Source: Brachycybe producta
Taxonomy: Eukaryota > Arthropoda > Diplopoda > Playtdesmida > Andrognathidae
Reading direction: 5' to 3'
Assembly (NCBI GenBank): GCA_036925085.1
Contig: JAUPFP010000003.1
Span: forward strand, 12,055,675 to 12,119,674
DNA length: 64,000 bases
Positions 1-64,000 of this stretch are shown one piece after another (position 1 is the first letter of the stretch; every line of letters starts with the position of its first letter). The notes beneath the pieces are model-generated. The model was not told where the DNA came from. It made no database searches and saw only the letters and a program-made list of their open reading frames with translations. The translations under genes and the position numbers were made by a program.

Positions 1-664
1 ATTTGCCCCCCCCCTGAAAAACAATTGTTATTACTATCAGTATATACATACTGTATGTTATAATTAGAGTTTGTGCATATTTTTTTCAAATTTCTTGCAA
101 ATATAAATAAATCTATCAAAACCTAATTTATATTAAGTGGCAATATGCACACGTCTTGCAGCACTGGCCTGCATATATACAAAAATAGCATGTCATTCAA
201 GTTTTGCCCCCCCCCCCCTGGAAAAAAACTGAAATGACGGCCCTGAAGTTGCAGATTGCACTTTGAAAACTTAATATTAGACAACTTTAAATATGATAAT
301 AATCATATTGCCGCGACTGTTTCTTTTAAAAATTAACTTTTTTCTTTAACATTGGGTGTATGGTTATTGTGTTTTTATAAAATAGCATATTTTTCAATGG
401 CTGTTTTCAATAGGCATTGACATTAAACTCCTGTGCCTGGCAGTAATTTTGTAATAATAAACTTTTATTTTCAAGTGACAAGAATCAATTACAGAATTTT
501 TTGTTTGGGGTCAAAGTAGGGGTTTAACTTGAGCGTGGTTATTTAAATTAGAATTTTAAGATTGTTTAATAAATGTTTATGAACAGCTAGCTCTAACTAG
601 CTGATTTTCGAACTCTTGATTATTCTGTCTTTCAGGAACTAAAAATAAAAGATAAATGCATCTT
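1..664. other. Intergenic, AT-rich, with a foldback-element remnant
   Basis: No gene seen. Positions about 250-345 match, with decay, the right arm of the foldback element at 16616-17207 (shared words include ACTTAATATT, CATATTGCC and TTTCTTTAACAT). There are short C-runs near 10 and at 207-218. About 585-665 resembles 16055-16135, so it is also dispersed repeat. Confidence 0.5.
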
Positions 665-742
665 AGAAACTAGAACGGTATAGCACAGTCACTAAAGTAT
701 TTTTTCACATTGTTATCTTTCAAAATTAGCTTTTTATGCGTC

Positions 743-1020
743 TGTGAAGTTGCAGTACAAATGAATGGGCCAGAACAGGACGCAATAGTGCTAGAAAGTA
801 CATTGAATGGCCTGATTGAGCCAGCCACGTTTAGCGAATGGGCCACATTCAATAACTTTAAAATGGCCCTTGAAAAATGTACTGCGAAGTTCACAGGCAG
901 CAGTACAAATGAATGAGCTAGGGCTGAAAACAATGGGATGTTTGAGCCAGGCCCTTTTTTTGATTGGGCTCACTTCCTTAGGGCCCAAAATGGCCCTTGA
1001 ACTTTGTACAGCAACTTTGC
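743..1020. repeat. Diverged direct duplication, about 150-bp unit
   Basis: The word GCAGTACAAATGAATG occurs near 751 and again near 900. Each copy is followed in the same order by GAGCCAG, a GGGC(C/T)CA block and AAAATGGCCCTTGAA. I read this as two diverged tandem copies. Short open frames across it on both strands overlap each other and resemble no protein I know. Confidence 0.5.
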
Positions 1021-1773
1021 TCTCTCTCCTCTCTCTCTCTCCCTCCATCTCTCCTCGGTTCATCAAAGGCCCCCGGGGCTCCTCGGTTCATCAGGGGCCC
1101 ATTCGCTCTACCACTTTAACTAAACCATAAATTACTATTTCTCATCAATATTTACCTGAAATGACGAATAATGGAAGACAAATCGATGGAAAAAAAATAC
1201 AATCGGGCGGTCTGCCCTAAAACAAAAATCAAAAAGCACAAATATTCGCTAAAAAGGAAGTTTAAACAAAAATTGAATAATTTCAACTTTTCAACTTTGT
1301 AGAAATATTTGTTCTTTTTTTAGGCCTTGTTTCCACTGGGGCATGAAAATTTGAACTTTTTAAAAAATTCAACTGCTGAAAAACAGACTACACATGGCCC
1401 CCCCACCCATTCAACTATCATAGAAATTAATTAATTAGCACTTTTCTCCAGGGTAAACAGTTATTTTTTCACCAGTTGAAATTTTTGCAGAGTGCAAAAT
1501 GAGAAGAAAGAAACTTTGAAAGTGTTTTATAAACTGGAAGGGTAGCACATTCATTACTTAAAGGGATTTCCATGTTGAAAACCTTTCAAAATATGCTTTT
1601 AATGTGAGTGCATGGTTAGAGTGAAAGAAATTCCCGGGAATTCGAAATTGATTTTTTTGTTTGCTAAAAATAATAACTATTATAAGTAGTTCGAAATTCT
1701 TAGAAACTTGAAATGAAAGATATCAACATGCAAAATTTTGCAAATACTACTTAATTTTTCTTCCGATATATAG
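1021..1773. other. Intergenic, no gene seen
   Basis: Contains a CT-rich run (1020-1055) and a stretch near 1320-1400 that resembles 63455-63530. The latter is a piece of a hAT-type element end. No coding signal. Confidence 0.45.
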
Positions 1774-2416
1774 TGTGAGCATAAGACAATTATGACTTCT
1801 ACTTCGGTAGCTTGTTTCTTCCCTCAATCGTGTGGTAACCACACGAGGTACGTGGAGGTACGTTAATAGACAAATGGTGATGGATTGTAGACGTCCCCCG
1901 GAGTAGGGGTGGGCCCCGGTGGGGTCTCTCAGAAGGATGGCTACCATCCATTTCTGATCATCATTCTTGTAGACTTGCTCCGTTAGGGATCTGCATGTCT
2001 TCTTGCTCTATGGTGTCTCTGTCCTGTTTAGAGAAGGGTTAGTTTCCGCACATAAAGACAATGCAGTTTCTTGTTATAAACACTTTATTCATTCTTGCTC
2101 AGAAATATCAAGACATACAAGACTGAATGTTGAAATCAAAGGTACGTCCACGTGATATGATTTGATACAGAAATAATCGAAATAGTACAAAAGTTGAGTG
2201 AAAGAGTGGACAAGGAACAAAGAGGAACATATATCTTCCTTTTATACCTTGGACCTGTGTACACCTACAAGGTGTAACCAGGTCCAAGTGACCATGGTCT
2301 CAAAGGTATATTACTCTGCAGATCAAGTCTAAATATAGAGGAAGGGAGGGACAGAGATGAGTCACCCACCCCACAGGTTAGCATTCTGCAGGGATCATGA
2401 CTCACTGGATGTTACA
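1774..2416 (-). mobile_element. Solo LTR, diverged member of the 33614/47342 gypsy LTR family
   Basis: On the minus strand it starts TGTAACAT near 2416 and ends GCTCACA at 1774, the same termini as the full elements further right. It is flanked by a perfect 4-bp duplication, ATAG, at 1770-1773 and 2417-2420. It keeps the family's promoter layout: TATAAAA next to an inverted repeat built on CTTGGACCTG (about 2256-2301). The body is shorter and clearly diverged from the young copies, so this is an older insertion reduced to one LTR by LTR-LTR recombination. Confidence 0.8.
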
Positions 2417-2479
2417 ATAGAAAGTCATCAGCTGTTCATGAATCATTTCAATTAAAATTAAAAAAATAAATAGTAATCA

Positions 2480-3056
2480 TTATATTGTATATATATATTA
2501 AGCCCCGTCTTTCTGTGTTTCCTTTTGTCTGTGATCTAACGCTGTACAAAAACCACGTCGGAATTATAAATTTAAATGAATAAATGAACCGCTTTTTTTT
2601 TTTCTCAAGGTCAACTATATGTTTCACTCTCCCAATCCAAGAAACCCATGATATTAAATTGGAGAGGGAAAAAGGTTGGAAAGTGTAGAGGAGGAGGGTG
2701 GAGAGAGAAACGTGGAGGGGAAAAAAGTGGGAGGGAGTGACTGAAATTGAAATGAAAGGAGTAAAAAAGGAACAAACGACGCGCATGCGCACACCAGAGA
2801 AAATGAAAAACTCAATTTCTCTTTCAAACATAAAAAGGGGAGGGGATAATTACAAAATCAAACTACAGTTTGTCACGGGCAATTGTGCCCAGCATTAGAA
2901 TTTCTTTTGCTCAGCCCTTTTATGAACGTCATCAATTTCTAATTGGTTTGTTACTTGGTCTGATGTCATAAAAGGGCGGAGGAAAAGAAATTCTAATGCT
3001 GGGCACAATTGCCGGTGAATTTGGCTCCCGTCATTTATGACGGGTTACCCCACTAG
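2480..3056 (+). mobile_element. Helitron-like non-autonomous element, copy a
   Basis: The 3' end has the Helitron layout: a hairpin at 3027-3044 (CCCGTCA/TGACGGG arms), then a short spacer, then CTAG at 3053-3056 before a T. Two other forward copies (ending 4933 and 5491) and one near 62398 share this end. The body has no helicase ORF. It carries an AT-rich 5' part, a purine-rich block at 2660-2850 and a nested MITE. The 5' limit (near 2480) is uncertain. The family call rests on end structure only. Confidence 0.6.
2875..3016. mobile_element. Hairpin MITE nested in Helitron-like copy a
   Basis: A 142-bp near-perfect palindrome. The arms contain GTGCCCAGCATTAGAATTTC and its reverse complement, and meet around a core with CCCTTTTATGA / TCATAAAAGGG. 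It belongs to the MITE family with ACAGGCA termini seen at 17677, 24966, 30973 and elsewhere. The same insertion is present in the other Helitron-like copies, so it was amplified along with them. Confidence 0.7.
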
Positions 3057-3216
3057 TATGCATGTAATATAATATCATGTAATGTTTATTGTATATTCTA
3101 GTTTGTTATGTAAAATTACTCTTCATTTTATTGTCAAAGTTAAAAAAATTGAAGCAATTTACCCGTAAATAAATATTTAACTTTAATCTTTGGATGAAAA
3201 CTTGAAAATAAAACAG

Positions 3217-3288
3217 GCAGAGAAATTTCCTATCCGTGTGACGAAATATCCCTAAATATTTCGTCACACGAATAGGAAATTTCTCTGC
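3217..3288. repeat. 72-bp hairpin with about 32-bp arms
   Basis: GCAGAGAAATTTCCTATCCG on the left pairs with its reverse complement on the right. The arms are near perfect and the loop is about 8 nt (TCCCTAAA). It could be a small foldback MITE or a hairpin-RNA precursor. No flanking duplication is obvious. Confidence 0.6.
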
Positions 3289-4262
3289 TGAGTAAGTTGA
3301 CATCAGTGTAACAATAATAATAACCGATTAACCGGTTATTTATCTAATGGCGGCCTCCGTTGAATCGCAACTTCGCTTCATTATGAAGGAGTAGGCCTAT
3401 CGTGCAAATATAACGTAGTTTTTCTTCAAACACTTTGGTTCAGAGTGTTTTTTGGTCTATGAGGTTTAATTATGTTGTCGATTGTGTTAGTTAATCATTG
3501 ATTAAGAGACTTCAAGTCGTTTTTCTCAGTGAAACTGAACAGCGTTACGGTAAGAAATGTCATACAGTTATCATTCCTTTCACCTTAGACTTAGGAAGGT
3601 AATTGTCTAAGCTTAAACGGGGTTACAGTCTTGCAACGTAATTGCGTTGCCTTAACTCAAAAATCGAACTGCGGAGAAATTCTATTAGGAGCCACTTAGC
3701 CTCTATGTACAGACGTTTGTAATTAGAAGTAAACAAAAAAAAATTTTTTGTGTTACAGAACCTGGTTGGAGGCTAACATTCACAGGTGAGCTCAACATTT
3801 AGCATAGTTTAATAAAGACTCGTTATTAACATTGCGCCCCAAAACCTCCCCCGCCCCTGCCGTTGGGGTGTCCTTCGCAATGGAATTTTATGTGTACGTA
3901 TAAGGGACTGCGTAATGACGCCACACACAACTCGACTGCGTGAAGCGATGTATGCGGTATAGACCTATGCAACAGAACCGCCAACTAATCCACTGAAGTG
4001 GTAGTCTAACCATCGCCTTCTATTATACGCGCTCGTATGATTAATAGATTATATGTAAATTAGAAGAGTTTGGTCTAACCTTAGACCATTACACTCTGAG
4101 ACTGACATACTCGGAATATGGAATGCTTGGAAGTGGCGGTGACAGTAGCATCAACGGCAGCATCAGGAGCACCAATATAACGGGAAAACGTTTTACTAGC
4201 ATTTAAGACAAAATGGATGTTGGTTCATAGGTTATGCGCTTAGTTGACAATAGTCACCAGTA
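3289..4262. other. Intergenic, no gene seen
   Basis: Unique-looking sequence of moderate AT content. No long ORF, no recognisable repeat ends. It could include the 5' part of the decayed gypsy element that follows, but nothing supports that directly. Confidence 0.4.
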
Positions 4263-4667
4263 GGTAAGTCTCCTGTGAGTGAAGTTGACGTTCCTTCTTT
4301 ACCTGAACACGTCGAGGCAGACGTGGGTGCGGTTATTTACCGGGTCCGGTCCGAGGTGGATTGGGTTATGGAGCAGGCCAATGACAATTGGTGCTTCAAG
4401 GTGAAGCGTGAGCTCTTCACCGACCCCGACTCGAACTTAAGGTTCAAGTTTGTGGTGGCAAACAGGTTGCTGTATGCCATCCATACAGGATTGCACTAGA
4501 ACTGTGTTGGTTGTGCCGAGGTCGTGTCAAGCCTTCTGCTTGCGGAAGTTGCACGATAGCTCCAAAGCTGGTCACTTCGGAGTGTACAAGACATACCAAC
4601 GGTTACGTACTCGTTTCTACTGGTTAGGTATGAAACGCGACACACTCCTTGCTCCTTTTGGAGCAGA
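4263..4667 (+). pseudogene. Ty3/gypsy integrase N-terminal fragment
   Basis: Two overlapping frames together read like the end of the RNase H-integrase linker and the H2C2 zinc-binding region of a gypsy integrase. The first frame (4275-4499) carries the linker. The second contains LHDSSKAGHFGVYKTYQRL followed by a RFYWLGM-type segment. A frameshift near 4490 separates them, and the second half of the zinc module is missing. The sequence then passes into a Helitron-like end at about 4717. The shift and truncation make it a dead fragment. It is more distant from the 33614 element than that element's own copies. Confidence 0.65.
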
Positions 4668-4716
4668 ACTAAATCTCCTGTTGTCGTCTGCTAGGCTGGC
4701 TAAAATAGGCTGCCCG

Positions 4717-4933
4717 GGAGGGGATAATTGTAGCAAAATTAAACTACAGTTTATCACAGGCAGTTGTGCCCAGCATTAGAATTTCTTTTGCTCAGCCCTT
4801 TTATGAACATCAATTTCTAATTAGTTTGTACTTGGTCTGACGTCATAAAAGGGCGGAGGAAAAGAAATTCTAATGCTGGGCACAATTGCCTGTGAATTTT
4901 GCTCCTGTCATTTATGATGGGTTACCCCACTAG
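4717..4933 (+). mobile_element. Helitron-like 3' end, copy b (5' truncated)
   Basis: Starts abruptly inside the family body at GGAGGGGATAAT and ends with the imperfect hairpin of the family followed by CTAG at 4930-4933. The nested hairpin MITE lies at 4756-4893. It directly abuts the gypsy fragment upstream. Confidence 0.55.
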
Positions 4934-4945
4934 TATATATACTGT

Positions 4946-5491
4946 ATATATTATACTTGTATATATATTAACGCTGTACAAACCTTGAAGCATGTCGGAA
5001 TTTATATAAATTTAAATGAATAAATGAACCGCTTTTTTTTCTCAAGGTCAACTATATGTTGCACACTCCCCATTCAAGAACCGCATGATATTAAATTGGA
5101 GAGGGGAAAAGGTTGGAAAGTGTAGAGGGGAGAGAGAGAAACATGGAGGGGAAAAAGTGGGAGGGGGTGACTGAAATTGAAATGAAAGGAGTAAAAAAAG
5201 GAACAAACGACGCACATGCGCACACCAGAGAAAATGAAGATCTCATTTTCTCTTTCAAATATAAAAAAGGGGAGGGGATAATAGTAGCAAAATTAAACTA
5301 GAATTTATCACAGGCAATTGTGCCCAGCATTAGAATTTCTTTTGCTCCGCCCTTTTATGAATGTCATCAATTTCTAATTGATTTGTTACTTGGTCTGATG
5401 TCATAAAAGGGCGGAGGAAAAGAAATTCTAATGCTGGGCACAATTGCCTGTGAATTTGGCTCCCATCATTTATGATGGGTTACCCCACTAG
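4946..5491 (+). mobile_element. Helitron-like element, copy c, with nested MITE
   Basis: Same body order as copy a: AT-rich start, purine-rich block, GGGGATAAT block, MITE, hairpin, then CTAG at 5488-5491. The nested MITE is 5310-5451. Its flanks GAATTTATC (5301-5309) and GAATTTGGC (5452-5460) agree at 7 of 9 positions, which suits a decayed 9-bp target duplication made before the Helitron-like unit spread. Confidence 0.6.
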
Positions 5492-5875
5492 TTTCCTTAT
5501 ATTTGGGTTACTTAAAACCATTAAAATGAGAATTTAAAACGTGATTTAATCAATGATTTTAACTTGGTGATTTAATCATGATTTAATCATTTGATTTAAT
5601 CAAAATGGTTAAATCATGCCAACCCTGGTTTTTACCACCTATAACACAACATGCGTTGATATTCAACATATTAGGAGTTGCCAGTCCCGGAGTGTAATGT
5701 TCTAAGGTCTAACCAAGCTATATGGGTCGATTCACACTATACGGCCAAGACTGGGTTCTGTTGACAGTGGTCAACCGTGGATGATACGGGATGCTATCAG
5801 ATATATAGAGCTTAATAAGTAGGTTGAAAATATTACTGTTTTGAATTTTTCAAATTCAAATTCAAATTCAAATTA
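5492..5875. other. Intergenic with simple repeats
   Basis: GATTTAATCA-type repeats at about 5540-5615 and a (CAAATT)n run at about 5847-5872. The latter sits at the 3' end of the CR1 copy and may be its terminal repeat. No gene. Confidence 0.5.
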
Positions 5876-8800
5876 CTCGGCAAGCAGCCGCTTTGCCTAT
5901 GGCAGAGGGACAAGAGTCCAAGTGCAGCATAGAGAATGCATTATCAAAACCAGAAAATATAAAACCCCATTGATATAAACCCAACAACAATTTCAATAAG
6001 TTTTTTTATTATGCTGCAAATATATGCATTGTCAAAACAAAACAAAATTATGACTCCCATAAAATACGTTTTCCCTGCACAAGATTCCCGGCAAGCGAGT
6101 GCCATTGTCGAATCGCCCTAGAAACAAATTACCAGTAATAAGAATCTGTTCGTGCAAAAATCTCTCCAACCTTGTTAGAGTGGTCACTCCTACCTTGCAA
6201 AGTTTACTTGAAGTAGGTTTAGGACAAGAGCCTTCTAGCATTCGATTAAAGATATTTAGACTAAAATCTGAATGTCTTGCACATAAACTATCCCAACCAA
6301 GCTCTGAAAGCATTTTAGTTACACTGTCAGCATATCCATATTTACCACATACAAACCTAGCAGCCCTGTGTTGGACTATTTCTATGGAGTGAGTTAAGTC
6401 TGCAGTGTGGGGATTCCACACAGAGCTGCAGTATTCTAGATTGGGGCGTACTAATGATTGATATGCTATACATTTTACCTCCCTGGGACACCTTCTTAGA
6501 ATGCATTGACTAAACCTTAGCATCTGCATAGACTGGGAAATAATCTGTTCAACATGCAGCTTCCAAGAAAGTTTAGCTGTAATCCTTACCCCCAAATATT
6601 TATAAGAGTCTATGTTATTAAGTGGAATGGCCCCTATTCTATATGGAAATATTACTGGATTCCTTCCCCTAGCTACCCTCATTACACAACATTTTTCCTT
6701 ATTAAGTTGGAGTTGCCATTTAGAACACCATGCCTCTATTGCTTTCAAGTCACTATTAATAATATGGCAATAATTGTCAGAGGTAACCTCATGATAAATT
6801 ATTGTATTATCTGCAAATAGCCGCAATTGCTGCTAACTTGACTGCTGAGGTAGTCAAGTCATATTCAGACCCACCTGCAACAACTTTTTGTTTCCTATCA
6901 CTCAAAAAAGAATGCACCCATTTATACACCTGTTCACCCAATCCATACCCACTAATTTTTGCCATTGGTTTTGAGTGAGAAACTGTCAAATGCCTTGCAG
7001 AGATCAAGAAAAACCAAATCTATCTGACTGCCTTTGTCTAAAATTGTCTGAAGGTCATCAACTAAAAGAATAAGCTGGGTTTCACAAGAACGCTCCTGAG
7101 AAACCCATGCTGGTTATCACACAAAAGATTGTTTTCCATAAGAAAATTCATTGAGGAGGAATATATAATATGTTCAATGACCTTGCAAACTATCGAGGTT
7201 AAAGACACGGGTCTGTAATTAGTTACCTGAGACTTGTCTCCTGATTTCAAAATTAGACTAATGTTAGCTAATTTCCACATATCTGGTACAATACCTACAT
7301 CTAAACTCTGTTGAAAAATTAACTGAAGGTATGGACCCAAATCTTGTGCAAGATTTTTTAAAATGATAGCATACATCCCATCTGGACCACAGGTTATATT
7401 TGAGTCTAATTTTAGAAGTCGCTTGACTATCCCATCTGCAGTTGTTACAATTGGATCCATACGAAGAGACGTTGAAAGAAAACCCTCATGTGGTATGCCA
7501 TCATCATCTGTGAAGACCTTGTATAGTTCATTTAACAAGGTAGCTTTCCCTACTGGATCTGAAACAAGCTTCCCATTTGTGTCAACCAGAGAAGGAATAG
7601 ATTCTCTACTTCACCTAGAGTTCTTGATGTAACGCCAAAATAATTTTGGGTCTGTTTTTAACCATTCTCCAAGCGTTTCTGTTTTAAAATTGTCATTAGC
7701 TATCAAGATTTCCCGTTTCGCTGCTGTGCGTGCAATACGGAATATATTGGAATTTACTAATGTTGGGTGATTTCTAGCCCTATTCCTCCATAAGCGTTGC
7801 TTACGAAGAGCCCTTTTAACTTTGCTAGTGTACCATAGTGGTGTGGCACAGTCCCTAACTGCCTTGGTTGGAATAAAAGAGGAAGACCCACTTAAAATTA
7901 AGCTATGAAATCGTGACCAATTCAAATTCACATTTTTAGGATGAAAACATTCTTTAAGTTTATGAAAATTATCTATCAAGTGTGACTTAAAACCATCCCA
8001 ATTACATTTGTTAAAAAGAAACACTATTTTAACCTCAGCAATTTTTTCCACATGCATTAACATCACATGAGACCATCTGATGATCACTAATTCCCCCTGA
8101 TACCCTAACATTGGATAATAACTTCGAACTATTAGTCAGTACTACATCAAGAATTTTGTCATTTCTGGTCGGTTTAGTTACAACCTGTTCCATAGAATAA
8201 GTATTCATACTGTCTAAAAATGAAACTGCTAACGGCCCGTCACTGCCACTGGTCACCGTATGCATTTCTCAGTTGATGTTTGGAAAGTTTACATCACCTC
8301 CTAAAATAATAGTTGGGCTATGGCATTGTGACGGATCAGGGTGTTCCAAGATGGCACTCAGATGACGTTACAAAAAGAATGGGAAAAGTCCTGTTTATAC
8401 CTGTGGTGTCTGTTGAAGAATGACGTAAAATCAAGAGGCTAAATGTCAAATAAACAAAGTGTTTATTTGACAAACAAACAGAATGTATATAAAGAGTGTT
8501 TGTGTCCCTTGGGAAAATGACAAATAAACATAAGATAAATGACGATAATTAGTATTACTATTTCGAGAAGATAGTTTAAAAGGTGGTTCCTCAAACAGTC
8601 TTCAGCAATTTCCAAAAGCTCTTTTAATTGCAGACGGCTTTTAAAGAGCGTCTGCACTAGAAGAGATTTACTTGAAGAAGAACCGCGAGATTCAAATTCC
8701 GCACCTTTTATAATCTTGGGCTTGGCCACGCCCCCAAAGGGACGTGTCCAATCCCAAGGCTCCTCAGAGTTCTTCTCACATGTCTTCTCACAAATGTACT

Positions 8801-9489
8801 TCACTAACAGCGCAGGCGCAGAAGATAGAAGAAGAAAGAGGGAGATGAACACAGCTGTTCATCTCTACGAGAGATACAGGGTGATTCAAAAACGATAAAC
8901 CTTAGCGATAAAAATACAAAAATACTGTTTTGTCACAGTATTTACAATGAAGAGTGTCCAAAGAAGTTCTTACACTAGTGATATCTGCTACGGAGGATCC
9001 TGGTGGCCGATAGAAAGAATCTAAAAAAACCTTTTTATCATTCTTTAGCCTTAAACTACAACATACTATTTCACAGTCTGTTTCAAAACTGGTTTCCCTG
9101 CGACTATGAAATATTGTGAAATAGCTATGAAAACCCCGCCCCCAGAACGACCAACCCTGTCTCTACAGTACACTGTGAAACCATCTGGAAATATTTCCCC
9201 TTTATTAACAGTATCATCAAGCCATGACTGTACCAAGAATTATATTGCAACCAGTCTCCTCTACTGCCGCAATGAACTCAGGAACTTTGTTTCGTAGACT
9301 CCTACAGTTAACCACCATAACCTTTACATGTGAAGGTATAGCTGGAGTGGGTTTTCCTAAATGATTTCCTTCCTGGACAGTGTTTGAAGAAATGATACCT
9401 GAAACAAAGGAACTATTGCTCCCTGCAACAAGCTGTGGAGCATTCATATTAGTATCAACCCCCCGAAAGCATTTGCACCTAAACCGCAA
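5876..9489 (-). pseudogene. CR1-type LINE ORF2 (endonuclease-reverse transcriptase), broken
   Basis: Reading leftward from 9489: the start of an apurinic-type endonuclease (VVNCRSLRNKV), then a GGGVFIAI segment near 9120-9150, a FYRPPGSS segment near 8985, LGGDVNFPNIN followed by a stop near 8270-8300, and the ISDHQMVSCD block near 8060. Reverse transcriptase follows, with NYRPVSLTSIVCKVIEH (about 7200) and the catalytic block as LFADNT (about 6815), where active copies have ADDT. The region just before it (PQGS...) is deleted near 6830. The C-terminal region has the CR1/jockey signature VQHRAARFV. It is interrupted by a solo LTR at 8327-8937 and carries several frameshifts and stops. Confidence 0.85.
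8327..8937. mobile_element. Probable solo LTR inserted in the CR1 endonuclease
   Basis: A 611-bp block with no CR1 similarity splits the endonuclease frame. Its ends are TGTGAC and GTCACA, the TG..CA form of an LTR. Read on the LINE strand, the flanks ATAC and ATGC agree at 3 of 4 positions. The body does not resemble the 33614 LTR family. It could instead be a non-LTR insertion of unknown class. Confidence 0.5.
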
Positions 9490-9522
9490 AACCTTACCCT
9501 AAAAAATGCTTAACAAAATCAC

Positions 9523-10107
9523 CTATCTTTTTACCCACAATCCTACCAGCCCTGTAATTAAAATTAATCCCGTCCCTGCTCCAGGAACCACAAAATTGAG
9601 CATAGCTGCCCTCCAGTCTATTACCTGGGCCCCCTTCTTACTACATGCTTCAATTAATCTATCATTTACATAACGTGCCTTACGAGTAACTATATCTCCC
9701 CTATCCCACCTCTCAGCTTTAACAGTAACTCTGGCCCTACAACATAAAGTATGCTTTGCTAAGTCAGCTAGCCCATCTAAAACTTCCCCTCCAAACTGTC
9801 TACACACATCATTAGTCCCCACTTGCAGAACAACTAAGACCTCCTCCACTTTTTCCCCACATACCATTTTCTTGATACATTCCTTAACATCTTTAATCTG
9901 AGCCCCTGGTAAACAAGCTACACTCACTTTTCCTCTATCTTCACCCACCACCCACTTATCAAGCCTTTTGACATTACTATCACCTACAAAAATTACTGAT
10001 CTGTTTCTAGAAATGATACCTGGAATCCAGGCCATGGAATAGGGGGCAGTTGGGCCAGTTGGCATGGGCCTACTGTAACAGTGTAGAGCACCTGGTATGG
10101 AACTCAA
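9523..10107 (-). pseudogene. CR1 ORF1 with SGNH/GDSL esterase-like domain
   Basis: A 194-aa frame. It contains VIFVGDSNVKRLD (nucleophile-type GDS block, about residues 36-48) and VLQVGTNDVCRQF (GxND block, about 92-104), the hallmarks of the SGNH hydrolase found in ORF1 of many CR1 elements. In those elements the ORF1 protein is thought to work in RNP assembly or membrane association. It sits directly upstream of the endonuclease frame on the same strand. A C-terminal DxxH block is not clear, so the enzyme is probably truncated or altered. It belongs to the same LINE copy as the 5876-9489 ORF2. Confidence 0.75.
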
Positions 10108-10810
10108 GTCTATATCCTCTTAGTTTGAGGCAGATACCGCCTTTATGCTGAGAGTGTAAATGACTTAGGCTTGATTCCGAATGGTGCTGGGGTTGTTCCC
10201 TTTGGTATTTCCTGTGTATCCAATTTTAGGGAAGAGAATGAATAATAACAGGCGAGCCGAATGCAGATTGTCGAGTTACGTATTTAATGCACACAATCAT
10301 AGAAATTACATTAAACAGAGTAGAGTTACGACTGTGGGGTTGCTTAGCCACCAGATCATTAAATGAGTTATTTCATATTTCAATATCAGAGAATAGACCC
10401 CAAATCAATCGAGACACGGACCTTTATACCTAGTGCCTGTGTGCCCCTGCACAGGTGCACCCATTGTGACCATGCCTTGATGGGTATCCGTCTGCCAATA
10501 CCGGAACCAGGATGTGACTTGTACTTTGGAGTTTTAGATGGTAAACAGAAAGGGGCGGAAATGCAGCACTTGGGGTACGAGGGATCCCATTCCCAAGGCT
10601 ATGGTAATATAGGTAAGGCAAAATACAGGTTGTTTCATCACCCTGTAAAGGCGTTCCTATGGGCTAAAGCTCAACAAAAACATCTTAAATGATTGTTTTG
10701 AGAACTGTTTTATTCTGAACAGGTGTCATTTTAAGAAGTTTCTGAAACGAAAAACTCTGAAAAAAAAGCAGAATCTGGAATTAAAAGAAAGGTGTTTGCA
10801 AGCACTGCAG
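10108..10810 (-). other. Unassigned block with LTR-like layout
   Basis: On the minus strand this has a TATAAAGGTCC next to an imperfect inverted repeat (about 10425-10475) and a TGAAACA-type start near 10637, the same arrangement as the young LTRs at 33614 and 47342. The sequences align poorly, so a diverged LTR is only a possibility. No protein-coding signal. Confidence 0.25.
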
Positions 10811-10976
10811 CAGTGTGACCGAATGTAGAAGACACACATACGAATCAGATACAGAAGGTTACATAAATTTAGAACTGATTCCAAAAATACTTAATGAACA
10901 GTTTGAAATGTGGCCTACATTTCTCATCTGGCCTGGACCAATTACCGGCTTTGCACGGTCCTGCTGGAATCACTTA

Positions 10977-13900
10977 TCAATATTCGAGAGGGTTTCCATC
11001 AAGTGAAATAAAACCTCCATTGTGGTTCTCGGTTAACGTCGAGAGAGTGGAAATAACATTCGCTATACTCTCTTCCTTCTTGAGAGGAGCTTCCGAACCA
11101 CCCATCTCTGTTTGAACCCAACCGGGATGAATTCCGGCGACCAAAATATTATGCTTTTTTAGGTCCAAACTTAACAATTTGGTTGCCATGTTTAAAGCAC
11201 ACTATAAGACAGTCAGTAAAACAAAAAAAAAACAATGTTAAACAATTATACATCATCTTTCGAAGACCAACTGACCAGCCCGCTTACATAATACGTATGG
11301 GCAGCTATTTGTGACTCAATTAGGTTATGTTACATATTAACCAACTTCAATAATACTCCTATTAGTGCTCAGGATACATTCCTAGAAGGTGGAGAGCTAT
11401 CCGAAATAGCACTAAATCGGGTCATTATAGTGATTATCCACTAATGGCAACTCATGGGCATTACCATGCATGCCCGAGCGAATACAGCAAAGATTAATTG
11501 TCAACAGTGCTAAACAGGGCAGAGCTAAAAGGCTACATCACAAAATTACTTCAAAAAATCTCCGCAAAGAGCGTTAGCATCGTTTTTCTATTGAGCCCAT
11601 AGACCCAATATTAAAGAAAAAATGGTTATTTTCAAAATACACAGTCGCGGCAATATGTTTATTTTTCTTGAATGCATTCCTAATGCTTCCTGAACAATGG
11701 CGGTGGTACAAACCGATTTGTTCAAATAATTACCTTGCTTATCTTGTAGGCAAATGATCCTTGCATATTCGTTGTAGCTTCATTAGTTATTGATCCGATT
11801 ATGCTCGTGATATTGATGACAGTTGCTCTAGACCAAGTGAAGGGAATTGCGTTGCTGCTGCTTTCGTAACCTTTTTTAAGCAACGGAACAAAAGCCTGAA
11901 AAGGAGATAACGGAATACATGAGAAGTTTCAGTAATTTACTTCATTGATTAATATTTGTGACGCTTCCTACAGTATCTACCGCTCCCCTGTGCATGTAAG
12001 TTGGACCCCCTGGTTGCCCTCATTTGCCCTCGTAACAGTCTTATGAGTTTACGGAGAGTTTCCATCAAATCTTGTCTAGAGTTTATATTTAATACCAAAC
12101 CTGACACGAAGTGAGTTCAATACAAAGAAGAAAAAGAAAGTCCCACCTCCTTTGGCACTCACCATCCCACACTCAAAGGTTCAATAAGAATCAAATTCCT
12201 GGATTCGGGACACACTTGGTCACGTTCTTCAGGGAATTTGTCAGGAATTTTCTGGGGGACTTAACTACGTTCTTGTCTCGGAGTCGAGAAGACTCCGAAT
12301 CAAGTACAAGCACGTGTCTGTAAGCCAAGATGGCATCTATGATGTATGGGCATGTCACGTATCTCTTAAGACTAAATTTCAGCTCGATCATTGTGCCCGT
12401 TCATTGAGCATATTCCTTAGCTGGGCTCGCAAGTGGTAGAAGTTGATTATAATTCTATTTTAAAAATGAATGGAATATTTTTTCGGTTCAGCGGGAGTCA
12501 TTGAATCAATCAGTGCTCGGCATTCTCATTTTTTAGCTAATTACAATATTACATAATTTATTTTTGCCATCAAAGTTTAATTTGTTGTGCTGAACATGTT
12601 GCTGCAATCGGATTTTAATTTGGATGGGTAGTTTTTAAGGGGTGTGGGGCATTTGCCCTAAAGACACTTGCCCTAAAGCCATTTGTCCTAAAGGGACATT
12701 TGCCCTAAAAGGACATTGCCCTAATCAGTAATGTAAATTTACATCATTTGGCGTTTTTTGGTGTGCCTGCGGCATGCAGAACCAATTTAACATACTCCAC
12801 CGAAAGACACTAAACAACCGTATGCCGAGAGAGAACAAAAAAGTGGTTTTAGGGCAAGTGTCCTTTTATTGCAAATGGTTTTAGGGCAAATGTCCCTTTA
12901 GGGCAAATGGCTTTAGGGCAAGTGTACGTAGGGAAAGTGTCTTTAGCGCAAATGTCTATATCCTGTTTTTAAGACACTAGTAAACTCGTCGTGCAATTTA
13001 CACTAAAAGGAAGTGACTAACTTAACGTGACATAAGTTGCAGGTGCTCTACACAGTACTACTATCGTTTGCTTTGGACAGGTTTCTTAATTCCCCAGCAA
13101 TTTTATTAATTAAAACTTTTTAAGACGTTGTTGTTTTTATTCCCTAGCGTTTAAAATCTTCAATTCGTGGCGCGTCGAGTGGTCGCTCGGTAAAAGTTGA
13201 ACATGTCCAAATTTTAGTAGCAGCTTTAAAAGAAGTGCCGTGTCAGGAAGGTAGCAAATTTATTAGCGGGCAACTGGCCAGTTATTGAGCTACTGTGCTT
13301 GCACGAGAAAGCCAGCCAGTAGCTCGTGCACAAAGTCTAACAGGGGCTCGAAGTACATCATCTTGTGACACCATGCTCGAGACTAGCAGTCCCGGAAAAA
13401 TGTCATTAAAACGTTTGTGACGTCGTATGTTTTAGCATCACTGTGTAAATGGTTTAACGGTAGCGACCTTATCAGCCAGAAATTCGTTCTGGGTGAGCGA
13501 GAAAAGAAGCCAGCAATTAGCGTCAAAGGTAGAACCAATAGGACAGATATGCGACAATGCGACAATGGGAGATTTTCAACTAACTCATGTTGATACCATT
13601 AAATATCTTGGCTTAACCTTGTCCAAAGAAATGCTTTGGAAAAATCATATAACCAAAGCAGTTGCAAAAGCTAATCAAAGGCTACGGTTTGTCCAACGCA
13701 CCCTTAAACATTGTAAAGAAAATGGGGTGGTCTGGGGAAGGTCTGCTACTTTACCCTAGTTAGACCTATCCTAGAATATTGTTCCCCAATTTGGAGCCCA
13801 TTTAAAAATAACCTAAAACAAGAAATAGAAATAGTGCAGCATAGGGCTGCAAGATTTGTAAAGGGACGGTATGCATATACTGACAGCGTATCGTCTATGC

Positions 13901-16900
13901 TTCAAGAGCTAGAATGGGAAACATTAGCAGTCCAAAGAAATGAGCAAAGCCTCGCTCTTCTGGGACGTTTGCTGCCTGATGATAACATTACTCTGCTTAA
14001 TGGTTTACTACCTAGAAATCCTCGTAAAGGTAGATTTGGGCATTCAAAGAATTAATGGCTAGGACTGATGCATATTTTTGGAACTATGGAATTCTCTTCC
14101 TGTGAATAGTTCTTTGTTAGAACGATTTCAATTTCGTGATGATGTCTTATTTTTAAATAATGACAATCACTCATGATTATGAGCCATCCTCCCTGCCACA
14201 TGGCTTTCAAGCTGATTGCAGGTGTATCTAATTGAATTGAATTGAATTGAATAACAATGGTAGCTTTTAATACTTTTAATTGTTTTTTTCACTACTAGAT
14301 GGTGCTGGCAGGTATGTGCACTGTGCTTATATAGTTAACATGTTGGTTAAAACTAAATTTTAAACAAAAGTGACGTGTTTGATATACTTCCGGTCAACTG
14401 ACCCTTGTGAGAAGTGTTGGCGCGATCGTATTCACTTCGAATGTTTCCAGCATTTCTTCTTTTGTCACTGTCTCGAAACCATTTTCGAGCAGAATCGCTG
14501 CGTTGTTGATCAACAGATTTACACCTTTGTTTCCGACGACAGAAGCAATTTTGTCGGTTATCTTTCCGTAATTGTCGATGTCTCGAACATCTGAAAACAA
14601 GTGTATAGATTAAAGCATTATTTAATGCTTTGAATTTGAACGCGGTTCAATTCTTGTTGAAACGTACCGAATTGTAATGGGTGAACGGATTTATTGCTTT
14701 CGGCAAATGCAACCAGTTCCTGTGTAATAAATTGTATTTATGATCCAGATTAGTTGAAATAGTTGAAATGAGTTACCCTTCTAGTTTCTAAACACTTTCA
14801 TCTTTTCTTACTGTTGCTTACAAAAGTTAAAACAAATACAAATAATCCAGACAAGAAATCGAGAATCTGACGGTCGAAATGTTGAAGACAGTGATGGAAA
14901 ATGCAATAAAGCTACATTTCGGGACTGGCTCACTACAGCTAACTGGGTCACTACAGCTACCAGGCTCACTACAGCTACTAGGGTCACTACAGCTACCAAA
15001 AAGAAAATATAGACCTTTTTTTCATCAAAAGGGTCACTACAGCTACCGAGGGTCACTACAGCTACCAAAAATATAGGCCTTTTTATTTATCTATACGTTT
15101 AGTTTAGATTACATTCGGTTCAGTTAGGTTTCATTATTTTCGATTAGGTTTCATTAAGCTCGGTAAGGTTCGGTTAGGTTTGGTTAGGAATGGATCGGTA
15201 AGGTTCGGTTAGGTTTGGTTAGGATCGGTTAGGTTCGGTTAGGTTTGGTTAGGATCGGTTAGGTTTGGTTAGGATCAGTTAGGTTTGGTTAGGATCGGTT
15301 AGGTTTGGTTAGGATCGGTTAGGTTAGGTTTGGTTAAGATCGTTAAGGTTCGGTAAGGTTTCATTATGTAAGGTTCGGTTAGGAATGGATCGGTAAGGTT
15401 CGGTTAGGTTTGGTTAGGATCGGTTAGGTTCGGTTAGGTTTGGTTAGGATCGGTTAGGTTTGGTTAGGATCAGTTAGGTTTGGTTAGGATCGGTTAGGTT
15501 TGGTTAGGATCGGTTAGGTTAGGTTTGGTTAAGATCGTTAAGGTTCGGTAAGGTTTCATTATGTAAGGTTCGGTTAGGAATGGATCGGTAAGGTTCGGTT
15601 AGGTTTGGTTAGGATCGGTTAGGTTCGGTTAGGTTTGGTTAGGATCGGTTAGGTTTGGTTAGGATCGGTTAGGTTTGGTTAAGATCGTTAAGGTTCGGTA
15701 AGGTTTCATTATGTAAGGTTCGGTTAGGTTAGGGGGAAAGGGTAATTTTTTGTAGCTGTAGTGACGAGAAAGTGATAAAAAAAAGGTCTATATTTTGTCC
15801 CCCCTTCCCTAATACTGGGAAAAAGCTATTATTCCCGTACGGTAAATATCGTGGTAATATCTGGTAATTACCACCTCTAGGAAAAAAACGTTGCCAACCC
15901 TGACCAGAGGAGGCCACTTGGCCATATTATTTTTGGACATGGACAATAAAAAATATAAGGATTAAATTAAAATGTTTTTTAAAAAAATTCCAATGTTTTT
16001 CAATTATTTTCCAAAAAAATGAGATGATGACATTTAAACCACCCTGTATTAATAAACAGCTGATTTTATTACTCTGGTTATTCTGTGTTTAAGGAGAAAT
16101 TGTGTTTTAGAAACGCGAAGGGCCAAGTCACTTTAGAGCCTAGATACAGCTTTTAATTCAAAATTTCTGCGAATGTAGGCGCTGCGATCGTTTTTGATTT
16201 AAAAATGGGGTTTGAACGGTTTTTGTCCAGGTATATGAATTCACATAAAAATTATTAGAAAAATATTTGTACGTGCTAAGCTTACACAAAGGAATCACCG
16301 TGAAGCAGAGTCATGAAAGCACGTGCTTATTTTTTTGTTATTGTTCTAAATCGTTTTTTAACGAGTGTCCAAGAAACGTTTGTCGGACGGTTATTTGGTC
16401 CAAAAAGATTTAAGATGGAGTTAAGACGTACGATTTTGAACCTTGTTTAAAAATAGAAGGACCTTTTTAAAATTTATATAAAGCAACCACTTAATGAACA
16501 ATACTTTTTATTGCATATTTTGCACGTTATTGTAGAGCGATTGTAACCACCTTATAGTAACACTCATTTGTCTCGTTGTCGTCTGCTCAAAACAACAAGA
16601 TGGCTGTGTATCTAGGCTCTTAAGAAGCTACATCGCAAAATTACTTCGAAAAATCTCCACAAAGAGCGCTAACATTGTTTTTCTATTGAGCCCATAGACC
16701 CAATGTTATAGAAAAATGTTAGTTTTTAAAATACACAGTGGCGGCAATATGTTTATTTTTTATATTTAAAGTTGACCAATTTTGATGGTTCGAAGTGCAA
16801 TGTGCGCCTTAAATATATGCTCATCGAGTGATAGAATAACAAAAAATTGGTAAGTGCGATTTTATTTTTTAGATATTTTTACGAGCATTTTAATGGATGT

Positions 16901-17500
16901 TTTTTTTTCTTATTTGGGCGTACTCAATGGAGTTTAACATTCGAGTTGAAAATTCGCGATTTTGAAATAATTTTTAAAAATAGAAACGCACTTACCAGTT
17001 TTTTGTTATTCTATCACTCGATCAGCAAATATTTAAGGTGCACTTTGCACTTCGAAAACTTAATATTGGACAACTTTCAATACGAAAAATAAACATATTG
17101 CCACGACTGTGTATTTTAAAAATTGACATGTTTCCTTTAACATCGAGTGTATGGGCTCAATAGAAAAACGATGCTAACGCTCTTTGCGGAGATTTTTCGA
17201 AGTACTTTTCTTATGTTAATATATGCATGGTTAATTTTTTTACAAATGTATTTTTTTTATGCTTTTGCTCAAATGCTCCCTCTGGAACAGAGACCATCTT
17301 GAGCTGCTTACAGAGTAATTATTTTAATTGAAAAAAAAAACGCTGAAAATGAGTCCTACTTTTGCACTGGCCGCATTCCGATAGGTTACAAAGATAATCT
17401 TCGGTGGCTCCTTGAGTCTCGTCAGTTGTTGAACAATCTCGAAACCGAGTCCACGGTTTCCGCCGGTCAAGAAAACATTTTCGGGTGTAACTCTTGACAT
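10977..17500 (-). CDS. Short-chain dehydrogenase/reductase, sniffer/C-factor-like (SDR gene 1)
   Basis: Five coding exons, read leftward: 17500-17360 (ATG at 17500), 14719-14668, 14590-14403, 11895-11734 and 11201-10977 (stop). All introns are GT-AG, and the joined product is 255 aa. Visible SDR features: TGGNRGLG cofactor loop at residues 12-19, NNAA at 93-96, and a catalytic Ser158, Tyr177, Lys181 (YKISK), followed by HPGWVQTEMGG. The family reduces carbonyl compounds with NAD(P)H in the cytosol; the substrate cannot be read from sequence. Length is normal for classical SDRs, with no signal peptide or membrane segment. Exon structure matches the paralogue at 26997-30752 exactly in phase and nearly in length. 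No disabling change was seen. The exon junctions are my reading and are not confirmed by transcripts. Confidence 0.85.
11525..11675. repeat. Single arm of a foldback element (SDR1 intron 4)
   Basis: Matches the left arm of the foldback at 16616-17207, sharing AAATCTCC(A/G)CAAAGAGCG, TTTTTCTATTGAGCCCATAG and GGCAATATGTTTATTTTT. Only one arm is present. Confidence 0.65.
12635..12965. repeat. TTTAGGGCAAATG-repeat element, copy 1
   Basis: Short units of the type GGGCAAATG(G/T)..TTTA are repeated many times: inverted (TTTGCCCTAAA) at 12648-12725 and direct at 12845-12955. A unique middle of about 120 bp lies between. The two blocks face each other, so it looks like a small transposon with long, internally repetitive terminal inverted repeats. 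Copies: 31785-31975 and 61415-61705. It lies in SDR1 intron 3. Confidence 0.65.
13490..14255 (+). pseudogene. CR1-type LINE, 3' end of ORF2 (5' truncated)
   Basis: Frames 13493-13759 and 13834-14055 carry the C-terminal region of a CR1 reverse transcriptase (YLGLTLSKEMLWKNHI, then VQHRAARFVKGRYAY). A frameshift lies near 13745. The copy ends in an (ATTGA)n tail at about 14232-14252, the kind of short 3' repeat CR1-group LINEs leave. It lies in SDR1 intron 3, antisense to that gene. It resembles the 5876 copy but is a different subfamily. Confidence 0.8.
14930..15075 (+). repeat. Tandem repeat, GGTCACTACAGCTACCA unit
   Basis: Six imperfect copies of a unit of about 16-18 bp containing TCACTACAGCTA. 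One inverted copy (TAGCTGTAGTGA) sits at about 15751-15763, beyond the satellite that follows. The satellite is therefore bracketed by inverted copies of this unit. Confidence 0.75.
15110..15735 (+). repeat. GGTTAGG-type minisatellite with 195-bp higher-order unit
   Basis: Built from short words CGGTTAGGTT, TGGTTAGGAT and AAGGTTCGGT. The marker GGAATGGATCGG recurs at 15187, 15382 and 15577, so a higher-order unit of 195 bp is present in about three near-identical copies. It resembles degenerate TTAGG arthropod telomere repeat, but no long pure TTAGG run is present. It lies in SDR1 intron 1. Confidence 0.85.
16616..17207. mobile_element. Foldback (long inverted repeat) element
   Basis: The left arm (about 16616-16855) and right arm (about 16985-17207) are inverted copies. 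Both hold TTTTTCTATTGAGCCCATA, GGCAATATGTTTATTTTT and AATAACAAAAAATTGGTAAG or their complements. A spacer of about 130 bp separates the arms. No ORF, and no clear target duplication. Partial copies at 250-345 and 11525-11675. It lies in SDR1 intron 1. Confidence 0.7.
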
Positions 17501-17676
17501 CTTGTTTTTATTTAATAAATTATTAATAATTACTTATAGTCAAGTAGAAATGATCTTCAGTTTGTTGTAGTCTTGACAAGTGAGTCTTTCCTCTTTTATA
17601 CAAGAGATCATAGATGATGATGATGATGATGGTGATGAATGACGATACGCATTTTTCAAGCGTGTTTCTTAACAAC

Positions 17677-17871
17677 ACGGGTATCTGTAGACAGCTTCAG
17701 AATTTTTTTGGCTACGCCCTTTTATGAGCGTCATCCATTTCTAATTGGTTTGTTACTGGGTCTGATGTCACACGCCCCGCCCTTTTTTTATTTCTAATTC
17801 GTTAATATTTGGTATGACGCGCATAAAAGTGCGGAGCCAAAGAAATTCTGAAGCTGTTGACAGATGCCTGT
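17677..17871. mobile_element. Hairpin MITE (ACAGGCA family)
   Basis: Arms pair over about 55 bp (left CTGTAGACAGCTTCAGAATT) around a CGCCCTTTTATGAGCGTCA-type core. Flanks CTTAACAAC (17668-17676) and GTTAACAAC (17872-17880) agree at 8 of 9 positions. A 9-bp duplication points to a Mutator-like (MULE) source. It sits about 170 bp upstream of the SDR1 start codon. Confidence 0.7.
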
Positions 17872-17880
17872 GTTAACAAC

Positions 17881-18700
17881 CGACTAAGTTTTGCCAAGTC
17901 ATTTTGCTCAGTCAATTTCGCTTTTGGGGGTATTCGGAAGTAAAAGTTACAATTATTTTATCAAGGTGGTGCAATAGTAGAATTAGGCCAAGGTGACTAG
18001 GATAGCAACAATAACAGCAAGCAGCCAGTGGCGGAGCTAGGCTTGTGTGGTGATTTGTCAGGTTTCTTTGGTTGAATAAGCGCGACTTTTTTCTCAATTT
18101 ACTATTTGTGTTTTGGTTTAGACCTGTAATATTTTGTTGATAAAAAGATCGCGACTTTCTTCCTTATTATTCACCTTGTTCTTTTATGGCAGAGAAAATA
18201 ATTAAGTCAAGCAAAAAATGTTCAGTATATTTTACTTTTATTTCAACAGTCTTTCAGTTTTAAATTTTTTGTTACAACTGTGTTTTTTGTCAAGAAACCC
18301 AAACCTTATATTGCTTACCTAAGTGGGTCAACAGTCAATGGGTTAACCTTAAAAAAACGATATTCCCAATAAAATATAAAAATACAAAAATACAAGAAAA
18401 AAAAAAGATTAAAGGATTAAGAGAGAAGAAAAGGAAAAAGGGGAACTATCAGGACTTTTGAAAGTCTTTATTTTATTTTATAAAAGTCTTAAGAATTGGC
18501 AGGAAATTGAAAATTGCTGATTCTAAATGTTAGGACAAAAACTAAGTTTTATGGTACCCGAGGGGTACAAAAAGAAGATAAACAGAATACCAAAATGAAA
18601 GGGGGAGTAAAAATAAAATCATTGATAGTGGTCGGTGTTTTATTTATTTTAGGCGGTAGTTATAATTACTTTATGCCATTGAATGGCAGCAACAGTTCAA
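17881..18700. other. Intergenic, no gene seen
   Basis: Upstream of SDR1 and downstream (on the minus strand) of the gypsy fragment. Contains CAGTGGCGGAGCTAGG at about 18026, which looks like a hAT-type terminus without a visible partner or duplication. No LTR could be recognised here for the 18701-21028 element. Confidence 0.4.
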
Positions 18701-20658
18701 TTAATCCCCTGTAGCTAGACCACTTTTTTGGACACCACATTCGCCATCGACGACTGAGGATTCATCCGACTTGTCGATGTGTCCATGCCGATTCCTCTGA
18801 TGGTGGTGGAGCTCTCTTGTAGTGGGGAAAAACCACTGACATTCAGTGCAGCAGAAACCCAGGGAATGATCAACGCTTTCATGTTCTCTGCACCTCTCAA
18901 CTTTCTTAAATCCCCGGCCGCATTTCTTACAGGCAAAGGGTTCCTCCCCAGTGTGAACCAGCATATGACGTTGAAGTCCCGAAGGATACTGAAAAACCTT
19001 CATACAAGTAGGACAAGAATACCCAGTATCAGTCGTTATGGTTTTTGGTGGTTGGCTGGTACTGGCTTGAGGTTCATTTTCGGATAATGGTTCCTCATCT
19101 AAGGTCAGCTTACTGACAGCTCCATCTGTGTTGTTGGGTGAATCGGGTGGTTTTGTTACTGTTGTCAGCTGTTCACATGGTATTTCTTCTCCTTGGTCGA
19201 AATTGACTTCATTATTAACTGACTGCAATAAAGGCAGATAAGCCAGAAATGTTCTGTAACCATTAGTTTCTTTTTTTGTTTCTTCATGAGTGATGTTTGT
19301 TTGAATTGGTCTGGCATGATACAGTTTCAAGTTGGAAACAGAAATCACTTTAATGTGATCCCCTATTTGCACTCCAAAGTTCTTGCCATCATGGAGGATC
19401 GATTTGATGATGTAGGGTCCAAAATACTTGGGTTCAAACTTTCGAGCCAGTCCTGCCATGTGAATGTCCCGATAAACTAGTACCTGGTCACCCACGTTGA
19501 ATAACTTCATCTGGTGGCGTTGATCATATTCCTTCTTTTGTGCCTTTTCAATATTTCTAGTTACTTTAGCAGTGAGGTCTTGGATCTGTTGTTTTAGCTG
19601 TTGAACGTAAGCAGAAGTCGGCTCAGAAGTTTCATTAGGTGTGGTTACAAATACATCTGGTATCCTTCCATGTGACATCTCGAATGGTGAGTAACCTGTG
19701 GTCGATTGGGGACTATTATTGTAGGCCGTGGTTACCATTGGTAATAGAACATCCCAATTTTTTTGGTTCTGGTCCACATACTTTTTTAGGGTCCTTATTA
19801 GTGTTCCATTTAACCTTTCTGTGAGACCGTTGCATTGTGGATGATAAGGGCTGGTTTGGCATTTTTGGACTTCTAATAATTCTAGAAATCCTTTTAGTAG
19901 TTTAGATTGAAATTGGGGGCCTTGATCAGATAAAATTTCAGCTGGTAACCCATGTTGACATATGGCATCCTCCAGTAAAAAGTTTGCCGTAGTATGAGCG
20001 GTTGTGTTTACCAGTGCTTTCGTAATGGCCCATTTGGTGAAGTAATCAGTGCACACAACAATCATCGTGTTTCCTTTAGGTGTCTCGGGTAGGGGGCTAC
20101 GAAGTCAATGCCAATATGTTGCATGGGACGGCTTGCCTGGATTGGTTGTAAATTTCCAAGGGGTTTTCCTGCTGGAGGTTTATGTATTTGGCATTGATGG
20201 CAAGAAGCAATGTTCTGGATGAGGTTAGTTTTGAGAGATTTCCACCAAAATTGTCGCCGAATGCTGCTGTAGATTTTTTCAATTCCGAAGTGACCACCAC
20301 GGTAGGCATTGTCATGGTAAAAGTGCATGACTGTCTCCTGGAGTGATTTTGGCAGCACCACCAACTTTTCGCCATCTTTTAAACGATATAAGATGTCATT
20401 TTCTATAACAAATTTTCGGGTTGTTCCTGATTGAAGGGCCGAGGTCAGAGCTGCCACAGTTGTGTCCTCTCGTTGATCCTTGACAATGTCTATGAACATT
20501 ATGGAGTTAAAACTGATGGAGCACCCCAGAGCTTCCTTTGCCAATTTATCTGCTTCTTCATTCCCTTGGATACCACGGTGCCCTGGTACGTGCTTCCAGA
20601 TGACATTGATACCCTGACTGAGTGTGTGAGCTCTGTGTGTGTAGAACCAAATTGGCAA
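18701..20658 (-). pseudogene. Ty3/gypsy integrase with C-terminal C2H2 zinc fingers
   Basis: Two frames joined by a one-base shift at 20062-20065. The upstream frame has an RNase H C-terminal block (HVPGHRGIQGNEEAD), a linker, the H2C2 zinc module (HFGIEKIY...CHQCQIHK) and the first catalytic Asp (HIGIDFVAP). The 454-residue frame continues the core: LSDQGPQF (Asp47) and NGLTERLNG (Glu83) with 35 residues between them, then a GPY/F-like YFGPYIIKS. An acidic linker follows, then three C2H2 fingers (about residues 350-430, each C-x2-C-x12-H-x3/4-H). Fingers at the integrase C-terminus could steer target choice. LTRs and RT are not present, and the frameshift splits the catalytic core. Confidence 0.8.
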
Positions 20659-21028
20659 TAGTCTTTCCTTTACTGTTTTGCCACCCTTTCATCTCCCAAC
20701 GTGACATCCACTCGGTCTGAGATTTGTAAGTGTATAAACTATCTGTTACGATTCGAATTTTGTTATTATTCTTTTGGGCGATTTTTAGAACCTCGATCCC
20801 TGCTGTAAGTTCCGCACGTTGGTTTGAAGCTTCTTGGCAGAGAACTCCACTGGTATTGAGTGGGTGGTTGACACCCCACCATATTCCATAGGACCCTTTT
20901 GACTCTGGCTGACCATTATTAATGCAGGCTCCATCAATGTAGACTGTTGCAATAGTGAATTCATAATTTTCTTCCCTTTCGCTTGCAGCTACTTCTTCTA
21001 CCACCAGATTGTACCCCGCCTTTGTCAT
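20558..21028 (-). pseudogene. Cellular-type RNase H domain of the same gypsy fragment
   Basis: Frame with YIDGACINNGQPESKGSYG (first Asp), SNQRAELTAGIEVL (Glu) and IVTDSLYTYKS (second Asp). The fourth block (HVPGHRGIQGNEEAD) is in the next frame, so a frameshift near 20650 splits the domain. The HxPGHxGxxGNExAD block is typical of RNase HI and is usually missing from the standard Ty3/gypsy RNase H. This suggests an extra or replaced RNase H next to integrase. The upstream end is cut by a CR1 scrap at 21032. Confidence 0.7.
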
Positions 21029-21031
21029 CTC

Positions 21032-21137
21032 AATGCTGAAACAACAATTTCAATATTTTTTAATGCTGCAAATATATGCATTGTCAAAACAAAACAAAAT
21101 TATGACTCCCATAAAATACGTTTTTCCTGCACAAAAT
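21032..21137 (-). mobile_element. CR1 3'-end scrap
   Basis: Almost identical to 5988-6090 (shares GCAAATATATGCATTGTCAA and CATAAAATACG). It lies exactly between the RNase H frame and the hAT frame, so it is either a short 5'-truncated insertion or a recombination join. Confidence 0.7.
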
Positions 21138-23680
21138 ACCACCACCTGCACCAATACCAGCTACTTCAGCAGAACAGAATCTGCCAGATTCGATTTCTTC
21201 TACTGATTCCGAATCTGCAAACACAGATGACTTCATTGATAAAAACGATATATCTGCTTATGCTGAAAAAGTTGATAGTATGACAAATGAAGATAAACTG
21301 AAGGCATTAAAAAGTGGGAAAATTCCAGATGTGAGGTTTAAATTTCCTAGTCAAATTCAAAATAAGAAAAATCTTAGTTTTCAATACAAATGGTTGCTAA
21401 GATGGGATGGTTAGCCTATTCTGAAGCTGACAATGGTGCAAATTGTAAGTTTTGTTTGTTGTTTTCAAAATCGGATGGAGGGCCTGGACATCAACCTTTA
21501 GCTTCACTTGTAAAAGTGAAATATACTAACTGGAAAAAAGCTACTGAAAAGTTCACAGATCATGAAAAATCTTTGTTTCATAAAAACTGTGTTGATGATG
21601 CCAAAACCCTGAGTGCATTATCAGAAGGAAAGCAGGATTCTATTGAACGTGTAGTCAACAAGGACTTAAAACGTAAAGTTGAAGAAAATAGAAAATTGGT
21701 TTCAGCAGTTGTATCAGCTGTGATTTTTTGTGGCCGACAGGGCATAGTACTAAGAGGGCACCGAGATTCTGGGTTATTACAAAATTTGGATTCTGAACCA
21801 AATGAGAATGATGGTAATTTCCGTGCCTTAATTAGAAAAAATGCCAGACATGACGAAAGTTTGAAAAGTATAATAGAAAAGTGTTCCCGAAATGCAAGTT
21901 ACACGAGTCCAGAATTTAAAAATGAAGTAATTGACACTATTGGTCACATTATTCTGCAAAAGATCATAGATGACATCAATAACTCTTAATGCTTTTCAAT
22001 ATTGGCAGATGAAACAGCTGATATTTCTGGTGTAGAGCAAATGTCGTTATGTGTGCGCTTCATAAAATTTGAAAACCAAACACCAAAAATTTGCGAGTGC
22101 TTTTTGAGTTTTATTCCACTCCAAGATGCCACTGCTGATGGTATTTCTGATGAAATACTTCAAGGAGTAGCTTCAATAGGGCTGTCTTTGGAGAAATTAT
22201 GTGGACAAGGCTACGATGGAGCTGCTGTAATGAGTGGTCAATTCAATGGTGTGCAAGCCAAAATCAAACAAAAAGTTCCAACAGCACTTTATGTTCACTG
22301 TTCTAGTCACAGCCTAAACCTGGCTGTGTCCAAATCTTGTGAAATTCAGTCAATACGCAATTGTATGGCTAACATAGCCGAGATATACAACTTTTTTAAT
22401 ACTCCAAAAAAGCAAGTTCTTTTAAAAGATTATATTTCAAACATTCTTCCTGAAGCCAAAAAGGCAAAACTTATGAATCTTTGTGCCACACGATGGGTAG
22501 AAAGACATGATTCCATAAGCTGTTTTCTCGAATTAGAACCTGCTGTTATTCATGCACTGGAAACTATAACATTATGGAACGACACAGTCTCATCAACTAA
22601 AGCACATCAATTTTTGATGGTAGTAAATCAACCCGACTTTTGTATTTCACTTCTTTGTTTGCAGAAAATATACTGGTCTTTGTCGGTATTTACAAACTGT
22701 GTCTATAGATTTGGCCCAATCTGTAACTGTGGCAGAGGATGTTCTGCTTTAATTAAAGGATATAAGGCAAAATGTTGACATAGAGTTTAATGCAATATTT
22801 CAACATGCCTTAAGGAAATCGGTCGAACATGGCTTTGAAATGAAAGTGCCAAGGATAGCAAGCCGACAAACAAGCAGGTTTAATATTTCTACTACTTCTA
22901 CACAACAATACTTTCGTGCTAGCATTTTTATACCACTTCTTGATGAATTTTGCACCAATTTGGAATTAAGGTTTGTTGCACACAAGAGGATACTCCAACG
23001 TTTTAAATGCCTGCTTCCACTAAAAACTGGAGAAACCTGTGATATCATAGAGGATGTAAAGCATATCTGTGAATTTTATTCGAGCGATATTGACATATCA
23101 GAGGAAGAAATGATTTCAGAAGTGAAATTGTGGCAACGAAAATTTCAGAGGATGGAAAAGCTACCTGCCTCTTCAATTGAAGCTCTTTCCTCTTGTGATG
23201 AATCATTTTGCCCAAATGTTTTCAAACTTCTGTGTATTCTAGTTACATTACCCGTTACAACATGCGAACCTGAGAGGTCATTTAGCAGGCTTCGTAGATT
23301 AAAAACATATTTAAGGAATTCCACCGCACAGTCGAGATTAAATGGATTAGCACTTATGATTATCTACAGGGAGAAAGTACCAGAAGTTAATGATGTTATC
23401 AAAGAATTAGCTCTTAAACCATGAAAATTGCAACTTCAGCTCTAAAGTGAGGGGTGATTAAAATAATTTTGTAATTATGTAATCCTATATAGTGTATAAT
23501 TAAATAAATAAAAACATTTAATTATGTGCTCTGGTTGCTATTTTCAGATATTTTTGTTCTTTGTAAAAAATGCAAAAAAGCATGCAGGAGAGCTGCTGCA
23601 TGCATGCTCATAACCATGCTCTTTTGATCTCACAAACATGTTTTGGACCCCCCCTCAAACAATTCCTGGCTACACCACTG
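21138..23680 (+). pseudogene. hAT transposase (TTF-type zinc finger, hAT dimerisation domain), inactive
   Basis: Reads through in segments: 21140-21400 (N-terminal), 21390-21989 (GANCKFCLLF of a TTF/ZMYM-type zinc finger), 22002-22778 (LADETADISG, CGQGYDGAAVMSGQFNGVQ, VHCSSHSLNLAV, ATRWVERHDS), and 22840-23424 with the C-terminal dimerisation block (LVTLPVTTCEPERSFSRLRR). Breaks: a frameshift near 21400, a stop at 21987-21989 and a shift near 22620-22840. The right terminus CCTGGCTACACCACTG ends at 23680, the usual form of a hAT inverted repeat. The left terminus is absent and is replaced by the CR1 scrap. It is not an active transposon. Confidence 0.85.
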
Positions 23681-23751
23681 AGTCAGTTACCTTTCTCCAC
23701 AAACTTCTGCAATTTACAACCAGGATTTTTGTATTTTTATTTATAACTGAG

Positions 23752-24636
23752 AGGTTGTAGAGGACATGGTCGGAACAGAATTTTTGACATCAAGGCTGTG
23801 TTTGGAGTAGTTAGGAGGTAAACATACTAAAAGTCCCCGGACCTACGAGGTGAACCGGGTGCAGGGGGGAATGTAGAAGGTCACTTTTCTGGGTTTTTGC
23901 ATATATCTCGAAAACGGTGCATCGTAACGAAAAAGTTACTCTATTCAAAATGAAAGCTAACAAAATTATCTACCAGAGTCAAACTCGAGTAATGTCTTTG
24001 CCATTATATGTACAATGTTTGCCTTTATGTGATTGGATTTTTAATAAATGCAACTTTAATAATGGTTGTTTATTATATAATTACCTTCTACACAGGTTTC
24101 ACGGTGTAAATACATAATATACAGCTTATATACAAAGATCTAACCCTTAAATAATGAGAAAGTTTCGGAATCTCGAAATTTCCCGAAAATTTTAAACTGC
24201 TATAACTTTTGATCATTTGAAGATAAAATAACAAATAATAACTCATTTTAAAGGAAATTCTACTGTGAGGAGATTGATGTAAAACTAGGGCTGAGGCACT
24301 AGAAAGCAACGTTTGTCGAAAAGCGTGAGGCAAAAAAGCCTTTTTCGAAAATTTGCTATTTTCGCTAGTGGATATCTCAAATGTTATTAAGAATAGAAAA
24401 AATGAAATGAAACAATCTTGTAGGAAATTTTGTTAGCATTGAATAGAATAACGTTTTCGCTATGATGCACCATTTTCGAGATATAAGCAAAAAAACCCAA
24501 AAAGAGGATCTTCTACGTGCCCCCTGCACCCCGCTCACCTCATAGGTCCGAGGACTTTTAGTATGTTTACCTCCTAACTACTCCAAACACAGCCCTGAAG
24601 TCAAAAATTCTGTTCCTGACCATGTCATCTACACCC
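23752..24636. mobile_element. Foldback element, about 220-bp inverted arms
   Basis: The left arm (23752-23980) and right arm (24418-24636) are reverse complements with a few differences. Both include GAACAGAATTTTTGAC, GTTAGGAGGTAAACATACTA and a TATATCTCGAAAA block. The middle (about 440 bp) is AT-rich and non-coding. No clear target duplication. Confidence 0.75.
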
Positions 24637-24965
24637 CCTTTTTGAGCATTCATTGACTGGACTAAACAGGTATTTGCAGTCACAACTTGTGGTTGAGCTA
24701 GGATTCTACAGGACCCTGTCATCCTCTCAGCATTAATTCCTGAAAAGAGGTTGTTAACGTAATTCATAGCAATAATTCCCCTTTCCTCAATACCACCCAC
24801 AGGTCCCATCACTACACTACAAAATTACCAACAAATTCTATCTTTTTACCAACTACTTCTGCACAAGTTTTAAAATGCACTGAAAACCTAAAGAAGTCGG
24901 GGAATTTCAGTAACGGAAATCGGCTACTACCCTATTAAAGGAATGTGTACTAAGCAGGGGAGTAG
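24637..24965. other. Intergenic; an 81-aa minus-strand frame of unknown meaning
   Basis: The frame 24567-24812 (minus) starts outside the foldback and runs into its right arm. I do not recognise the product and there is no codon-level support. No other feature is seen. Confidence 0.3.
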
Positions 24966-25170
24966 ACAGGCAATTATGAATCGGGACAAACAGAAGTTGG
25001 CTCCGCCCTTTTTATGATGAATGCAACTTCTAATTGGTTGGTTATGTAGTCTGACGTCACATGCTCTGCCCTTTTCAACGTCAAACCACACAACAAACCA
25101 ATTAGAAGTTGCCAGTCGTCATATAAAGGGCAGAGCCAACTTCTGTTTGTCCTGATTTCTAATTGCCTGT
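24966..25170. mobile_element. Hairpin MITE (ACAGGCA family)
   Basis: Starts ACAGGCAATTATGAATCGG and ends with the matching inverted sequence. Arms contain ACAGAAGTTGGCTC(C)GCCC. Flanks GGGGAGTAG (24957-24965) and GGGGAATAG (25171-25179) agree at 8 of 9. Core includes TGACGTCA. Confidence 0.8.
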
Positions 25171-25963
25171 GGGGAATAGCTAGGGGCTGCAGACACCGCA
25201 ACTGTGGCGAGGGTATTGATTAGTAAGGCAACCAGAAAAGAATGCACTTTTAATAAAACAAACAAACAAAGAACATTGAGTCTTCATAAGGCTATGCTAA
25301 ATGATGATTTCACCTTTGAATTCTAGCCTCTAACCAGGTTCTGTAACTGAAAAAAGCAATTTTTCATTTACTTCAGAATTTCTATTTTTTTTAAAAGAAA
25401 TTTGGGGGCACGTTGAAGATTTTTTCTGCTGGGCACTGAAAACCTAGCTACGTCTATTTATGAAGCTTACCAAGCTTTATACCTTGTACACACATGAGTT
25501 AAATGAATTCAAATTAAATGTGTTTAGGTGAATTATACGGAATCCACTTAAGGACATGAACCCAAATAAAAATTGACTTTATTATTAATATTTTAAATTG
25601 AAATATTAAATCAAGAATTTTGTCAATAGTTTATATTATTATAGTTAAGCATTAACTCAATATTTTGAGATTATTAACTGAATAAATTTAATTCGACATA
25701 TTGTTTATTTGCCCTTCACAGGGCTCTGTAGAACACATTATTTAAATGCATTTAAATTATCAGGTTGTATTAGGTATTACAGTACAATATATAATGAACA
25801 GCAATAGATAAAGCTGTTTAACAATATCCATAAGAATGTTTATTTTTTGTATATGGCAGTATACATATTCTCAAAACTATTACAATCAGGAAAAAAAAAA
25901 TCCAATTTGAAGTTTGAATAATTCTGACATTTTGTAAATAGGTTTTAATAAATTATATATCAT
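25171..25963. other. Intergenic, very AT-rich, no gene seen
   Basis: No ORF, and no repeat end could be recognised. Confidence 0.45.
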
Positions 25964-26929
25964 CAGGGCCGGATTTAGCCAAGTTTTGAATTGTTAGGGT
26001 AGGTTTATACTCCAAACTTTGCTAAGATTTGCAAGCTTTGAAGTTCTGTAAAATTAGCTCCCCAAAGCTTAGCTTGTTCACACATACATGTGGCCTTGCA
26101 AAGTTTACCCTATTTTATGACCTTTTATATCCTATAAAACAGATACACAAAACAATAGAACCCTTCCCCTTCTGGAAGAAAAAAGGTGTGACTTATTCAC
26201 CCCTTTTGTCTATCCGTTTCCTGATTGGTGCTTTGAGTTGCTAAGCTTTGAAAAGTTGAACAATTTCAAAGCTAGCTTCATGCTCTGGCGAAGGCAAAAA
26301 CCTGAAGCTCTGACGTCATTTTTGAAGCTTCGCAGGCTGCTTTGCCGCTTAGCAGGGGAGTATAAACCAACCCCAAGGCAAAATTTTTATGAAAAATGTA
26401 ATATGAACAATAGCGCCTTCTGCACCAGGTGTAAGGACATGCCCAAGTCTGACCAATGCTCATGTAATACACACGCCTCTTCCTCTGAGGAAGGAAAATT
26501 AAGGGAAAAAAACCTCATTTGGCAACCCCCTCTCCTGGCCTTGTGGCTGGGGTAGAGTAATCTTTTTTTTATTTTCAGAATTTTAGATCCACACAGGATC
26601 TTAAAGAAGTTAACACTACTTCACATTTTATATGGTCAACTCCCTCCAGTCAGCAGCTGAAAGGATTTCAGCAATAAAGGAACATCAGGAGAAAATAAAA
26701 ACACTTGGACAATGGGTAATTTCATCTTTAGAAAAAAATGTTAGTTTGAAATTAAAGAACAATGTTAAAAGTGTTGAAAAACATTAATTTCATTTGATTA
26801 AAAATTTTCGTTTAAAAAAAAATTTTCTTGTATTTTTATTCAATTTTTTTAGAATTTTAATATAGGATTTGTGACTTGTACTTTTTATATACTACTCCAG
26901 AGCGCCCCCTCTTTCTAGATCTGGCCCTG
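25964..26929. mobile_element. Non-autonomous hAT-like element
   Basis: Termini CAGGGCCGGATTTAG and CTAGATCTGGCCCTG are inverted relatives of the common hAT end. Flanks TATATCAT (25956-25963) and TATACCTT (26930-26937) agree at 6 of 8, fitting a decayed 8-bp duplication. No transposase inside; the open frames there are short and overlap. Confidence 0.65.
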
Positions 26930-26996
26930 TATACCTTATATTGTATAGTTAATGCAATAATATTATTGTAGTCACAGTTATAATCGCGCTCGTCGG

Positions 26997-29900
26997 TCAA
27001 TAGTTGATTGGTTGCTTTGAAACCGAAGAAATGTAACCGCCACTATGTTCTGATGTTAGCATCTTGAACGTGGCGAGAATGTTTGCGCCACCGTCCTCTA
27101 CCGTAAAAGTCGCATCGGATCCACCCATCTCAGTTTGAACCCAGCCGGGATGAACGCCAACCACCAAAATATTATGTTGCTTTAGATCGAGGCTTAACAA
27201 TTTGGTCACCATGTTTAATCCAGCCTAAAAGAAATGAACAAAACATTATTAACAACAATGAAATCGTCAGTTGTCGAATTAAATGTTCAACACCTACCTT
27301 GCTAATCTTATAAGCGTACGCATCTTGCCTTGCGACATTAGCAGCGTTGCTTATCGATCCTAACATGCTTGCAATATTTATGACGGCAGCTTTGGACCAC
27401 GTGAAGGTTATGCCGTTACCGCTTTCGTAACCTTTCTTTAGTAATGGTAAAAATGCCTGCAAAGAGAAAAAAGAATAAATCATGAAGACTGGTTCACTGT
27501 CTAGTGGTGTTCCAATAGCGATATTGATGGGAATATTGCGATAGTCGACTTTTTTATAGCCAAACTATCGATTGGTTCAGCAACCGTAACCAGAACCCAA
27601 CCAGACTGTATGTCTTAAATAAATAGTGCCAACTGGATATCACATGATCTGCCTTTCCGAAAACCATGCTGATTTTCATGAACGAAAAACTTATGAGTTT
27701 TTCAATGCCTGATTGTGCAAAAATAAATTATATGTTCGATGGTTTTACAAAAAATGGGCGTTGTAGAAATTGGTCTATAGTTATTTGGGCACCTTTTATC
27801 TCCAGTTTTAAAAATTGGACAATGTTCGCTTGCTGCCATGCTAAAGGCGAAATACCATTTTGAAAGGAATCTTGGAAAAGTTTGCTTTTTAAAGTAGGCA
27901 ACATGCCACTCTGCTCCACCGCCCGCCATTGCACTTCATTGGGTTACTAGGCCAGAATGGCTGGGACAAAACAGACTTTCGCTGCATTTCATAGTGGATG
28001 GACCTCTTATTGCAAACCATGTGAGTCTTTTACTGTGTCGAATGCTTTTGCAAAATATAGAAATATCTAAGCCAGACACATGATTTGTCTTTTCGAAAAC
28101 CATGCTGTTTTTCATTAATTAATTTATGAGTGTTTAAATGCTTGATTGTACAAGAATAAGTTATATGTTCGAAAGTTTTACAGACAATTGATGTTAAAGA
28201 AATCGGTCTATGGTTATCTGATTCATAAGGAAAGATACTGACCCGAGTGAGAAGTGTCGGTACGACCGTGTTTACTTCGAATGTTTCCACTAAGTCTTCT
28301 CGAGTGATTGTCTCAAAACCAGCGGGAGGTTGAATTGCCGCGTTGTTAATCAATAGATTGAGACCTCTTCCCCCGACAATGGAAGAGACGTGCTCTATGG
28401 TCTCGGCATACTTCGAATGGTCTCGAACATCTGAAATAAGAAGTATGATTATTAATAGTAATAATGAAAATAAAAGCAACAAAGGTAACATTTTTCTTAC
28501 CTAATTGGATCGGACGAACGGATTTGTTGTTCTCGGCTAACTGTAACAGTTCCTATAGGAAGAAAACAAAACAAAATTAAAATAATTAAAATAACTCCAG
28601 TAGAAATTAAATTAAAATTAGGATCTGTATTCGAAATTAATTACATGCCGGTGTGCCACAGTCATAAAAGCAAAATGAACCATTCTGAAAAACCACCTAC
28701 GTTGTAGTCAATCTGCATGTTGCAATAGTTTTCGGCATTGTGAAAAATGACTAAAACAGGAAGATAATGATTGGTAAAGTATTACCTAGAAGCTGTTATA
28801 GACATTCTGCACAATCCCTAAAATGCTAAGTAATGTAATGTTTACTACAAACTCCATGGCTTTACAAATTCATTAGTAGATTTGCAGAATGACTGATTTT
28901 ACAGTTTGGAAAACTTGTTTTAGTATTCTGCACAATGGCTAAAATCCTAGGTAATGAGCTATTTTCTACCAAATATGCTGTTTTACATAAATTGGCCAGC
29001 GAATTTACAGAATGACTGATTTTCTAGTTTGAAAAACGTGTTTTAGCATTCTGGAAAATGCCTAAAAATGTAAGCAATGTGCAGATAAACAATGGAATAA
29101 CTAATTTTGCAATTTGGAAAACTTGTTTTATCATTCTACAAATTTTTTTTGTTTGCAGATAAGCTTCAGAATTTGTAGTTTTGCAGTTTGACTAGTGAAT
29201 TTGCAGAATGACTTATTTTGCCAACTTTTGGAAAAATTTTAGGCATTGTTTCCGCACACATTGCCTAAATGAGACTTATGTCCAATAAGCGCCTCTAGCG
29301 GCAGTAGGCTAAAAGATGGCCCCCTAAGAAGTTAGCAGACGAAACTTTAACATAGAACTCTATGGAAAAATCGCTGCACTGGTAAGTTTTTTTGCCGTTT
29401 TCTCTCAAATTACTTGCCCAATTTTCGTGAATTCTTGAAAAAATAAAGACAGAAGTACGTAGTTTCACATCCTTGCATTAGTTTTTTAATATTTCACATT
29501 GTTTTGTTGTTTTCTATGTTTGTCCTGAACGTTGGTATTAAACCGAAACTTTTTACATGGAAGCCAATGGAGATTTCAATAAGTCGGTAAGTTCTTTTGC
29601 GTATTTCTTGTAACTTACTTGCACAATTATCGTGAAATTTTAAAGAAATAAAGATAAATAGGTAGTTTTATAATAAATCACAGTTTAATTAAATATTCTT
29701 CCTGTTTGTTTGTTTTTCATGTGTTATTCAAAAAATTCACTTCAACTATTCAGTGTACTGTTCAGAATAAAACATTGAAAACAAACAAACTATGAGGGAC
29801 TTTAAAACAACCAATGCCTGATTGTGAAACTACGTACTTTTTTCTTTATTTCTTTAAAATTTCATGATAATTTTGCAAGTAAGTTGCAAAAAATAAGCAA

Positions 29901-30752
29901 AAGAACTTACCGACTTATTGAAATCTCCATTGGCTTCCATGTTAAAAGTTTCGGTTTAACAGCAACGTTCAGAACAAAACATCAAAAACAACAATACAGT
30001 GTGAAATATTAAAAAAACTAGTGCAAGGATGTGAAACTACGTACTTTTGTCTTTATTTTTTCAAAAATTCACGAAAATGGGGCGAGTAATTTGCGAGAAA
30101 ACGGCAAAAAAAAAACTTACCGGTACAGCGATTTTTCCATACATTTCTATGTTAAAGTTTCGTCTGCTAACTTCTTAGGGGGCCATCTTTTAGCCTACTG
30201 CCACTAGAGGCGCATATTGGACATATGGCTCATTACTAGGGCTAGGATTTTGAAGCAAATGTTTCTCAATCTGTGGCCCAAGAGCCAATTGTGAAGTGAC
30301 AATCTTCCGATCAACCAACATTTTTATAATTTTTTTAAATAAAAAACACTGGTTAGAGGCTAGAACTCTAGTTGACATCTGTATTAGTAACCAAACATCT
30401 AGCCTTTGACCAGTCATTTTGATTTGCTCGAATACTTCCACAATTGGCACTTGGGCCACAAATTGAGAAACGTTTGCTTGATATTGCATAAAAATCAGAG
30501 CCCTACTCATTACTAATTTACTAAACAAGGTTGATTGAGTACTTCAAAGCTGATGCTAAACCACAGAAGAAGGAGACATATGTCTCCTTATTCTATGGCT
30601 AAACTTACTGTGGCTCCATCGGCATTACGATAAGTTGCAAAGATGATCTTTGGCGGTTCCTTCAGTTGAACCAATTCCTTGACAATCGCCAATCCAATTC
30701 CTCGATTTGCACCCGTAATGAAAACAGTTTGAGGTGAAACATTGGAAGACAT
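26997..30752 (-). CDS. Short-chain dehydrogenase/reductase, sniffer/C-factor-like (SDR gene 2)
   Basis: Five coding exons, read leftward: 30752-30609 (ATG at 30752), 28552-28501, 28430-28243, 27456-27298 and 27224-26997 (stop). Introns are GT-AG. The product is 256 aa. Motifs: TGANRGIG in the first exon (residues 13-20), NNAA near 94-97, Ser158, Tyr177 and Lys181 (YKISK), then HPGWVQTEMGG. It is the tandem paralogue of the gene at 10977-17500, on the same strand, about 9.5 kb upstream of it. Exon lengths 144/52/188/159/228 compare with 141/52/188/162/225. It is presumably a cytosolic NAD(P)H-dependent carbonyl reductase, substrate unknown. No stop or frameshift seen. Introns hold CR1 scraps, a large foldback and a hAT MITE. 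Confidence 0.85.
27640..27930 (-). pseudogene. CR1 reverse transcriptase fragment (SDR2 intron 3)
   Basis: Minus-strand frames give CPIFKTGDKRCPNNYRPIS and CKTIEHIIY, part of the N-terminal RT region of a CR1-type LINE. A frameshift lies inside. Truncated at both ends. Confidence 0.7.
28050..28232 (-). pseudogene. Second CR1 reverse transcriptase fragment (SDR2 intron 3)
   Basis: Frame with NHRPISLTSIVCKTFEHI and NEKQHGFRKDKSC. It overlaps in content with the 27640 fragment, so it comes from another copy or a duplication. It stops about 10 bp beyond the splice donor of exon 3. Confidence 0.7.
28795..29240. repeat. Degenerate tandem repeat, about 124-bp period
   Basis: The word ATTCTG(C/G)A starts units near 28803, 28927 and 29049. 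Each is followed by AAAATnCT, then TTGCAGAATGACTGATTTT and GAAAACTTGTTTTA. At least three diverged copies. It lies in SDR2 intron 1. Confidence 0.6.
29268..30235. mobile_element. Large foldback element with duplicated arm units
   Basis: Left arm about 29268-29700 and right arm about 29815-30235 are inverted copies, sharing GGCAGTAGGCTAAAAGATGG near the outside and CAATGGAGATTTCAATAAG further in. Within each arm a unit of about 200 bp (GGTAAGTT(C/T)TTTTGC...ACTTGC...GTGAAT/AATTT) occurs twice, so four related units are arranged two by two. No ORF. It lies in SDR2 intron 1. Confidence 0.75.
30237..30505. mobile_element. hAT-type MITE
   Basis: 269 bp with inverted ends of about 60 bp (TAGGGCTAGGATTTT at left, AAAATCAGAGCCCTA at right). 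Flanked by a perfect 8-bp duplication CTCATTAC (30229-30236, 30506-30513). Non-coding. Confidence 0.85.
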
Positions 30753-30972
30753 TATTATGTTTACTGCGCTTCAGTTTTTAACTCAATGAGGTATTGACTA
30801 TTGAGGCCAAGGACTGAATGTGGCTTTCCTTTTATATTTTCAAATGTATCCTTTATTGCAACATCATCTGTCAGGCTTTTTGTGTTAACATAATTGCTTT
30901 AATGACGAATTGAATACGTTTCAGCGTTGTGTCATTTATCTTATAAAATGGCTAGGAATCCACCAATAATTA

Positions 30973-31174
30973 CAGGCAGTTAGAAATCGGGGAGAACTTT
31001 CGTTGACTCCGCCCTTGTTATGACGACCGGCAATTTCTAATTGGTTTGTTGTGTGGTTCGACGTTGAAAAGGGCGGAGCATGTGACGTCAGACTACATAA
31101 CCAACCAATTAGAAGTTACCAGTCATAACAAGGGCGGAGCCAACTGAAGTTCTCCCCGATTTCTAACTGCCTGT
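30973..31174. mobile_element. Hairpin MITE (ACAGGCA family) with perfect 9-bp duplication
   Basis: Ends ACAGGCAGTTAGAAATCGGG and its inverse. Perfect duplication CCAATAATT at 30964-30972 and 31175-31183. Lies about 220 bp upstream of the SDR2 start codon, as the 17677 copy does for SDR1. The core has CCGCCC, TGACGTCA and GGGCGG. Confidence 0.85.
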
Positions 31175-31256
31175 CCAATAATTGGGGTTTCATTTTATTT
31201 CAAGGCGACACTGGTGCTGCTGTTTGGCGCCCTCTTCCACCTCCCTCCTCCTCCTC

Positions 31257-31465
31257 ACAGGCAATTAGAAATCGGGACAAACAGAAGTTGGCTTCGCCCT
31301 TTTTATGACGTACACAACTTCTAATTGGTTGGTTATGTAGTCTGACATCACATGTTCTACCCTTTTCAACGTCGAACCACACAACAAATCAATATGAAGT
31401 TGCCGGTCGGTCGTCATAAAAAGAGCGGAGCCAGCTTCTGTTTTTCCTGATTTCTAATTGCCTGT
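31257..31465. mobile_element. Hairpin MITE (ACAGGCA family)
   Basis: Arms match the 24966 copy (GAAATCGGGACAAACAGAAG). Flanks are both CTCCTCCTC (31248-31256, 31466-31474); in this CTC-rich setting the match could be chance. Confidence 0.75.
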
Positions 31466-31517
31466 CTCCTCCTCCTGCTCTTCCTCCTCCTCCTCCTATT
31501 CCAGCCGAGAAATCAAA

Positions 31518-31710
31518 ACAGGCATCTCTGCCCAGCAGTAAAATTTTGTTGGCCCCCGCCCTTTTATGAGCGTCAGACCATATATAAACCAACAGGAACT
31601 TGAAAAGGGCGGGGCAAGTGACGTCAGACCACATAAACCAATTAGAAGTTACCAGTCTTCATAAAAGGGGCGGGGCAAACGACTGTATCTTACTGTCTTT
31701 ACTTGCCTGT
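31518..31710. mobile_element. Chimeric hairpin MITE with mismatched arms
   Basis: The left arm (CAGCAGTAAAATTTTGTTGG) is of the 32690 type, while the right arm (ATCTTACTGTCTTTACTTG) is of the 61111 type. The two arms do not pair at their outer parts, although the cores do. The flanking 9-mers differ (GAAATCAAA, GGCTGTATC). Best read as a recombinant of two copies. Confidence 0.65.
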
Positions 31711-31784
31711 GGCTGTATCAAATTGTCAGACATATTGATAAATTGCCAATTTTGTACACGAGTTGCTCCTCCTCCGCTTCATAA

Positions 31785-31975
31785 AGCAAATGGTTTTAGG
31801 GCAAATGTTCCTTTAGGTCAAATGGTTTTAGGTTAAGTGTCTTTAATGCAAATGTCCCTTTAGGGCTAGTTTCCATAGGGCAAATGATTTTAGGGCAAGT
31901 GTCCATATTGCAAATGTGCCTTTAGGTCAAATAGCTTTAGGGCAAGTGTCCGTAGGACAAATGTCCCACAAGGTC
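31785..31975 (+). repeat. TTTAGGGCAAATG-repeat element, copy 2 (half)
   Basis: Direct units GGCAAATG(G/T) with TTTAGG, about a dozen. Only one of the two repeat blocks seen in copy 1 is present. Confidence 0.65.
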
Positions 31976-32689
31976 ACACCCACACCAAAAACGTTCCCTT
32001 GACGTTTTTGCTTCACTTCACAATGTTGTGAAATGATAACTGACAACGATTTGTTTCGTTTCTTGACTAAGAATGTGGCCTTAGGCAATTGCCTAAATTA
32101 CACAATTCAGGATTAGATCTAAGTGAAACGATTTATTTACGAGTATTTTAAACGGAAATATGCTTTTTTAAATGTTAATCTATATTACAAAAGAATGCTG
32201 TTTATTTAACACTATGCATAACTGACAAATAAATTTCAACTATCTTTAAGGCTACGCGCATATTGAGACGCGTGTGAGGCGACACAGCACAGTACGCTCT
32301 TTTGTAACCAACGGAAATTAATAGGACGGCGTCAATTGGTAACACGACGCTACACAGCGCTGCTCGCGTCTGTTTACAGACGCGTGGCGCTGTGGTCGAG
32401 ACACAAGTTCCTCGTGCCCCGCGCGCGACGTGTCGTATTCAACAGGTGTTTTTAGGCAATTTTCACAATGTTTACGATGTTGTGTTTGAATTGAATACGT
32501 CGCTACATGCGAATCTCCACGCTATACGCGCGGGGCGTGTTCCCGTGATGGCGCTCTTATTAAAGTTTATTTTGAAAGATATCAACTATCAACATAATAA
32601 AAAATAAATCCTTTCGTGATTGCGCTACCCTTCTAGTTTCTAAAACACTTCCTAGTTTTTCTACGTTTGGCTCCTAAACCATCCGAAAT
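31976..32689. other. Intergenic, with a GC-rich island
   Basis: About 32240-32560 is much richer in G, C and CpG (many CGCG) than its surroundings. It starts after a TTTAAGGCTACGCGC and may be a separate transposon or a CpG-rich regulatory stretch. No convincing ORF. Confidence 0.35.
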
Positions 32690-32884
32690 ACAGGCAGTTG
32701 GGCGCAGCAGTCAAATTTTGTTAGCCCCGCCCTTTTATGAGCATCAGACGAAATATCAACCAAATAGAAATTGAAAAGGGCGGGGCATGTGGCATCAGGC
32801 CAAGTAACAAACCAATTAGAAATCGATGACGCTTATGAAAGGGCGGCTGGCCAACAAAATTTACTGCTGCGCCCAACTGCCTGT
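32690..32884. mobile_element. Hairpin MITE (ACAGGCA family)
   Basis: Ends ACAGGCAGTTGGGCGCAGCA and its inverse. Arms pair across AAATTTTGTTAGCC(C)CGCCC. Flanks share CCGAAAT (32683-32689, 32885-32891), 7 bp. Confidence 0.75.
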
Positions 32885-33613
32885 CCGAAATTCCAATACA
32901 AGTCTAACTCTTTAAAGCTGTGACGTAAAAGTAGGCGTGGTTTTAGCCTCTTATCGTATCTCTTGTTTAGTGAATAGGAACGAAGTTCACATTGCAATCC
33001 CACCCACCTACCCACCCCTCTTGGATTTAAATGGCCGCGGTCGTAATTCATGATTGACGGCACTGAACTGATTGAAGGTCTTCCTTTTGGTGATCTACTT
33101 TAAAGGTGATAATGTTGGAAATAGGTGAAGTTTTGCCACATTCTGTCTCTTTACCCAGTGTTTTATCGTCCACTACATTTGATGGACTGGAAGAAACAAG
33201 TGAGTTTACTCCCATTTAATCCTATATGTTATTGTTAATCATGTGTGTGTGTCATGCGCCTTTATCTGTATATCGGTTGCCATGGTAACCGTATTATGTT
33301 TACATGTCTGCAATTTCTTTTCATTTCAAACGTGTGGGTTGTCGCATCCAAGGAGGAGACAACGTTTACTACTTCCACTGATGTTCTTGAGTGGAGCCAA
33401 GTTTTGGGGATGGAAATGCTGTGGTTTGGCTTATCGGCCTTATTGCAAAGACCCAGAAGGAAGTTTATATAGAACTACGATGCTATTTTCTTTATTAGAA
33501 AGAAAAGTTTCTTTACATTAAATGAAACAAGAAATATATACAGTATACTATGACAACATGCAATGCTATGACAATGCATTTTTTTTGTCTGAAATCTACG
33601 GATATCTTATACT
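32885..33613 (+). other. Intergenic; weak candidate exons
   Basis: An ATG at 33112 opens about 29 codons that end at a good donor (AACAAGTGAGTT, near 33200). A later frame to 33472 (with DVLEWSQVLGMEM) could be a following exon. No protein family is recognised and there is no splice evidence for the pair. Confidence 0.25.
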
Positions 33614-34300
33614 TGTGAGTTTTGACATCAACCAATATTTTATTACCAACCTTTAGATGACATTTTCTACTTTTCGTTTCTTCTCTGAGCAGTATGACAC
33701 CTGCACAGAGAAGATCCGAGCTGTAGAGAGAGCTGGATGGAGATAGATTGAAGTCACTCTTCTGCATGGGGGTGAAATCAATGCAGGAGAGTGGCGGCCA
33801 TCTCTCTCTCTTCCGGTTGATGCTGATATACATCTTCTCCATCGGTATTCCGACTAGAGAAGATGTTGTAGCTGCTGAGAATCGTATAGCTCCTGCCCTA
33901 TGAAACCTCCGGCCTCTGAAGAGAAGTTATTAACATAAAGACATAGAGACAACGCTACTTCTTGTTACAACACTTTTATTCATTCCTTGTAAGAAGTACA
34001 GATACAAGGGTGAATAGTAAAATACTAACTGGAAATCCTCAGGCCCATGATTTGGAATGTATCGCAAAAACAGGCAAAGGAAAGAACTTAGGAACAAAGA
34101 GGAACACGGTCCTTTTATACCTTGGACCTGTGTACACCTGCGAGGTGTAACCAGGTCCAAGTGACCATGGTCCTTTATGTATCAATCCGCCGCTTGGGCA
34201 TGAGTCAGAAAGGTGAGTCAGAGAGGAGGGAGGGACGGTTGAGAGTTGTTTACCCCCCGGGCTATGGTTTTGGCGGGATCACGATTTACAGGGTGTTACA
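33614..34300 (-). repeat. 3' LTR of element A
   Basis: 687 bp, TG..CA ends on the minus strand. Same promoter and poly(A) signals as the 5' LTR. It lacks one base near its 3' end relative to the partner. Confidence 0.92.
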
Positions 34301-34622
34301 TACCCTCCAACTTTGCTTGGAGTACGTCCTCGTACTCCAGTCAAGGGTGGAAGGTTTTCAAGTTACGCAGCGGGGAGACATGGGTGGCTGAGGACTTACC
34401 GTGTACAAAGGTGGTTATGGAAAGGCACTGGCACTGAAGTGTCAGCGCCCCTAAAAATTGAAAAAAAAGGCTGAAAACATGAAACAAAGATAATTAATGC
34501 TCGCTGAGTGGCGAGCCGCTATTGACATTTTAAAGAAACAGGACAGTTGCAACGTATTTTATTTTTTATAAACTTTTTCGATCTCACCACCCCAATGGGC
34601 GGTGACCACACGGTTTTCTAAT

Positions 34623-35645
34623 CTATACCCACGTCGGTTGATTGCATGCACATGTACATGCAGAGACATATCCGTGAAGTGCTTGTAGGGGGTCTGACGG
34701 TGAGTGGAGGAGGTGGCTCCGCAGCCAGGGATGATAGGATTCCCAGGCGGCGACGATCCATCCGTTGTCGAAGCCCCGGAGACTTTCCATGAAACTTCGG
34801 TGGACGGTGGCGTCGGCGGTGATCAGTCGGGCCGGTGGTTGCCCGGTGAGGACACCGTAAACGGCGTCCCACAGGATGGCGGCCTGGTAAGTGGCGCGGG
34901 TCCTCCAAACGATCATTCGGGCAATGCTGTATGCTCCGTTAAGTGGGACTCCCAGGAGACTGTTAAAGAAAGCCTGCTGAAGGGCGCCCAATGCTGGAGT
35001 GATGGGCTGCTCGGCAAACTGGTATATTTCGATGTACCGGGTGGACGGAATTAAGACGGCCATAGAGAGTTGCAGGTAGTATGACATTCCCACAACGTAG
35101 CGCCCTTCCTCTGGTATGTAGAGGCGCGGAAATCCCTCCATCAGGTCGTAGTGCCCGATGTAATAGGTGTTCGCGGGCCGCACCTGTCGTTGCCAGAGTG
35201 CCCAGCAATTATTTAGCAGTCTTTCACATCGTGCTTCCTGACGAAGCGGCCGATATACCGGTAGTCTCCTGGTAGTGACTGTTGATATGCGAAAAGGTTG
35301 TGTCACTTGCGGCAAAGTTAGTACGGGGGTTGCTGAGGCTGCGGCGGTATGGCGAGACGAGGCAGTTGACGTCGTTAGGTCGACGGCGTGCGCTGTGTCG
35401 TCCCCGACTTCCTCGATGCCGAGTTGCTGCGTTGTTGTGTCATCCGAGTCCATCCTAGTGGATGGGTCAGGGATGGCATCGTCCTGGCTTCCCGTTGTTT
35501 CGTTGCACTGTGACATCCTTGTTCTTCCAGAATTGTTTCCGAAGTGCTGGTGACCAGCCTGGCGTTGGCTATATACTTGTGTGTTTCCCGACTTCCCCAT
35601 CGAGGTGTGAAATTCCAGGGTCCCATGGAAATTGTATAATTCCAC
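34623..35645 (-). CDS. Element A third ORF, conserved C-terminal domain of unknown function
   Basis: 340 aa at the position where env or accessory genes lie in other LTR elements. It has no signal peptide or hydrophobic membrane segment, so it does not look like an envelope. The first 135 residues are Ser/Thr/Gln-rich and probably disordered. From about residue 139 (RLLNN) a compact region follows with WQRQVRPANT, YIGHYDLMEGFPRL and RYVVGMS, then AILWDAVYGVL. The same order (WQREVRSANT, YIGHFSLEEGFPRL, RYVVGLS, AVLWDAAWATL) occurs in element B's third ORF. I do not recognise the domain. Conservation between two diverged copies argues for function. Confidence 0.75.
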   Translation of the reverse strand: MELYNFHGTLEFHTSMGKSGNTQVYSQRQAGHQHFGNNSGRTRMSQCNETTGSQDDAIPDPSTRMDSDDTTTQQLGIEEVGDDTAHAVDLTTSTASSRHTAAASATPVLTLPQVTQPFRISTVTTRRLPVYRPLRQEARCERLLNNCWALWQRQVRPANTYYIGHYDLMEGFPRLYIPEEGRYVVGMSYYLQLSMAVLIPSTRYIEIYQFAEQPITPALGALQQAFFNSLLGVPLNGAYSIARMIVWRTRATYQAAILWDAVYGVLTGQPPARLITADATVHRSFMESLRGFDNGWIVAAWESYHPWLRSHLLHSPSDPLQALHGYVSACTCACNQPTWV

Positions 35646-35972
35646 GAAGCTGGCTGGAACTCCAATAAGCCACCCAATTTGTTTGTTATTGGAGGCTCGC
35701 GGGGTGTCGGTTTCTGAGTATTAAACGCCGTTCTTCCACTATTGTTTGTTATTGTTGTCAGACGACCTGGTCCCCAAACGCAGTGTACGAAAGTTTCCCC
35801 ATTGGAATCAGATTCGAGTGGTGAAATGTGAGCAGGGGTGTGTGAATGTTTGTAGTCACACACGTTGTTGTTTGTTTATATTGGTGTGTGTCAGCAAGTG
35901 ACCAATGTGATGATATAAACAACCAAAAAGAAAAAATTTTAGGTTGTATGGGTTGTTGATAGGGTTATTGGT

Positions 35973-38900
35973 TTATTGTGGTGAGGAGGTAGGTTCCTCT
36001 TGTTGTGGGGAGCTGGATTTGTCTTCCCCCTCCAACCCTTGAACAACTGTCCTCAGTTGTTTTGGCTTGATATGTGCAATGTTCACCGTGTCTCGAATCA
36101 ATCTTCCAAACGTATCTTCGTGCTCCAGCTCGAGCACCGTGTCGCTGATGATTTTGGTTACCGTGTAACCATCCCTGTACGAGTAACGTAGTTTCTTGGT
36201 CTCATCAGGCACGATGCGTTGGTCTCGAACGAGTACTGGGTCTCCGATTTTATACGTGTGTGGAGTTTTTCGTCTTGCGTCATAGTACTTCTTCTGTCGC
36301 AAATGGGCCTCGTGCAGGTTGGCCCTTGCGATCTCGACCTCTTCCGTGGCAACCACAGAAGGTGCTGCAGGGTTTGAATCCATAACCTTCGGTAGGAGAG
36401 GTGCCCGATTGTCGATTCGTAGTCGGGCCTCTCTTCCAAACATTAAGCGGTATGGCGAGAACTTCGTTGACGTATGGGTCGCGGTGTTGTAAGCGAAGGT
36501 GGCGGCTTGGAGATGGAAATACCAATCCCGCTGTCCTTTTTCAGGCGTCAGGAGTCTCTTGACGGTCTGCATTATAGTTTTGTTGGTCCTTTCCGCAAGA
36601 CCGTCTCCTTGCGGAAAGTACGCTGTCGTGGTGGCGTGCTTTATTCCCAGCTCGTCACACAGCGCTTGTGTGTCTTTAGCTGTAAAAGGTGTTCCCCGGT
36701 CGGTGATTATCCTCCTGGGCATCCCGATAAGATACACGATCGTATCTTGGAGGAAATTCTTAGTTGTTTTGGCCGACTGGCTGTGCACAGCTCGTGCGAA
36801 ACAGAATCTGGTGGCGTAATCCACTGCCAGGATGATGTGCTTGACACCACCCAGTGATTTTGGCAGGGGACCGATGTAATCGATTCCCCAGCATTCACCT
36901 GGGTCTCCAATTTCCATTTCATGGAGGAACCCGGGCAGCTTGGACTGTGGTGTCTTGCACTTTTGGCATATCTCGCACGTGCGCACATACTTGATGGTAT
37001 CCTGCTTCCAGGTTGGCCAAAAGAACCGTTGGCACACCTTTTCTAATGTCTTATCCTGGCCGAAATGTCCGGCTTCAGGACTATCGTGTAAAAGTCTCAG
37101 AACTTCGGGTACCAGATGTTTGGGTACCACCGTCACTAGCTTGGGGGTTATGCTGCCCTGGTAGACAAGGGCACACAAAACCTCGTCTATGATGACATAG
37201 GTATGGTGAAGCTCGGTACTTGGATTGTTGCGAAGTTCGGTCTTAATCTGTGTCACGTCCGGGTCTCTTGTTTGTTCAACCGACCAATCCCAACGCAAAG
37301 TGACTGCGTAAACCACGCTGTCGTCGAGGTCATCTGGGGTAGCCTGCAGCTTCCAGTCTTCAGGAACGTCCACCGGACTCCGTGAAATGCAATCTGCATC
37401 CACGTGAGTGATGCCGGCTTTGTAGACTACGGTGTAGTCGTATTCCTGGAGCAGTAGCTGCCAGCGACCCAGGCGTCCTTGGAGTCGCTGTGCGGTTTTT
37501 AAGTAGCACAGTGCATGATGGTCGGTGACGATGACAAAGGCTTTGTTAAAGAGATAAGGTCTAAACTTGACGATGCCGTACACCACTGCGAGGCACTCTT
37601 TATCTGTTGTTGAATAGTTTAATTCGGCGTCTCGGAGCACTCGAGAGACACCACCCAGGATCTGCAGTTCCTTAGATGGTGACTGTTGGTAGAGGATAGC
37701 TCCGATGCCGTAAGCAGAGGCGTCGGTGTGCATTTTGATTTCGGCATCTGGGTCGTAAATGGCCAATATTGGCGCGGTGACAAGTTTAGTCTTTAACAGA
37801 GTGAATGCTGCTTCTCTGTCGATCGTCCATAAAAAGGGCAGCCCCTTTTTGGTCATATCCGTGAGTGGTTTAGCGATGTGGGCAAAGTTAACAATAAATC
37901 GCCGGTAGAAACCGGCCATGCCCAGAAATCGCTTCACCTCCTTGACATTAGTAGGCGCCGCTAAGTCGGAGATGGCAACCACTTTCCTCGGGTCTGGACG
38001 CACTCCTTCTTTGGAGATGATGTGTCCCAGGTAGAGGACTTCGTCGTAGCCGAAGAAGCTCTTTTCGGGGTGAAGCTTCAACCCCGCCTCTCTTAGGAGT
38101 CCTAGGACGCAGTCCAACCTTTCCATAAACTGTTCAAAAGTCGCGCCGAATACGATGATGTCGTCTAGGTAGACTAGACAAGTCTCCCATTTGTGGCCAG
38201 CCAAAAGGATATCCAGGGCACGCTGCATAGTAGCAGGAGCGTTACGCAGACCAAAGGGCATCCGATTGAATTCGAACAGCCCACCGGGTGTGATGAACGC
38301 GGTCTTCTCCCTATCCTCTTTGGCGACCTCAAACTGCCAATAGCCGGAGATCATGTCGAGGGTCGCGAAGATCCTCGACCCACGGAGCGAGTCTAAAGCA
38401 TCATCGATTCGGGGTAGTGGGTAATTGTCTGGTTTGGTGATATCGTTCAGGCGTCTATAGTCAATGCAGAAACGCCACTGTCCATCCTTCTTCTTCACCA
38501 GGACTACTGCTGAAGCATAAGGAGACTTGGATGCGCTGGCTACTCCGGATTTGAGCATCTCCTCAACTGTCTTCCGGATGATCTCCCGCTGCTCGGGGCC
38601 ACTCCTTCGGAGGGGTTCCCGCACGGGTGCATGATCGCCAGTATCGATTCGGTGTTCCGTGAGGTTGGTACATCCAAGTTCCGACGTTTCTAGCGCGAAG
38701 ACATCTCGATAGGATCTCAAAAGATCCATTAGAATGCGCCTCTGGCCATTACGTAATCGAGGCCCGAGTTGCATTGCCTCATCGAATTTAGCGCCTGACT
38801 CTTTTGTCATGATCGGGTCGGCGTTTGAAGTGGTCTTTACTTCAACCGTTTCGAAGCAGTAGTCTTTTTGTACATGGGCTATCACTTCGCCGGAGGCCAG

Positions 38901-40760
38901 GGTCAATGGCCCCGTAGTAGTGTTCAGGACCTCGACTAGGAAGCTGTTGCTGTTACGGCCTTGCATAATGCCGGGGGCCACCCAGACCCCCCTCGAGGCG
39001 CGTAGCTTCTCGTCAGGAGAGACCACGAAAAGATCCTGATCTGTGAGGATCCCAGAGGCCTCTACCTCCACTAGTGTTGTCCCCTGGCCAGTGAGCTGCG
39101 TTAGCCCTTTGACTACTAGGTATTCGTCCGGTTGCTGCATAAGCTTGACTTCAATGGGAGCGGTGTCCGACTCCCCAAGAGTGGCTGGCGTGATTTCTTC
39201 CAGAGCACTCTTGACGTACGCCTGAATACTCTGCCTTCGGAGTGCTGATTCAAAAAGGTCGTCTTCTAAGTAGACTTTATTGGTCTGCATAGACACAAGG
39301 AGCTTCAGTGCCCTACCCAGGTCTTGACCTAAGATGGCGTCGGGTGGGCCAGTGATAACCAGCAGGCGGCCCGTGGCAGATTGCTTGGCAATTTCCACAG
39401 TAGCGGAGACTTGCCCTGCCACGGCGATGGTATTTCCTCCAACTCCCTCAATCCTTGGCGGATGAGCCATAGGCTTGATGTTGAGTTGGAGCCGCTTTGC
39501 CAGTGCCTTGGATATTACGCTACCATGAGCTCCGGTGTCTACGAGCATGCGGACCTCTTTGCCATTGATAGTGACAGTGATTTTCGGACTGTCATCACTG
39601 ACACTATGATCTCCGATCTCTTGAGGCATGCAAGTATTCTTCAGTTGTCTATATAGGTCTTTCAGCATCCGACGGCAACAAGGGCGCCCTTGGAGTGAAG
39701 TCCTACCACCTGGAGCCAAGATGGCGACCACCTCATTGGCGGTGCAGCCCAAGGCGGCGGTGGCGAGGTTAATGACCTCAAGGGTACCATGCCAGGTAGT
39801 TAGGTCATCCATTCCCCAAGTTAACTCCAGGATGTAGTTGACCATCATTATTGGCATGCCGGCCGATGCTCTGTCATAATTGGTTGTCTCAGGAGGCATG
39901 TCTGGTACCATGACCACTCTACGGTGGTCCGTATCGGAGGCCTCCCTTGTGGAATCGTAGGTCGGGTGCGCGTACTGATGTTCTGTACGCTCATAGTTTG
40001 TATAGCGCGGTACATAGTACGCGCGCTCTTCAGGTATCGTATATGAACCTGGTACATGTCGTCTGTAGTATGAATCGTAGCAGGGCTCGTACGGCTCTCG
40101 GTGCCCGACAGCGTACGGCGGAGAGTTGTCTGATTCGCTACGATATTGGCGATATCGTGGTGTTGTAGTACATGTAGTAGGTAGTGGTGGCGCAGGCGGC
40201 GGTTGGGTGTCATTATGAATAATCATCATGTGAGTGATCTGTATTTTTAGTTCATTGAGTTGATGCATGATGGTGTTGAGTTTGCAACCATCACACGACT
40301 GTGTGGGAAGTGGATCTGGTAGTAGCGGAGGTCGCTCCTGTTGATATCTGGAGTAACAGGTGGACGACATTATGCGTCGAAATGTACTATTGTTTGTGGA
40401 CCGAGCCGTGCGCTGTGTAGACTGTTGATGCACATCATTACTTTGGGTGCCGCCACTTTGTGGCACCCACCAGGTCCCAGGTTGAATAACTGGATCCATG
40501 GTGGGTCCGAGTGGGACAGCCACACGTGATGATGCGGCGTATTGTGGATCGTATGTCTGTGATGTTGCATAGGCCCTCCACAATGCTGATGGATATATGC
40601 TTCCCCTGGGGTGCAGAAGAGCCCTCCGGGCGGTCCCAGTTAGTCGTGGGTGGGCATCCATTGTATTAAGGCTTGTGCAACACGTAGTGGTCAATGTAAG
40701 TCGGTGTTTTGTAGGTTTGGCCGTTGATCTCGCTGTAGATCGCAGTCTTTTCGTCGGCAA
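35973..40760 (-). CDS. pol: Element A Pro-Pol polyprotein (protease, RT, RNase H, integrase)
   Basis: 1595 aa, uninterrupted. Order: a basic and Tyr/Arg-rich N-terminal part that parallels the start of element B Gag (PYAVGHREPYEPC against PYVGYRERHDRYE); a retropepsin with DTGAHGS (Asp408); reverse transcriptase with YLDDIIVFG (864-867 for YLDD); Ty3-type RNase H (MHTDASAYGIGAIL); integrase H2C2 zinc module starting at His1225; catalytic core Asp1294, Asp1354 and Glu1390 (35 residues between the last two); C-terminal SH3-like tail. All catalytic residues looked for are present. Between the N-terminal part (GMPIM near residue 304) and the pre-protease region, the capsid and CCHC knuckle found in element B are missing. 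It could supply enzymes but should not build particles alone. Confidence 0.9.
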   Translation of the reverse strand: MPTKRLRSTARSTAKPTKHRLTLTTTCCTSLNTMDAHPRLTGTARRALLHPRGSIYPSALWRAYATSQTYDPQYAASSRVAVPLGPTMDPVIQPGTWWVPQSGGTQSNDVHQQSTQRTARSTNNSTFRRIMSSTCYSRYQQERPPLLPDPLPTQSCDGCKLNTIMHQLNELKIQITHMMIIHNDTQPPPAPPLPTTCTTTPRYRQYRSESDNSPPYAVGHREPYEPCYDSYYRRHVPGSYTIPEERAYYVPRYTNYERTEHQYAHPTYDSTREASDTDHRRVVMVPDMPPETTNYDRASAGMPIMMVNYILELTWGMDDLTTWHGTLEVINLATAALGCTANEVVAILAPGGRTSLQGRPCCRRMLKDLYRQLKNTCMPQEIGDHSVSDDSPKITVTINGKEVRMLVDTGAHGSVISKALAKRLQLNIKPMAHPPRIEGVGGNTIAVAGQVSATVEIAKQSATGRLLVITGPPDAILGQDLGRALKLLVSMQTNKVYLEDDLFESALRRQSIQAYVKSALEEITPATLGESDTAPIEVKLMQQPDEYLVVKGLTQLTGQGTTLVEVEASGILTDQDLFVVSPDEKLRASRGVWVAPGIMQGRNSNSFLVEVLNTTTGPLTLASGEVIAHVQKDYCFETVEVKTTSNADPIMTKESGAKFDEAMQLGPRLRNGQRRILMDLLRSYRDVFALETSELGCTNLTEHRIDTGDHAPVREPLRRSGPEQREIIRKTVEEMLKSGVASASKSPYASAVVLVKKKDGQWRFCIDYRRLNDITKPDNYPLPRIDDALDSLRGSRIFATLDMISGYWQFEVAKEDREKTAFITPGGLFEFNRMPFGLRNAPATMQRALDILLAGHKWETCLVYLDDIIVFGATFEQFMERLDCVLGLLREAGLKLHPEKSFFGYDEVLYLGHIISKEGVRPDPRKVVAISDLAAPTNVKEVKRFLGMAGFYRRFIVNFAHIAKPLTDMTKKGLPFLWTIDREAAFTLLKTKLVTAPILAIYDPDAEIKMHTDASAYGIGAILYQQSPSKELQILGGVSRVLRDAELNYSTTDKECLAVVYGIVKFRPYLFNKAFVIVTDHHALCYLKTAQRLQGRLGRWQLLLQEYDYTVVYKAGITHVDADCISRSPVDVPEDWKLQATPDDLDDSVVYAVTLRWDWSVEQTRDPDVTQIKTELRNNPSTELHHTYVIIDEVLCALVYQGSITPKLVTVVPKHLVPEVLRLLHDSPEAGHFGQDKTLEKVCQRFFWPTWKQDTIKYVRTCEICQKCKTPQSKLPGFLHEMEIGDPGECWGIDYIGPLPKSLGGVKHIILAVDYATRFCFARAVHSQSAKTTKNFLQDTIVYLIGMPRRIITDRGTPFTAKDTQALCDELGIKHATTTAYFPQGDGLAERTNKTIMQTVKRLLTPEKGQRDWYFHLQAATFAYNTATHTSTKFSPYRLMFGREARLRIDNRAPLLPKVMDSNPAAPSVVATEEVEIARANLHEAHLRQKKYYDARRKTPHTYKIGDPVLVRDQRIVPDETKKLRYSYRDGYTVTKIISDTVLELEHEDTFGRLIRDTVNIAHIKPKQLRTVVQGLEGEDKSSSPQQEEPTSSPQ

Positions 40761-41039
40761 CCGACACTATCGTACCCTTATACACTGAGTGACGATAGTT
40801 TACCTACGTTTAATAAAGATGGTATCGTTGTTTAAGTGGCTGTGTTGGTGTTGGCGTTTGTTCTTCAGTTGGGTGTGACGACCCCAACTGGTACAGTGTG
40901 TTTGTAAATTCTTTATTGAGTATCAACTTTGGTAAGATCTCTCTCTACACGTGGTATTTGGTGACCACGTGGAGGTTATAAGAATCCCCAAAAGTCTCGA
41001 TGAAGAAACAACAGAGGTACAATGCAATTGCGAGCGTGG

Positions 41040-42989
41040 TACACCACCCAATCGAAATTGCACTGCGGAAAGTGAATTAGAAATGAAGTGTATTGCAGTT
41101 GCCTGAAGAAGAGGCAAGCAATATGAAGAGTAAAGCTAGAGCGCGGTGCCCACACTTTTAGTTTTACTTGAAAACAAGAATGAAGAGTGTGTGTGTGAAG
41201 AACACACAAAGGACAAAAAGTTCAAGATGGCTGAACTTTTTAAATGCACAAACAAAGGAGAAGTTCAAGATGGCTGAACTCTCCAAAGAAGCAAGAAAAG
41301 AAAGCTGTTTTACTTTGAAAGTTTAAAACTTAGGTGCGGTGCCCGCACATCAAAAGTTTTAATTTAGTTTTATTAAAAAAAGTAAAACAGTGTAGAAATT
41401 GAAGTGTGTTCAACAAGCTAAGTGCTTGGTGAACCAGAAGAAATGTTCAGACTGTAGAAATTTTGAGTCCTCACTGCTGGATGGCTCTGGATGAAAAAGA
41501 CAGAGTCAGTGCCCAGTGAGGGACTATGTTGAGTAGAATGAAGAAGTCCGTAGGTGGCGCTGTGGTGGCCACTTCCGGTCAGTTTATTGCAATGTCCAAA
41601 AATTGATGATTGAAAAGTTCCTCCGGGGCACGTTTTTATGGTGGCCAGGAGAAAGACACAAAAAGAGAGAAAATTCAAAGAAAAAGAGAAGTTTTCTCTA
41701 ACAAGAGGAACTCCGCCAGGGGGCGCGTGAGTGCAACCCTCTGGAAGAGAAGAGAAGAGAAGAGGACACAAAAAGATGAGAGAAGGTACAACAATGAGTC
41801 ACATGGAGCGAAAAACCGCTCCGTTGGCGCTTTTTTGAAGAGTGTCCGGTCGATCCAAGATGGCGGCCGGGCTTCAGTGCTGTCCAATGGAGAAAGTTCA
41901 TGTGATGATGCATTGAGGTGATGATGATGAAGAAACTGAAGAACATGACTTGGGACTTAGAGGGTCCCAAGGGAAACACAAGTGTAATAACAAAGAACAA
42001 AGAAAAGGGGGGACAAGAAAGTCCCACGTGGCTAGGAAAAGTGTGTTTTAAGCTTGTAAGCCCCCTAACAATGAAATAGAGTTAGGAAGAATCTTGCTTG
42101 AAAATTAAAGATGAAGAGTGAAGATAATAGGACATTTTAAAAGACACACACGTCCTTTAAAAGCCTATTAATAGGTGGATAGATTAGTAGATGAGATTTG
42201 TTTGCTCATCTCTTAATGAGACTGCAAACTCCTCTCGGAGAGTAAGAAGAATTTGTTTAAAGTGTTGCCCACGTGGTGTGGGTTTCACTTTGAAAATTAA
42301 AGAAGAGTGAAGGTGACAGTGGGTGATTGTAATGGAAACATAAAATACAAAAACACGGACGGAAACACATGTGTCAAAGAACTACTACCAAGGTGTTGCC
42401 CACGTGCTTAATGGATGTCGATGCAGCAGTTCCTTTAACATGTGTCTCTAAGGACAGGACACAGAATCGCGCGGTCGACACGTGGTGTGTGTAGCCACAA
42501 GTCTCTTCCGCGATTCCACAAAAACGGTGCCATGCGGTTGGCTTTGACGTGATCGAGGGCCTCCATACATGATCCCAACATAAAAAGGCGCCACGCGGTT
42601 GGCTTTGACGCTATCGAGGGCCTCCATACGTGGTTCCAACACAAAGGACGCCGCGCGGTTGGCTTTGACGTGATCGAGGGCCTCCATACGCGGTTTTACA
42701 AAGGCGCCACGTGGTCGACTTTGACGCTATCGAGGGTCTCCACACGTGGTTCCAACACAAAGGACGCCGCGCGGTTGACTTTGACGTGATCGAGGGTCTC
42801 CATACGCGGTTTTACAGACAGGCGCCACGCGGTTGACTTTGACGCTATCGAGGGTCTCCATACGTGGCTCCAACATAGAAAGGACGGACGAAGCCTCGTG
42901 AGGCACAATCACGAGACTTAGGACAAAGGACGGCTTCTGTTTACAGGTCGGAGAAGGCAGATGGAGCTATACCCCGCACCTCCACCAAA
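41040..42989 (-). other. Element A long leader (5' untranslated region)
   Basis: About 2.2 kb between the 5' LTR and the pol start. The first ~1.95 kb matches element B's leader almost base for base, apart from a local replaced patch near 42365-42460. Similarity drops sharply at about 41040 (element B about 49970), shortly before the coding part. It contains a primer-binding-like site (reading TGGTGGAGGTGCGGGG on the minus strand, two bases inside the LTR edge at 42987) and the tandem repeat block. Confidence 0.7.
42535..42870 (-). repeat. Leader tandem repeat of element A, alternating 57-60-bp units
   Basis: Six to seven units containing GGAG(A/G)CCCTCGAT, (AGC/CAC)GTCAAAG and CAACCGCG(T/C)GGCG. 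Units alternate between a GATAGCGTC form and a GATCACGTC form, so the real period is a dimer of about 116 bp. Mirrored at 48150-48490 in element B. Confidence 0.85.
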
Positions 42990-43679
42990 TGTGAGCTTTT
43001 GACATCAACCAATATTTTATTACCAACCTTTAGATGACATTTTCTACTTTTCGTTTCTTCTCTGAGCAGTATGACACCTGCACAGAGAAGATCCGAGCTG
43101 TAGAGAGAGCTGGATGGAGATAGATTGAAGTCACTCTTCTGCATGGGGGTGAAATCAATGCAGGAGAGTGGCGGCCATCTCTCTCTCTTCCGGTTGATGC
43201 TGATATACATCTTCTCCATCGGTATTCCGACTAGAGAAGATGTTGTAGCTGCTGAGAATCGTATAGCTCCTGCCCTATGAAACCTCCGGCCTCTGAAGAG
43301 AAGTTATTAACATAAAGACATAGAGACAACGCTACTTCTTGTTACAACACTTTTATTCATTCCTTGTAAGAAGTACAGATACAAGGGTGAATAGTAAAAT
43401 ACTAACTGGAAATCCTCAGGCCCATGATTTGGAATGTATCGCAAAAACAGGCAAAGGAAAGAACTTAGGAACAAAGAGGAACACGGTCCTTTTATACCTT
43501 GGACCTGTGTACACCTGCGAGGTGTAACCAGGTCCAAGTGACCATGGTCCTTTATGTATCAATCCGCCGCTTGGGCATGAGTCAGAAAGGTGAGTCAGAG
43601 AGGAGGGAGGGACGGTTGAGAGTTGTTTACCCCCCCCGGGCTATGGTTTTGGCGGGATCACGATTTACAGGGTGTTACA
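42990..43679 (-). repeat. 5' LTR of element A
   Basis: 690 bp. Carries, in transcription order, an inverted repeat at 43538-43498, TATAAAA at 43496-43490 and a downstream AATAAA near 43355, followed by a long U5-like region of about 340 bp that includes GAGAGATGGCCGCCA. Confidence 0.92.
43490..43538 (-). promoter_or_regulatory. Promoter of element A: palindrome plus TATA box
   Basis: Imperfect palindrome, 19-bp arms (CTTGGACCTG...CAGGTCCAAG), ending one or two bases before TATAAAA. The same arrangement is present in every LTR of this family in the window, including the old solo LTR at 1774. Confidence 0.7.
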
Positions 43680-43709
43680 TACTGTATTAAATATATATTT
43701 TATAATATA

Positions 43710-44350
43710 CAGTGCGTTTCATATATATAGACGCACCCCAGAAATTGGTTATAACTCTAGTTATAGTTATCGGATTTACCTGAAATTTTCAACATAAAGA
43801 GATTATCTTATATTCTAAACTTTCTGCTAGACAGAAATTTTTTTCTTAAAAAGGTAAAAATTAAAAACTTTAAAATGACCGTTTCATAATTATAGACGCA
43901 CTAATGAACTTTTCACTTTTATTAATTATTGTGACAAAACAACATGCTGAACACAACAGTAACATTAAAATTAATATGGTATACGACAGTCCAGATGTTT
44001 TAGAACTTAAAACATTCTTTTCTACATACTTTAAACAATATTTATAAGCAAATTTACCGAAATTCAACCATAAAGGAGCTAAATTGGCAATTTTCAGCTT
44101 TAATATTGTAGTATCATGATGGCGATCTGCTTAATCATCATGTACAATGATGTCCCAAAAGTTTTCTATAGGATTTAAGTCCGGTTGACGCGCCGTGAAT
44201 TCGAGAGTGGTGATATTTTGGTTCCGTAACCATTCCTTCGTTAGGTTATTGGAGGAAACTGGGGCATTTTCTTGCTGGAATACTAAGCTAATGCTATGGA
44301 ATCGATGTTTTATGGCAGTACATACCCTCGTAACATTGTCTGATAATCAC
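43710..44350 (-). pseudogene. Tc1/mariner 3' half (transposase C-terminus and terminal repeat)
   Basis: On the minus strand the frame near 44100-44350 reads FQQENAPVSSNN ... RQPDLNPIENFWDII, the third catalytic region of a Tc1-type transposase. The outer end starts CAGTGCGTTTCAT next to TA (43708-43709). It forms an inverted pair with 46320-46957. The N-terminal half is absent. Confidence 0.75.
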
Positions 44351-44779
44351 TGATATTTATTTGGGTTGAAATAAATGACAAGCTTGCGTTTCAAAAACTA
44401 AGCTGCTCGTTCGAAAAGGCACCAGGGGCGGATTTACCAATAGGCAGAGTAGGCAGCTGCCTAGGGCGGCACATTTTTGGGGGTGGCAAATTGTAATAAT
44501 TTTTTTTGGAAATTCGTTTTGGATACAAAAAAAAAAGTATTGTAAAACAATAAACTGCCTAATATAACTTGGTTGGCAAGAGTAATTGATGTAACAAGAG
44601 CCAGAATGACCACTTCTGACAAAACAGTTGACATTACCATTGTTAAAAGCATACAAAAGTAACTTTATTACTTTAAGAAAAAAGTTGCTGCCTAGGGGTG
44701 GCAAAATGGTAAATCCGCCACTGACAACTATACCACACAATCAAGTTGGCACATATGATCTATTGCAATAATAATAATT

Positions 44780-45110
44780 ATTATTATATACATGTATATA
44801 TATATTATATATATATATATACTATGCCAGGTCTGTGTAGCTATCTATATCTCTATCTATCTGTCTGTCTGAAGTAACGTTGTACAACCATTGAAGCACA
44901 TCGGAATTTATATAAATTTGAATAAATGAACTGCTTTTCTTTTCTCAAGGTCAACTATATATGTTGCACACTCCCCATCCAAGAACCCCATGATATTAAA
45001 TTGGAGAGGGGAAAAGGTTGGAAAGTGTGGGGGAGAGAGAGAAACGTGGAGGGAGGGAAAAAAGGGGGAGGGGGTGACTGAAATTGAAATGAAAGGAGTA
45101 AAAAAAAGAA
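44780..45110 (+). mobile_element. Helitron-like body fragment inside the composite hAT unit
   Basis: Shares the order AT-rich run, CTCAAGGTCAACTATAT, CCCCATCCAAGAACC, GATATTAAATTGGAGAGG and purine-rich block with the Helitron-like copies at 2480 and 4946. It lacks the 3' hairpin end. A (TATC)n/(TCTG)n run lies at about 44843-44870. Confidence 0.55.
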
Positions 45111-45822
45111 AAAACAATGCACCAAATAAACCGATATTGCGAATAGTTAAGACGGTTTTTGACGAACTTTATGAATCTGCAATTGCAGGACCTTAAATAA
45201 TTTTTTTAAGGTTGCAAACTAAAATTTACGTCCCCTCAATCAAATTTTAAATAAGTGCCACCGCCCCCATGCCAGAAATAAAAAAAAATCTTTACTGTAA
45301 TAAAAATCAGCTTATATTGTTTTCAAAATGAAATGAAACTTAGGTTTTTTGTTTCTTTAAACCTTTTCATGACCACGTTTCATGGCTACGTTTTGAGAGG
45401 GCCCTCTAGCCATGCCGACACTTGCTTAATTGGCTTACTGGCTGACATGGCCTCCACATCATAAACCAGGCATCCAGGCCAAAATCTTAGGGGGGGCCGC
45501 CCTACATACCACTAAGGTTAAGGGCAACGTGATAGTATACAGGATTTAGGATAAACAAGTCAGTTTAAATGATGACACAAAAGTAGGCCTAATATTTATA
45601 TTTATTCAAACATACCTACAAGGATTTATATTATAATTTCTACTATTATTTTCTAGCTTTTGCCAATACAAATTTTTCAATAACTTCAGTAAAATCAATT
45701 TGATTAGCTAAATTATTTTCAGTGCACAAAACTGATAGATGATGGTCAAAACCAAAATCAATGTTTTATAAAGCGACTTTTTGTCATCTGTTCATCTTCT
45801 TAGCTAGCCGACCCGCTATGCC
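45111..45822. other. Remaining interior of the composite unit
   Basis: No ORF of note. It contains pieces of unrelated repeats (GGGGGGGCCGCCCTAC near 45490). Nothing else is supported. Confidence 0.35.
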
Positions 45823-46319
45823 CAGGGGCGGATTTACCAATAGGCAAAATAGGCAGCTGCCTAGGGCGGCAAATTGTAAATTTTTTTTTTTGGAAATTCG
45901 TTTTGGATACAAACAAAGTATTGTAAAACAATAAACTGCCTAATATAACTTGGTTGGCAAGAGTAATTGATGTAAAAAGAGCCAGAATGACCACTTCCGA
46001 CAAAACAGTTGACATTACCATTGTTAAAAGCATACAAAAGTAACTTTATTACTTTAAGAAAGTATAGGCCATGTGTTTTCAGTTGCTGCCTAGGGGCGGC
46101 AAAATGGTAAATCCGCCACTGAAAGGCACTAAATGTTTCCCATATTATTAGGCTTCCCTGCTGCCAAAATTTTGTTTAGAAAAATATTGTGGGGTTTTCG
46201 TCACATCCTTCCAATATGAAGAAAAGAATAAAAACCTTCAGAATCATCGAGATTGAATATTTTCCCCCCTCGGATATGTCCGTGGTGGGAGCCTAGCAAT
46301 ATGCGAAGTGTTTAGCGCC

Positions 46320-46957
46320 TTTGAACCAAGCAAAAAATAATGTTTATTATCAGACAATGTTATGAGTGTTTACTGACCTGCCAAAGTCGATTTCCTAGCA
46401 TTAGCTTAGTATTCGTGCAGAAAAATGCACCAGTTCCAGTAATCTAAGGAATGAATTGTTACGAAACCAAAATACTACCACTATCGCCTGGCCAGCGTCT
46501 CCCCCAGACTTAAAACCTACAGAGAACTTTTGGCACATCATCATACATTGATGATTAAGCAGATTGCTATGATTATACTACAATAGCAGAGTTGAAAAGT
46601 CCCATTTTAGCTGTTTTGCTTATAAATATTGTTTAAAGTCTGTACAAAAGAATATTTTAAGTTTTAAAACATCAGAACAGTCGTATACCTTAGTATTTTT
46701 AATGATCCAGCATGTTATTTTGTCAAAATAATTAATAAAAGTGAAAAGTTCATTAGTGCATCTATAATTATAAAATGGTCATTTTCCAGTTTTTAATTTT
46801 TTTAATTTTTATCTTTTTAAGAAAAAAATTTCTGCCTAGCAAGAAAGTTTAGAATATAAGATGATCTCTTTATGTTGAAAATTTCAGGTGAATCCATCAA
46901 CTATAACTCGAGTTATAACCAATTTCTTGGGTGCATCTGTATAAATGAAATGCACTG
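46320..46957 (+). pseudogene. Tc1/mariner 3' half, inverted partner
   Basis: Plus-strand frame near 46470-46530 reads WPASPPDLKPTENFWHII, the same transposase motif as at 43710 but more decayed. The outer end GAAATGCACTG is followed by TA (46958-46959). Together with 43710-44350 it makes a 640-bp inverted repeat around the composite hAT unit. Confidence 0.7.
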
Positions 46958-47341
46958 TATGTGCATTTTATAATTTATAGAGACCATTACCTCCAGAAAT
47001 TTCTTGTCAAAATATTATCAAAAATTATTCAATGATTACAAAAACGATTTTCAAAATTGAAAATAAGTCATTAATATAATTTCAAAAATTAAAAATCAGT
47101 TGACTTCATATAAAGGAACTTTATCAGATAGATACGCCACCAAACAACAGACATTTGCAACAAAACCTCTCAAAGTCTACTCCTGTACTCGAAATCTGAC
47201 GTGTTGTCACCTTTCATTTCAAAGTATTATGGATTTAATATAGGTATTTGAATTATTCCACATGGAAGGTTGTATTGAGTTGAATAGGAATAGGGAATAC
47301 CTATATTTCAATACGGATTTCTGAAAATGTGAGGTGACAAC
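46958..47341. other. Spacer, AT-rich, no gene
   Basis: No recognisable feature between the Tc1 end and the left LTR of element B. Confidence 0.5.
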
Positions 47342-48029
47342 TGTAACACCCTGTAAATCGTGATCCCGCCAAAACCATAGCCTGGGGGGTAAACAACTCT
47401 CAACCGTCCCTCCCTCCTCTCTGACTCACCTTTCTGACTCATGCCCAAGTGGCGGATTGATACGTAAAGGACCATGGTCACTTGGACCTGGTTACACCTC
47501 ACAGGTGTACACAGGTCCAAGGTATAAAAGGACCATGTTCCTCTTTGTTCCTCAGTTCTTTCCTTTGCCTGTTTTTGCGATACATTCCAAATCATGGGCC
47601 TGAGGATTTCCAGTTAGTATTTTACTATTCACCCTTGTATCTGTACTTCTTACAAGGAATGAATAAAAGTGTTGTAACAAGAAGTAGCGTTGTCTCTATG
47701 TCTTTATGTTAACAACTTCTCTTCAGAGGCCGGAGGTTTCATAGGGCAGGAGCTATACGATTCTCAGCAGCTACAACATCTTCTCTAGTCGGAATACCGA
47801 TGGAGAAGATGTATATCAGCATCAACCGGAAGAGAGAGAGATGGCCGCCACTCTCCTGCATCGATTACACCCCCATGCAGAAGAGTGACTACAATCTATC
47901 TCCATCCAGCTCTCTCTACAGCTCGGATCTTCTCTGTGCAGGTGTCATACTGCTCAGAGAAGAAACGAAAAGTAGAAAATGTCATCTAAAGGTTGGTAAT
48001 AAAATATTGGTTGATGTCAAAAGCTCACA
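47342..48029 (+). repeat. 5' LTR of element B
   Basis: TGTAACACC..GCTCACA. Palindrome 47481-47521, TATAAAA 47523-47529, AATAAA 47662-47667. A primer-binding-like TGGTGGAGGTGCGGGG starts at 48032; I could not name the tRNA. Confidence 0.92.
47481..47529 (+). promoter_or_regulatory. Promoter of element B: palindrome plus TATA box
   Basis: Same as in element A, with a few base changes in the palindrome's loop (CTCAC here, CTCGC there). The R region probably starts about 25-30 bp downstream. Confidence 0.65.
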
Positions 48030-50464
48030 TTTGGTGGAGGTGCGGGGTATAGCTCCATCTGCCTTCTCCGACCTGTAAACAGAAGCCGTCCTTTGTCCTA
48101 AGTCTCGTGATTGTGCCTCACGAGGCTTCGTCCGTCCTTTCTATGTTGGAGCCACGTATGGAGACCCTCGATAGCGTCAAAGTCAACCGCGTGGCGCCTG
48201 TCTGTAAAACCGCGTATGGAGACCCTCGATCACGTCAAAGTCAACCGCGCGGCGTCCTTTGTGTTGGAACCACGTGTGGAGACCCTCGATAGCGTCAAAG
48301 TCGACCACGTGGCGCCTTTGTAAAACCGCGTATGGAGGCCCTCGATCACGTCAAAGCCAACCGCGCGGCGTCCTTTGTGTTGGAACCACGTATGGAGGCC
48401 CTCGATAGCATCAAAGCCAACCGCGTGGCGCCTTTTTATGTTGGGATCATGTATGGAGGCCCTCGATCACGTCAAAGCCAACCGCATGGTACCGTTTTTG
48501 TGGAATCGCGAAAGAGACTTGTGGCTACACACACCACGTGTCGACCGCGCGATTCTGTGTCCTGTCCTTAGAGACACGTGGGAACGAACTTTTGTCTGCT
48601 GACCGCTTAGCACTCGGAAAGTGGACAACCGTTTGGACACACGTGTTTCCGTCCGTGTTTTTGTATTTCATGTTTCCATTACAATCACCCACTGTCACCT
48701 TCACTCTTCTTTAATTTTCAAAGTGAAACCCACACCACGTGGGCAACACTTTAAACAAATTCTTCTTACTCTCCGAGAGGAGTTTGCAGTCTCATTATGA
48801 GATGAGCAAACAAATCTCATCTACTAATCTATTCATCTATTAATAGGCTTTTAAAGGACGTGTGTGTCTTTTAAAATGTCCTATTATCTTCACTCTTCAT
48901 CTTTAATTTTCAAGCAAGATTCTCCCTAACTCTATCTCATTGTTAGGGGGCTTACAAGCTTAAAACACACTTTTTCTAGCCACGTGGGACTTTCTTGTCC
49001 CCCCTTTTCTTTGTTCTTTGTTTTTACACTTGTGTTTCCCTTGGGACCACTATGTCCCAAGTCATGTTCTTCAGTTTCTTCATCATCATCACCTCAATGC
49101 ATCATCACATGAACTTTCTCCATTGGACAGCTCTGAAGCCCGGCCGCCATCTTGGATCGACCGGACACTCTTCAAAAAGCGCCAACGGAGCGGTTTTTCG
49201 CTCCATGTGACTCATTGTTGTACCTTCTCTCATCTTTTTGTGTTCTCTTCTCTTCTCTTCTCTTCCAGAGGGTTGCACTCACGCGCCCCCTGGCGGAGTT
49301 CCTCTTGTTAGAGAAAACTTCTCTTTTTCTTTGGATTTTCTCTCTTTTTGTCTTTCTCCTGGCCACCATAAAAACGTGCCCCGGAGGAACTTTTCAATCA
49401 TCAATTTTTGGACATTGCAATAAACTGACCGGAAGTGGCCACCACAGCGCCACCTACGGACTTCTTCATTCTACTCAACATAGTCCCTCACTGGGCACTG
49501 ACTCTGTCTTTTTCATCCAGAGCCATCCAGCAGTGAGGACTCAAAATTTCTTCAGCCTGAACATTTCTTCTGGTTCACCAAGCATTTAGCTTGTTGAACA
49601 CACTTCAATTTCTACACTGTTTTACTTTTTTAATAAAACTAAATTAAAACTTTTGATGTGCGGGCACCGCACCTAAGTTTTAAGCTTTCCAAGTAAAACA
49701 GCTTTCTTCTCTTGCTTTCAGGAAAAGTTCAGCCATCTTGAACTTCTCCTTTGTTTGTGCATTTAAAAAGTTCAGCCATCTTGAACTTTTTGTTCTTTGT
49801 GTGTTCTTCACACACACACTCTTCATTCTTGTTTCTAAGTAAAACTAAAAGTGCGGGCACCGCGCTCTAGCCTTACTCTTCGTATTGCTTTCCTCTTTTT
49901 CAGGCAATTGCAATACACTTTCATTTCTAATTCACTTTCCGCAGTGCAATCTTGATTGGGTGGTGTACCACGCTCGAGGTTGTATTGTACATCTGCTGTT
50001 TCTTTATTGAGGTTTTTGGAATTCTCGTAACCTCCACGTGGTCGCCAAATACCACGTGTCGAGAGAGATCCTTCCAAAATCTGACGCTCAATAAAGAACT
50101 CACGACGCCACACCAGTTGGGAACCAAAACTCGTCACACGCCCAACTGAGAACACGATCAACACGACACAACCATCACCACACTAACGGAGTGAACGGCC
50201 ACTTCGTTATACACGTCACAAGCTTAGGTAATCTATCGTTACTCAGTGTATAAGAGTACGATAGTGTCGGTTGCCGACAAGCACTAAATTACCGACGCAC
50301 AGTGACAACACCGACCTACAAACTGAACGAGTCCCATCATACTGGAACCGAAAAGTATAGCTCAGAGTGTACTCGAGAACCCTCGGAGCTGCACACAACG
50401 ACTTGGACTTCGCCGGACTCGTTCATCACCGCACATTCACATTACACAAGCCACTTCATTAATC
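48030..50464 (+). other. Element B leader
   Basis: 2.4 kb without a long ORF. Nearly identical to element A as far as about 49970, then diverged. Many CACGTG words. Contains the tandem repeat at 48150-48490. Confidence 0.7.
48150..48490 (+). repeat. Leader tandem repeat of element B
   Basis: Six clear units of 57-60 bp in the order of the two alternating forms, with the inverse arrangement seen at 42535-42870. Placed about 120 bp after the primer-binding site, where packaging signals often lie. Confidence 0.85.
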
Positions 50465-52846
50465 ATGGCTACCTCACACGACAATACGGGGTCCCTGTCT
50501 GATCACCAGGGTTCGCACGAAGATCTGTTGGAAGTACCCGTGACTACTGATGTGACACCACCGCCGCGGCCGACTGGGGCCGAGTTTGACCACCTGTCAC
50601 AACAAGTGGCTGCACTCTCGACTCGTATGTCTCAGTTCATAGACGACCGATTCACACCGAATCGACCGACTACACCACGGCGGACAACACGCACACACCG
50701 ACTTCGCGACGATGACTCGGACGCCTCTTCAGCCCCCTATGTTGGCTACAGAGAGCGTCACGATCGTTACGAAAGACATTACACACCGCACACACGTCAT
50801 CTACCGCGTAACCCTGACTGGCAACAACAAGGGCAGTCAGATGATCCGCGTCACAGAGATGAGCGTGCGGAAATACCGATTACGACACGTGCTGATTCTC
50901 CTCACTCGCTTGTCCGGGTTGCACGTAGCGGTCGCCGCTCGATACCCCCGGAACAACAGCCTCACCAAGGAGCGACACAAGGCACTTCAGTTTACGCGCC
51001 ACGTTTTCCACCGCAAGGGGTAGGTCTGATGCCGGCTGGAATGCCAAACGTCCAGGATGGCATCTATCGACCAACCCCCAGAGAACCCTCCGTGGAAGAG
51101 TTCAATAAGAAATACAGCGGTCGTCACCCTGCCGACTCGATCCAAAAATTCAACGGATTGACAGGTTTCCGTCCCTTCCTGGAAGAATTCGAGGAAGTGG
51201 CACACCTGTACGGTTGGAAAGACCACCACAAGGAGGAATACATCACGGGGTGTTTCACTGGGGCCGCCCGTACGTGGCTGAGTAAACTGAGGTATGAGCT
51301 TCAGGACATTCCTTGGCCAGCACTGAGAGTACAGATGGTAGATACGTTCGGGAAGCCGAACGAACTGGCCATCTTGGAGAAGAAGTATACAGAGATGCTC
51401 CAGAAGGAAGGTGAGAGTACACAAGCTTTCATCTGGGAGTTTATGATACTCGGCGACCGAGTTTACCCGCAACTTGACGATCAGCTGCGTATAAGCCAGT
51501 TGCGCCGCGCTCTACATCCCACCATACAGAACGCCGCGCATCACGCATCTACGACGTCGTTCAAGGACTTCGCAAACGCCGTCCTCAATATGGAGGTGGT
51601 CTTGCTGTCCTTGGATAAATGGCCGACGGAACCGAAACCCGCAGCTGATTCACAGTCGGGTAAAGGAGCATCGAAGACCGACCAGGAGCCGGCGGCAGCC
51701 GCCAGCCCTAAAGACAAAACACACCGGTCTAGGCATGATAAAAAGCCTAGTCAGACTGCTGCCACCAATTCCAACCGACACTCTGCAGCGGACACCCAAC
51801 CAGAGACCACTCGCACGTTCGACAAGAGTAAGTCGACGTGTTATAATTGTGGCAAATTGGGGCATTTCGTCCGTGAGTGTCGGCAACCAAAGAAGAAGGT
51901 TGCAATCAAGCAGTTTGGAGAGCCGGTTACCGACTATGACATCAAAGGAGAGGTGCCCGAAACGGATATCATCACCGAAGACGGCGTTGAGTTTGCTCTA
52001 ATAAGAGTGGCGGGACAAATCCGCCGGATTCCTCTTCCAGCAGCAGACTCAGCCGCCGGAGCGCCTACTCCTGATAAACCCGACAACGACAGTTCTGACG
52101 ACTCTGAGGATATACCAGTCAAGGTGCTCGACCGGGCTCCTGCACATAAATGGACCCCGGACGATCTAATCGTTTGGCAGGACACGCTCGACGTCCTTAA
52201 ACAATCCGTCAAGGAGATTGGGTGCCGTGAAAATAAAACAATAGCCATCATGGCTCCCGGAACCCAATCGCCGACGAAGGGCCACTCCTGCTGCCGAAGA
52301 CTAATGACAACGGTGTATGAGCAGCTGGTAAGCAGCTGTTCACCTCAAGAAGTCGGAGACTATGATGCCAGCGACAAGAACCCGCGCATCGCCGTCACGA
52401 TCAACGGAAAGAGTATACGGATGCTCGCGGACACCGGAGCTACGGGCAGCGTTATCACCATTGAACTCGCGCAGGAACACAAGTTCGAAATCGAGCCTGT
52501 GTTAATCCCACCCAACATTCAGGGTGTGGGAGGCCAAAGGATCACCGTGGTGGGGCGACTCGCCGCGACGGTCCAGCTAGGCCCCCACGCTGTGCGAGGG
52601 CACTTACTAGTGATTACCGGCCGGCACGAAGCCATCTTAGGCCGAGATCTAGGCCGGACTCTGCACTTAGCTGTGTCCATGACAACAAACAAAGTATACG
52701 TGGAGGACGATCTCTTCGAATCCACACTCCGACAAAAATGCATTGAAGCACACATCGGATGGGCTCTGGGAGAAACTTCCGTAGAGGCCCCTGGCAAATC
52801 TGCCAGCACCTCTAAGGAAAACCTCGAAACTCCACCCCGTAAGTGA
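50465..52846 (+). CDS. gag: Element B Gag-protease polyprotein
   Basis: 793 aa in one frame. The N-terminal 200 residues are polar and rich in Arg, Tyr and Pro. A gypsy-type capsid (retrotrans_gag) follows at about 220-390, with FRPFLEEFEEV, AARTWLSKLRYEL and YTEMLQKEGESTQAF. Then a Lys/Ser-rich linker, one CCHC knuckle (CYNCGKLGHFVREC from residue 459), an acidic stretch, and a retropepsin with ADTGATGS (Asp656) and AILGRDLG. It ends shortly after protease (NLETPPRK). It should be able to form particles and process Gag, but cannot copy or integrate DNA. Protease and flanking parts match element A only at a moderate level by eye. Start chosen as the first in-frame ATG (50465). Confidence 0.88.
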   Translation: MATSHDNTGSLSDHQGSHEDLLEVPVTTDVTPPPRPTGAEFDHLSQQVAALSTRMSQFIDDRFTPNRPTTPRRTTRTHRLRDDDSDASSAPYVGYRERHDRYERHYTPHTRHLPRNPDWQQQGQSDDPRHRDERAEIPITTRADSPHSLVRVARSGRRSIPPEQQPHQGATQGTSVYAPRFPPQGVGLMPAGMPNVQDGIYRPTPREPSVEEFNKKYSGRHPADSIQKFNGLTGFRPFLEEFEEVAHLYGWKDHHKEEYITGCFTGAARTWLSKLRYELQDIPWPALRVQMVDTFGKPNELAILEKKYTEMLQKEGESTQAFIWEFMILGDRVYPQLDDQLRISQLRRALHPTIQNAAHHASTTSFKDFANAVLNMEVVLLSLDKWPTEPKPAADSQSGKGASKTDQEPAAAASPKDKTHRSRHDKKPSQTAATNSNRHSAADTQPETTRTFDKSKSTCYNCGKLGHFVRECRQPKKKVAIKQFGEPVTDYDIKGEVPETDIITEDGVEFALIRVAGQIRRIPLPAADSAAGAPTPDKPDNDSSDDSEDIPVKVLDRAPAHKWTPDDLIVWQDTLDVLKQSVKEIGCRENKTIAIMAPGTQSPTKGHSCCRRLMTTVYEQLVSSCSPQEVGDYDASDKNPRIAVTINGKSIRMLADTGATGSVITIELAQEHKFEIEPVLIPPNIQGVGGQRITVVGRLAATVQLGPHAVRGHLLVITGRHEAILGRDLGRTLHLAVSMTTNKVYVEDDLFESTLRQKCIEAHIGWALGETSVEAPGKSASTSKENLETPPRK

Positions 52847-54263
52847 CGACGAAAGCAACGGCCACCCACGCTGTCAAGAAACCAAACGCGACGAAAATAA
52901 AACAATAATTCACCAGTGTTTATTTCATGACTATGGAAATAAACACCAGCAACCATCAAATATCAACAATAGAAGAGCGGGAGGAATTTGAGAATTGTTG
53001 TGTTAAGAAACAACTGAGGACAGTTGTCAAGAGGTGGGGGAGGGGATAAAAGGAACCCCCCAACGAATAAACAACCCCACAGCATCAACAACCCCTCTAA
53101 ACACTCTCAAATAACTCCCAAAACTCTACAAAATTCATACAACTTTAATTTTTGAAACACTTCTAAACTTTTCAAAATGGCCGCCAATATTTACATACTG
53201 GCAACCATTTCAAACATGCAATAAACTACACCGGAACCACGTGGCCTTCACAAACAACTGTCAACCACGTGGTACACCTGGGAAAAACGCCGAAGGCTAG
53301 TCAAGGACGTTCAGAAGAAAAATCAAGAGCCATAAAAGGGTCAGCAAAAGAAAAACACCGTGCTCCCCTTTATTATGGATGGACGTCATTGACCATGCTG
53401 TTGACAGTAGAAGGATAGAAACTTCAAAGAGACAATTGCTCTGGGGGCCAGACCAATGCACTGGGACTTCAAAGAAAAAAAAACAAACAACAAAAACTGC
53501 TGGCCATAAACAAATAAAAAAGGAAGAAAATCAGTTTTGAGGATTTTGTGAGAGCGGACACCTTCAATTAAAAAATAAAATTGAAGAACCTGTCACCCTC
53601 TCAATTAAGATCGAATTGTGGGACACCAACTCCTGCCCCACTCCCCCCTAAAAATAATAACAAACAGCAAGGTACATTAGTAACCTTGCTGACCTATTCT
53701 TTCCAAAAAAAAAAGCATTAAGGAAAAGAAGGGGAGGAAGTTAATGGGCAACTTCACACCTCGGTGTGAAATAAAATAACGGCCCTTCTCCCTCGAGATT
53801 CCTTAGTCCTTTTGTTTATCTAAAAATAATAAACAGGACCGACTCTGATAAGAATTAGATCAACACCTCTCACATCTAATGTCGGTGGGACAACCCCCAC
53901 CCCCAATAAATAAAGTCGTGAAGGAACCAATTAGAGTAAGGTGTCTTATTCTAAAAGGGGCCGGCCCTTCTAACTTTTAAAATTAAATAAGAAAAGTGAC
54001 CAAACTTGGTCAATTACCACTTGATTTGCTCTCTTCAAAGAAGCACTCGTTTTTGTTCATCTCTTTATATCATCAAATCCTCAATCTACTTCTGTGCCAA
54101 GTTCCAAATCTTAATTTCGAACTTCTTCAGTTTTTGTTGTTAATCAAAAGCTTGAGTGCCACCTTCAAGCCTTTGAACTCACGTGCAGTGCATCAGACCT
54201 TCAGAACTTTTTAGACCTCTTGAAATAATAACAGAGTGATCGGGGACCGATTTCTGTTATTAT
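52847..54263 (+). other. Non-coding gap of element B where pol is expected
   Basis: 1.4 kb of A- and C-rich sequence with stops in all frames and no RT, RNase H or integrase motif. It is not a decayed pol in any frame I checked. May serve as the leader of the third ORF. Confidence 0.6.
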
Positions 54264-56504
54264 TTGGAAGTAATCACCAGCAGCGGGACTTTTGAAAAAG
54301 TAAGAACTTTTAAACTCTTGAGAAATATGCCAGGTAGAGGCTCATGGAGAGGAGGCAGAATGATGTCTGCCTCTTCTAGTGAAGATGAGACGGAGAGTGG
54401 AACGGCGGGGACCGCTGAACCCCTCTCTCAATCTACCTGCCAGCTACAAAGGGCGGGCGCCGCCAGTGCGCCAATAACAAGAAGAGAGTCGCCAAACACA
54501 ATAGATAGGCGCCGCACCTCCTCCGAACCGGAGAATTTTCACCGGCGTGGGGAGAAGCGCCTAAAAGCAAGCTTCAAGCGACCTGCCAATGTCGGGCGCG
54601 AAGGGAAGCCTGCTGCTCCAAGCAGCATCGTCCCCTTCGACGTCACGACATCAAAACACTACTGGGAGGAGCGGGAAGACCGCATCGATATTAATACAAT
54701 GGCATGGGGGGTTAACCAGGCGTTCCGCGATAGCATCGCGCCTGGTCAACCCATTCCGGGTGGAGCTGAAGCAAGAGGGAAGCGTGGGGGAGGTGGATCT
54801 GTGCCCTCCCCCCTCGAAGACCTCCACTTGGAGATGCAGAGGGAGGCTGCCCTTCGCCAGGCAGCCAGAGATAAAAAGGAAGGGGAGGACAATCTGGCGT
54901 ACCTCCGTGCGGTTTGCGCCCGCCTTGTCGAGCTGGGCTTACCGTGTACGGCGCACCTCCCGAAGGAGGAGCTCCTGCGAATCGAGGCCCGACTCCAAGA
55001 AGCCGCCCGAGTTACGTCATCGGCCACGTCATCACCTCCATCCTCAAACTCGCCAGCAACCCTGACAACTGGCCTCTCCACATCTCCTTCTCCACCCATA
55101 ACGCCACCAGAGCCTTTCCAACACTGCTCACCGGTGCCGTCAATCACTCCGCCGCCTCCTCCTCATACACCATTATCGTCACCACCAACCTCCCGATGTG
55201 CCACGCCTCCACGCAGCGAGGCCGCCACACCAACTCCGACTCCAAAGCTACCTTCCATAGTGGTGGTTCCCCAACCTGTTCGTGTTCAGGTTCCCACTGG
55301 GGCTCGCCCCAAGGAGCCTCAACAGTCCTACAGGGGCCACCACTCTTCTCGAGACTCTCTTCAATGGCCACAACCACGTCGCTCTTCGCCACGTGGTTCC
55401 CATCTTTCGCCCCGACGCCGACCCGACGGAAGAAGTCAGCAGGAACAACGTGGTTCCTCTGGACGCGGCCCTCCGCCGCGTAATAACTTCGACCCAAGGG
55501 TCAGGCAAGACCTACAGGATCACCGAGTCCAACTGGACCGCGACCATCGCTATGAAACTCGGGGCCCTCCTACTTGGGTCCCGCGTCGCTCTCCTCCTCC
55601 GCCACCTCCGGGCCGCCCTTCTGGACAACCTACGCCTACACCTTTGATGCCGCCACCTTCCGCAGAGCGTGCCGCGTTCTTGAATAAACAGAAGGCCATC
55701 ACAAACCTTCTGCAAGACGTCATGCGACAGGGAGGTGACCCCATGGAAGCACTGGGCCGTGCACCAGGAAGTGCCAAGCCACTGGAGGCGCTGAGCAGGA
55801 AGTCGGCATCGAAGCGACTACGTCAGCGGGCCCGCGATATGGCCCGGTCCGCCTTGCGCCATGCCAGGCCTATCACGGGCGCATCAGTTTCTTTGGAACC
55901 TGCGGCTCCAACACCAGCCCGACCAGCCGCACCGCCCACTGTACCCCATGCCGGGGCTACTCTGGGGCGGTTACCGCTGGATCATCCGTTCCGTGCAGCC
56001 ACCTCCGGCGAGAGGTTGCTCAACAATCGGTGGGTCACTTGGCAGCGCGAAGTGCGCTCTGCCAACACCCTTTACATAGGACACTTCTCTTTGGAGGAAG
56101 GGTTTCCCCGTCTGGACCTCCCTCCCCGGGAGCGATATGTCGTGGGACTCTCCCGCCTAACAAGTGTCCTCATCACCATCGTCTTCCCAAGAAGACGGAT
56201 TGTTGAAACCACCAGTTTCGCCGGAGATGCCATCGATGAAGCCACGGAAGCCCTTTTGGGAGCTTTCGTCAACTCCGTCTTTAGACTGCCAGCTGGACAG
56301 ACGTTCCGTACCAGCCGTCACTACATTCCGGAACCGGATCCTCGTTACCGAATCGCCGTCTTATGGGACGCCGCTTGGGCTACACTGTACAACAAGTGGT
56401 CCTCCCGCAAGATTATCGGGGACCGGGACATCTTCAATATCTTCCACCGGGATCTACCTGACGACCAGGGACAATGGCTGTCTGCCGCATCCAGCTACCG
56501 ATGA
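54264..56504 (+). CDS. Element B third ORF, Arg/Pro-rich with conserved C-terminal domain
   Basis: 746 aa. The N-terminal part has Arg/Gly- and Ser/Glu-rich stretches; about 250-330 is Pro/Ser/Thr-rich; about 350-460 is Arg/Ser-rich (RRSSPRGSHLSPRRR) and could bind nucleic acid. From about residue 582 it has the domain shared with element A's third ORF (WQREVRSANT, EGFPRLDLPP, RYVVGLS, AVLWDAAWATL). No signal peptide or membrane span. Much longer than the element A version (340 aa), the extra part being N-terminal. Internal ATG codons near 54330 are alternative starts. Function unknown. Confidence 0.75.
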   Translation: MEVITSSGTFEKVRTFKLLRNMPGRGSWRGGRMMSASSSEDETESGTAGTAEPLSQSTCQLQRAGAASAPITRRESPNTIDRRRTSSEPENFHRRGEKRLKASFKRPANVGREGKPAAPSSIVPFDVTTSKHYWEEREDRIDINTMAWGVNQAFRDSIAPGQPIPGGAEARGKRGGGGSVPSPLEDLHLEMQREAALRQAARDKKEGEDNLAYLRAVCARLVELGLPCTAHLPKEELLRIEARLQEAARVTSSATSSPPSSNSPATLTTGLSTSPSPPITPPEPFQHCSPVPSITPPPPPHTPLSSPPTSRCATPPRSEAATPTPTPKLPSIVVVPQPVRVQVPTGARPKEPQQSYRGHHSSRDSLQWPQPRRSSPRGSHLSPRRRPDGRSQQEQRGSSGRGPPPRNNFDPRVRQDLQDHRVQLDRDHRYETRGPPTWVPRRSPPPPPPGRPSGQPTPTPLMPPPSAERAAFLNKQKAITNLLQDVMRQGGDPMEALGRAPGSAKPLEALSRKSASKRLRQRARDMARSALRHARPITGASVSLEPAAPTPARPAAPPTVPHAGATLGRLPLDHPFRAATSGERLLNNRWVTWQREVRSANTLYIGHFSLEEGFPRLDLPPRERYVVGLSRLTSVLITIVFPRRRIVETTSFAGDAIDEATEALLGAFVNSVFRLPAGQTFRTSRHYIPEPDPRYRIAVLWDAAWATLYNKWSSRKIIGDRDIFNIFHRDLPDDQGQWLSAASSYR

Positions 56505-56907
56505 GGCCAGGTCCGGCGGGATTACCCCCCCGTACGGTTCATGGACCCAGGATCCTCCCCACCCTCCGCAGCAGGGATAGCTGCGCGCCACATGTACTCA
56601 TGTGGTTGCCACCCATCCGGGTGGCATTATCGAAAAATTTATAAAAAAATAAAATACGTTGCAACTGTTCTTTTCTTTTTAGATTTCAATAGCGGCTCGC
56701 CACTCAGCGAGCATTAATTATCTTTGTTTCATGTTTTCAGCCTTTTCCAATTTTTAAGGGCGCTGACACTTCGGTGCCAGTGCCTTTCCATAACCACCTC
56801 TGTACACGGTAAGTCCTCAGCCACCCATGTCTCCCCGCTGCGTAACTTGAAAACCTTCCACCCTTGGCTGGAGTACGAGGACGTACTCCAAGCAAAGTTG
56901 GAGGGTA

Positions 56908-57595
56908 TGTAACACCCTGTAAATCGTGATCCCGCCAAAACCATAGCCTGGGGGGTAAACAACTCTCAACCGTCCCTCCCTCCTCTCTGACTCACCTTTC
57001 TGACTCATGCCCAAGTGGCGGATTGATACATAAAGGACCATGGTCACTTGGACCTGGTTACACCTCACAGGTGTACACAGGTCCAAGGTATAAAAGGACC
57101 ATGTTCCTCTTTGTTCCTCAGTTCTTTCCTTTGCCTGTTTTTGCGATACATTCCAAATCATGGGCCTGAGGATTTCCAGTTAGTATTTTACTATTCACCC
57201 TTGTATCTGTACTTCTTACAAGGAATGAATAAAAGTGTTGTAACAAGAAGTAGCGTTGTCTCTATGTCTTTATGTTAACAACTTCTCTTCAGAGGCCGGA
57301 GGTTTCATAGGGCAGGAGCTATACGATTCTCAGCAGCTACAACATCTTCTCTAGTCGGAATACCGATGGAGAAGATGTATATCAGCATCAACCGGAAGAG
57401 AGAGAGATGGCCGCCACTCTCCTGCATCGATTACACCCCCATGCAGAAGAGTGACTACAATCTATCTCCATCCAGCTCTCTCTACAGCTCGGATCTTCTC
57501 TGTGCAGGTGTCATACTGCTCAGAGAAGAAACGAAAAGTAGAAAATGTCATCTAAAGGTTGGTAATAAAATATTGGTTGATGTCAAAAGCTCACA
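56908..57595 (+). repeat. 3' LTR of element B
   Basis: Same as the 5' LTR apart from isolated changes (for example ACGTAAAGG versus ACATAAAGG). Palindrome 57047-57087, TATAAAA 57089-57095, AATAAA 57228-57233. Confidence 0.92.
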
Positions 57596-57645
57596 CAACT
57601 TTTGCCACAAAAGTGGGGGTAGACTTTCGTTTTTGGAAATTTCGT

Positions 57646-57710
57646 AAAACTTGAAAATGAAGTGACTTTTCCTGAGTCACTCAGGAAAAGTCACTTCATT
57701 TTCAAGTTTT
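57646..57710. repeat. Near-perfect 65-bp hairpin
   Basis: 32-bp arms (AAACTTGAAAATGAAGTGAC, then TTTTCCTGAGT) around a single central base at 57678. No mismatch seen. Lies 50 bp to the right of element B. Confidence 0.8.
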
Positions 57711-58440
57711 TTTTTTATGGTTTTACTGACTTATTTTAAATTTTAAAATTCGTTTTGGCAATCTTTGGGGTAAGTCTTGACAAGATTTTGAAAAGATATT
57801 TCTGGAGCTAATGGTCTCTTTAAAACACAATACCCACACCACATTACTCTTCTTTGCAAAACAAATGCAATGTTGTCATTTTCAATCTATAGTATTATGA
57901 AGTTTATTTATAAAATAACATTATGAAAAATACTTATACATCTTTTACAATTTTTTAAAACACATTTTGAAATTCTTCTAGTTTTTTTTAAAAAATGTGT
58001 TGTAATTATTTTTTTTTTTACATTGATTATGGTTTTCAGATGCAAAATCAAGAGAAACTTGAAAGTAGTTTAGAAACTAGAAAGACAACTGAAGATAACT
58101 CGTATTTTCATATGTGTACCTTTCAAAATAAACTTTTTATATGGAAAAGAATTTCATTTGCTTAAAGTTGGGTCAATTTCAGGGTAGAACAAAATTCTAA
58201 TTTTGATTTAAACCACGACTTAGAAAAAGCAGTACTTTCCATTAAATGTGCTATGAATGTGCTTGAAATGTGCTATTTAATTGTTTATTAACTATAATTA
58301 AAATTTTCTAGAAAACAAGTCATTTTCAAATTTAGGTTCTAGTTTTTACTGCTGAAATATGTAATGAGTATCTTATTTTCTTGCCGATAACATAATAAGT
58401 TCAATAACAAATGTATCTGTCTATTTTTTCTATTTTTCTA
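57711..58440. other. Intergenic, very AT-rich, no gene
   Basis: Long T- and A-runs. Nothing recognised. Confidence 0.5.
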
Positions 58441-58631
58441 TTTTATATTAAGCCAAGTCTGTCTGGTGATGTGTAACACTGTACAAACAACGACAAAAAC
58501 CTTCAAACAACACATGTGAGAGGGTGGGGGAAAGGGGAGAAGGAAACGTCCTTCATTGAGTGGCCTTCAGTATTTGAATAAAATAGTTAAACTAGAATGT
58601 CCCGTCATACATGAAGGGTTACCCCACTAGT
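58440..58631 (+). mobile_element. Short Helitron-like copy
   Basis: Begins TATTAAGCCAAGTCTGTCTG, like copy a, and ends GTCCCGTCATACATGAAGGG, TTACCCCACTAG. The hairpin is imperfect. The middle is deleted and there is no nested MITE. Confidence 0.55.
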
Positions 58632-60201
58632 TCTAATATAATTTGCTAAGGGCTGACTCACTCTATCTCTTTCTCCCTCAATCTTCTCCGGAAACTATAC
58701 ACTTTAGAATTGTGAAAATTAACCAGTATACACATCTTTAGACGGGCTTCTTCGCAGGCTACGTTAGAATTTACAATTTTTTTTCATTTACCTTATTTTT
58801 GTGAAAAATTATCAAATTTCACCAGAACCCCTGAAGTTGTAAAGTTGGCAGCCAGGAAAGCTTGCTTTATTGCATCACGTTTTTTTTTCAAAGAATAAGT
58901 TAACCCACTTGGGTTGTGGTAAAGGTCACATTTGATCTCACAATTTACATTGGTAGCAAAATTGGTTATGTCTTTGGCAGAGAAGTGAGTGTTGGTTCAA
59001 TCCATGATGTTAGAATCCTTCCACACTAGCCAAACTGATTTTCCTTTATAGTTCCTCACTGGGAACCTTTGGAGCTTCAGTACTCCTAACTTGGAAACCA
59101 ATAAGTCCTACAGTACTCCAAAGTATGGAAACCAATAGTCACTACAGTACTCCAAATTAATGGAAACCAATAGTTTCTATAGTACTCCAAAGGGAAACTT
59201 TTAGGCCTAACAGTACTCCAAAGGAAAGGAAACCTTTACCACCACAGTACCCCAATGATAGATTGCAAAAATCATCTTAGCTATCCTTTCTCAAGGTAGT
59301 TAAACAAGGTTCTTATCAAACACAGTCAGAACCACAGTACTCCAATGATTTGGAAACCAATGTTTCATACTTATGTTCTCTCTTAAGAATTCCTAACTAG
59401 TAGAGGATTCACTGATGAGAAGTCTCCAGTGTAGATGGCTGAAAAGCCAAAGTCCTAATACTTTTCTGAGCCAACTTGTGGCCATTTTATAGGAAATGGC
59501 CTCCATAGGCTTGCACTGGAGGCTTCCCATTAGTTAATGGTTAATTTACATAATTTGTAGACACATACATATTAAAATACACAAAGAACCATGCAGGATT
59601 TATGTTGGGGCATAGATTCTACATGTTTCTTCATCATACACATACAAAAAATTATTTTTTATTTTTACTTCCTGTCTGGGTTTTTTTGTGTGAACTGGGC
59701 TGTTTTGGTCTTGTTTGTTTGGGTTGCTAGGTGTCCTAGGGCTGAGAGGGGGGAATTTTGTTTATTTCCTCATTCTCCAGACAGTTCTCTTGTCTGGGTA
59801 TTTTCAAGAGAAGAGGAAGGGGGATAAAAGTAAACAGGGGTTATACAATGAAGGGCTGCTTAATAGTTAAGAAGCATAATGAATTTTAAGAAGAAGGAGG
59901 GGTAATAAATGGGATGCTTTAAGTTTAAATAGGGGGAGAATTCTGTTTCTTTAAAAGTATTTTGAGATAGGAGCATTTTTGCTTTTAAAAATTTATGTTT
60001 AGCCCACAGTACATAGGCGTATGTTTTGGATAGGCCTATTTCTTTCAAGTGGCGGTTTTTTCTTTTATTTGGTGGTTTGGGTAAAAACAAAACAGAAAAA
60101 AGGGGGGGGAGAGGAAGAAACTGGTTTAGTTATTCTATGTCTACACAAAAATAAAAATAAAAAGTTTGAGGTTTTGTTACCTGAATTCTACAGGTAACAT
60201 G
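58632..60201. other. Intergenic, with one tandem repeat
   Basis: No gene. Several short frames (for example 59591-59827) lack any recognisable family or codon support. The tandem repeat at 59045-59365 is listed separately. Confidence 0.45.
59045..59365 (+). repeat. Degenerate tandem repeat, about 45-bp unit
   Basis: Units carry ACAGTACTCCAA and GGAAACCAATAG in turn, about seven copies with variable spacing. Confidence 0.7.
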
Positions 60202-60906
60202 TGTGAGCTTTTTGACATCGACCATTTTGTTTTACCAACCTGTAGATGACATTTTCTCTACCTCGTTACTTCTCTGCATCGCGTGGTGACCGCACGGAGA
60301 AGCTCCGAGCTGCAGAGAGAGTTGGATGGAGATGGATTGTGGTCACCCTTCTGCATCGGGGTGAAATCTATGCAGCAGAGTGGCGGCCATCCCTGTCTCT
60401 TCCGGTCGATGCTGATATACATCTTCCCCTTTCGGTACACCGACAAGAGAAGATGTTGTAGCTGCTTAGGAATCGTATACCTCCTGCCTTATGTAGTCTC
60501 CGGCCTCTGAAGAGAAGTTGGTTAATTAAACATAAAGACCACGCTGTTTCTTGTTATAACGCTTTTAGCCTTTTATTCATCACTCGTATAGAAACACAGA
60601 ATACAAGGATGAATGACAAATGCTAACGGTGCGTCCTCATGCCCATGATGTGGTACGGATAAGATCAACGTAATACAAAGGCAAGGACAAGAACTAACTA
60701 CAAAGAGGAACACGGCCCTTTTATACCTTGGACCTGTGTACACCTGCGAGGTGTAACCAGGTCCAAGTGGCCATGGTCCTAAGTGTATTAATCCGCCACT
60801 AAAGCATGAATCAGATAAGTGAGTCAGAGGGGAGGGAGGGACGGTTGAGAGTTGTTTACCCCCTGGGCTATGGTTTTGGCGGGATCACGAATTACAGGGT
60901 GTTACA
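60202..60906 (-). mobile_element. Solo LTR of the element A/B family
   Basis: 705 bp. Starts TGTAACACC at 60906 and ends AAGCTCACA at 60202 on the minus strand. Palindrome and TATAAAA at about 60717-60765. Flanks CATG and TATG agree at 3 of 4. Moderately diverged, so of intermediate age between the young elements and the 1774 copy. Confidence 0.85.
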
Positions 60907-60950
60907 TATGAGAGGTCCTTGGTTCAAGTCCTGGCTGGAGTTTTTGTGTA
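60907..60950 (+). ncRNA. Possible tRNA-like B box (SINE or tRNA remnant)
   Basis: GGTTCAAGTCC at about 60922-60932 fits the polymerase III B box (GGTTCGANTCC), followed by a T-run. No A box or acceptor stem is seen on the left of the LTR, so at most a remnant. Confidence 0.25.
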
Positions 60951-61110
60951 TTAATTTTTTCAATGCAAGGCGGACTTACATGTATACCTTGATCAAGCAA
61001 AGTATTTGCTCGAAATGTTGTATAATGCAAAATATTCTCAATCTTAGATATTATATATATACTTTGTGTGAATGTCCGGTTGCATTTTTTATAAGCACCT
61101 TAATATTGTT

Positions 61111-61305
61111 ACAGGTATGTGAAGTCAGGGAAATACAGTCGTGTGCCCCGTCCTTTTATGACTGTCAGACCAAATATCAACCAATTGGAAATTGAAAAGG
61201 ACGGGGCATGTGACGTCAGACCACATAACAAAAGAATTAAAAGTTGCTGGCCCTCATAAAAAAGGCGGGGAAAACGACTGTATCTTACTGTCTTTACTTG
61301 CCTGT
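61111..61305. mobile_element. Hairpin MITE (ACAGGCA family)
   Basis: Arms pair through AATACAGTCGT(G/T)T(G/T)CCCCG. The 13-bp flanks CCTTAATATTGTT (61098-61110) and CCTTACTATTGTT (61306-61318) agree at 12 of 13, longer than the 9 bp of other copies. Confidence 0.75.
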
Positions 61306-61318
61306 CCTTACTATTGTT

Positions 61319-61410
61319 CGGGTTCTTGGATCGGGAGAGTGCAACATAAAGTTGACCACGAGAAAAAAGCGCTTCATTTTTTTGTAGTGTTATACACAGA
61401 CAGACAAAGC
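61319..61410 (-). mobile_element. Helitron-like body fragment, reverse
   Basis: Contains GGTTCTTGGATCGGGAGAG and GTTGACCACGAGAAAAAAGC, the reverse of the family body. It is cut by the GGGCAAATG element to its right, whose far side (61725 on) repeats the same words. Confidence 0.5.
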
Positions 61411-61414
61411 TTTG

Positions 61415-61705
61415 CCCTAAAACTATTTACCCTAAAGAAGCTTGCCCTAAAACCATTTATCCTAAAGGGACATTTCACCTGAAAGAACATTTGCCCTAAA
61501 GGGACATTTGCTCTAATGCGTAGTATAAATATACAGTAATTGGTTTTAGGGCAAATGTTTTTTTAGGGTAAATCGTTTTAGGGTAAATGGTTTTAGGGTA
61601 AATGGTTTTAGGGCAAATGATTTTAGGGCAAGTGGTTTTAGGGCAAATGTTCTATTAGGGCAAGTGTTCCTTTAGGGTAAATGGTTTTAGGGTAAATGTT
61701 CCATT
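61415..61705. repeat. TTTAGGGCAAATG-repeat element, copy 3
   Basis: Inverted blocks of GCCCTAAA units (61415-61515) and TTTAGGG(C/T)AAATG units (61540-61700) around a short centre, the same plan as copy 1. Confidence 0.65.
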
Positions 61706-61724
61706 TGTTTTTATGGCATGAATC

Positions 61725-62398
61725 GGGAGAGCGCAACATAATGTTGACATAATTGCTGGGCACAATTGCCTGTGATAAACTGTAGTTTAATTTTGCTACT
61801 ATTATCCCCTCCCCTTTTTATATTTGAAAGGGAAAATGAGTTTTTCATTTTCTCTGGTGTGCGCATGCGCGTCGTTTGTTCCTTTTTTACTTCTTTCATT
61901 TCAATTTCAGTCACCCCCTCCCATTTTTCCCCCCTCCACGTTTCTCTCTTTCTCCCCCACCCTTTCGAACCTTTTCCCCTTTCCAATTTACTATCATGGG
62001 TTTCTTGGATTGGGAGAGTGCAACAAATAGTTGGCCTTGAGAAAAAAACCGGTTCATTTATTCAAATTTATATAAATTCCGACGTGCTTCAATGGTTTTT
62101 GTTACTCCACACACACACACACACACATACACAGACCTGGGATATTATATATATATATATAACTAGTAGAGTAACCAGTAACCCGTCATAAATGATGGGA
62201 GCAAAATTCACAGGTAATTGTGCGCATGCGCGTCGTTTTTTCCTTTTTTACTCCTTTCATTTTAATTTCAGTCACCCCCTCCGCGTTTTTTCCCCCCCCT
62301 CTACACTTTCCAACCTTTTCCCCCTCTCCAATTTAATATCATGTGGTTCTTGGATGGGAATTTGGCTCCCGTCATTTATGACGGGTTACCCCACTAGT
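61725..62398. mobile_element. Helitron-like copies with 3' ends facing both ways
   Basis: A reverse copy (61735-62150) runs from the MITE arm through the GGGGATAAT and purine-rich blocks. At 62163 a reverse 3' terminus (ACTAG, then CCCGTCATAAATGATGGG) starts a short unit that ends at 62398 in a forward terminus (CCCGTCATTTATGACGGG, CCCCACTAG). The short unit thus has a 3' terminus at each side. (CA)n at about 62106-62128. Confidence 0.5.
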
Positions 62399-62418
62399 TA
62401 TGTAAGATTATCACACCC

Positions 62419-62464
62419 GTCGAAGATGGGCTTTCGTTCTATAGAACAAAAGCCCATCTTCGAC
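62419..62464. repeat. Short hairpin, 22-bp arms
   Basis: GTCGAAGATGGGCTTTCGTT pairs with its inverse, with one mismatch and a 2-nt loop. Confidence 0.65.
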
Positions 62465-63560
62465 TATAGTACTAAATAAAGAATTCATATAACCCACCTA
62501 CGGAATTCGGTAGTCTATATAATACTGTTGTAAACTACTTACAACACTATGGAATTATTTTTAATTACTAATTCTTCTATTGAATTCAGGTATCAGTGGC
62601 GACAGGTAGAACCGAACCGTTTGTACTCGGTTTGGAAGCTGTTTAGTCTGTTCGCTTTTCAGAATCGGTTTCCAAAAAAATCGTGATCAGATCGTGGATC
62701 TTGACAAACCATTTCCCGATATGCACTAGCAGATTTGCGCAGCAAATGATGTACAGATACGCAATATTGTACAGCACGTTAGTGTAATGTGCTGTGCAAA
62801 TCAGCTAATGCGTTTGAACCAATTCGTCAAGATCGACAAACTGATCAGAACCCGTTCCCAATAGAGCCCATATGCATTAGCAGATTTGCGAAGGGTAGAA
62901 CTGAACCGAATCTACCGAACCAGTTCTTAGCAGTGCAACCTATACTGGCGAACCGGTTCTGTCAGTTATAGTAATTGGCGTACCAGTTCTACCTGATCCG
63001 AACCGTTGACACCTCTAGAGACGGGAAACCTGCTTTCGAAAAATAAGATAGTGAGATCACTACCTCTTTTGCTCGTGGTGTGATCGTCTCGTTCTACAGT
63101 TCGAAGGACGTTCGCGTCTTAACCATGGAACACAAATTGTAGCGAACATTGCGAACAATGTTACATTACTGGCTCGGTTCGCCTTAATAGTTATGCTGAG
63201 CATTGTATCTAATCATTTTTTTTTAAATTGAATCAGATGATTTTGAATGGCGTATAGTCGGAAAGGACGTGTGGACTGGACAACTGTTCATCTTTTGGCA
63301 CAAAGTCAAAGACTTGGAACCATGTGAAGAGCGCGACGTTGAAGGCGATCCGAAACCTCCGGACCTTGGTGTGAAAATTAGTGTCTTTGATGTTAGAACA
63401 CACGAGGCGAAGGTTCGATTTCAAAAGTTTGTTCATTTTGTGCTGTTTTTTCATACATTGTTTCCATTGGGATGGAAATTTGAACTTTTTGAAAAGGACC
63501 CCCAAAATCCCCTCCCTCTTGGCCACGCCACTGAATCGAAATCATGTTTTTGGACACCTT
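62465..63560. other. Intergenic with hAT-end remnant
   Basis: About 63460-63535 ends TTGGCCACGCCACTG, a hAT-type terminus, and resembles 1320-1400. A repeated CATATGCATTAGCAGATTTG-type word occurs at about 62720-62890. The 97-aa frames on both strands at 63233-63562 overlap each other and I do not recognise them. Confidence 0.4.
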
Positions 63561-63594
63561 AATTTTTGTTTAACATTAGGTCTATGGTGTACTG

Positions 63595-63617
63595 CACCCC
63601 CCCCCCCCCCCCCCCCC
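63595..63617 (+). repeat. Poly-C run
   Basis: About 22 consecutive C. Prone to length error in assembly. Confidence 0.8.
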
Positions 63618-63649
63618 GTACACGCGCTAAAGTGTCTTTAGGCTCTTAA

Positions 63650-63765
63650 CATTACAATTACAAAAAATACTCTGCAAGCAGCCACAGAAGGATCCTAAGA
63701 TCCAAGTGCTGCAAGATGCATTGTCGATATATAATAACTACAAAACAAGAAAATGAAACAAGAAA
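63650..63765 (-). mobile_element. CR1 3'-untranslated remnant
   Basis: Resembles 5868-5965 (GCAAGCAGCC, GTCCAAGTGC/ATCCAAGTGC, GATGCATT). This is the 3' end of the CR1 family at 5876-10107, here without coding sequence. Confidence 0.55.
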
Positions 63766-63884
63766 CCTATGTTTTTGTGATACTCTCTTTTATAAAAAAA
63801 ACAAGGGATACAAGGAACCCTATAGACCTCCATTGCTTTAATATACACTTTCATATATCAAACAACCAATTTTCTTTCATTGTT

Positions 63885-63982
63885 ACATGCGTATGCACAT
63901 GTACACGCATGCGCGCAATGTGTACGCACATGTACACGCGTGAACGCATGTGTACCAACATGTACACACGTGCATGCCTAGT
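63885..63982. repeat. Alternating purine-pyrimidine tract
   Basis: Repeated words of the type ACGCATGTGTAC, GCACATGTACACGC and GCGCGC, almost continuous alternation of purine and pyrimidine over about 95 bp. Confidence 0.75.
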
Positions 63983-64000
63983 GTGACTGCCGCATAATTC

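What the first reader, a model, noticed from the sequence alone, without database searches (positions are those of the whole stretch)
33614..57595. Two LTR elements with complementary deletions and shared ends: a possible two-component retrotransposon
Seen: element A has intact protease-RT-RNase H-integrase but no capsid or CCHC knuckle. Element B has intact capsid, CCHC and protease but no RT or integrase. LTRs, primer site, most of the leader and the last ~270 bp before the 3' LTR are nearly identical between them. Their shared coding parts (protease, third ORF) are clearly diverged. All four ORFs are open, and both insertions have perfect 4-bp duplications. Known: non-autonomous LTR elements can use proteins of partners with matching cis signals. 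Inference: A supplies enzymes, B supplies particles, and shared ends let both RNAs be packaged and integrated. Two separately maintained halves would be unusual.
Basis: partly seen in the sequence, partly recalled or inferred. Interest (0 to 1): 0.88.

Follow-up and report, generated by a model that had tools for sequence, protein, structure and literature searches.

The report
A retrotransposon split in two halves
An animal genome carries a jumping gene family whose common copies are two separate, well-kept halves, one with the copying enzymes and one with the particle shell, which share near-identical ends and seem to swap them with each other.

Summary
Element A (protease-RT-RNase H-integrase, no capsid/CCHC) and element B (capsid-CCHC-protease, no RT/integrase) are each multicopy: of 118 RT loci at >=96% identity 69 lie in a full ~1,570-1,600-aa frame, and of 150 capsid loci 90 lie in the 839/846-aa frame; 37 of 150 are B2, Gag without protease. 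No typed locus joins both halves in one element: 118 of 150 leader hits could be typed, none has both. A's RT, integrase and protease and B's capsid are under strong purifying selection (dN/dS 0.08-0.12; 0.01). A and B proteases are saturated at silent sites, yet leaders are ~99% alike and the same leader haplotypes sit on A, B and B2 (p=0.90), as expected if both RNAs share particles and recombine. Best reading: a reciprocal two-component Ty3/Gypsy-type retrotransposon. Closest parallels are plant pararetroviruses (florendoviruses, the ePVCVL pair) and wheat Wilma-Sabrina-WHAM. Open: a rarer relative, family C (10 loci, 2,287-aa frame, RT 92%), may be autonomous; its Gag and LTRs were not read. 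Search lists were capped. Function is inferred, not shown.

The parts
33614..43679 (-). Element A, whole insertion (pol-bearing half); TSD TACT at 33610-33613 and 43680-43683
42990..43679 (-). A 5' LTR
33614..34300 (-). A 3' LTR
40662..42989 (-). A leader; most of it near-identical to B's, with a diverged 116-bp tandem-repeat block
42969..42987 (-). A primer-binding-site candidate two bases after the LTR (TGGTGGAGGTGCGGGGTAT); the tRNA-Ala match is recalled, not searched
   Evidence: sequence
35973..40661 (-). A Pol ORF from its first ATG: Gag-N-terminal remnant, pre-protease domain, protease, RT, RNase H, integrase
34623..35645 (-). A third ORF (340 aa); core resembles the CE-clan (Ulp1/adenain-like) fold in a low-confidence model, no invariant Cys
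34301..34610 (-). A 3'-terminal region shared with B, with a purine-rich stretch next to the LTR
47342..57595 (+). Element B, whole insertion (gag-bearing half); TSD CAAC at 47338-47341 and 57596-57599
47342..48029 (+). B 5' LTR
56908..57595 (+). B 3' LTR
48030..50464 (+). B leader; its first ~1.9 kb belongs to a pool shared with A and B2
48032..48050 (+). B primer-binding-site candidate, same letters as in A
50465..52846 (+). B Gag-protease ORF (793 aa): Gag N-term, capsid (Retrotrans_gag), CCHC, pre-protease domain, protease
52164..52860 (+). Stretch (pre-protease and protease) that is absent in subtype B2 copies
54264..56504 (+). B third ORF (746 aa, likely start at internal ATG 54327); proline-rich N-part plus C-terminal domain homologous to A's third ORF
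56601..56907 (+). B 3'-terminal region shared with A

Best explanation
A and B are two lineages of one Ty3/Gypsy-type LTR retrotransposon system that now works as a reciprocal pair. B makes Gag (capsid, nucleocapsid) fused to protease and builds the particles; A makes protease-RT-RNase H-integrase; both RNAs carry the same LTR, primer site, leader and 3' end, so both are packaged, copied and integrated. RNAs of both types meet in one particle and template switching keeps swapping their 5' ends, which keeps the cis signals common while the genes have diverged to saturation. B2 (Gag without protease) is a third, more dependent member. Shown: anatomy, abundance, open frames, selection, the same leader haplotypes on all types, and no combined element among the typed loci. 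Inferred: packaging in common, template switching as the cause of the exchange, supply in trans, and how Pol enters particles without a Gag part (by RNA binding, or by pairing of A's and B's protease domains).
For: Complementary anatomy. 30 of 30 RT loci A-type; 30 of 30 gag loci B-type, five of them B2. Frames: 21 of 30 RT loci open across the fetched stretch; 25 of 25 B gag loci in the full frame, and of 5 B2 loci four in the 629-aa and one in a 602-aa frame; 57 of 57 scored Gag-protease copies without stops; 20 of 29 scored Pol copies without stops; 69 of 118 RT loci at >=96% in a 1,570-1,600-aa frame. Selection with bootstrap intervals: A PR 0.081 (0.031-0.187), RT 0.123 (0.056-0.225), IN 0.100 (0.054-0.172); B CA 0.010 (0-0.060), whole Gag-PR 0.109 (0.043-0.232); third ORF 0.175 in A (3 copies), 0.187 in B (5 copies). 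Reciprocal absence: among 150 RT and 150 capsid hits only two pairs lie within 15 kb, ~13 kb apart on opposite strands; leader hits typed A 36, B 54, B2 24, other gag frames 4, both 0, untyped 32 of 150. All 16 LTR pairs among the 40 hits are A (6), B (4), B2 (5) or a double B2 (1) by coding hits. Exchange: leader distance within types 0.207%, between 0.197%, without the outlier window A; three leader haplotypes over A/B/B2 as 10/20/7, 9/21/9, 5/6/3, p=0.90; protease silent differences 69%. Young: LTR pairs 688/688 identical in an A copy and a B2 copy, with perfect TSDs.
Against: A related family C (10 loci with an identical 2,287-aa frame, RT 92% over 101 aa) may be autonomous; if it shares the cis signals it could be a helper for both. 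One locus (C17:4038602 RT, C17:4048231 B protease region) has an A body and a B body 9.6 kb apart on the same strand, RT first; the spacing fits two elements head to tail, but it was not read. Search lists were capped, so rare combined copies are not excluded (95% upper bound ~2.5% of typed loci), and 32 of 150 leader hits stayed untyped. Intervals are wide for B protease (0.045-0.916) and NC (0-0.597). Nothing here shows expression, particles or movement.
Confidence: 0.73

Rival explanations
1. A and B are two kinds of non-autonomous parasites of a third, autonomous element (family C or an unseen one) that supplies both Gag and Pol; their own genes are leftovers or are kept through cis-preference.
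For: Ten loci with RT 92% identical and a 2,287-aa frame, about 690 aa longer than A's, which suggests Gag-Pol in one frame. Known plant systems keep an autonomous partner (PMC9744471, PMC11302176).
Against: 0 of 150 leader hits lie within 12 kb of C; no C locus lies within 15 kb of any of 150 third-ORF hits (reaching down to 76%) or of the listed A protease-region hits (down to 63%); a 180-nt peek where a shared leader would lie matches neither A nor B. Pure parasites would not need dN/dS of 0.01-0.12 on the retained genes. C is rarer in the same list (10 against 118 loci). The capsid and B protease lists were full of 97-100% hits, so they say nothing about C's Gag.
Confidence: 0.17
2. One-sided dependence: A is short of Gag and borrows B's, while B's Pol comes from several elements, so the pair is not obligate both ways.
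For: Another RT-bearing relative exists in this genome, and pol supply in trans is proposed for Athila (PMC2410132).
Against: Integrase acts on LTR ends and RT on the primer site (established knowledge); B shares these with A, and leaders are exchanged with A.
Confidence: 0.06
3. A and B are accidental deletion products of one recent autonomous family, amplified by chance and not kept by selection.
For: Subtype B2 shows that deletions do arise and amplify.
Against: Protease genes of A and B differ at 69% of silent sites, so the split is old; genes stay open and under purifying selection.
Confidence: 0.03
4. Assembly error at the interiors.
For: None found.
Against: The same structures recur at many loci on many contigs, with perfect TSDs in the two other copies read whole.
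Confidence: 0.01

Closest known systems
ePVCVL / ePVCVL2, complementary non-autonomous endogenous pararetroviruses of rice (PMC5491270: abstract and section 8 read)
   Same: ePVCVL2 lacks capsid and complements ePVCVL; noncoding regulatory region 99.3% identical; both keep a protease domain that is very dissimilar; recombination homogenises the shared region; no autonomous partner found.
   Different: Plant pararetroviruses without LTRs or integrase (recalled), low-copy fossils; here LTR elements with integrase in an animal, in high copy, young, with open frames under selection.
Bipartite florendoviruses, components A and B (PMC4241990: passages read)
   Same: Complementary domains, near-identical intergenic region, many copies; called unique among viral retroelements by its authors.
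   Different: Plant viruses, not LTR retrotransposons; known from reconstructed endogenous sequences.
Wheat Wilma-Sabrina-WHAM (PMC9744471: passages read) and Cereba-Quinta (PMC11302176: abstract and passages read)
   Same: Gag-protease-only or Gag-only Gypsy elements, with matching primer site and LTR parts in Cereba-Quinta; proposed to give Gag to a partner.
   Different: The enzyme-bearing partner is autonomous and keeps its own gag; here the pol partner has lost capsid and CCHC.
BARE2 / BARE1 in barley (named in the PMC9744471 passages)
   Same: An element with disrupted gag and intact other genes that presumably uses Gag of a relative.
   Different: There the Gag donor also has pol (recalled); here the Gag donor has none.
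Athila families of Arabidopsis (PMC2410132: abstract, section 4 part 1 of 3 and section 9 read)
   Same: Whole families without pol keep open frames under purifying selection and recombine with others.
   Different: All potentially autonomous, pol-bearing Athilas also have gag.
Foamy viruses (recalled)
   Same: Pol made without Gag and brought into particles by other contacts.
   Different: Both genes lie on one genome.

Membership tests
Ty3/Gypsy-type LTR retrotransposon | LTRs with TG..CA ends, short TSD | tested here: met
   ~688-nt LTRs TGT..ACA, 4-bp TSDs
Ty3/Gypsy-type LTR retrotransposon | Pol order protease-RT-RNase H-integrase | tested here: met
   Pfam order in A
Ty3/Gypsy-type LTR retrotransposon | gag and pol in the same element | tested here: not met
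   A lacks CA/CCHC, B lacks RT/IN; 0 of 118 typed leader loci have both
Ty3/Gypsy-type LTR retrotransposon | RT phylogeny inside the Ty3/Gypsy clade | not tested
   No tree was built; one of the 120 listed protein matches is named a Ty3-I Gag-Pol polyprotein
Errantivirus / retrovirus with env | Third ORF encodes an envelope | tested here: inconclusive
   No Pfam hit; low-confidence models resemble CE-clan enzymes, which does not exclude other folds
Non-autonomous derivative with an autonomous helper (as Quinta, Sabrina) | An autonomous element with matching cis sequences in the same genome | tested here: inconclusive
   None among typed loci; family C not read
Bipartite reverse-transcribing system (as florendoviruses, ePVCVL pair) | Complementary essential genes on two replicons | tested here: met
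Bipartite reverse-transcribing system (as florendoviruses, ePVCVL pair) | Shared noncoding cis region kept alike by exchange | tested here: met
Bipartite reverse-transcribing system (as florendoviruses, ePVCVL pair) | Each part needs the other to move | not testable with these tools
   needs experiment
CE-clan (Ulp1/adenain) cysteine protease, third ORF | Fold | tested here: inconclusive
CE-clan (Ulp1/adenain) cysteine protease, third ORF | Catalytic cysteine | tested here: not met
   No Cys among the invariant columns of the A/B alignments; no residue-level superposition was made

The most novel reading that the evidence does not exclude
An obligately bipartite (with B2, tripartite) LTR retrotransposon in an animal: no single copy is autonomous, gag and pol have been kept on separate chromosomal replicons for long enough to saturate silent sites, and the pair is held together by a common, recombining 5' end. 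Pol may be drawn into Gag particles by pairing of the two protease domains, which both halves keep under selection.
Probability: 0.55. Interest if true: 0.88.

Novelty: new variant of a known kind. Interest (0 to 1): 0.82.

Why it matters
Non-autonomous LTR elements are usually seen as parasites of a complete partner. Here neither abundant type is complete, yet both keep their own genes under selection and share a recombining pool of cis sequences. That makes division of labour between mobile elements, its origin and its stability, testable by comparison, and shows how a segmented retroelement could arise. It also asks how Pol reaches particles without a Gag part.

Tried and rejected
Rejected: assembly error (recurs at many loci); single-copy deletion products (saturated protease silent sites, selection); the 13.3-kb LTR pair as an autonomous copy (probes and one search hits show two inverted B2 gags). 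C17:3148043 (capsid in a 1,916-aa frame) as a Gag-Pol copy: it has no hit in the B or A protease-region lists nor in the RT list, all capped, so its long frame is unexplained rather than disproved. The solo-LTR family of window 60202-60906 as the LTR of family C: none of 40 hits lies within 15 kb of the ten C loci. Third ORF as envelope: nothing found for it, not excluded.

Led nowhere: protein-database search with B Gag (no hit at 1e-5) and with A's third ORF (none at 0.01); Rfam and tRNA scans of the window (0 hits). The protein search with A Pol scored 7,984 candidates and listed 120 of 1,330 hits. The host was named by no tool; transposon and short-chain-dehydrogenase-like ORFs (names recalled) and the best named Pol hits (a pseudoscorpion) suggest an arthropod, which is a guess. 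The tRNA-Ala primer match is recalled. The deer-mouse ERV paper (PMC10089650, passages) was considered: its most abundant non-autonomous families lack obvious coding capacity.

Limits: genome searches list at most 40 (DNA) or 150 (short protein) best rows, so copy numbers are lower bounds. dN/dS comes from 30 RT loci, 25 B gag loci and 5 B2 loci that were the best-scoring hits, so it leans to young copies. In one search, L076-L081 were typed by LTR spacing; their coding hits agree. One search used 93 of the 150 third-ORF rows (those at about 98% or more). One search used part of the lists; one search repeated it with all 150 rows of each and a wider RT range (1.5-9 kb), with the same counts. 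For the C-neighbour checks, one search was given only the rows on the contigs that hold C. Window A's leader was left out of the main distance figure as an outlier; with it the figures are within 0.747%, between 0.971%, 590 of 2,000 shuffles.

Not in print, as far as searched: a reciprocal pol-only/gag-only LTR pair in an animal was not found in the searches (open-licence papers, listings only apart from the papers named).
Full report
What is in the window. Element A lies on the minus strand at 33614-43679 and element B on the plus strand at 47342-57595, each with two near-identical ~688-nt LTRs (TGT..ACA) and perfect 4-bp target duplications, TACT and CAAC. Pfam finds protease, RT, RNase H and integrase in A and no gag; it finds Retrotrans_gag, zf-CCHC and protease in B and no RT or integrase. 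tblastn of each against the other finds only the protease region (48% aa) and part of the third ORF (39% aa), so the missing halves have left no trace. The 5' LTR and leader align over 2,957 nt at 94%, mostly 97-100% per 150-nt window, and identity falls off a few hundred bases before the ORFs; the last ~310 bp and 3' LTR are 96% alike. A's N-terminal ~250 aa keep a weak match to B's Gag N-terminus (score 79, best of 500 shuffles 74), while capsid and NC do not match: A looks like a Gag-Pol element that lost capsid and nucleocapsid.

Not two odd copies but two populations. The window lies in a 295-Mb genome. Of 30 RT loci fetched (one the window's own), all are A-type, 29 over the full 4.2 kb and L023 over 3.5 kb; of 30 gag loci fetched (one the window's own), all are B-type, and 5 of them lack the pre-protease/protease stretch (subtype B2). 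Frames: 21 of 30 RT loci are open across the whole fetched stretch; 25 of 25 B gag loci are in the full frame; of 5 B2 loci four are in the 629-aa and one in a 602-aa frame. With whole proteins, 57 of 57 scored Gag-protease copies have no stop and lie in 839- or 846-aa frames; 20 of 29 scored Pol copies have no stop, nine have one, not examined further. With 101-aa queries: 150 of 150 capsid rows at 100%, of which 87+3 in the 839/846-aa frame and 35+2 in the B2 frames (629/602); 118 of 150 RT rows at 96% or more, 69 of the 118 in 1,570-1,600-aa frames and 90 of the 118 with A's third ORF about 3.18 kb downstream; 150 of 150 B pre-protease rows at 97% or more, so this part of B has at least 150 copies.

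No combined element among those typed. The 150 RT and 150 capsid hits come within 15 kb only twice, ~13 kb apart and on opposite strands, one being the window pair. The 150 RT and 150 B protease-region hits give the same two and a third: RT at C17:4038602 and B protease region at C17:4048231, 9.6 kb apart on the same strand with RT first. That order and spacing fit an A element directly followed by a B element, not one Gag-Pol frame; it was not read. All 16 LTR pairs among the 40 LTR hits carry A (6), B (4), B2 (5) or two inverted B2 (1), by coding hits inside them. A query in the shared leader gave 150 loci: upstream of A 36, B 54, B2 24, other gag frames 4, untyped 32, both gag and pol 0 (repeated with full lists in 117). 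Zero of 118 gives a 95% upper bound of 2.5%. Of the 32 untyped loci 18 are in the diverged 'other' leader class and 12 in the commonest haplotype; the latter may be copies missing from the capped lists.

Both halves are kept by selection. Pooled NG86 ratios on 30 A loci: protease 0.081, RT 0.123, RNase H 0.179, integrase 0.100, against 0.687 for the Gag remnant at the N-terminus, 0.276 over all; on 25 B loci: Gag N-term 0.179, capsid 0.010, NC 0.065, protease 0.161, whole Gag-protease 0.109. The bootstrap intervals taken exclude 1, but are wide for NC (0-0.597), B protease (0.045-0.916) and the A remnant (0.474-0.987). Third ORF: 0.175 (A, 3 copies) and 0.187 (B, 5 copies), small samples. Gag B against B2: 0.159.

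The shared ends are shared now, not only by descent. The protease regions of A and B differ at 69% of silent sites and the third-ORF domains at 66%, so the genes parted long ago. Yet 800 nt of leader from 14 copies differ by 0-4 bases between any two except window A (38-40); mean within types 0.207%, between types 0.197%, 1,202 of 2,000 label shuffles as large (with window A 0.747% and 0.971%, 590 of 2,000). The A copy L069 and the B copy L005 are identical there. LTRs of seven copies differ by 0.15-2.04%, again not by type. Over the 150 leader loci, three haplotypes each occur on A, B and B2: 10/20/7, 9/21/9, 5/6/3 (chi2 1.05, p 0.90). The simplest account is template switching between A and B RNAs in one particle. 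An A copy and a B2 copy have LTR pairs identical at 688 of 688 bases with perfect TSDs, so movement is recent.

Main doubt: family C. The RT list also holds 10 loci at 92% identity, each in a 2,287-aa frame, about 690 aa longer than A's, which suggests an autonomous Gag-Pol relative. None lies within 15 kb of the third-ORF hits (list reaching 76%) or of the listed A protease-region hits (reaching 63%), none of 150 leader hits lies within 12 kb, and a 180-nt peek placed where a shared leader would lie matches neither A nor B. So C looks like a separate lineage, but its ends and Gag were not read, and the capsid list was full of 100% matches and could not show it. Two more odd frames (C11:3206624, 5,498 aa with A-like RT; C17:3148043, 1,916 aa with B capsid) are unexplained.

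Place among known systems. Gag-only or Gag-protease elements with a complete partner are described in wheat (Wilma with Sabrina and WHAM; Cereba with Quinta), pol-less families under selection in Athila, and a gag-disrupted element in BARE2 (named). Reciprocal pairs with a near-identical noncoding region are described for plant pararetroviruses: ePVCVL/ePVCVL2 and florendoviruses. The present pair brings that plan to LTR retrotransposons with integrase, in an animal, at high copy and with open frames. I found no such case in the searches made. I rate it a new variant of a known kind.

Noticed in passing
window 60202-60906 (-): Solo LTR 81.6% identical to the A/B LTR; its family has 40 listed hits, the other 39 at 89-94% identity, an older relative.
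   Followed up: partly
G000 C1:8259046, C2:5418362, C5:7123442, C6:5636005, C6:9200465, C13:439958, C15:1529842, C20:2179012, C23:776941, C23:2908872: Family C: RT 92% identical to A, 2,287-aa open frame at ten loci (an eleventh hit, C35:826333, has a 467-aa frame); likely autonomous relative.
   Followed up: partly
G000 C17:4038602 and C17:4048231: A-type RT and B-type protease region 9.6 kb apart on one strand; spacing fits an A and a B element standing head to tail.
   Followed up: no
G000 C11:3206624 and C11:3205220: A-like RT and protease inside a 5,498-aa open frame; unexplained.
   Followed up: no
G000 C17:3148043: B-type capsid (100%) in a 1,916-aa frame without a listed A or B protease region.
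   Followed up: partly
window 34623-35645 and 54264-56504: Third ORFs resemble the CE-clan (Ulp1/adenain-like) fold in low-confidence models but have no invariant Cys; B's has a long proline-rich N-part absent in A.
   Followed up: partly
window 42439-42816 and 48203-48580: 116-bp tandem repeats in the leader; window A's copies are diverged from those of 13 other elements.
   Followed up: partly
G000 C1:4855848-4869453: Two B2 gags in inverted orientation between LTRs 13.3 kb apart.
   Followed up: partly
one search hits below 85% identity: Copies of A's third ORF at 76-84% identity, many with short frames or stops, suggest an earlier wave of the same lineage.
   Followed up: no
window 15039-15640 and on: Long array of a ~10-bp tandem repeat.
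   Followed up: no
window 18704-23421: ORF pieces like another LTR-element integrase (minus strand) and like a hAT/zinc-finger-type transposase (plus strand), names recalled.
   Followed up: no
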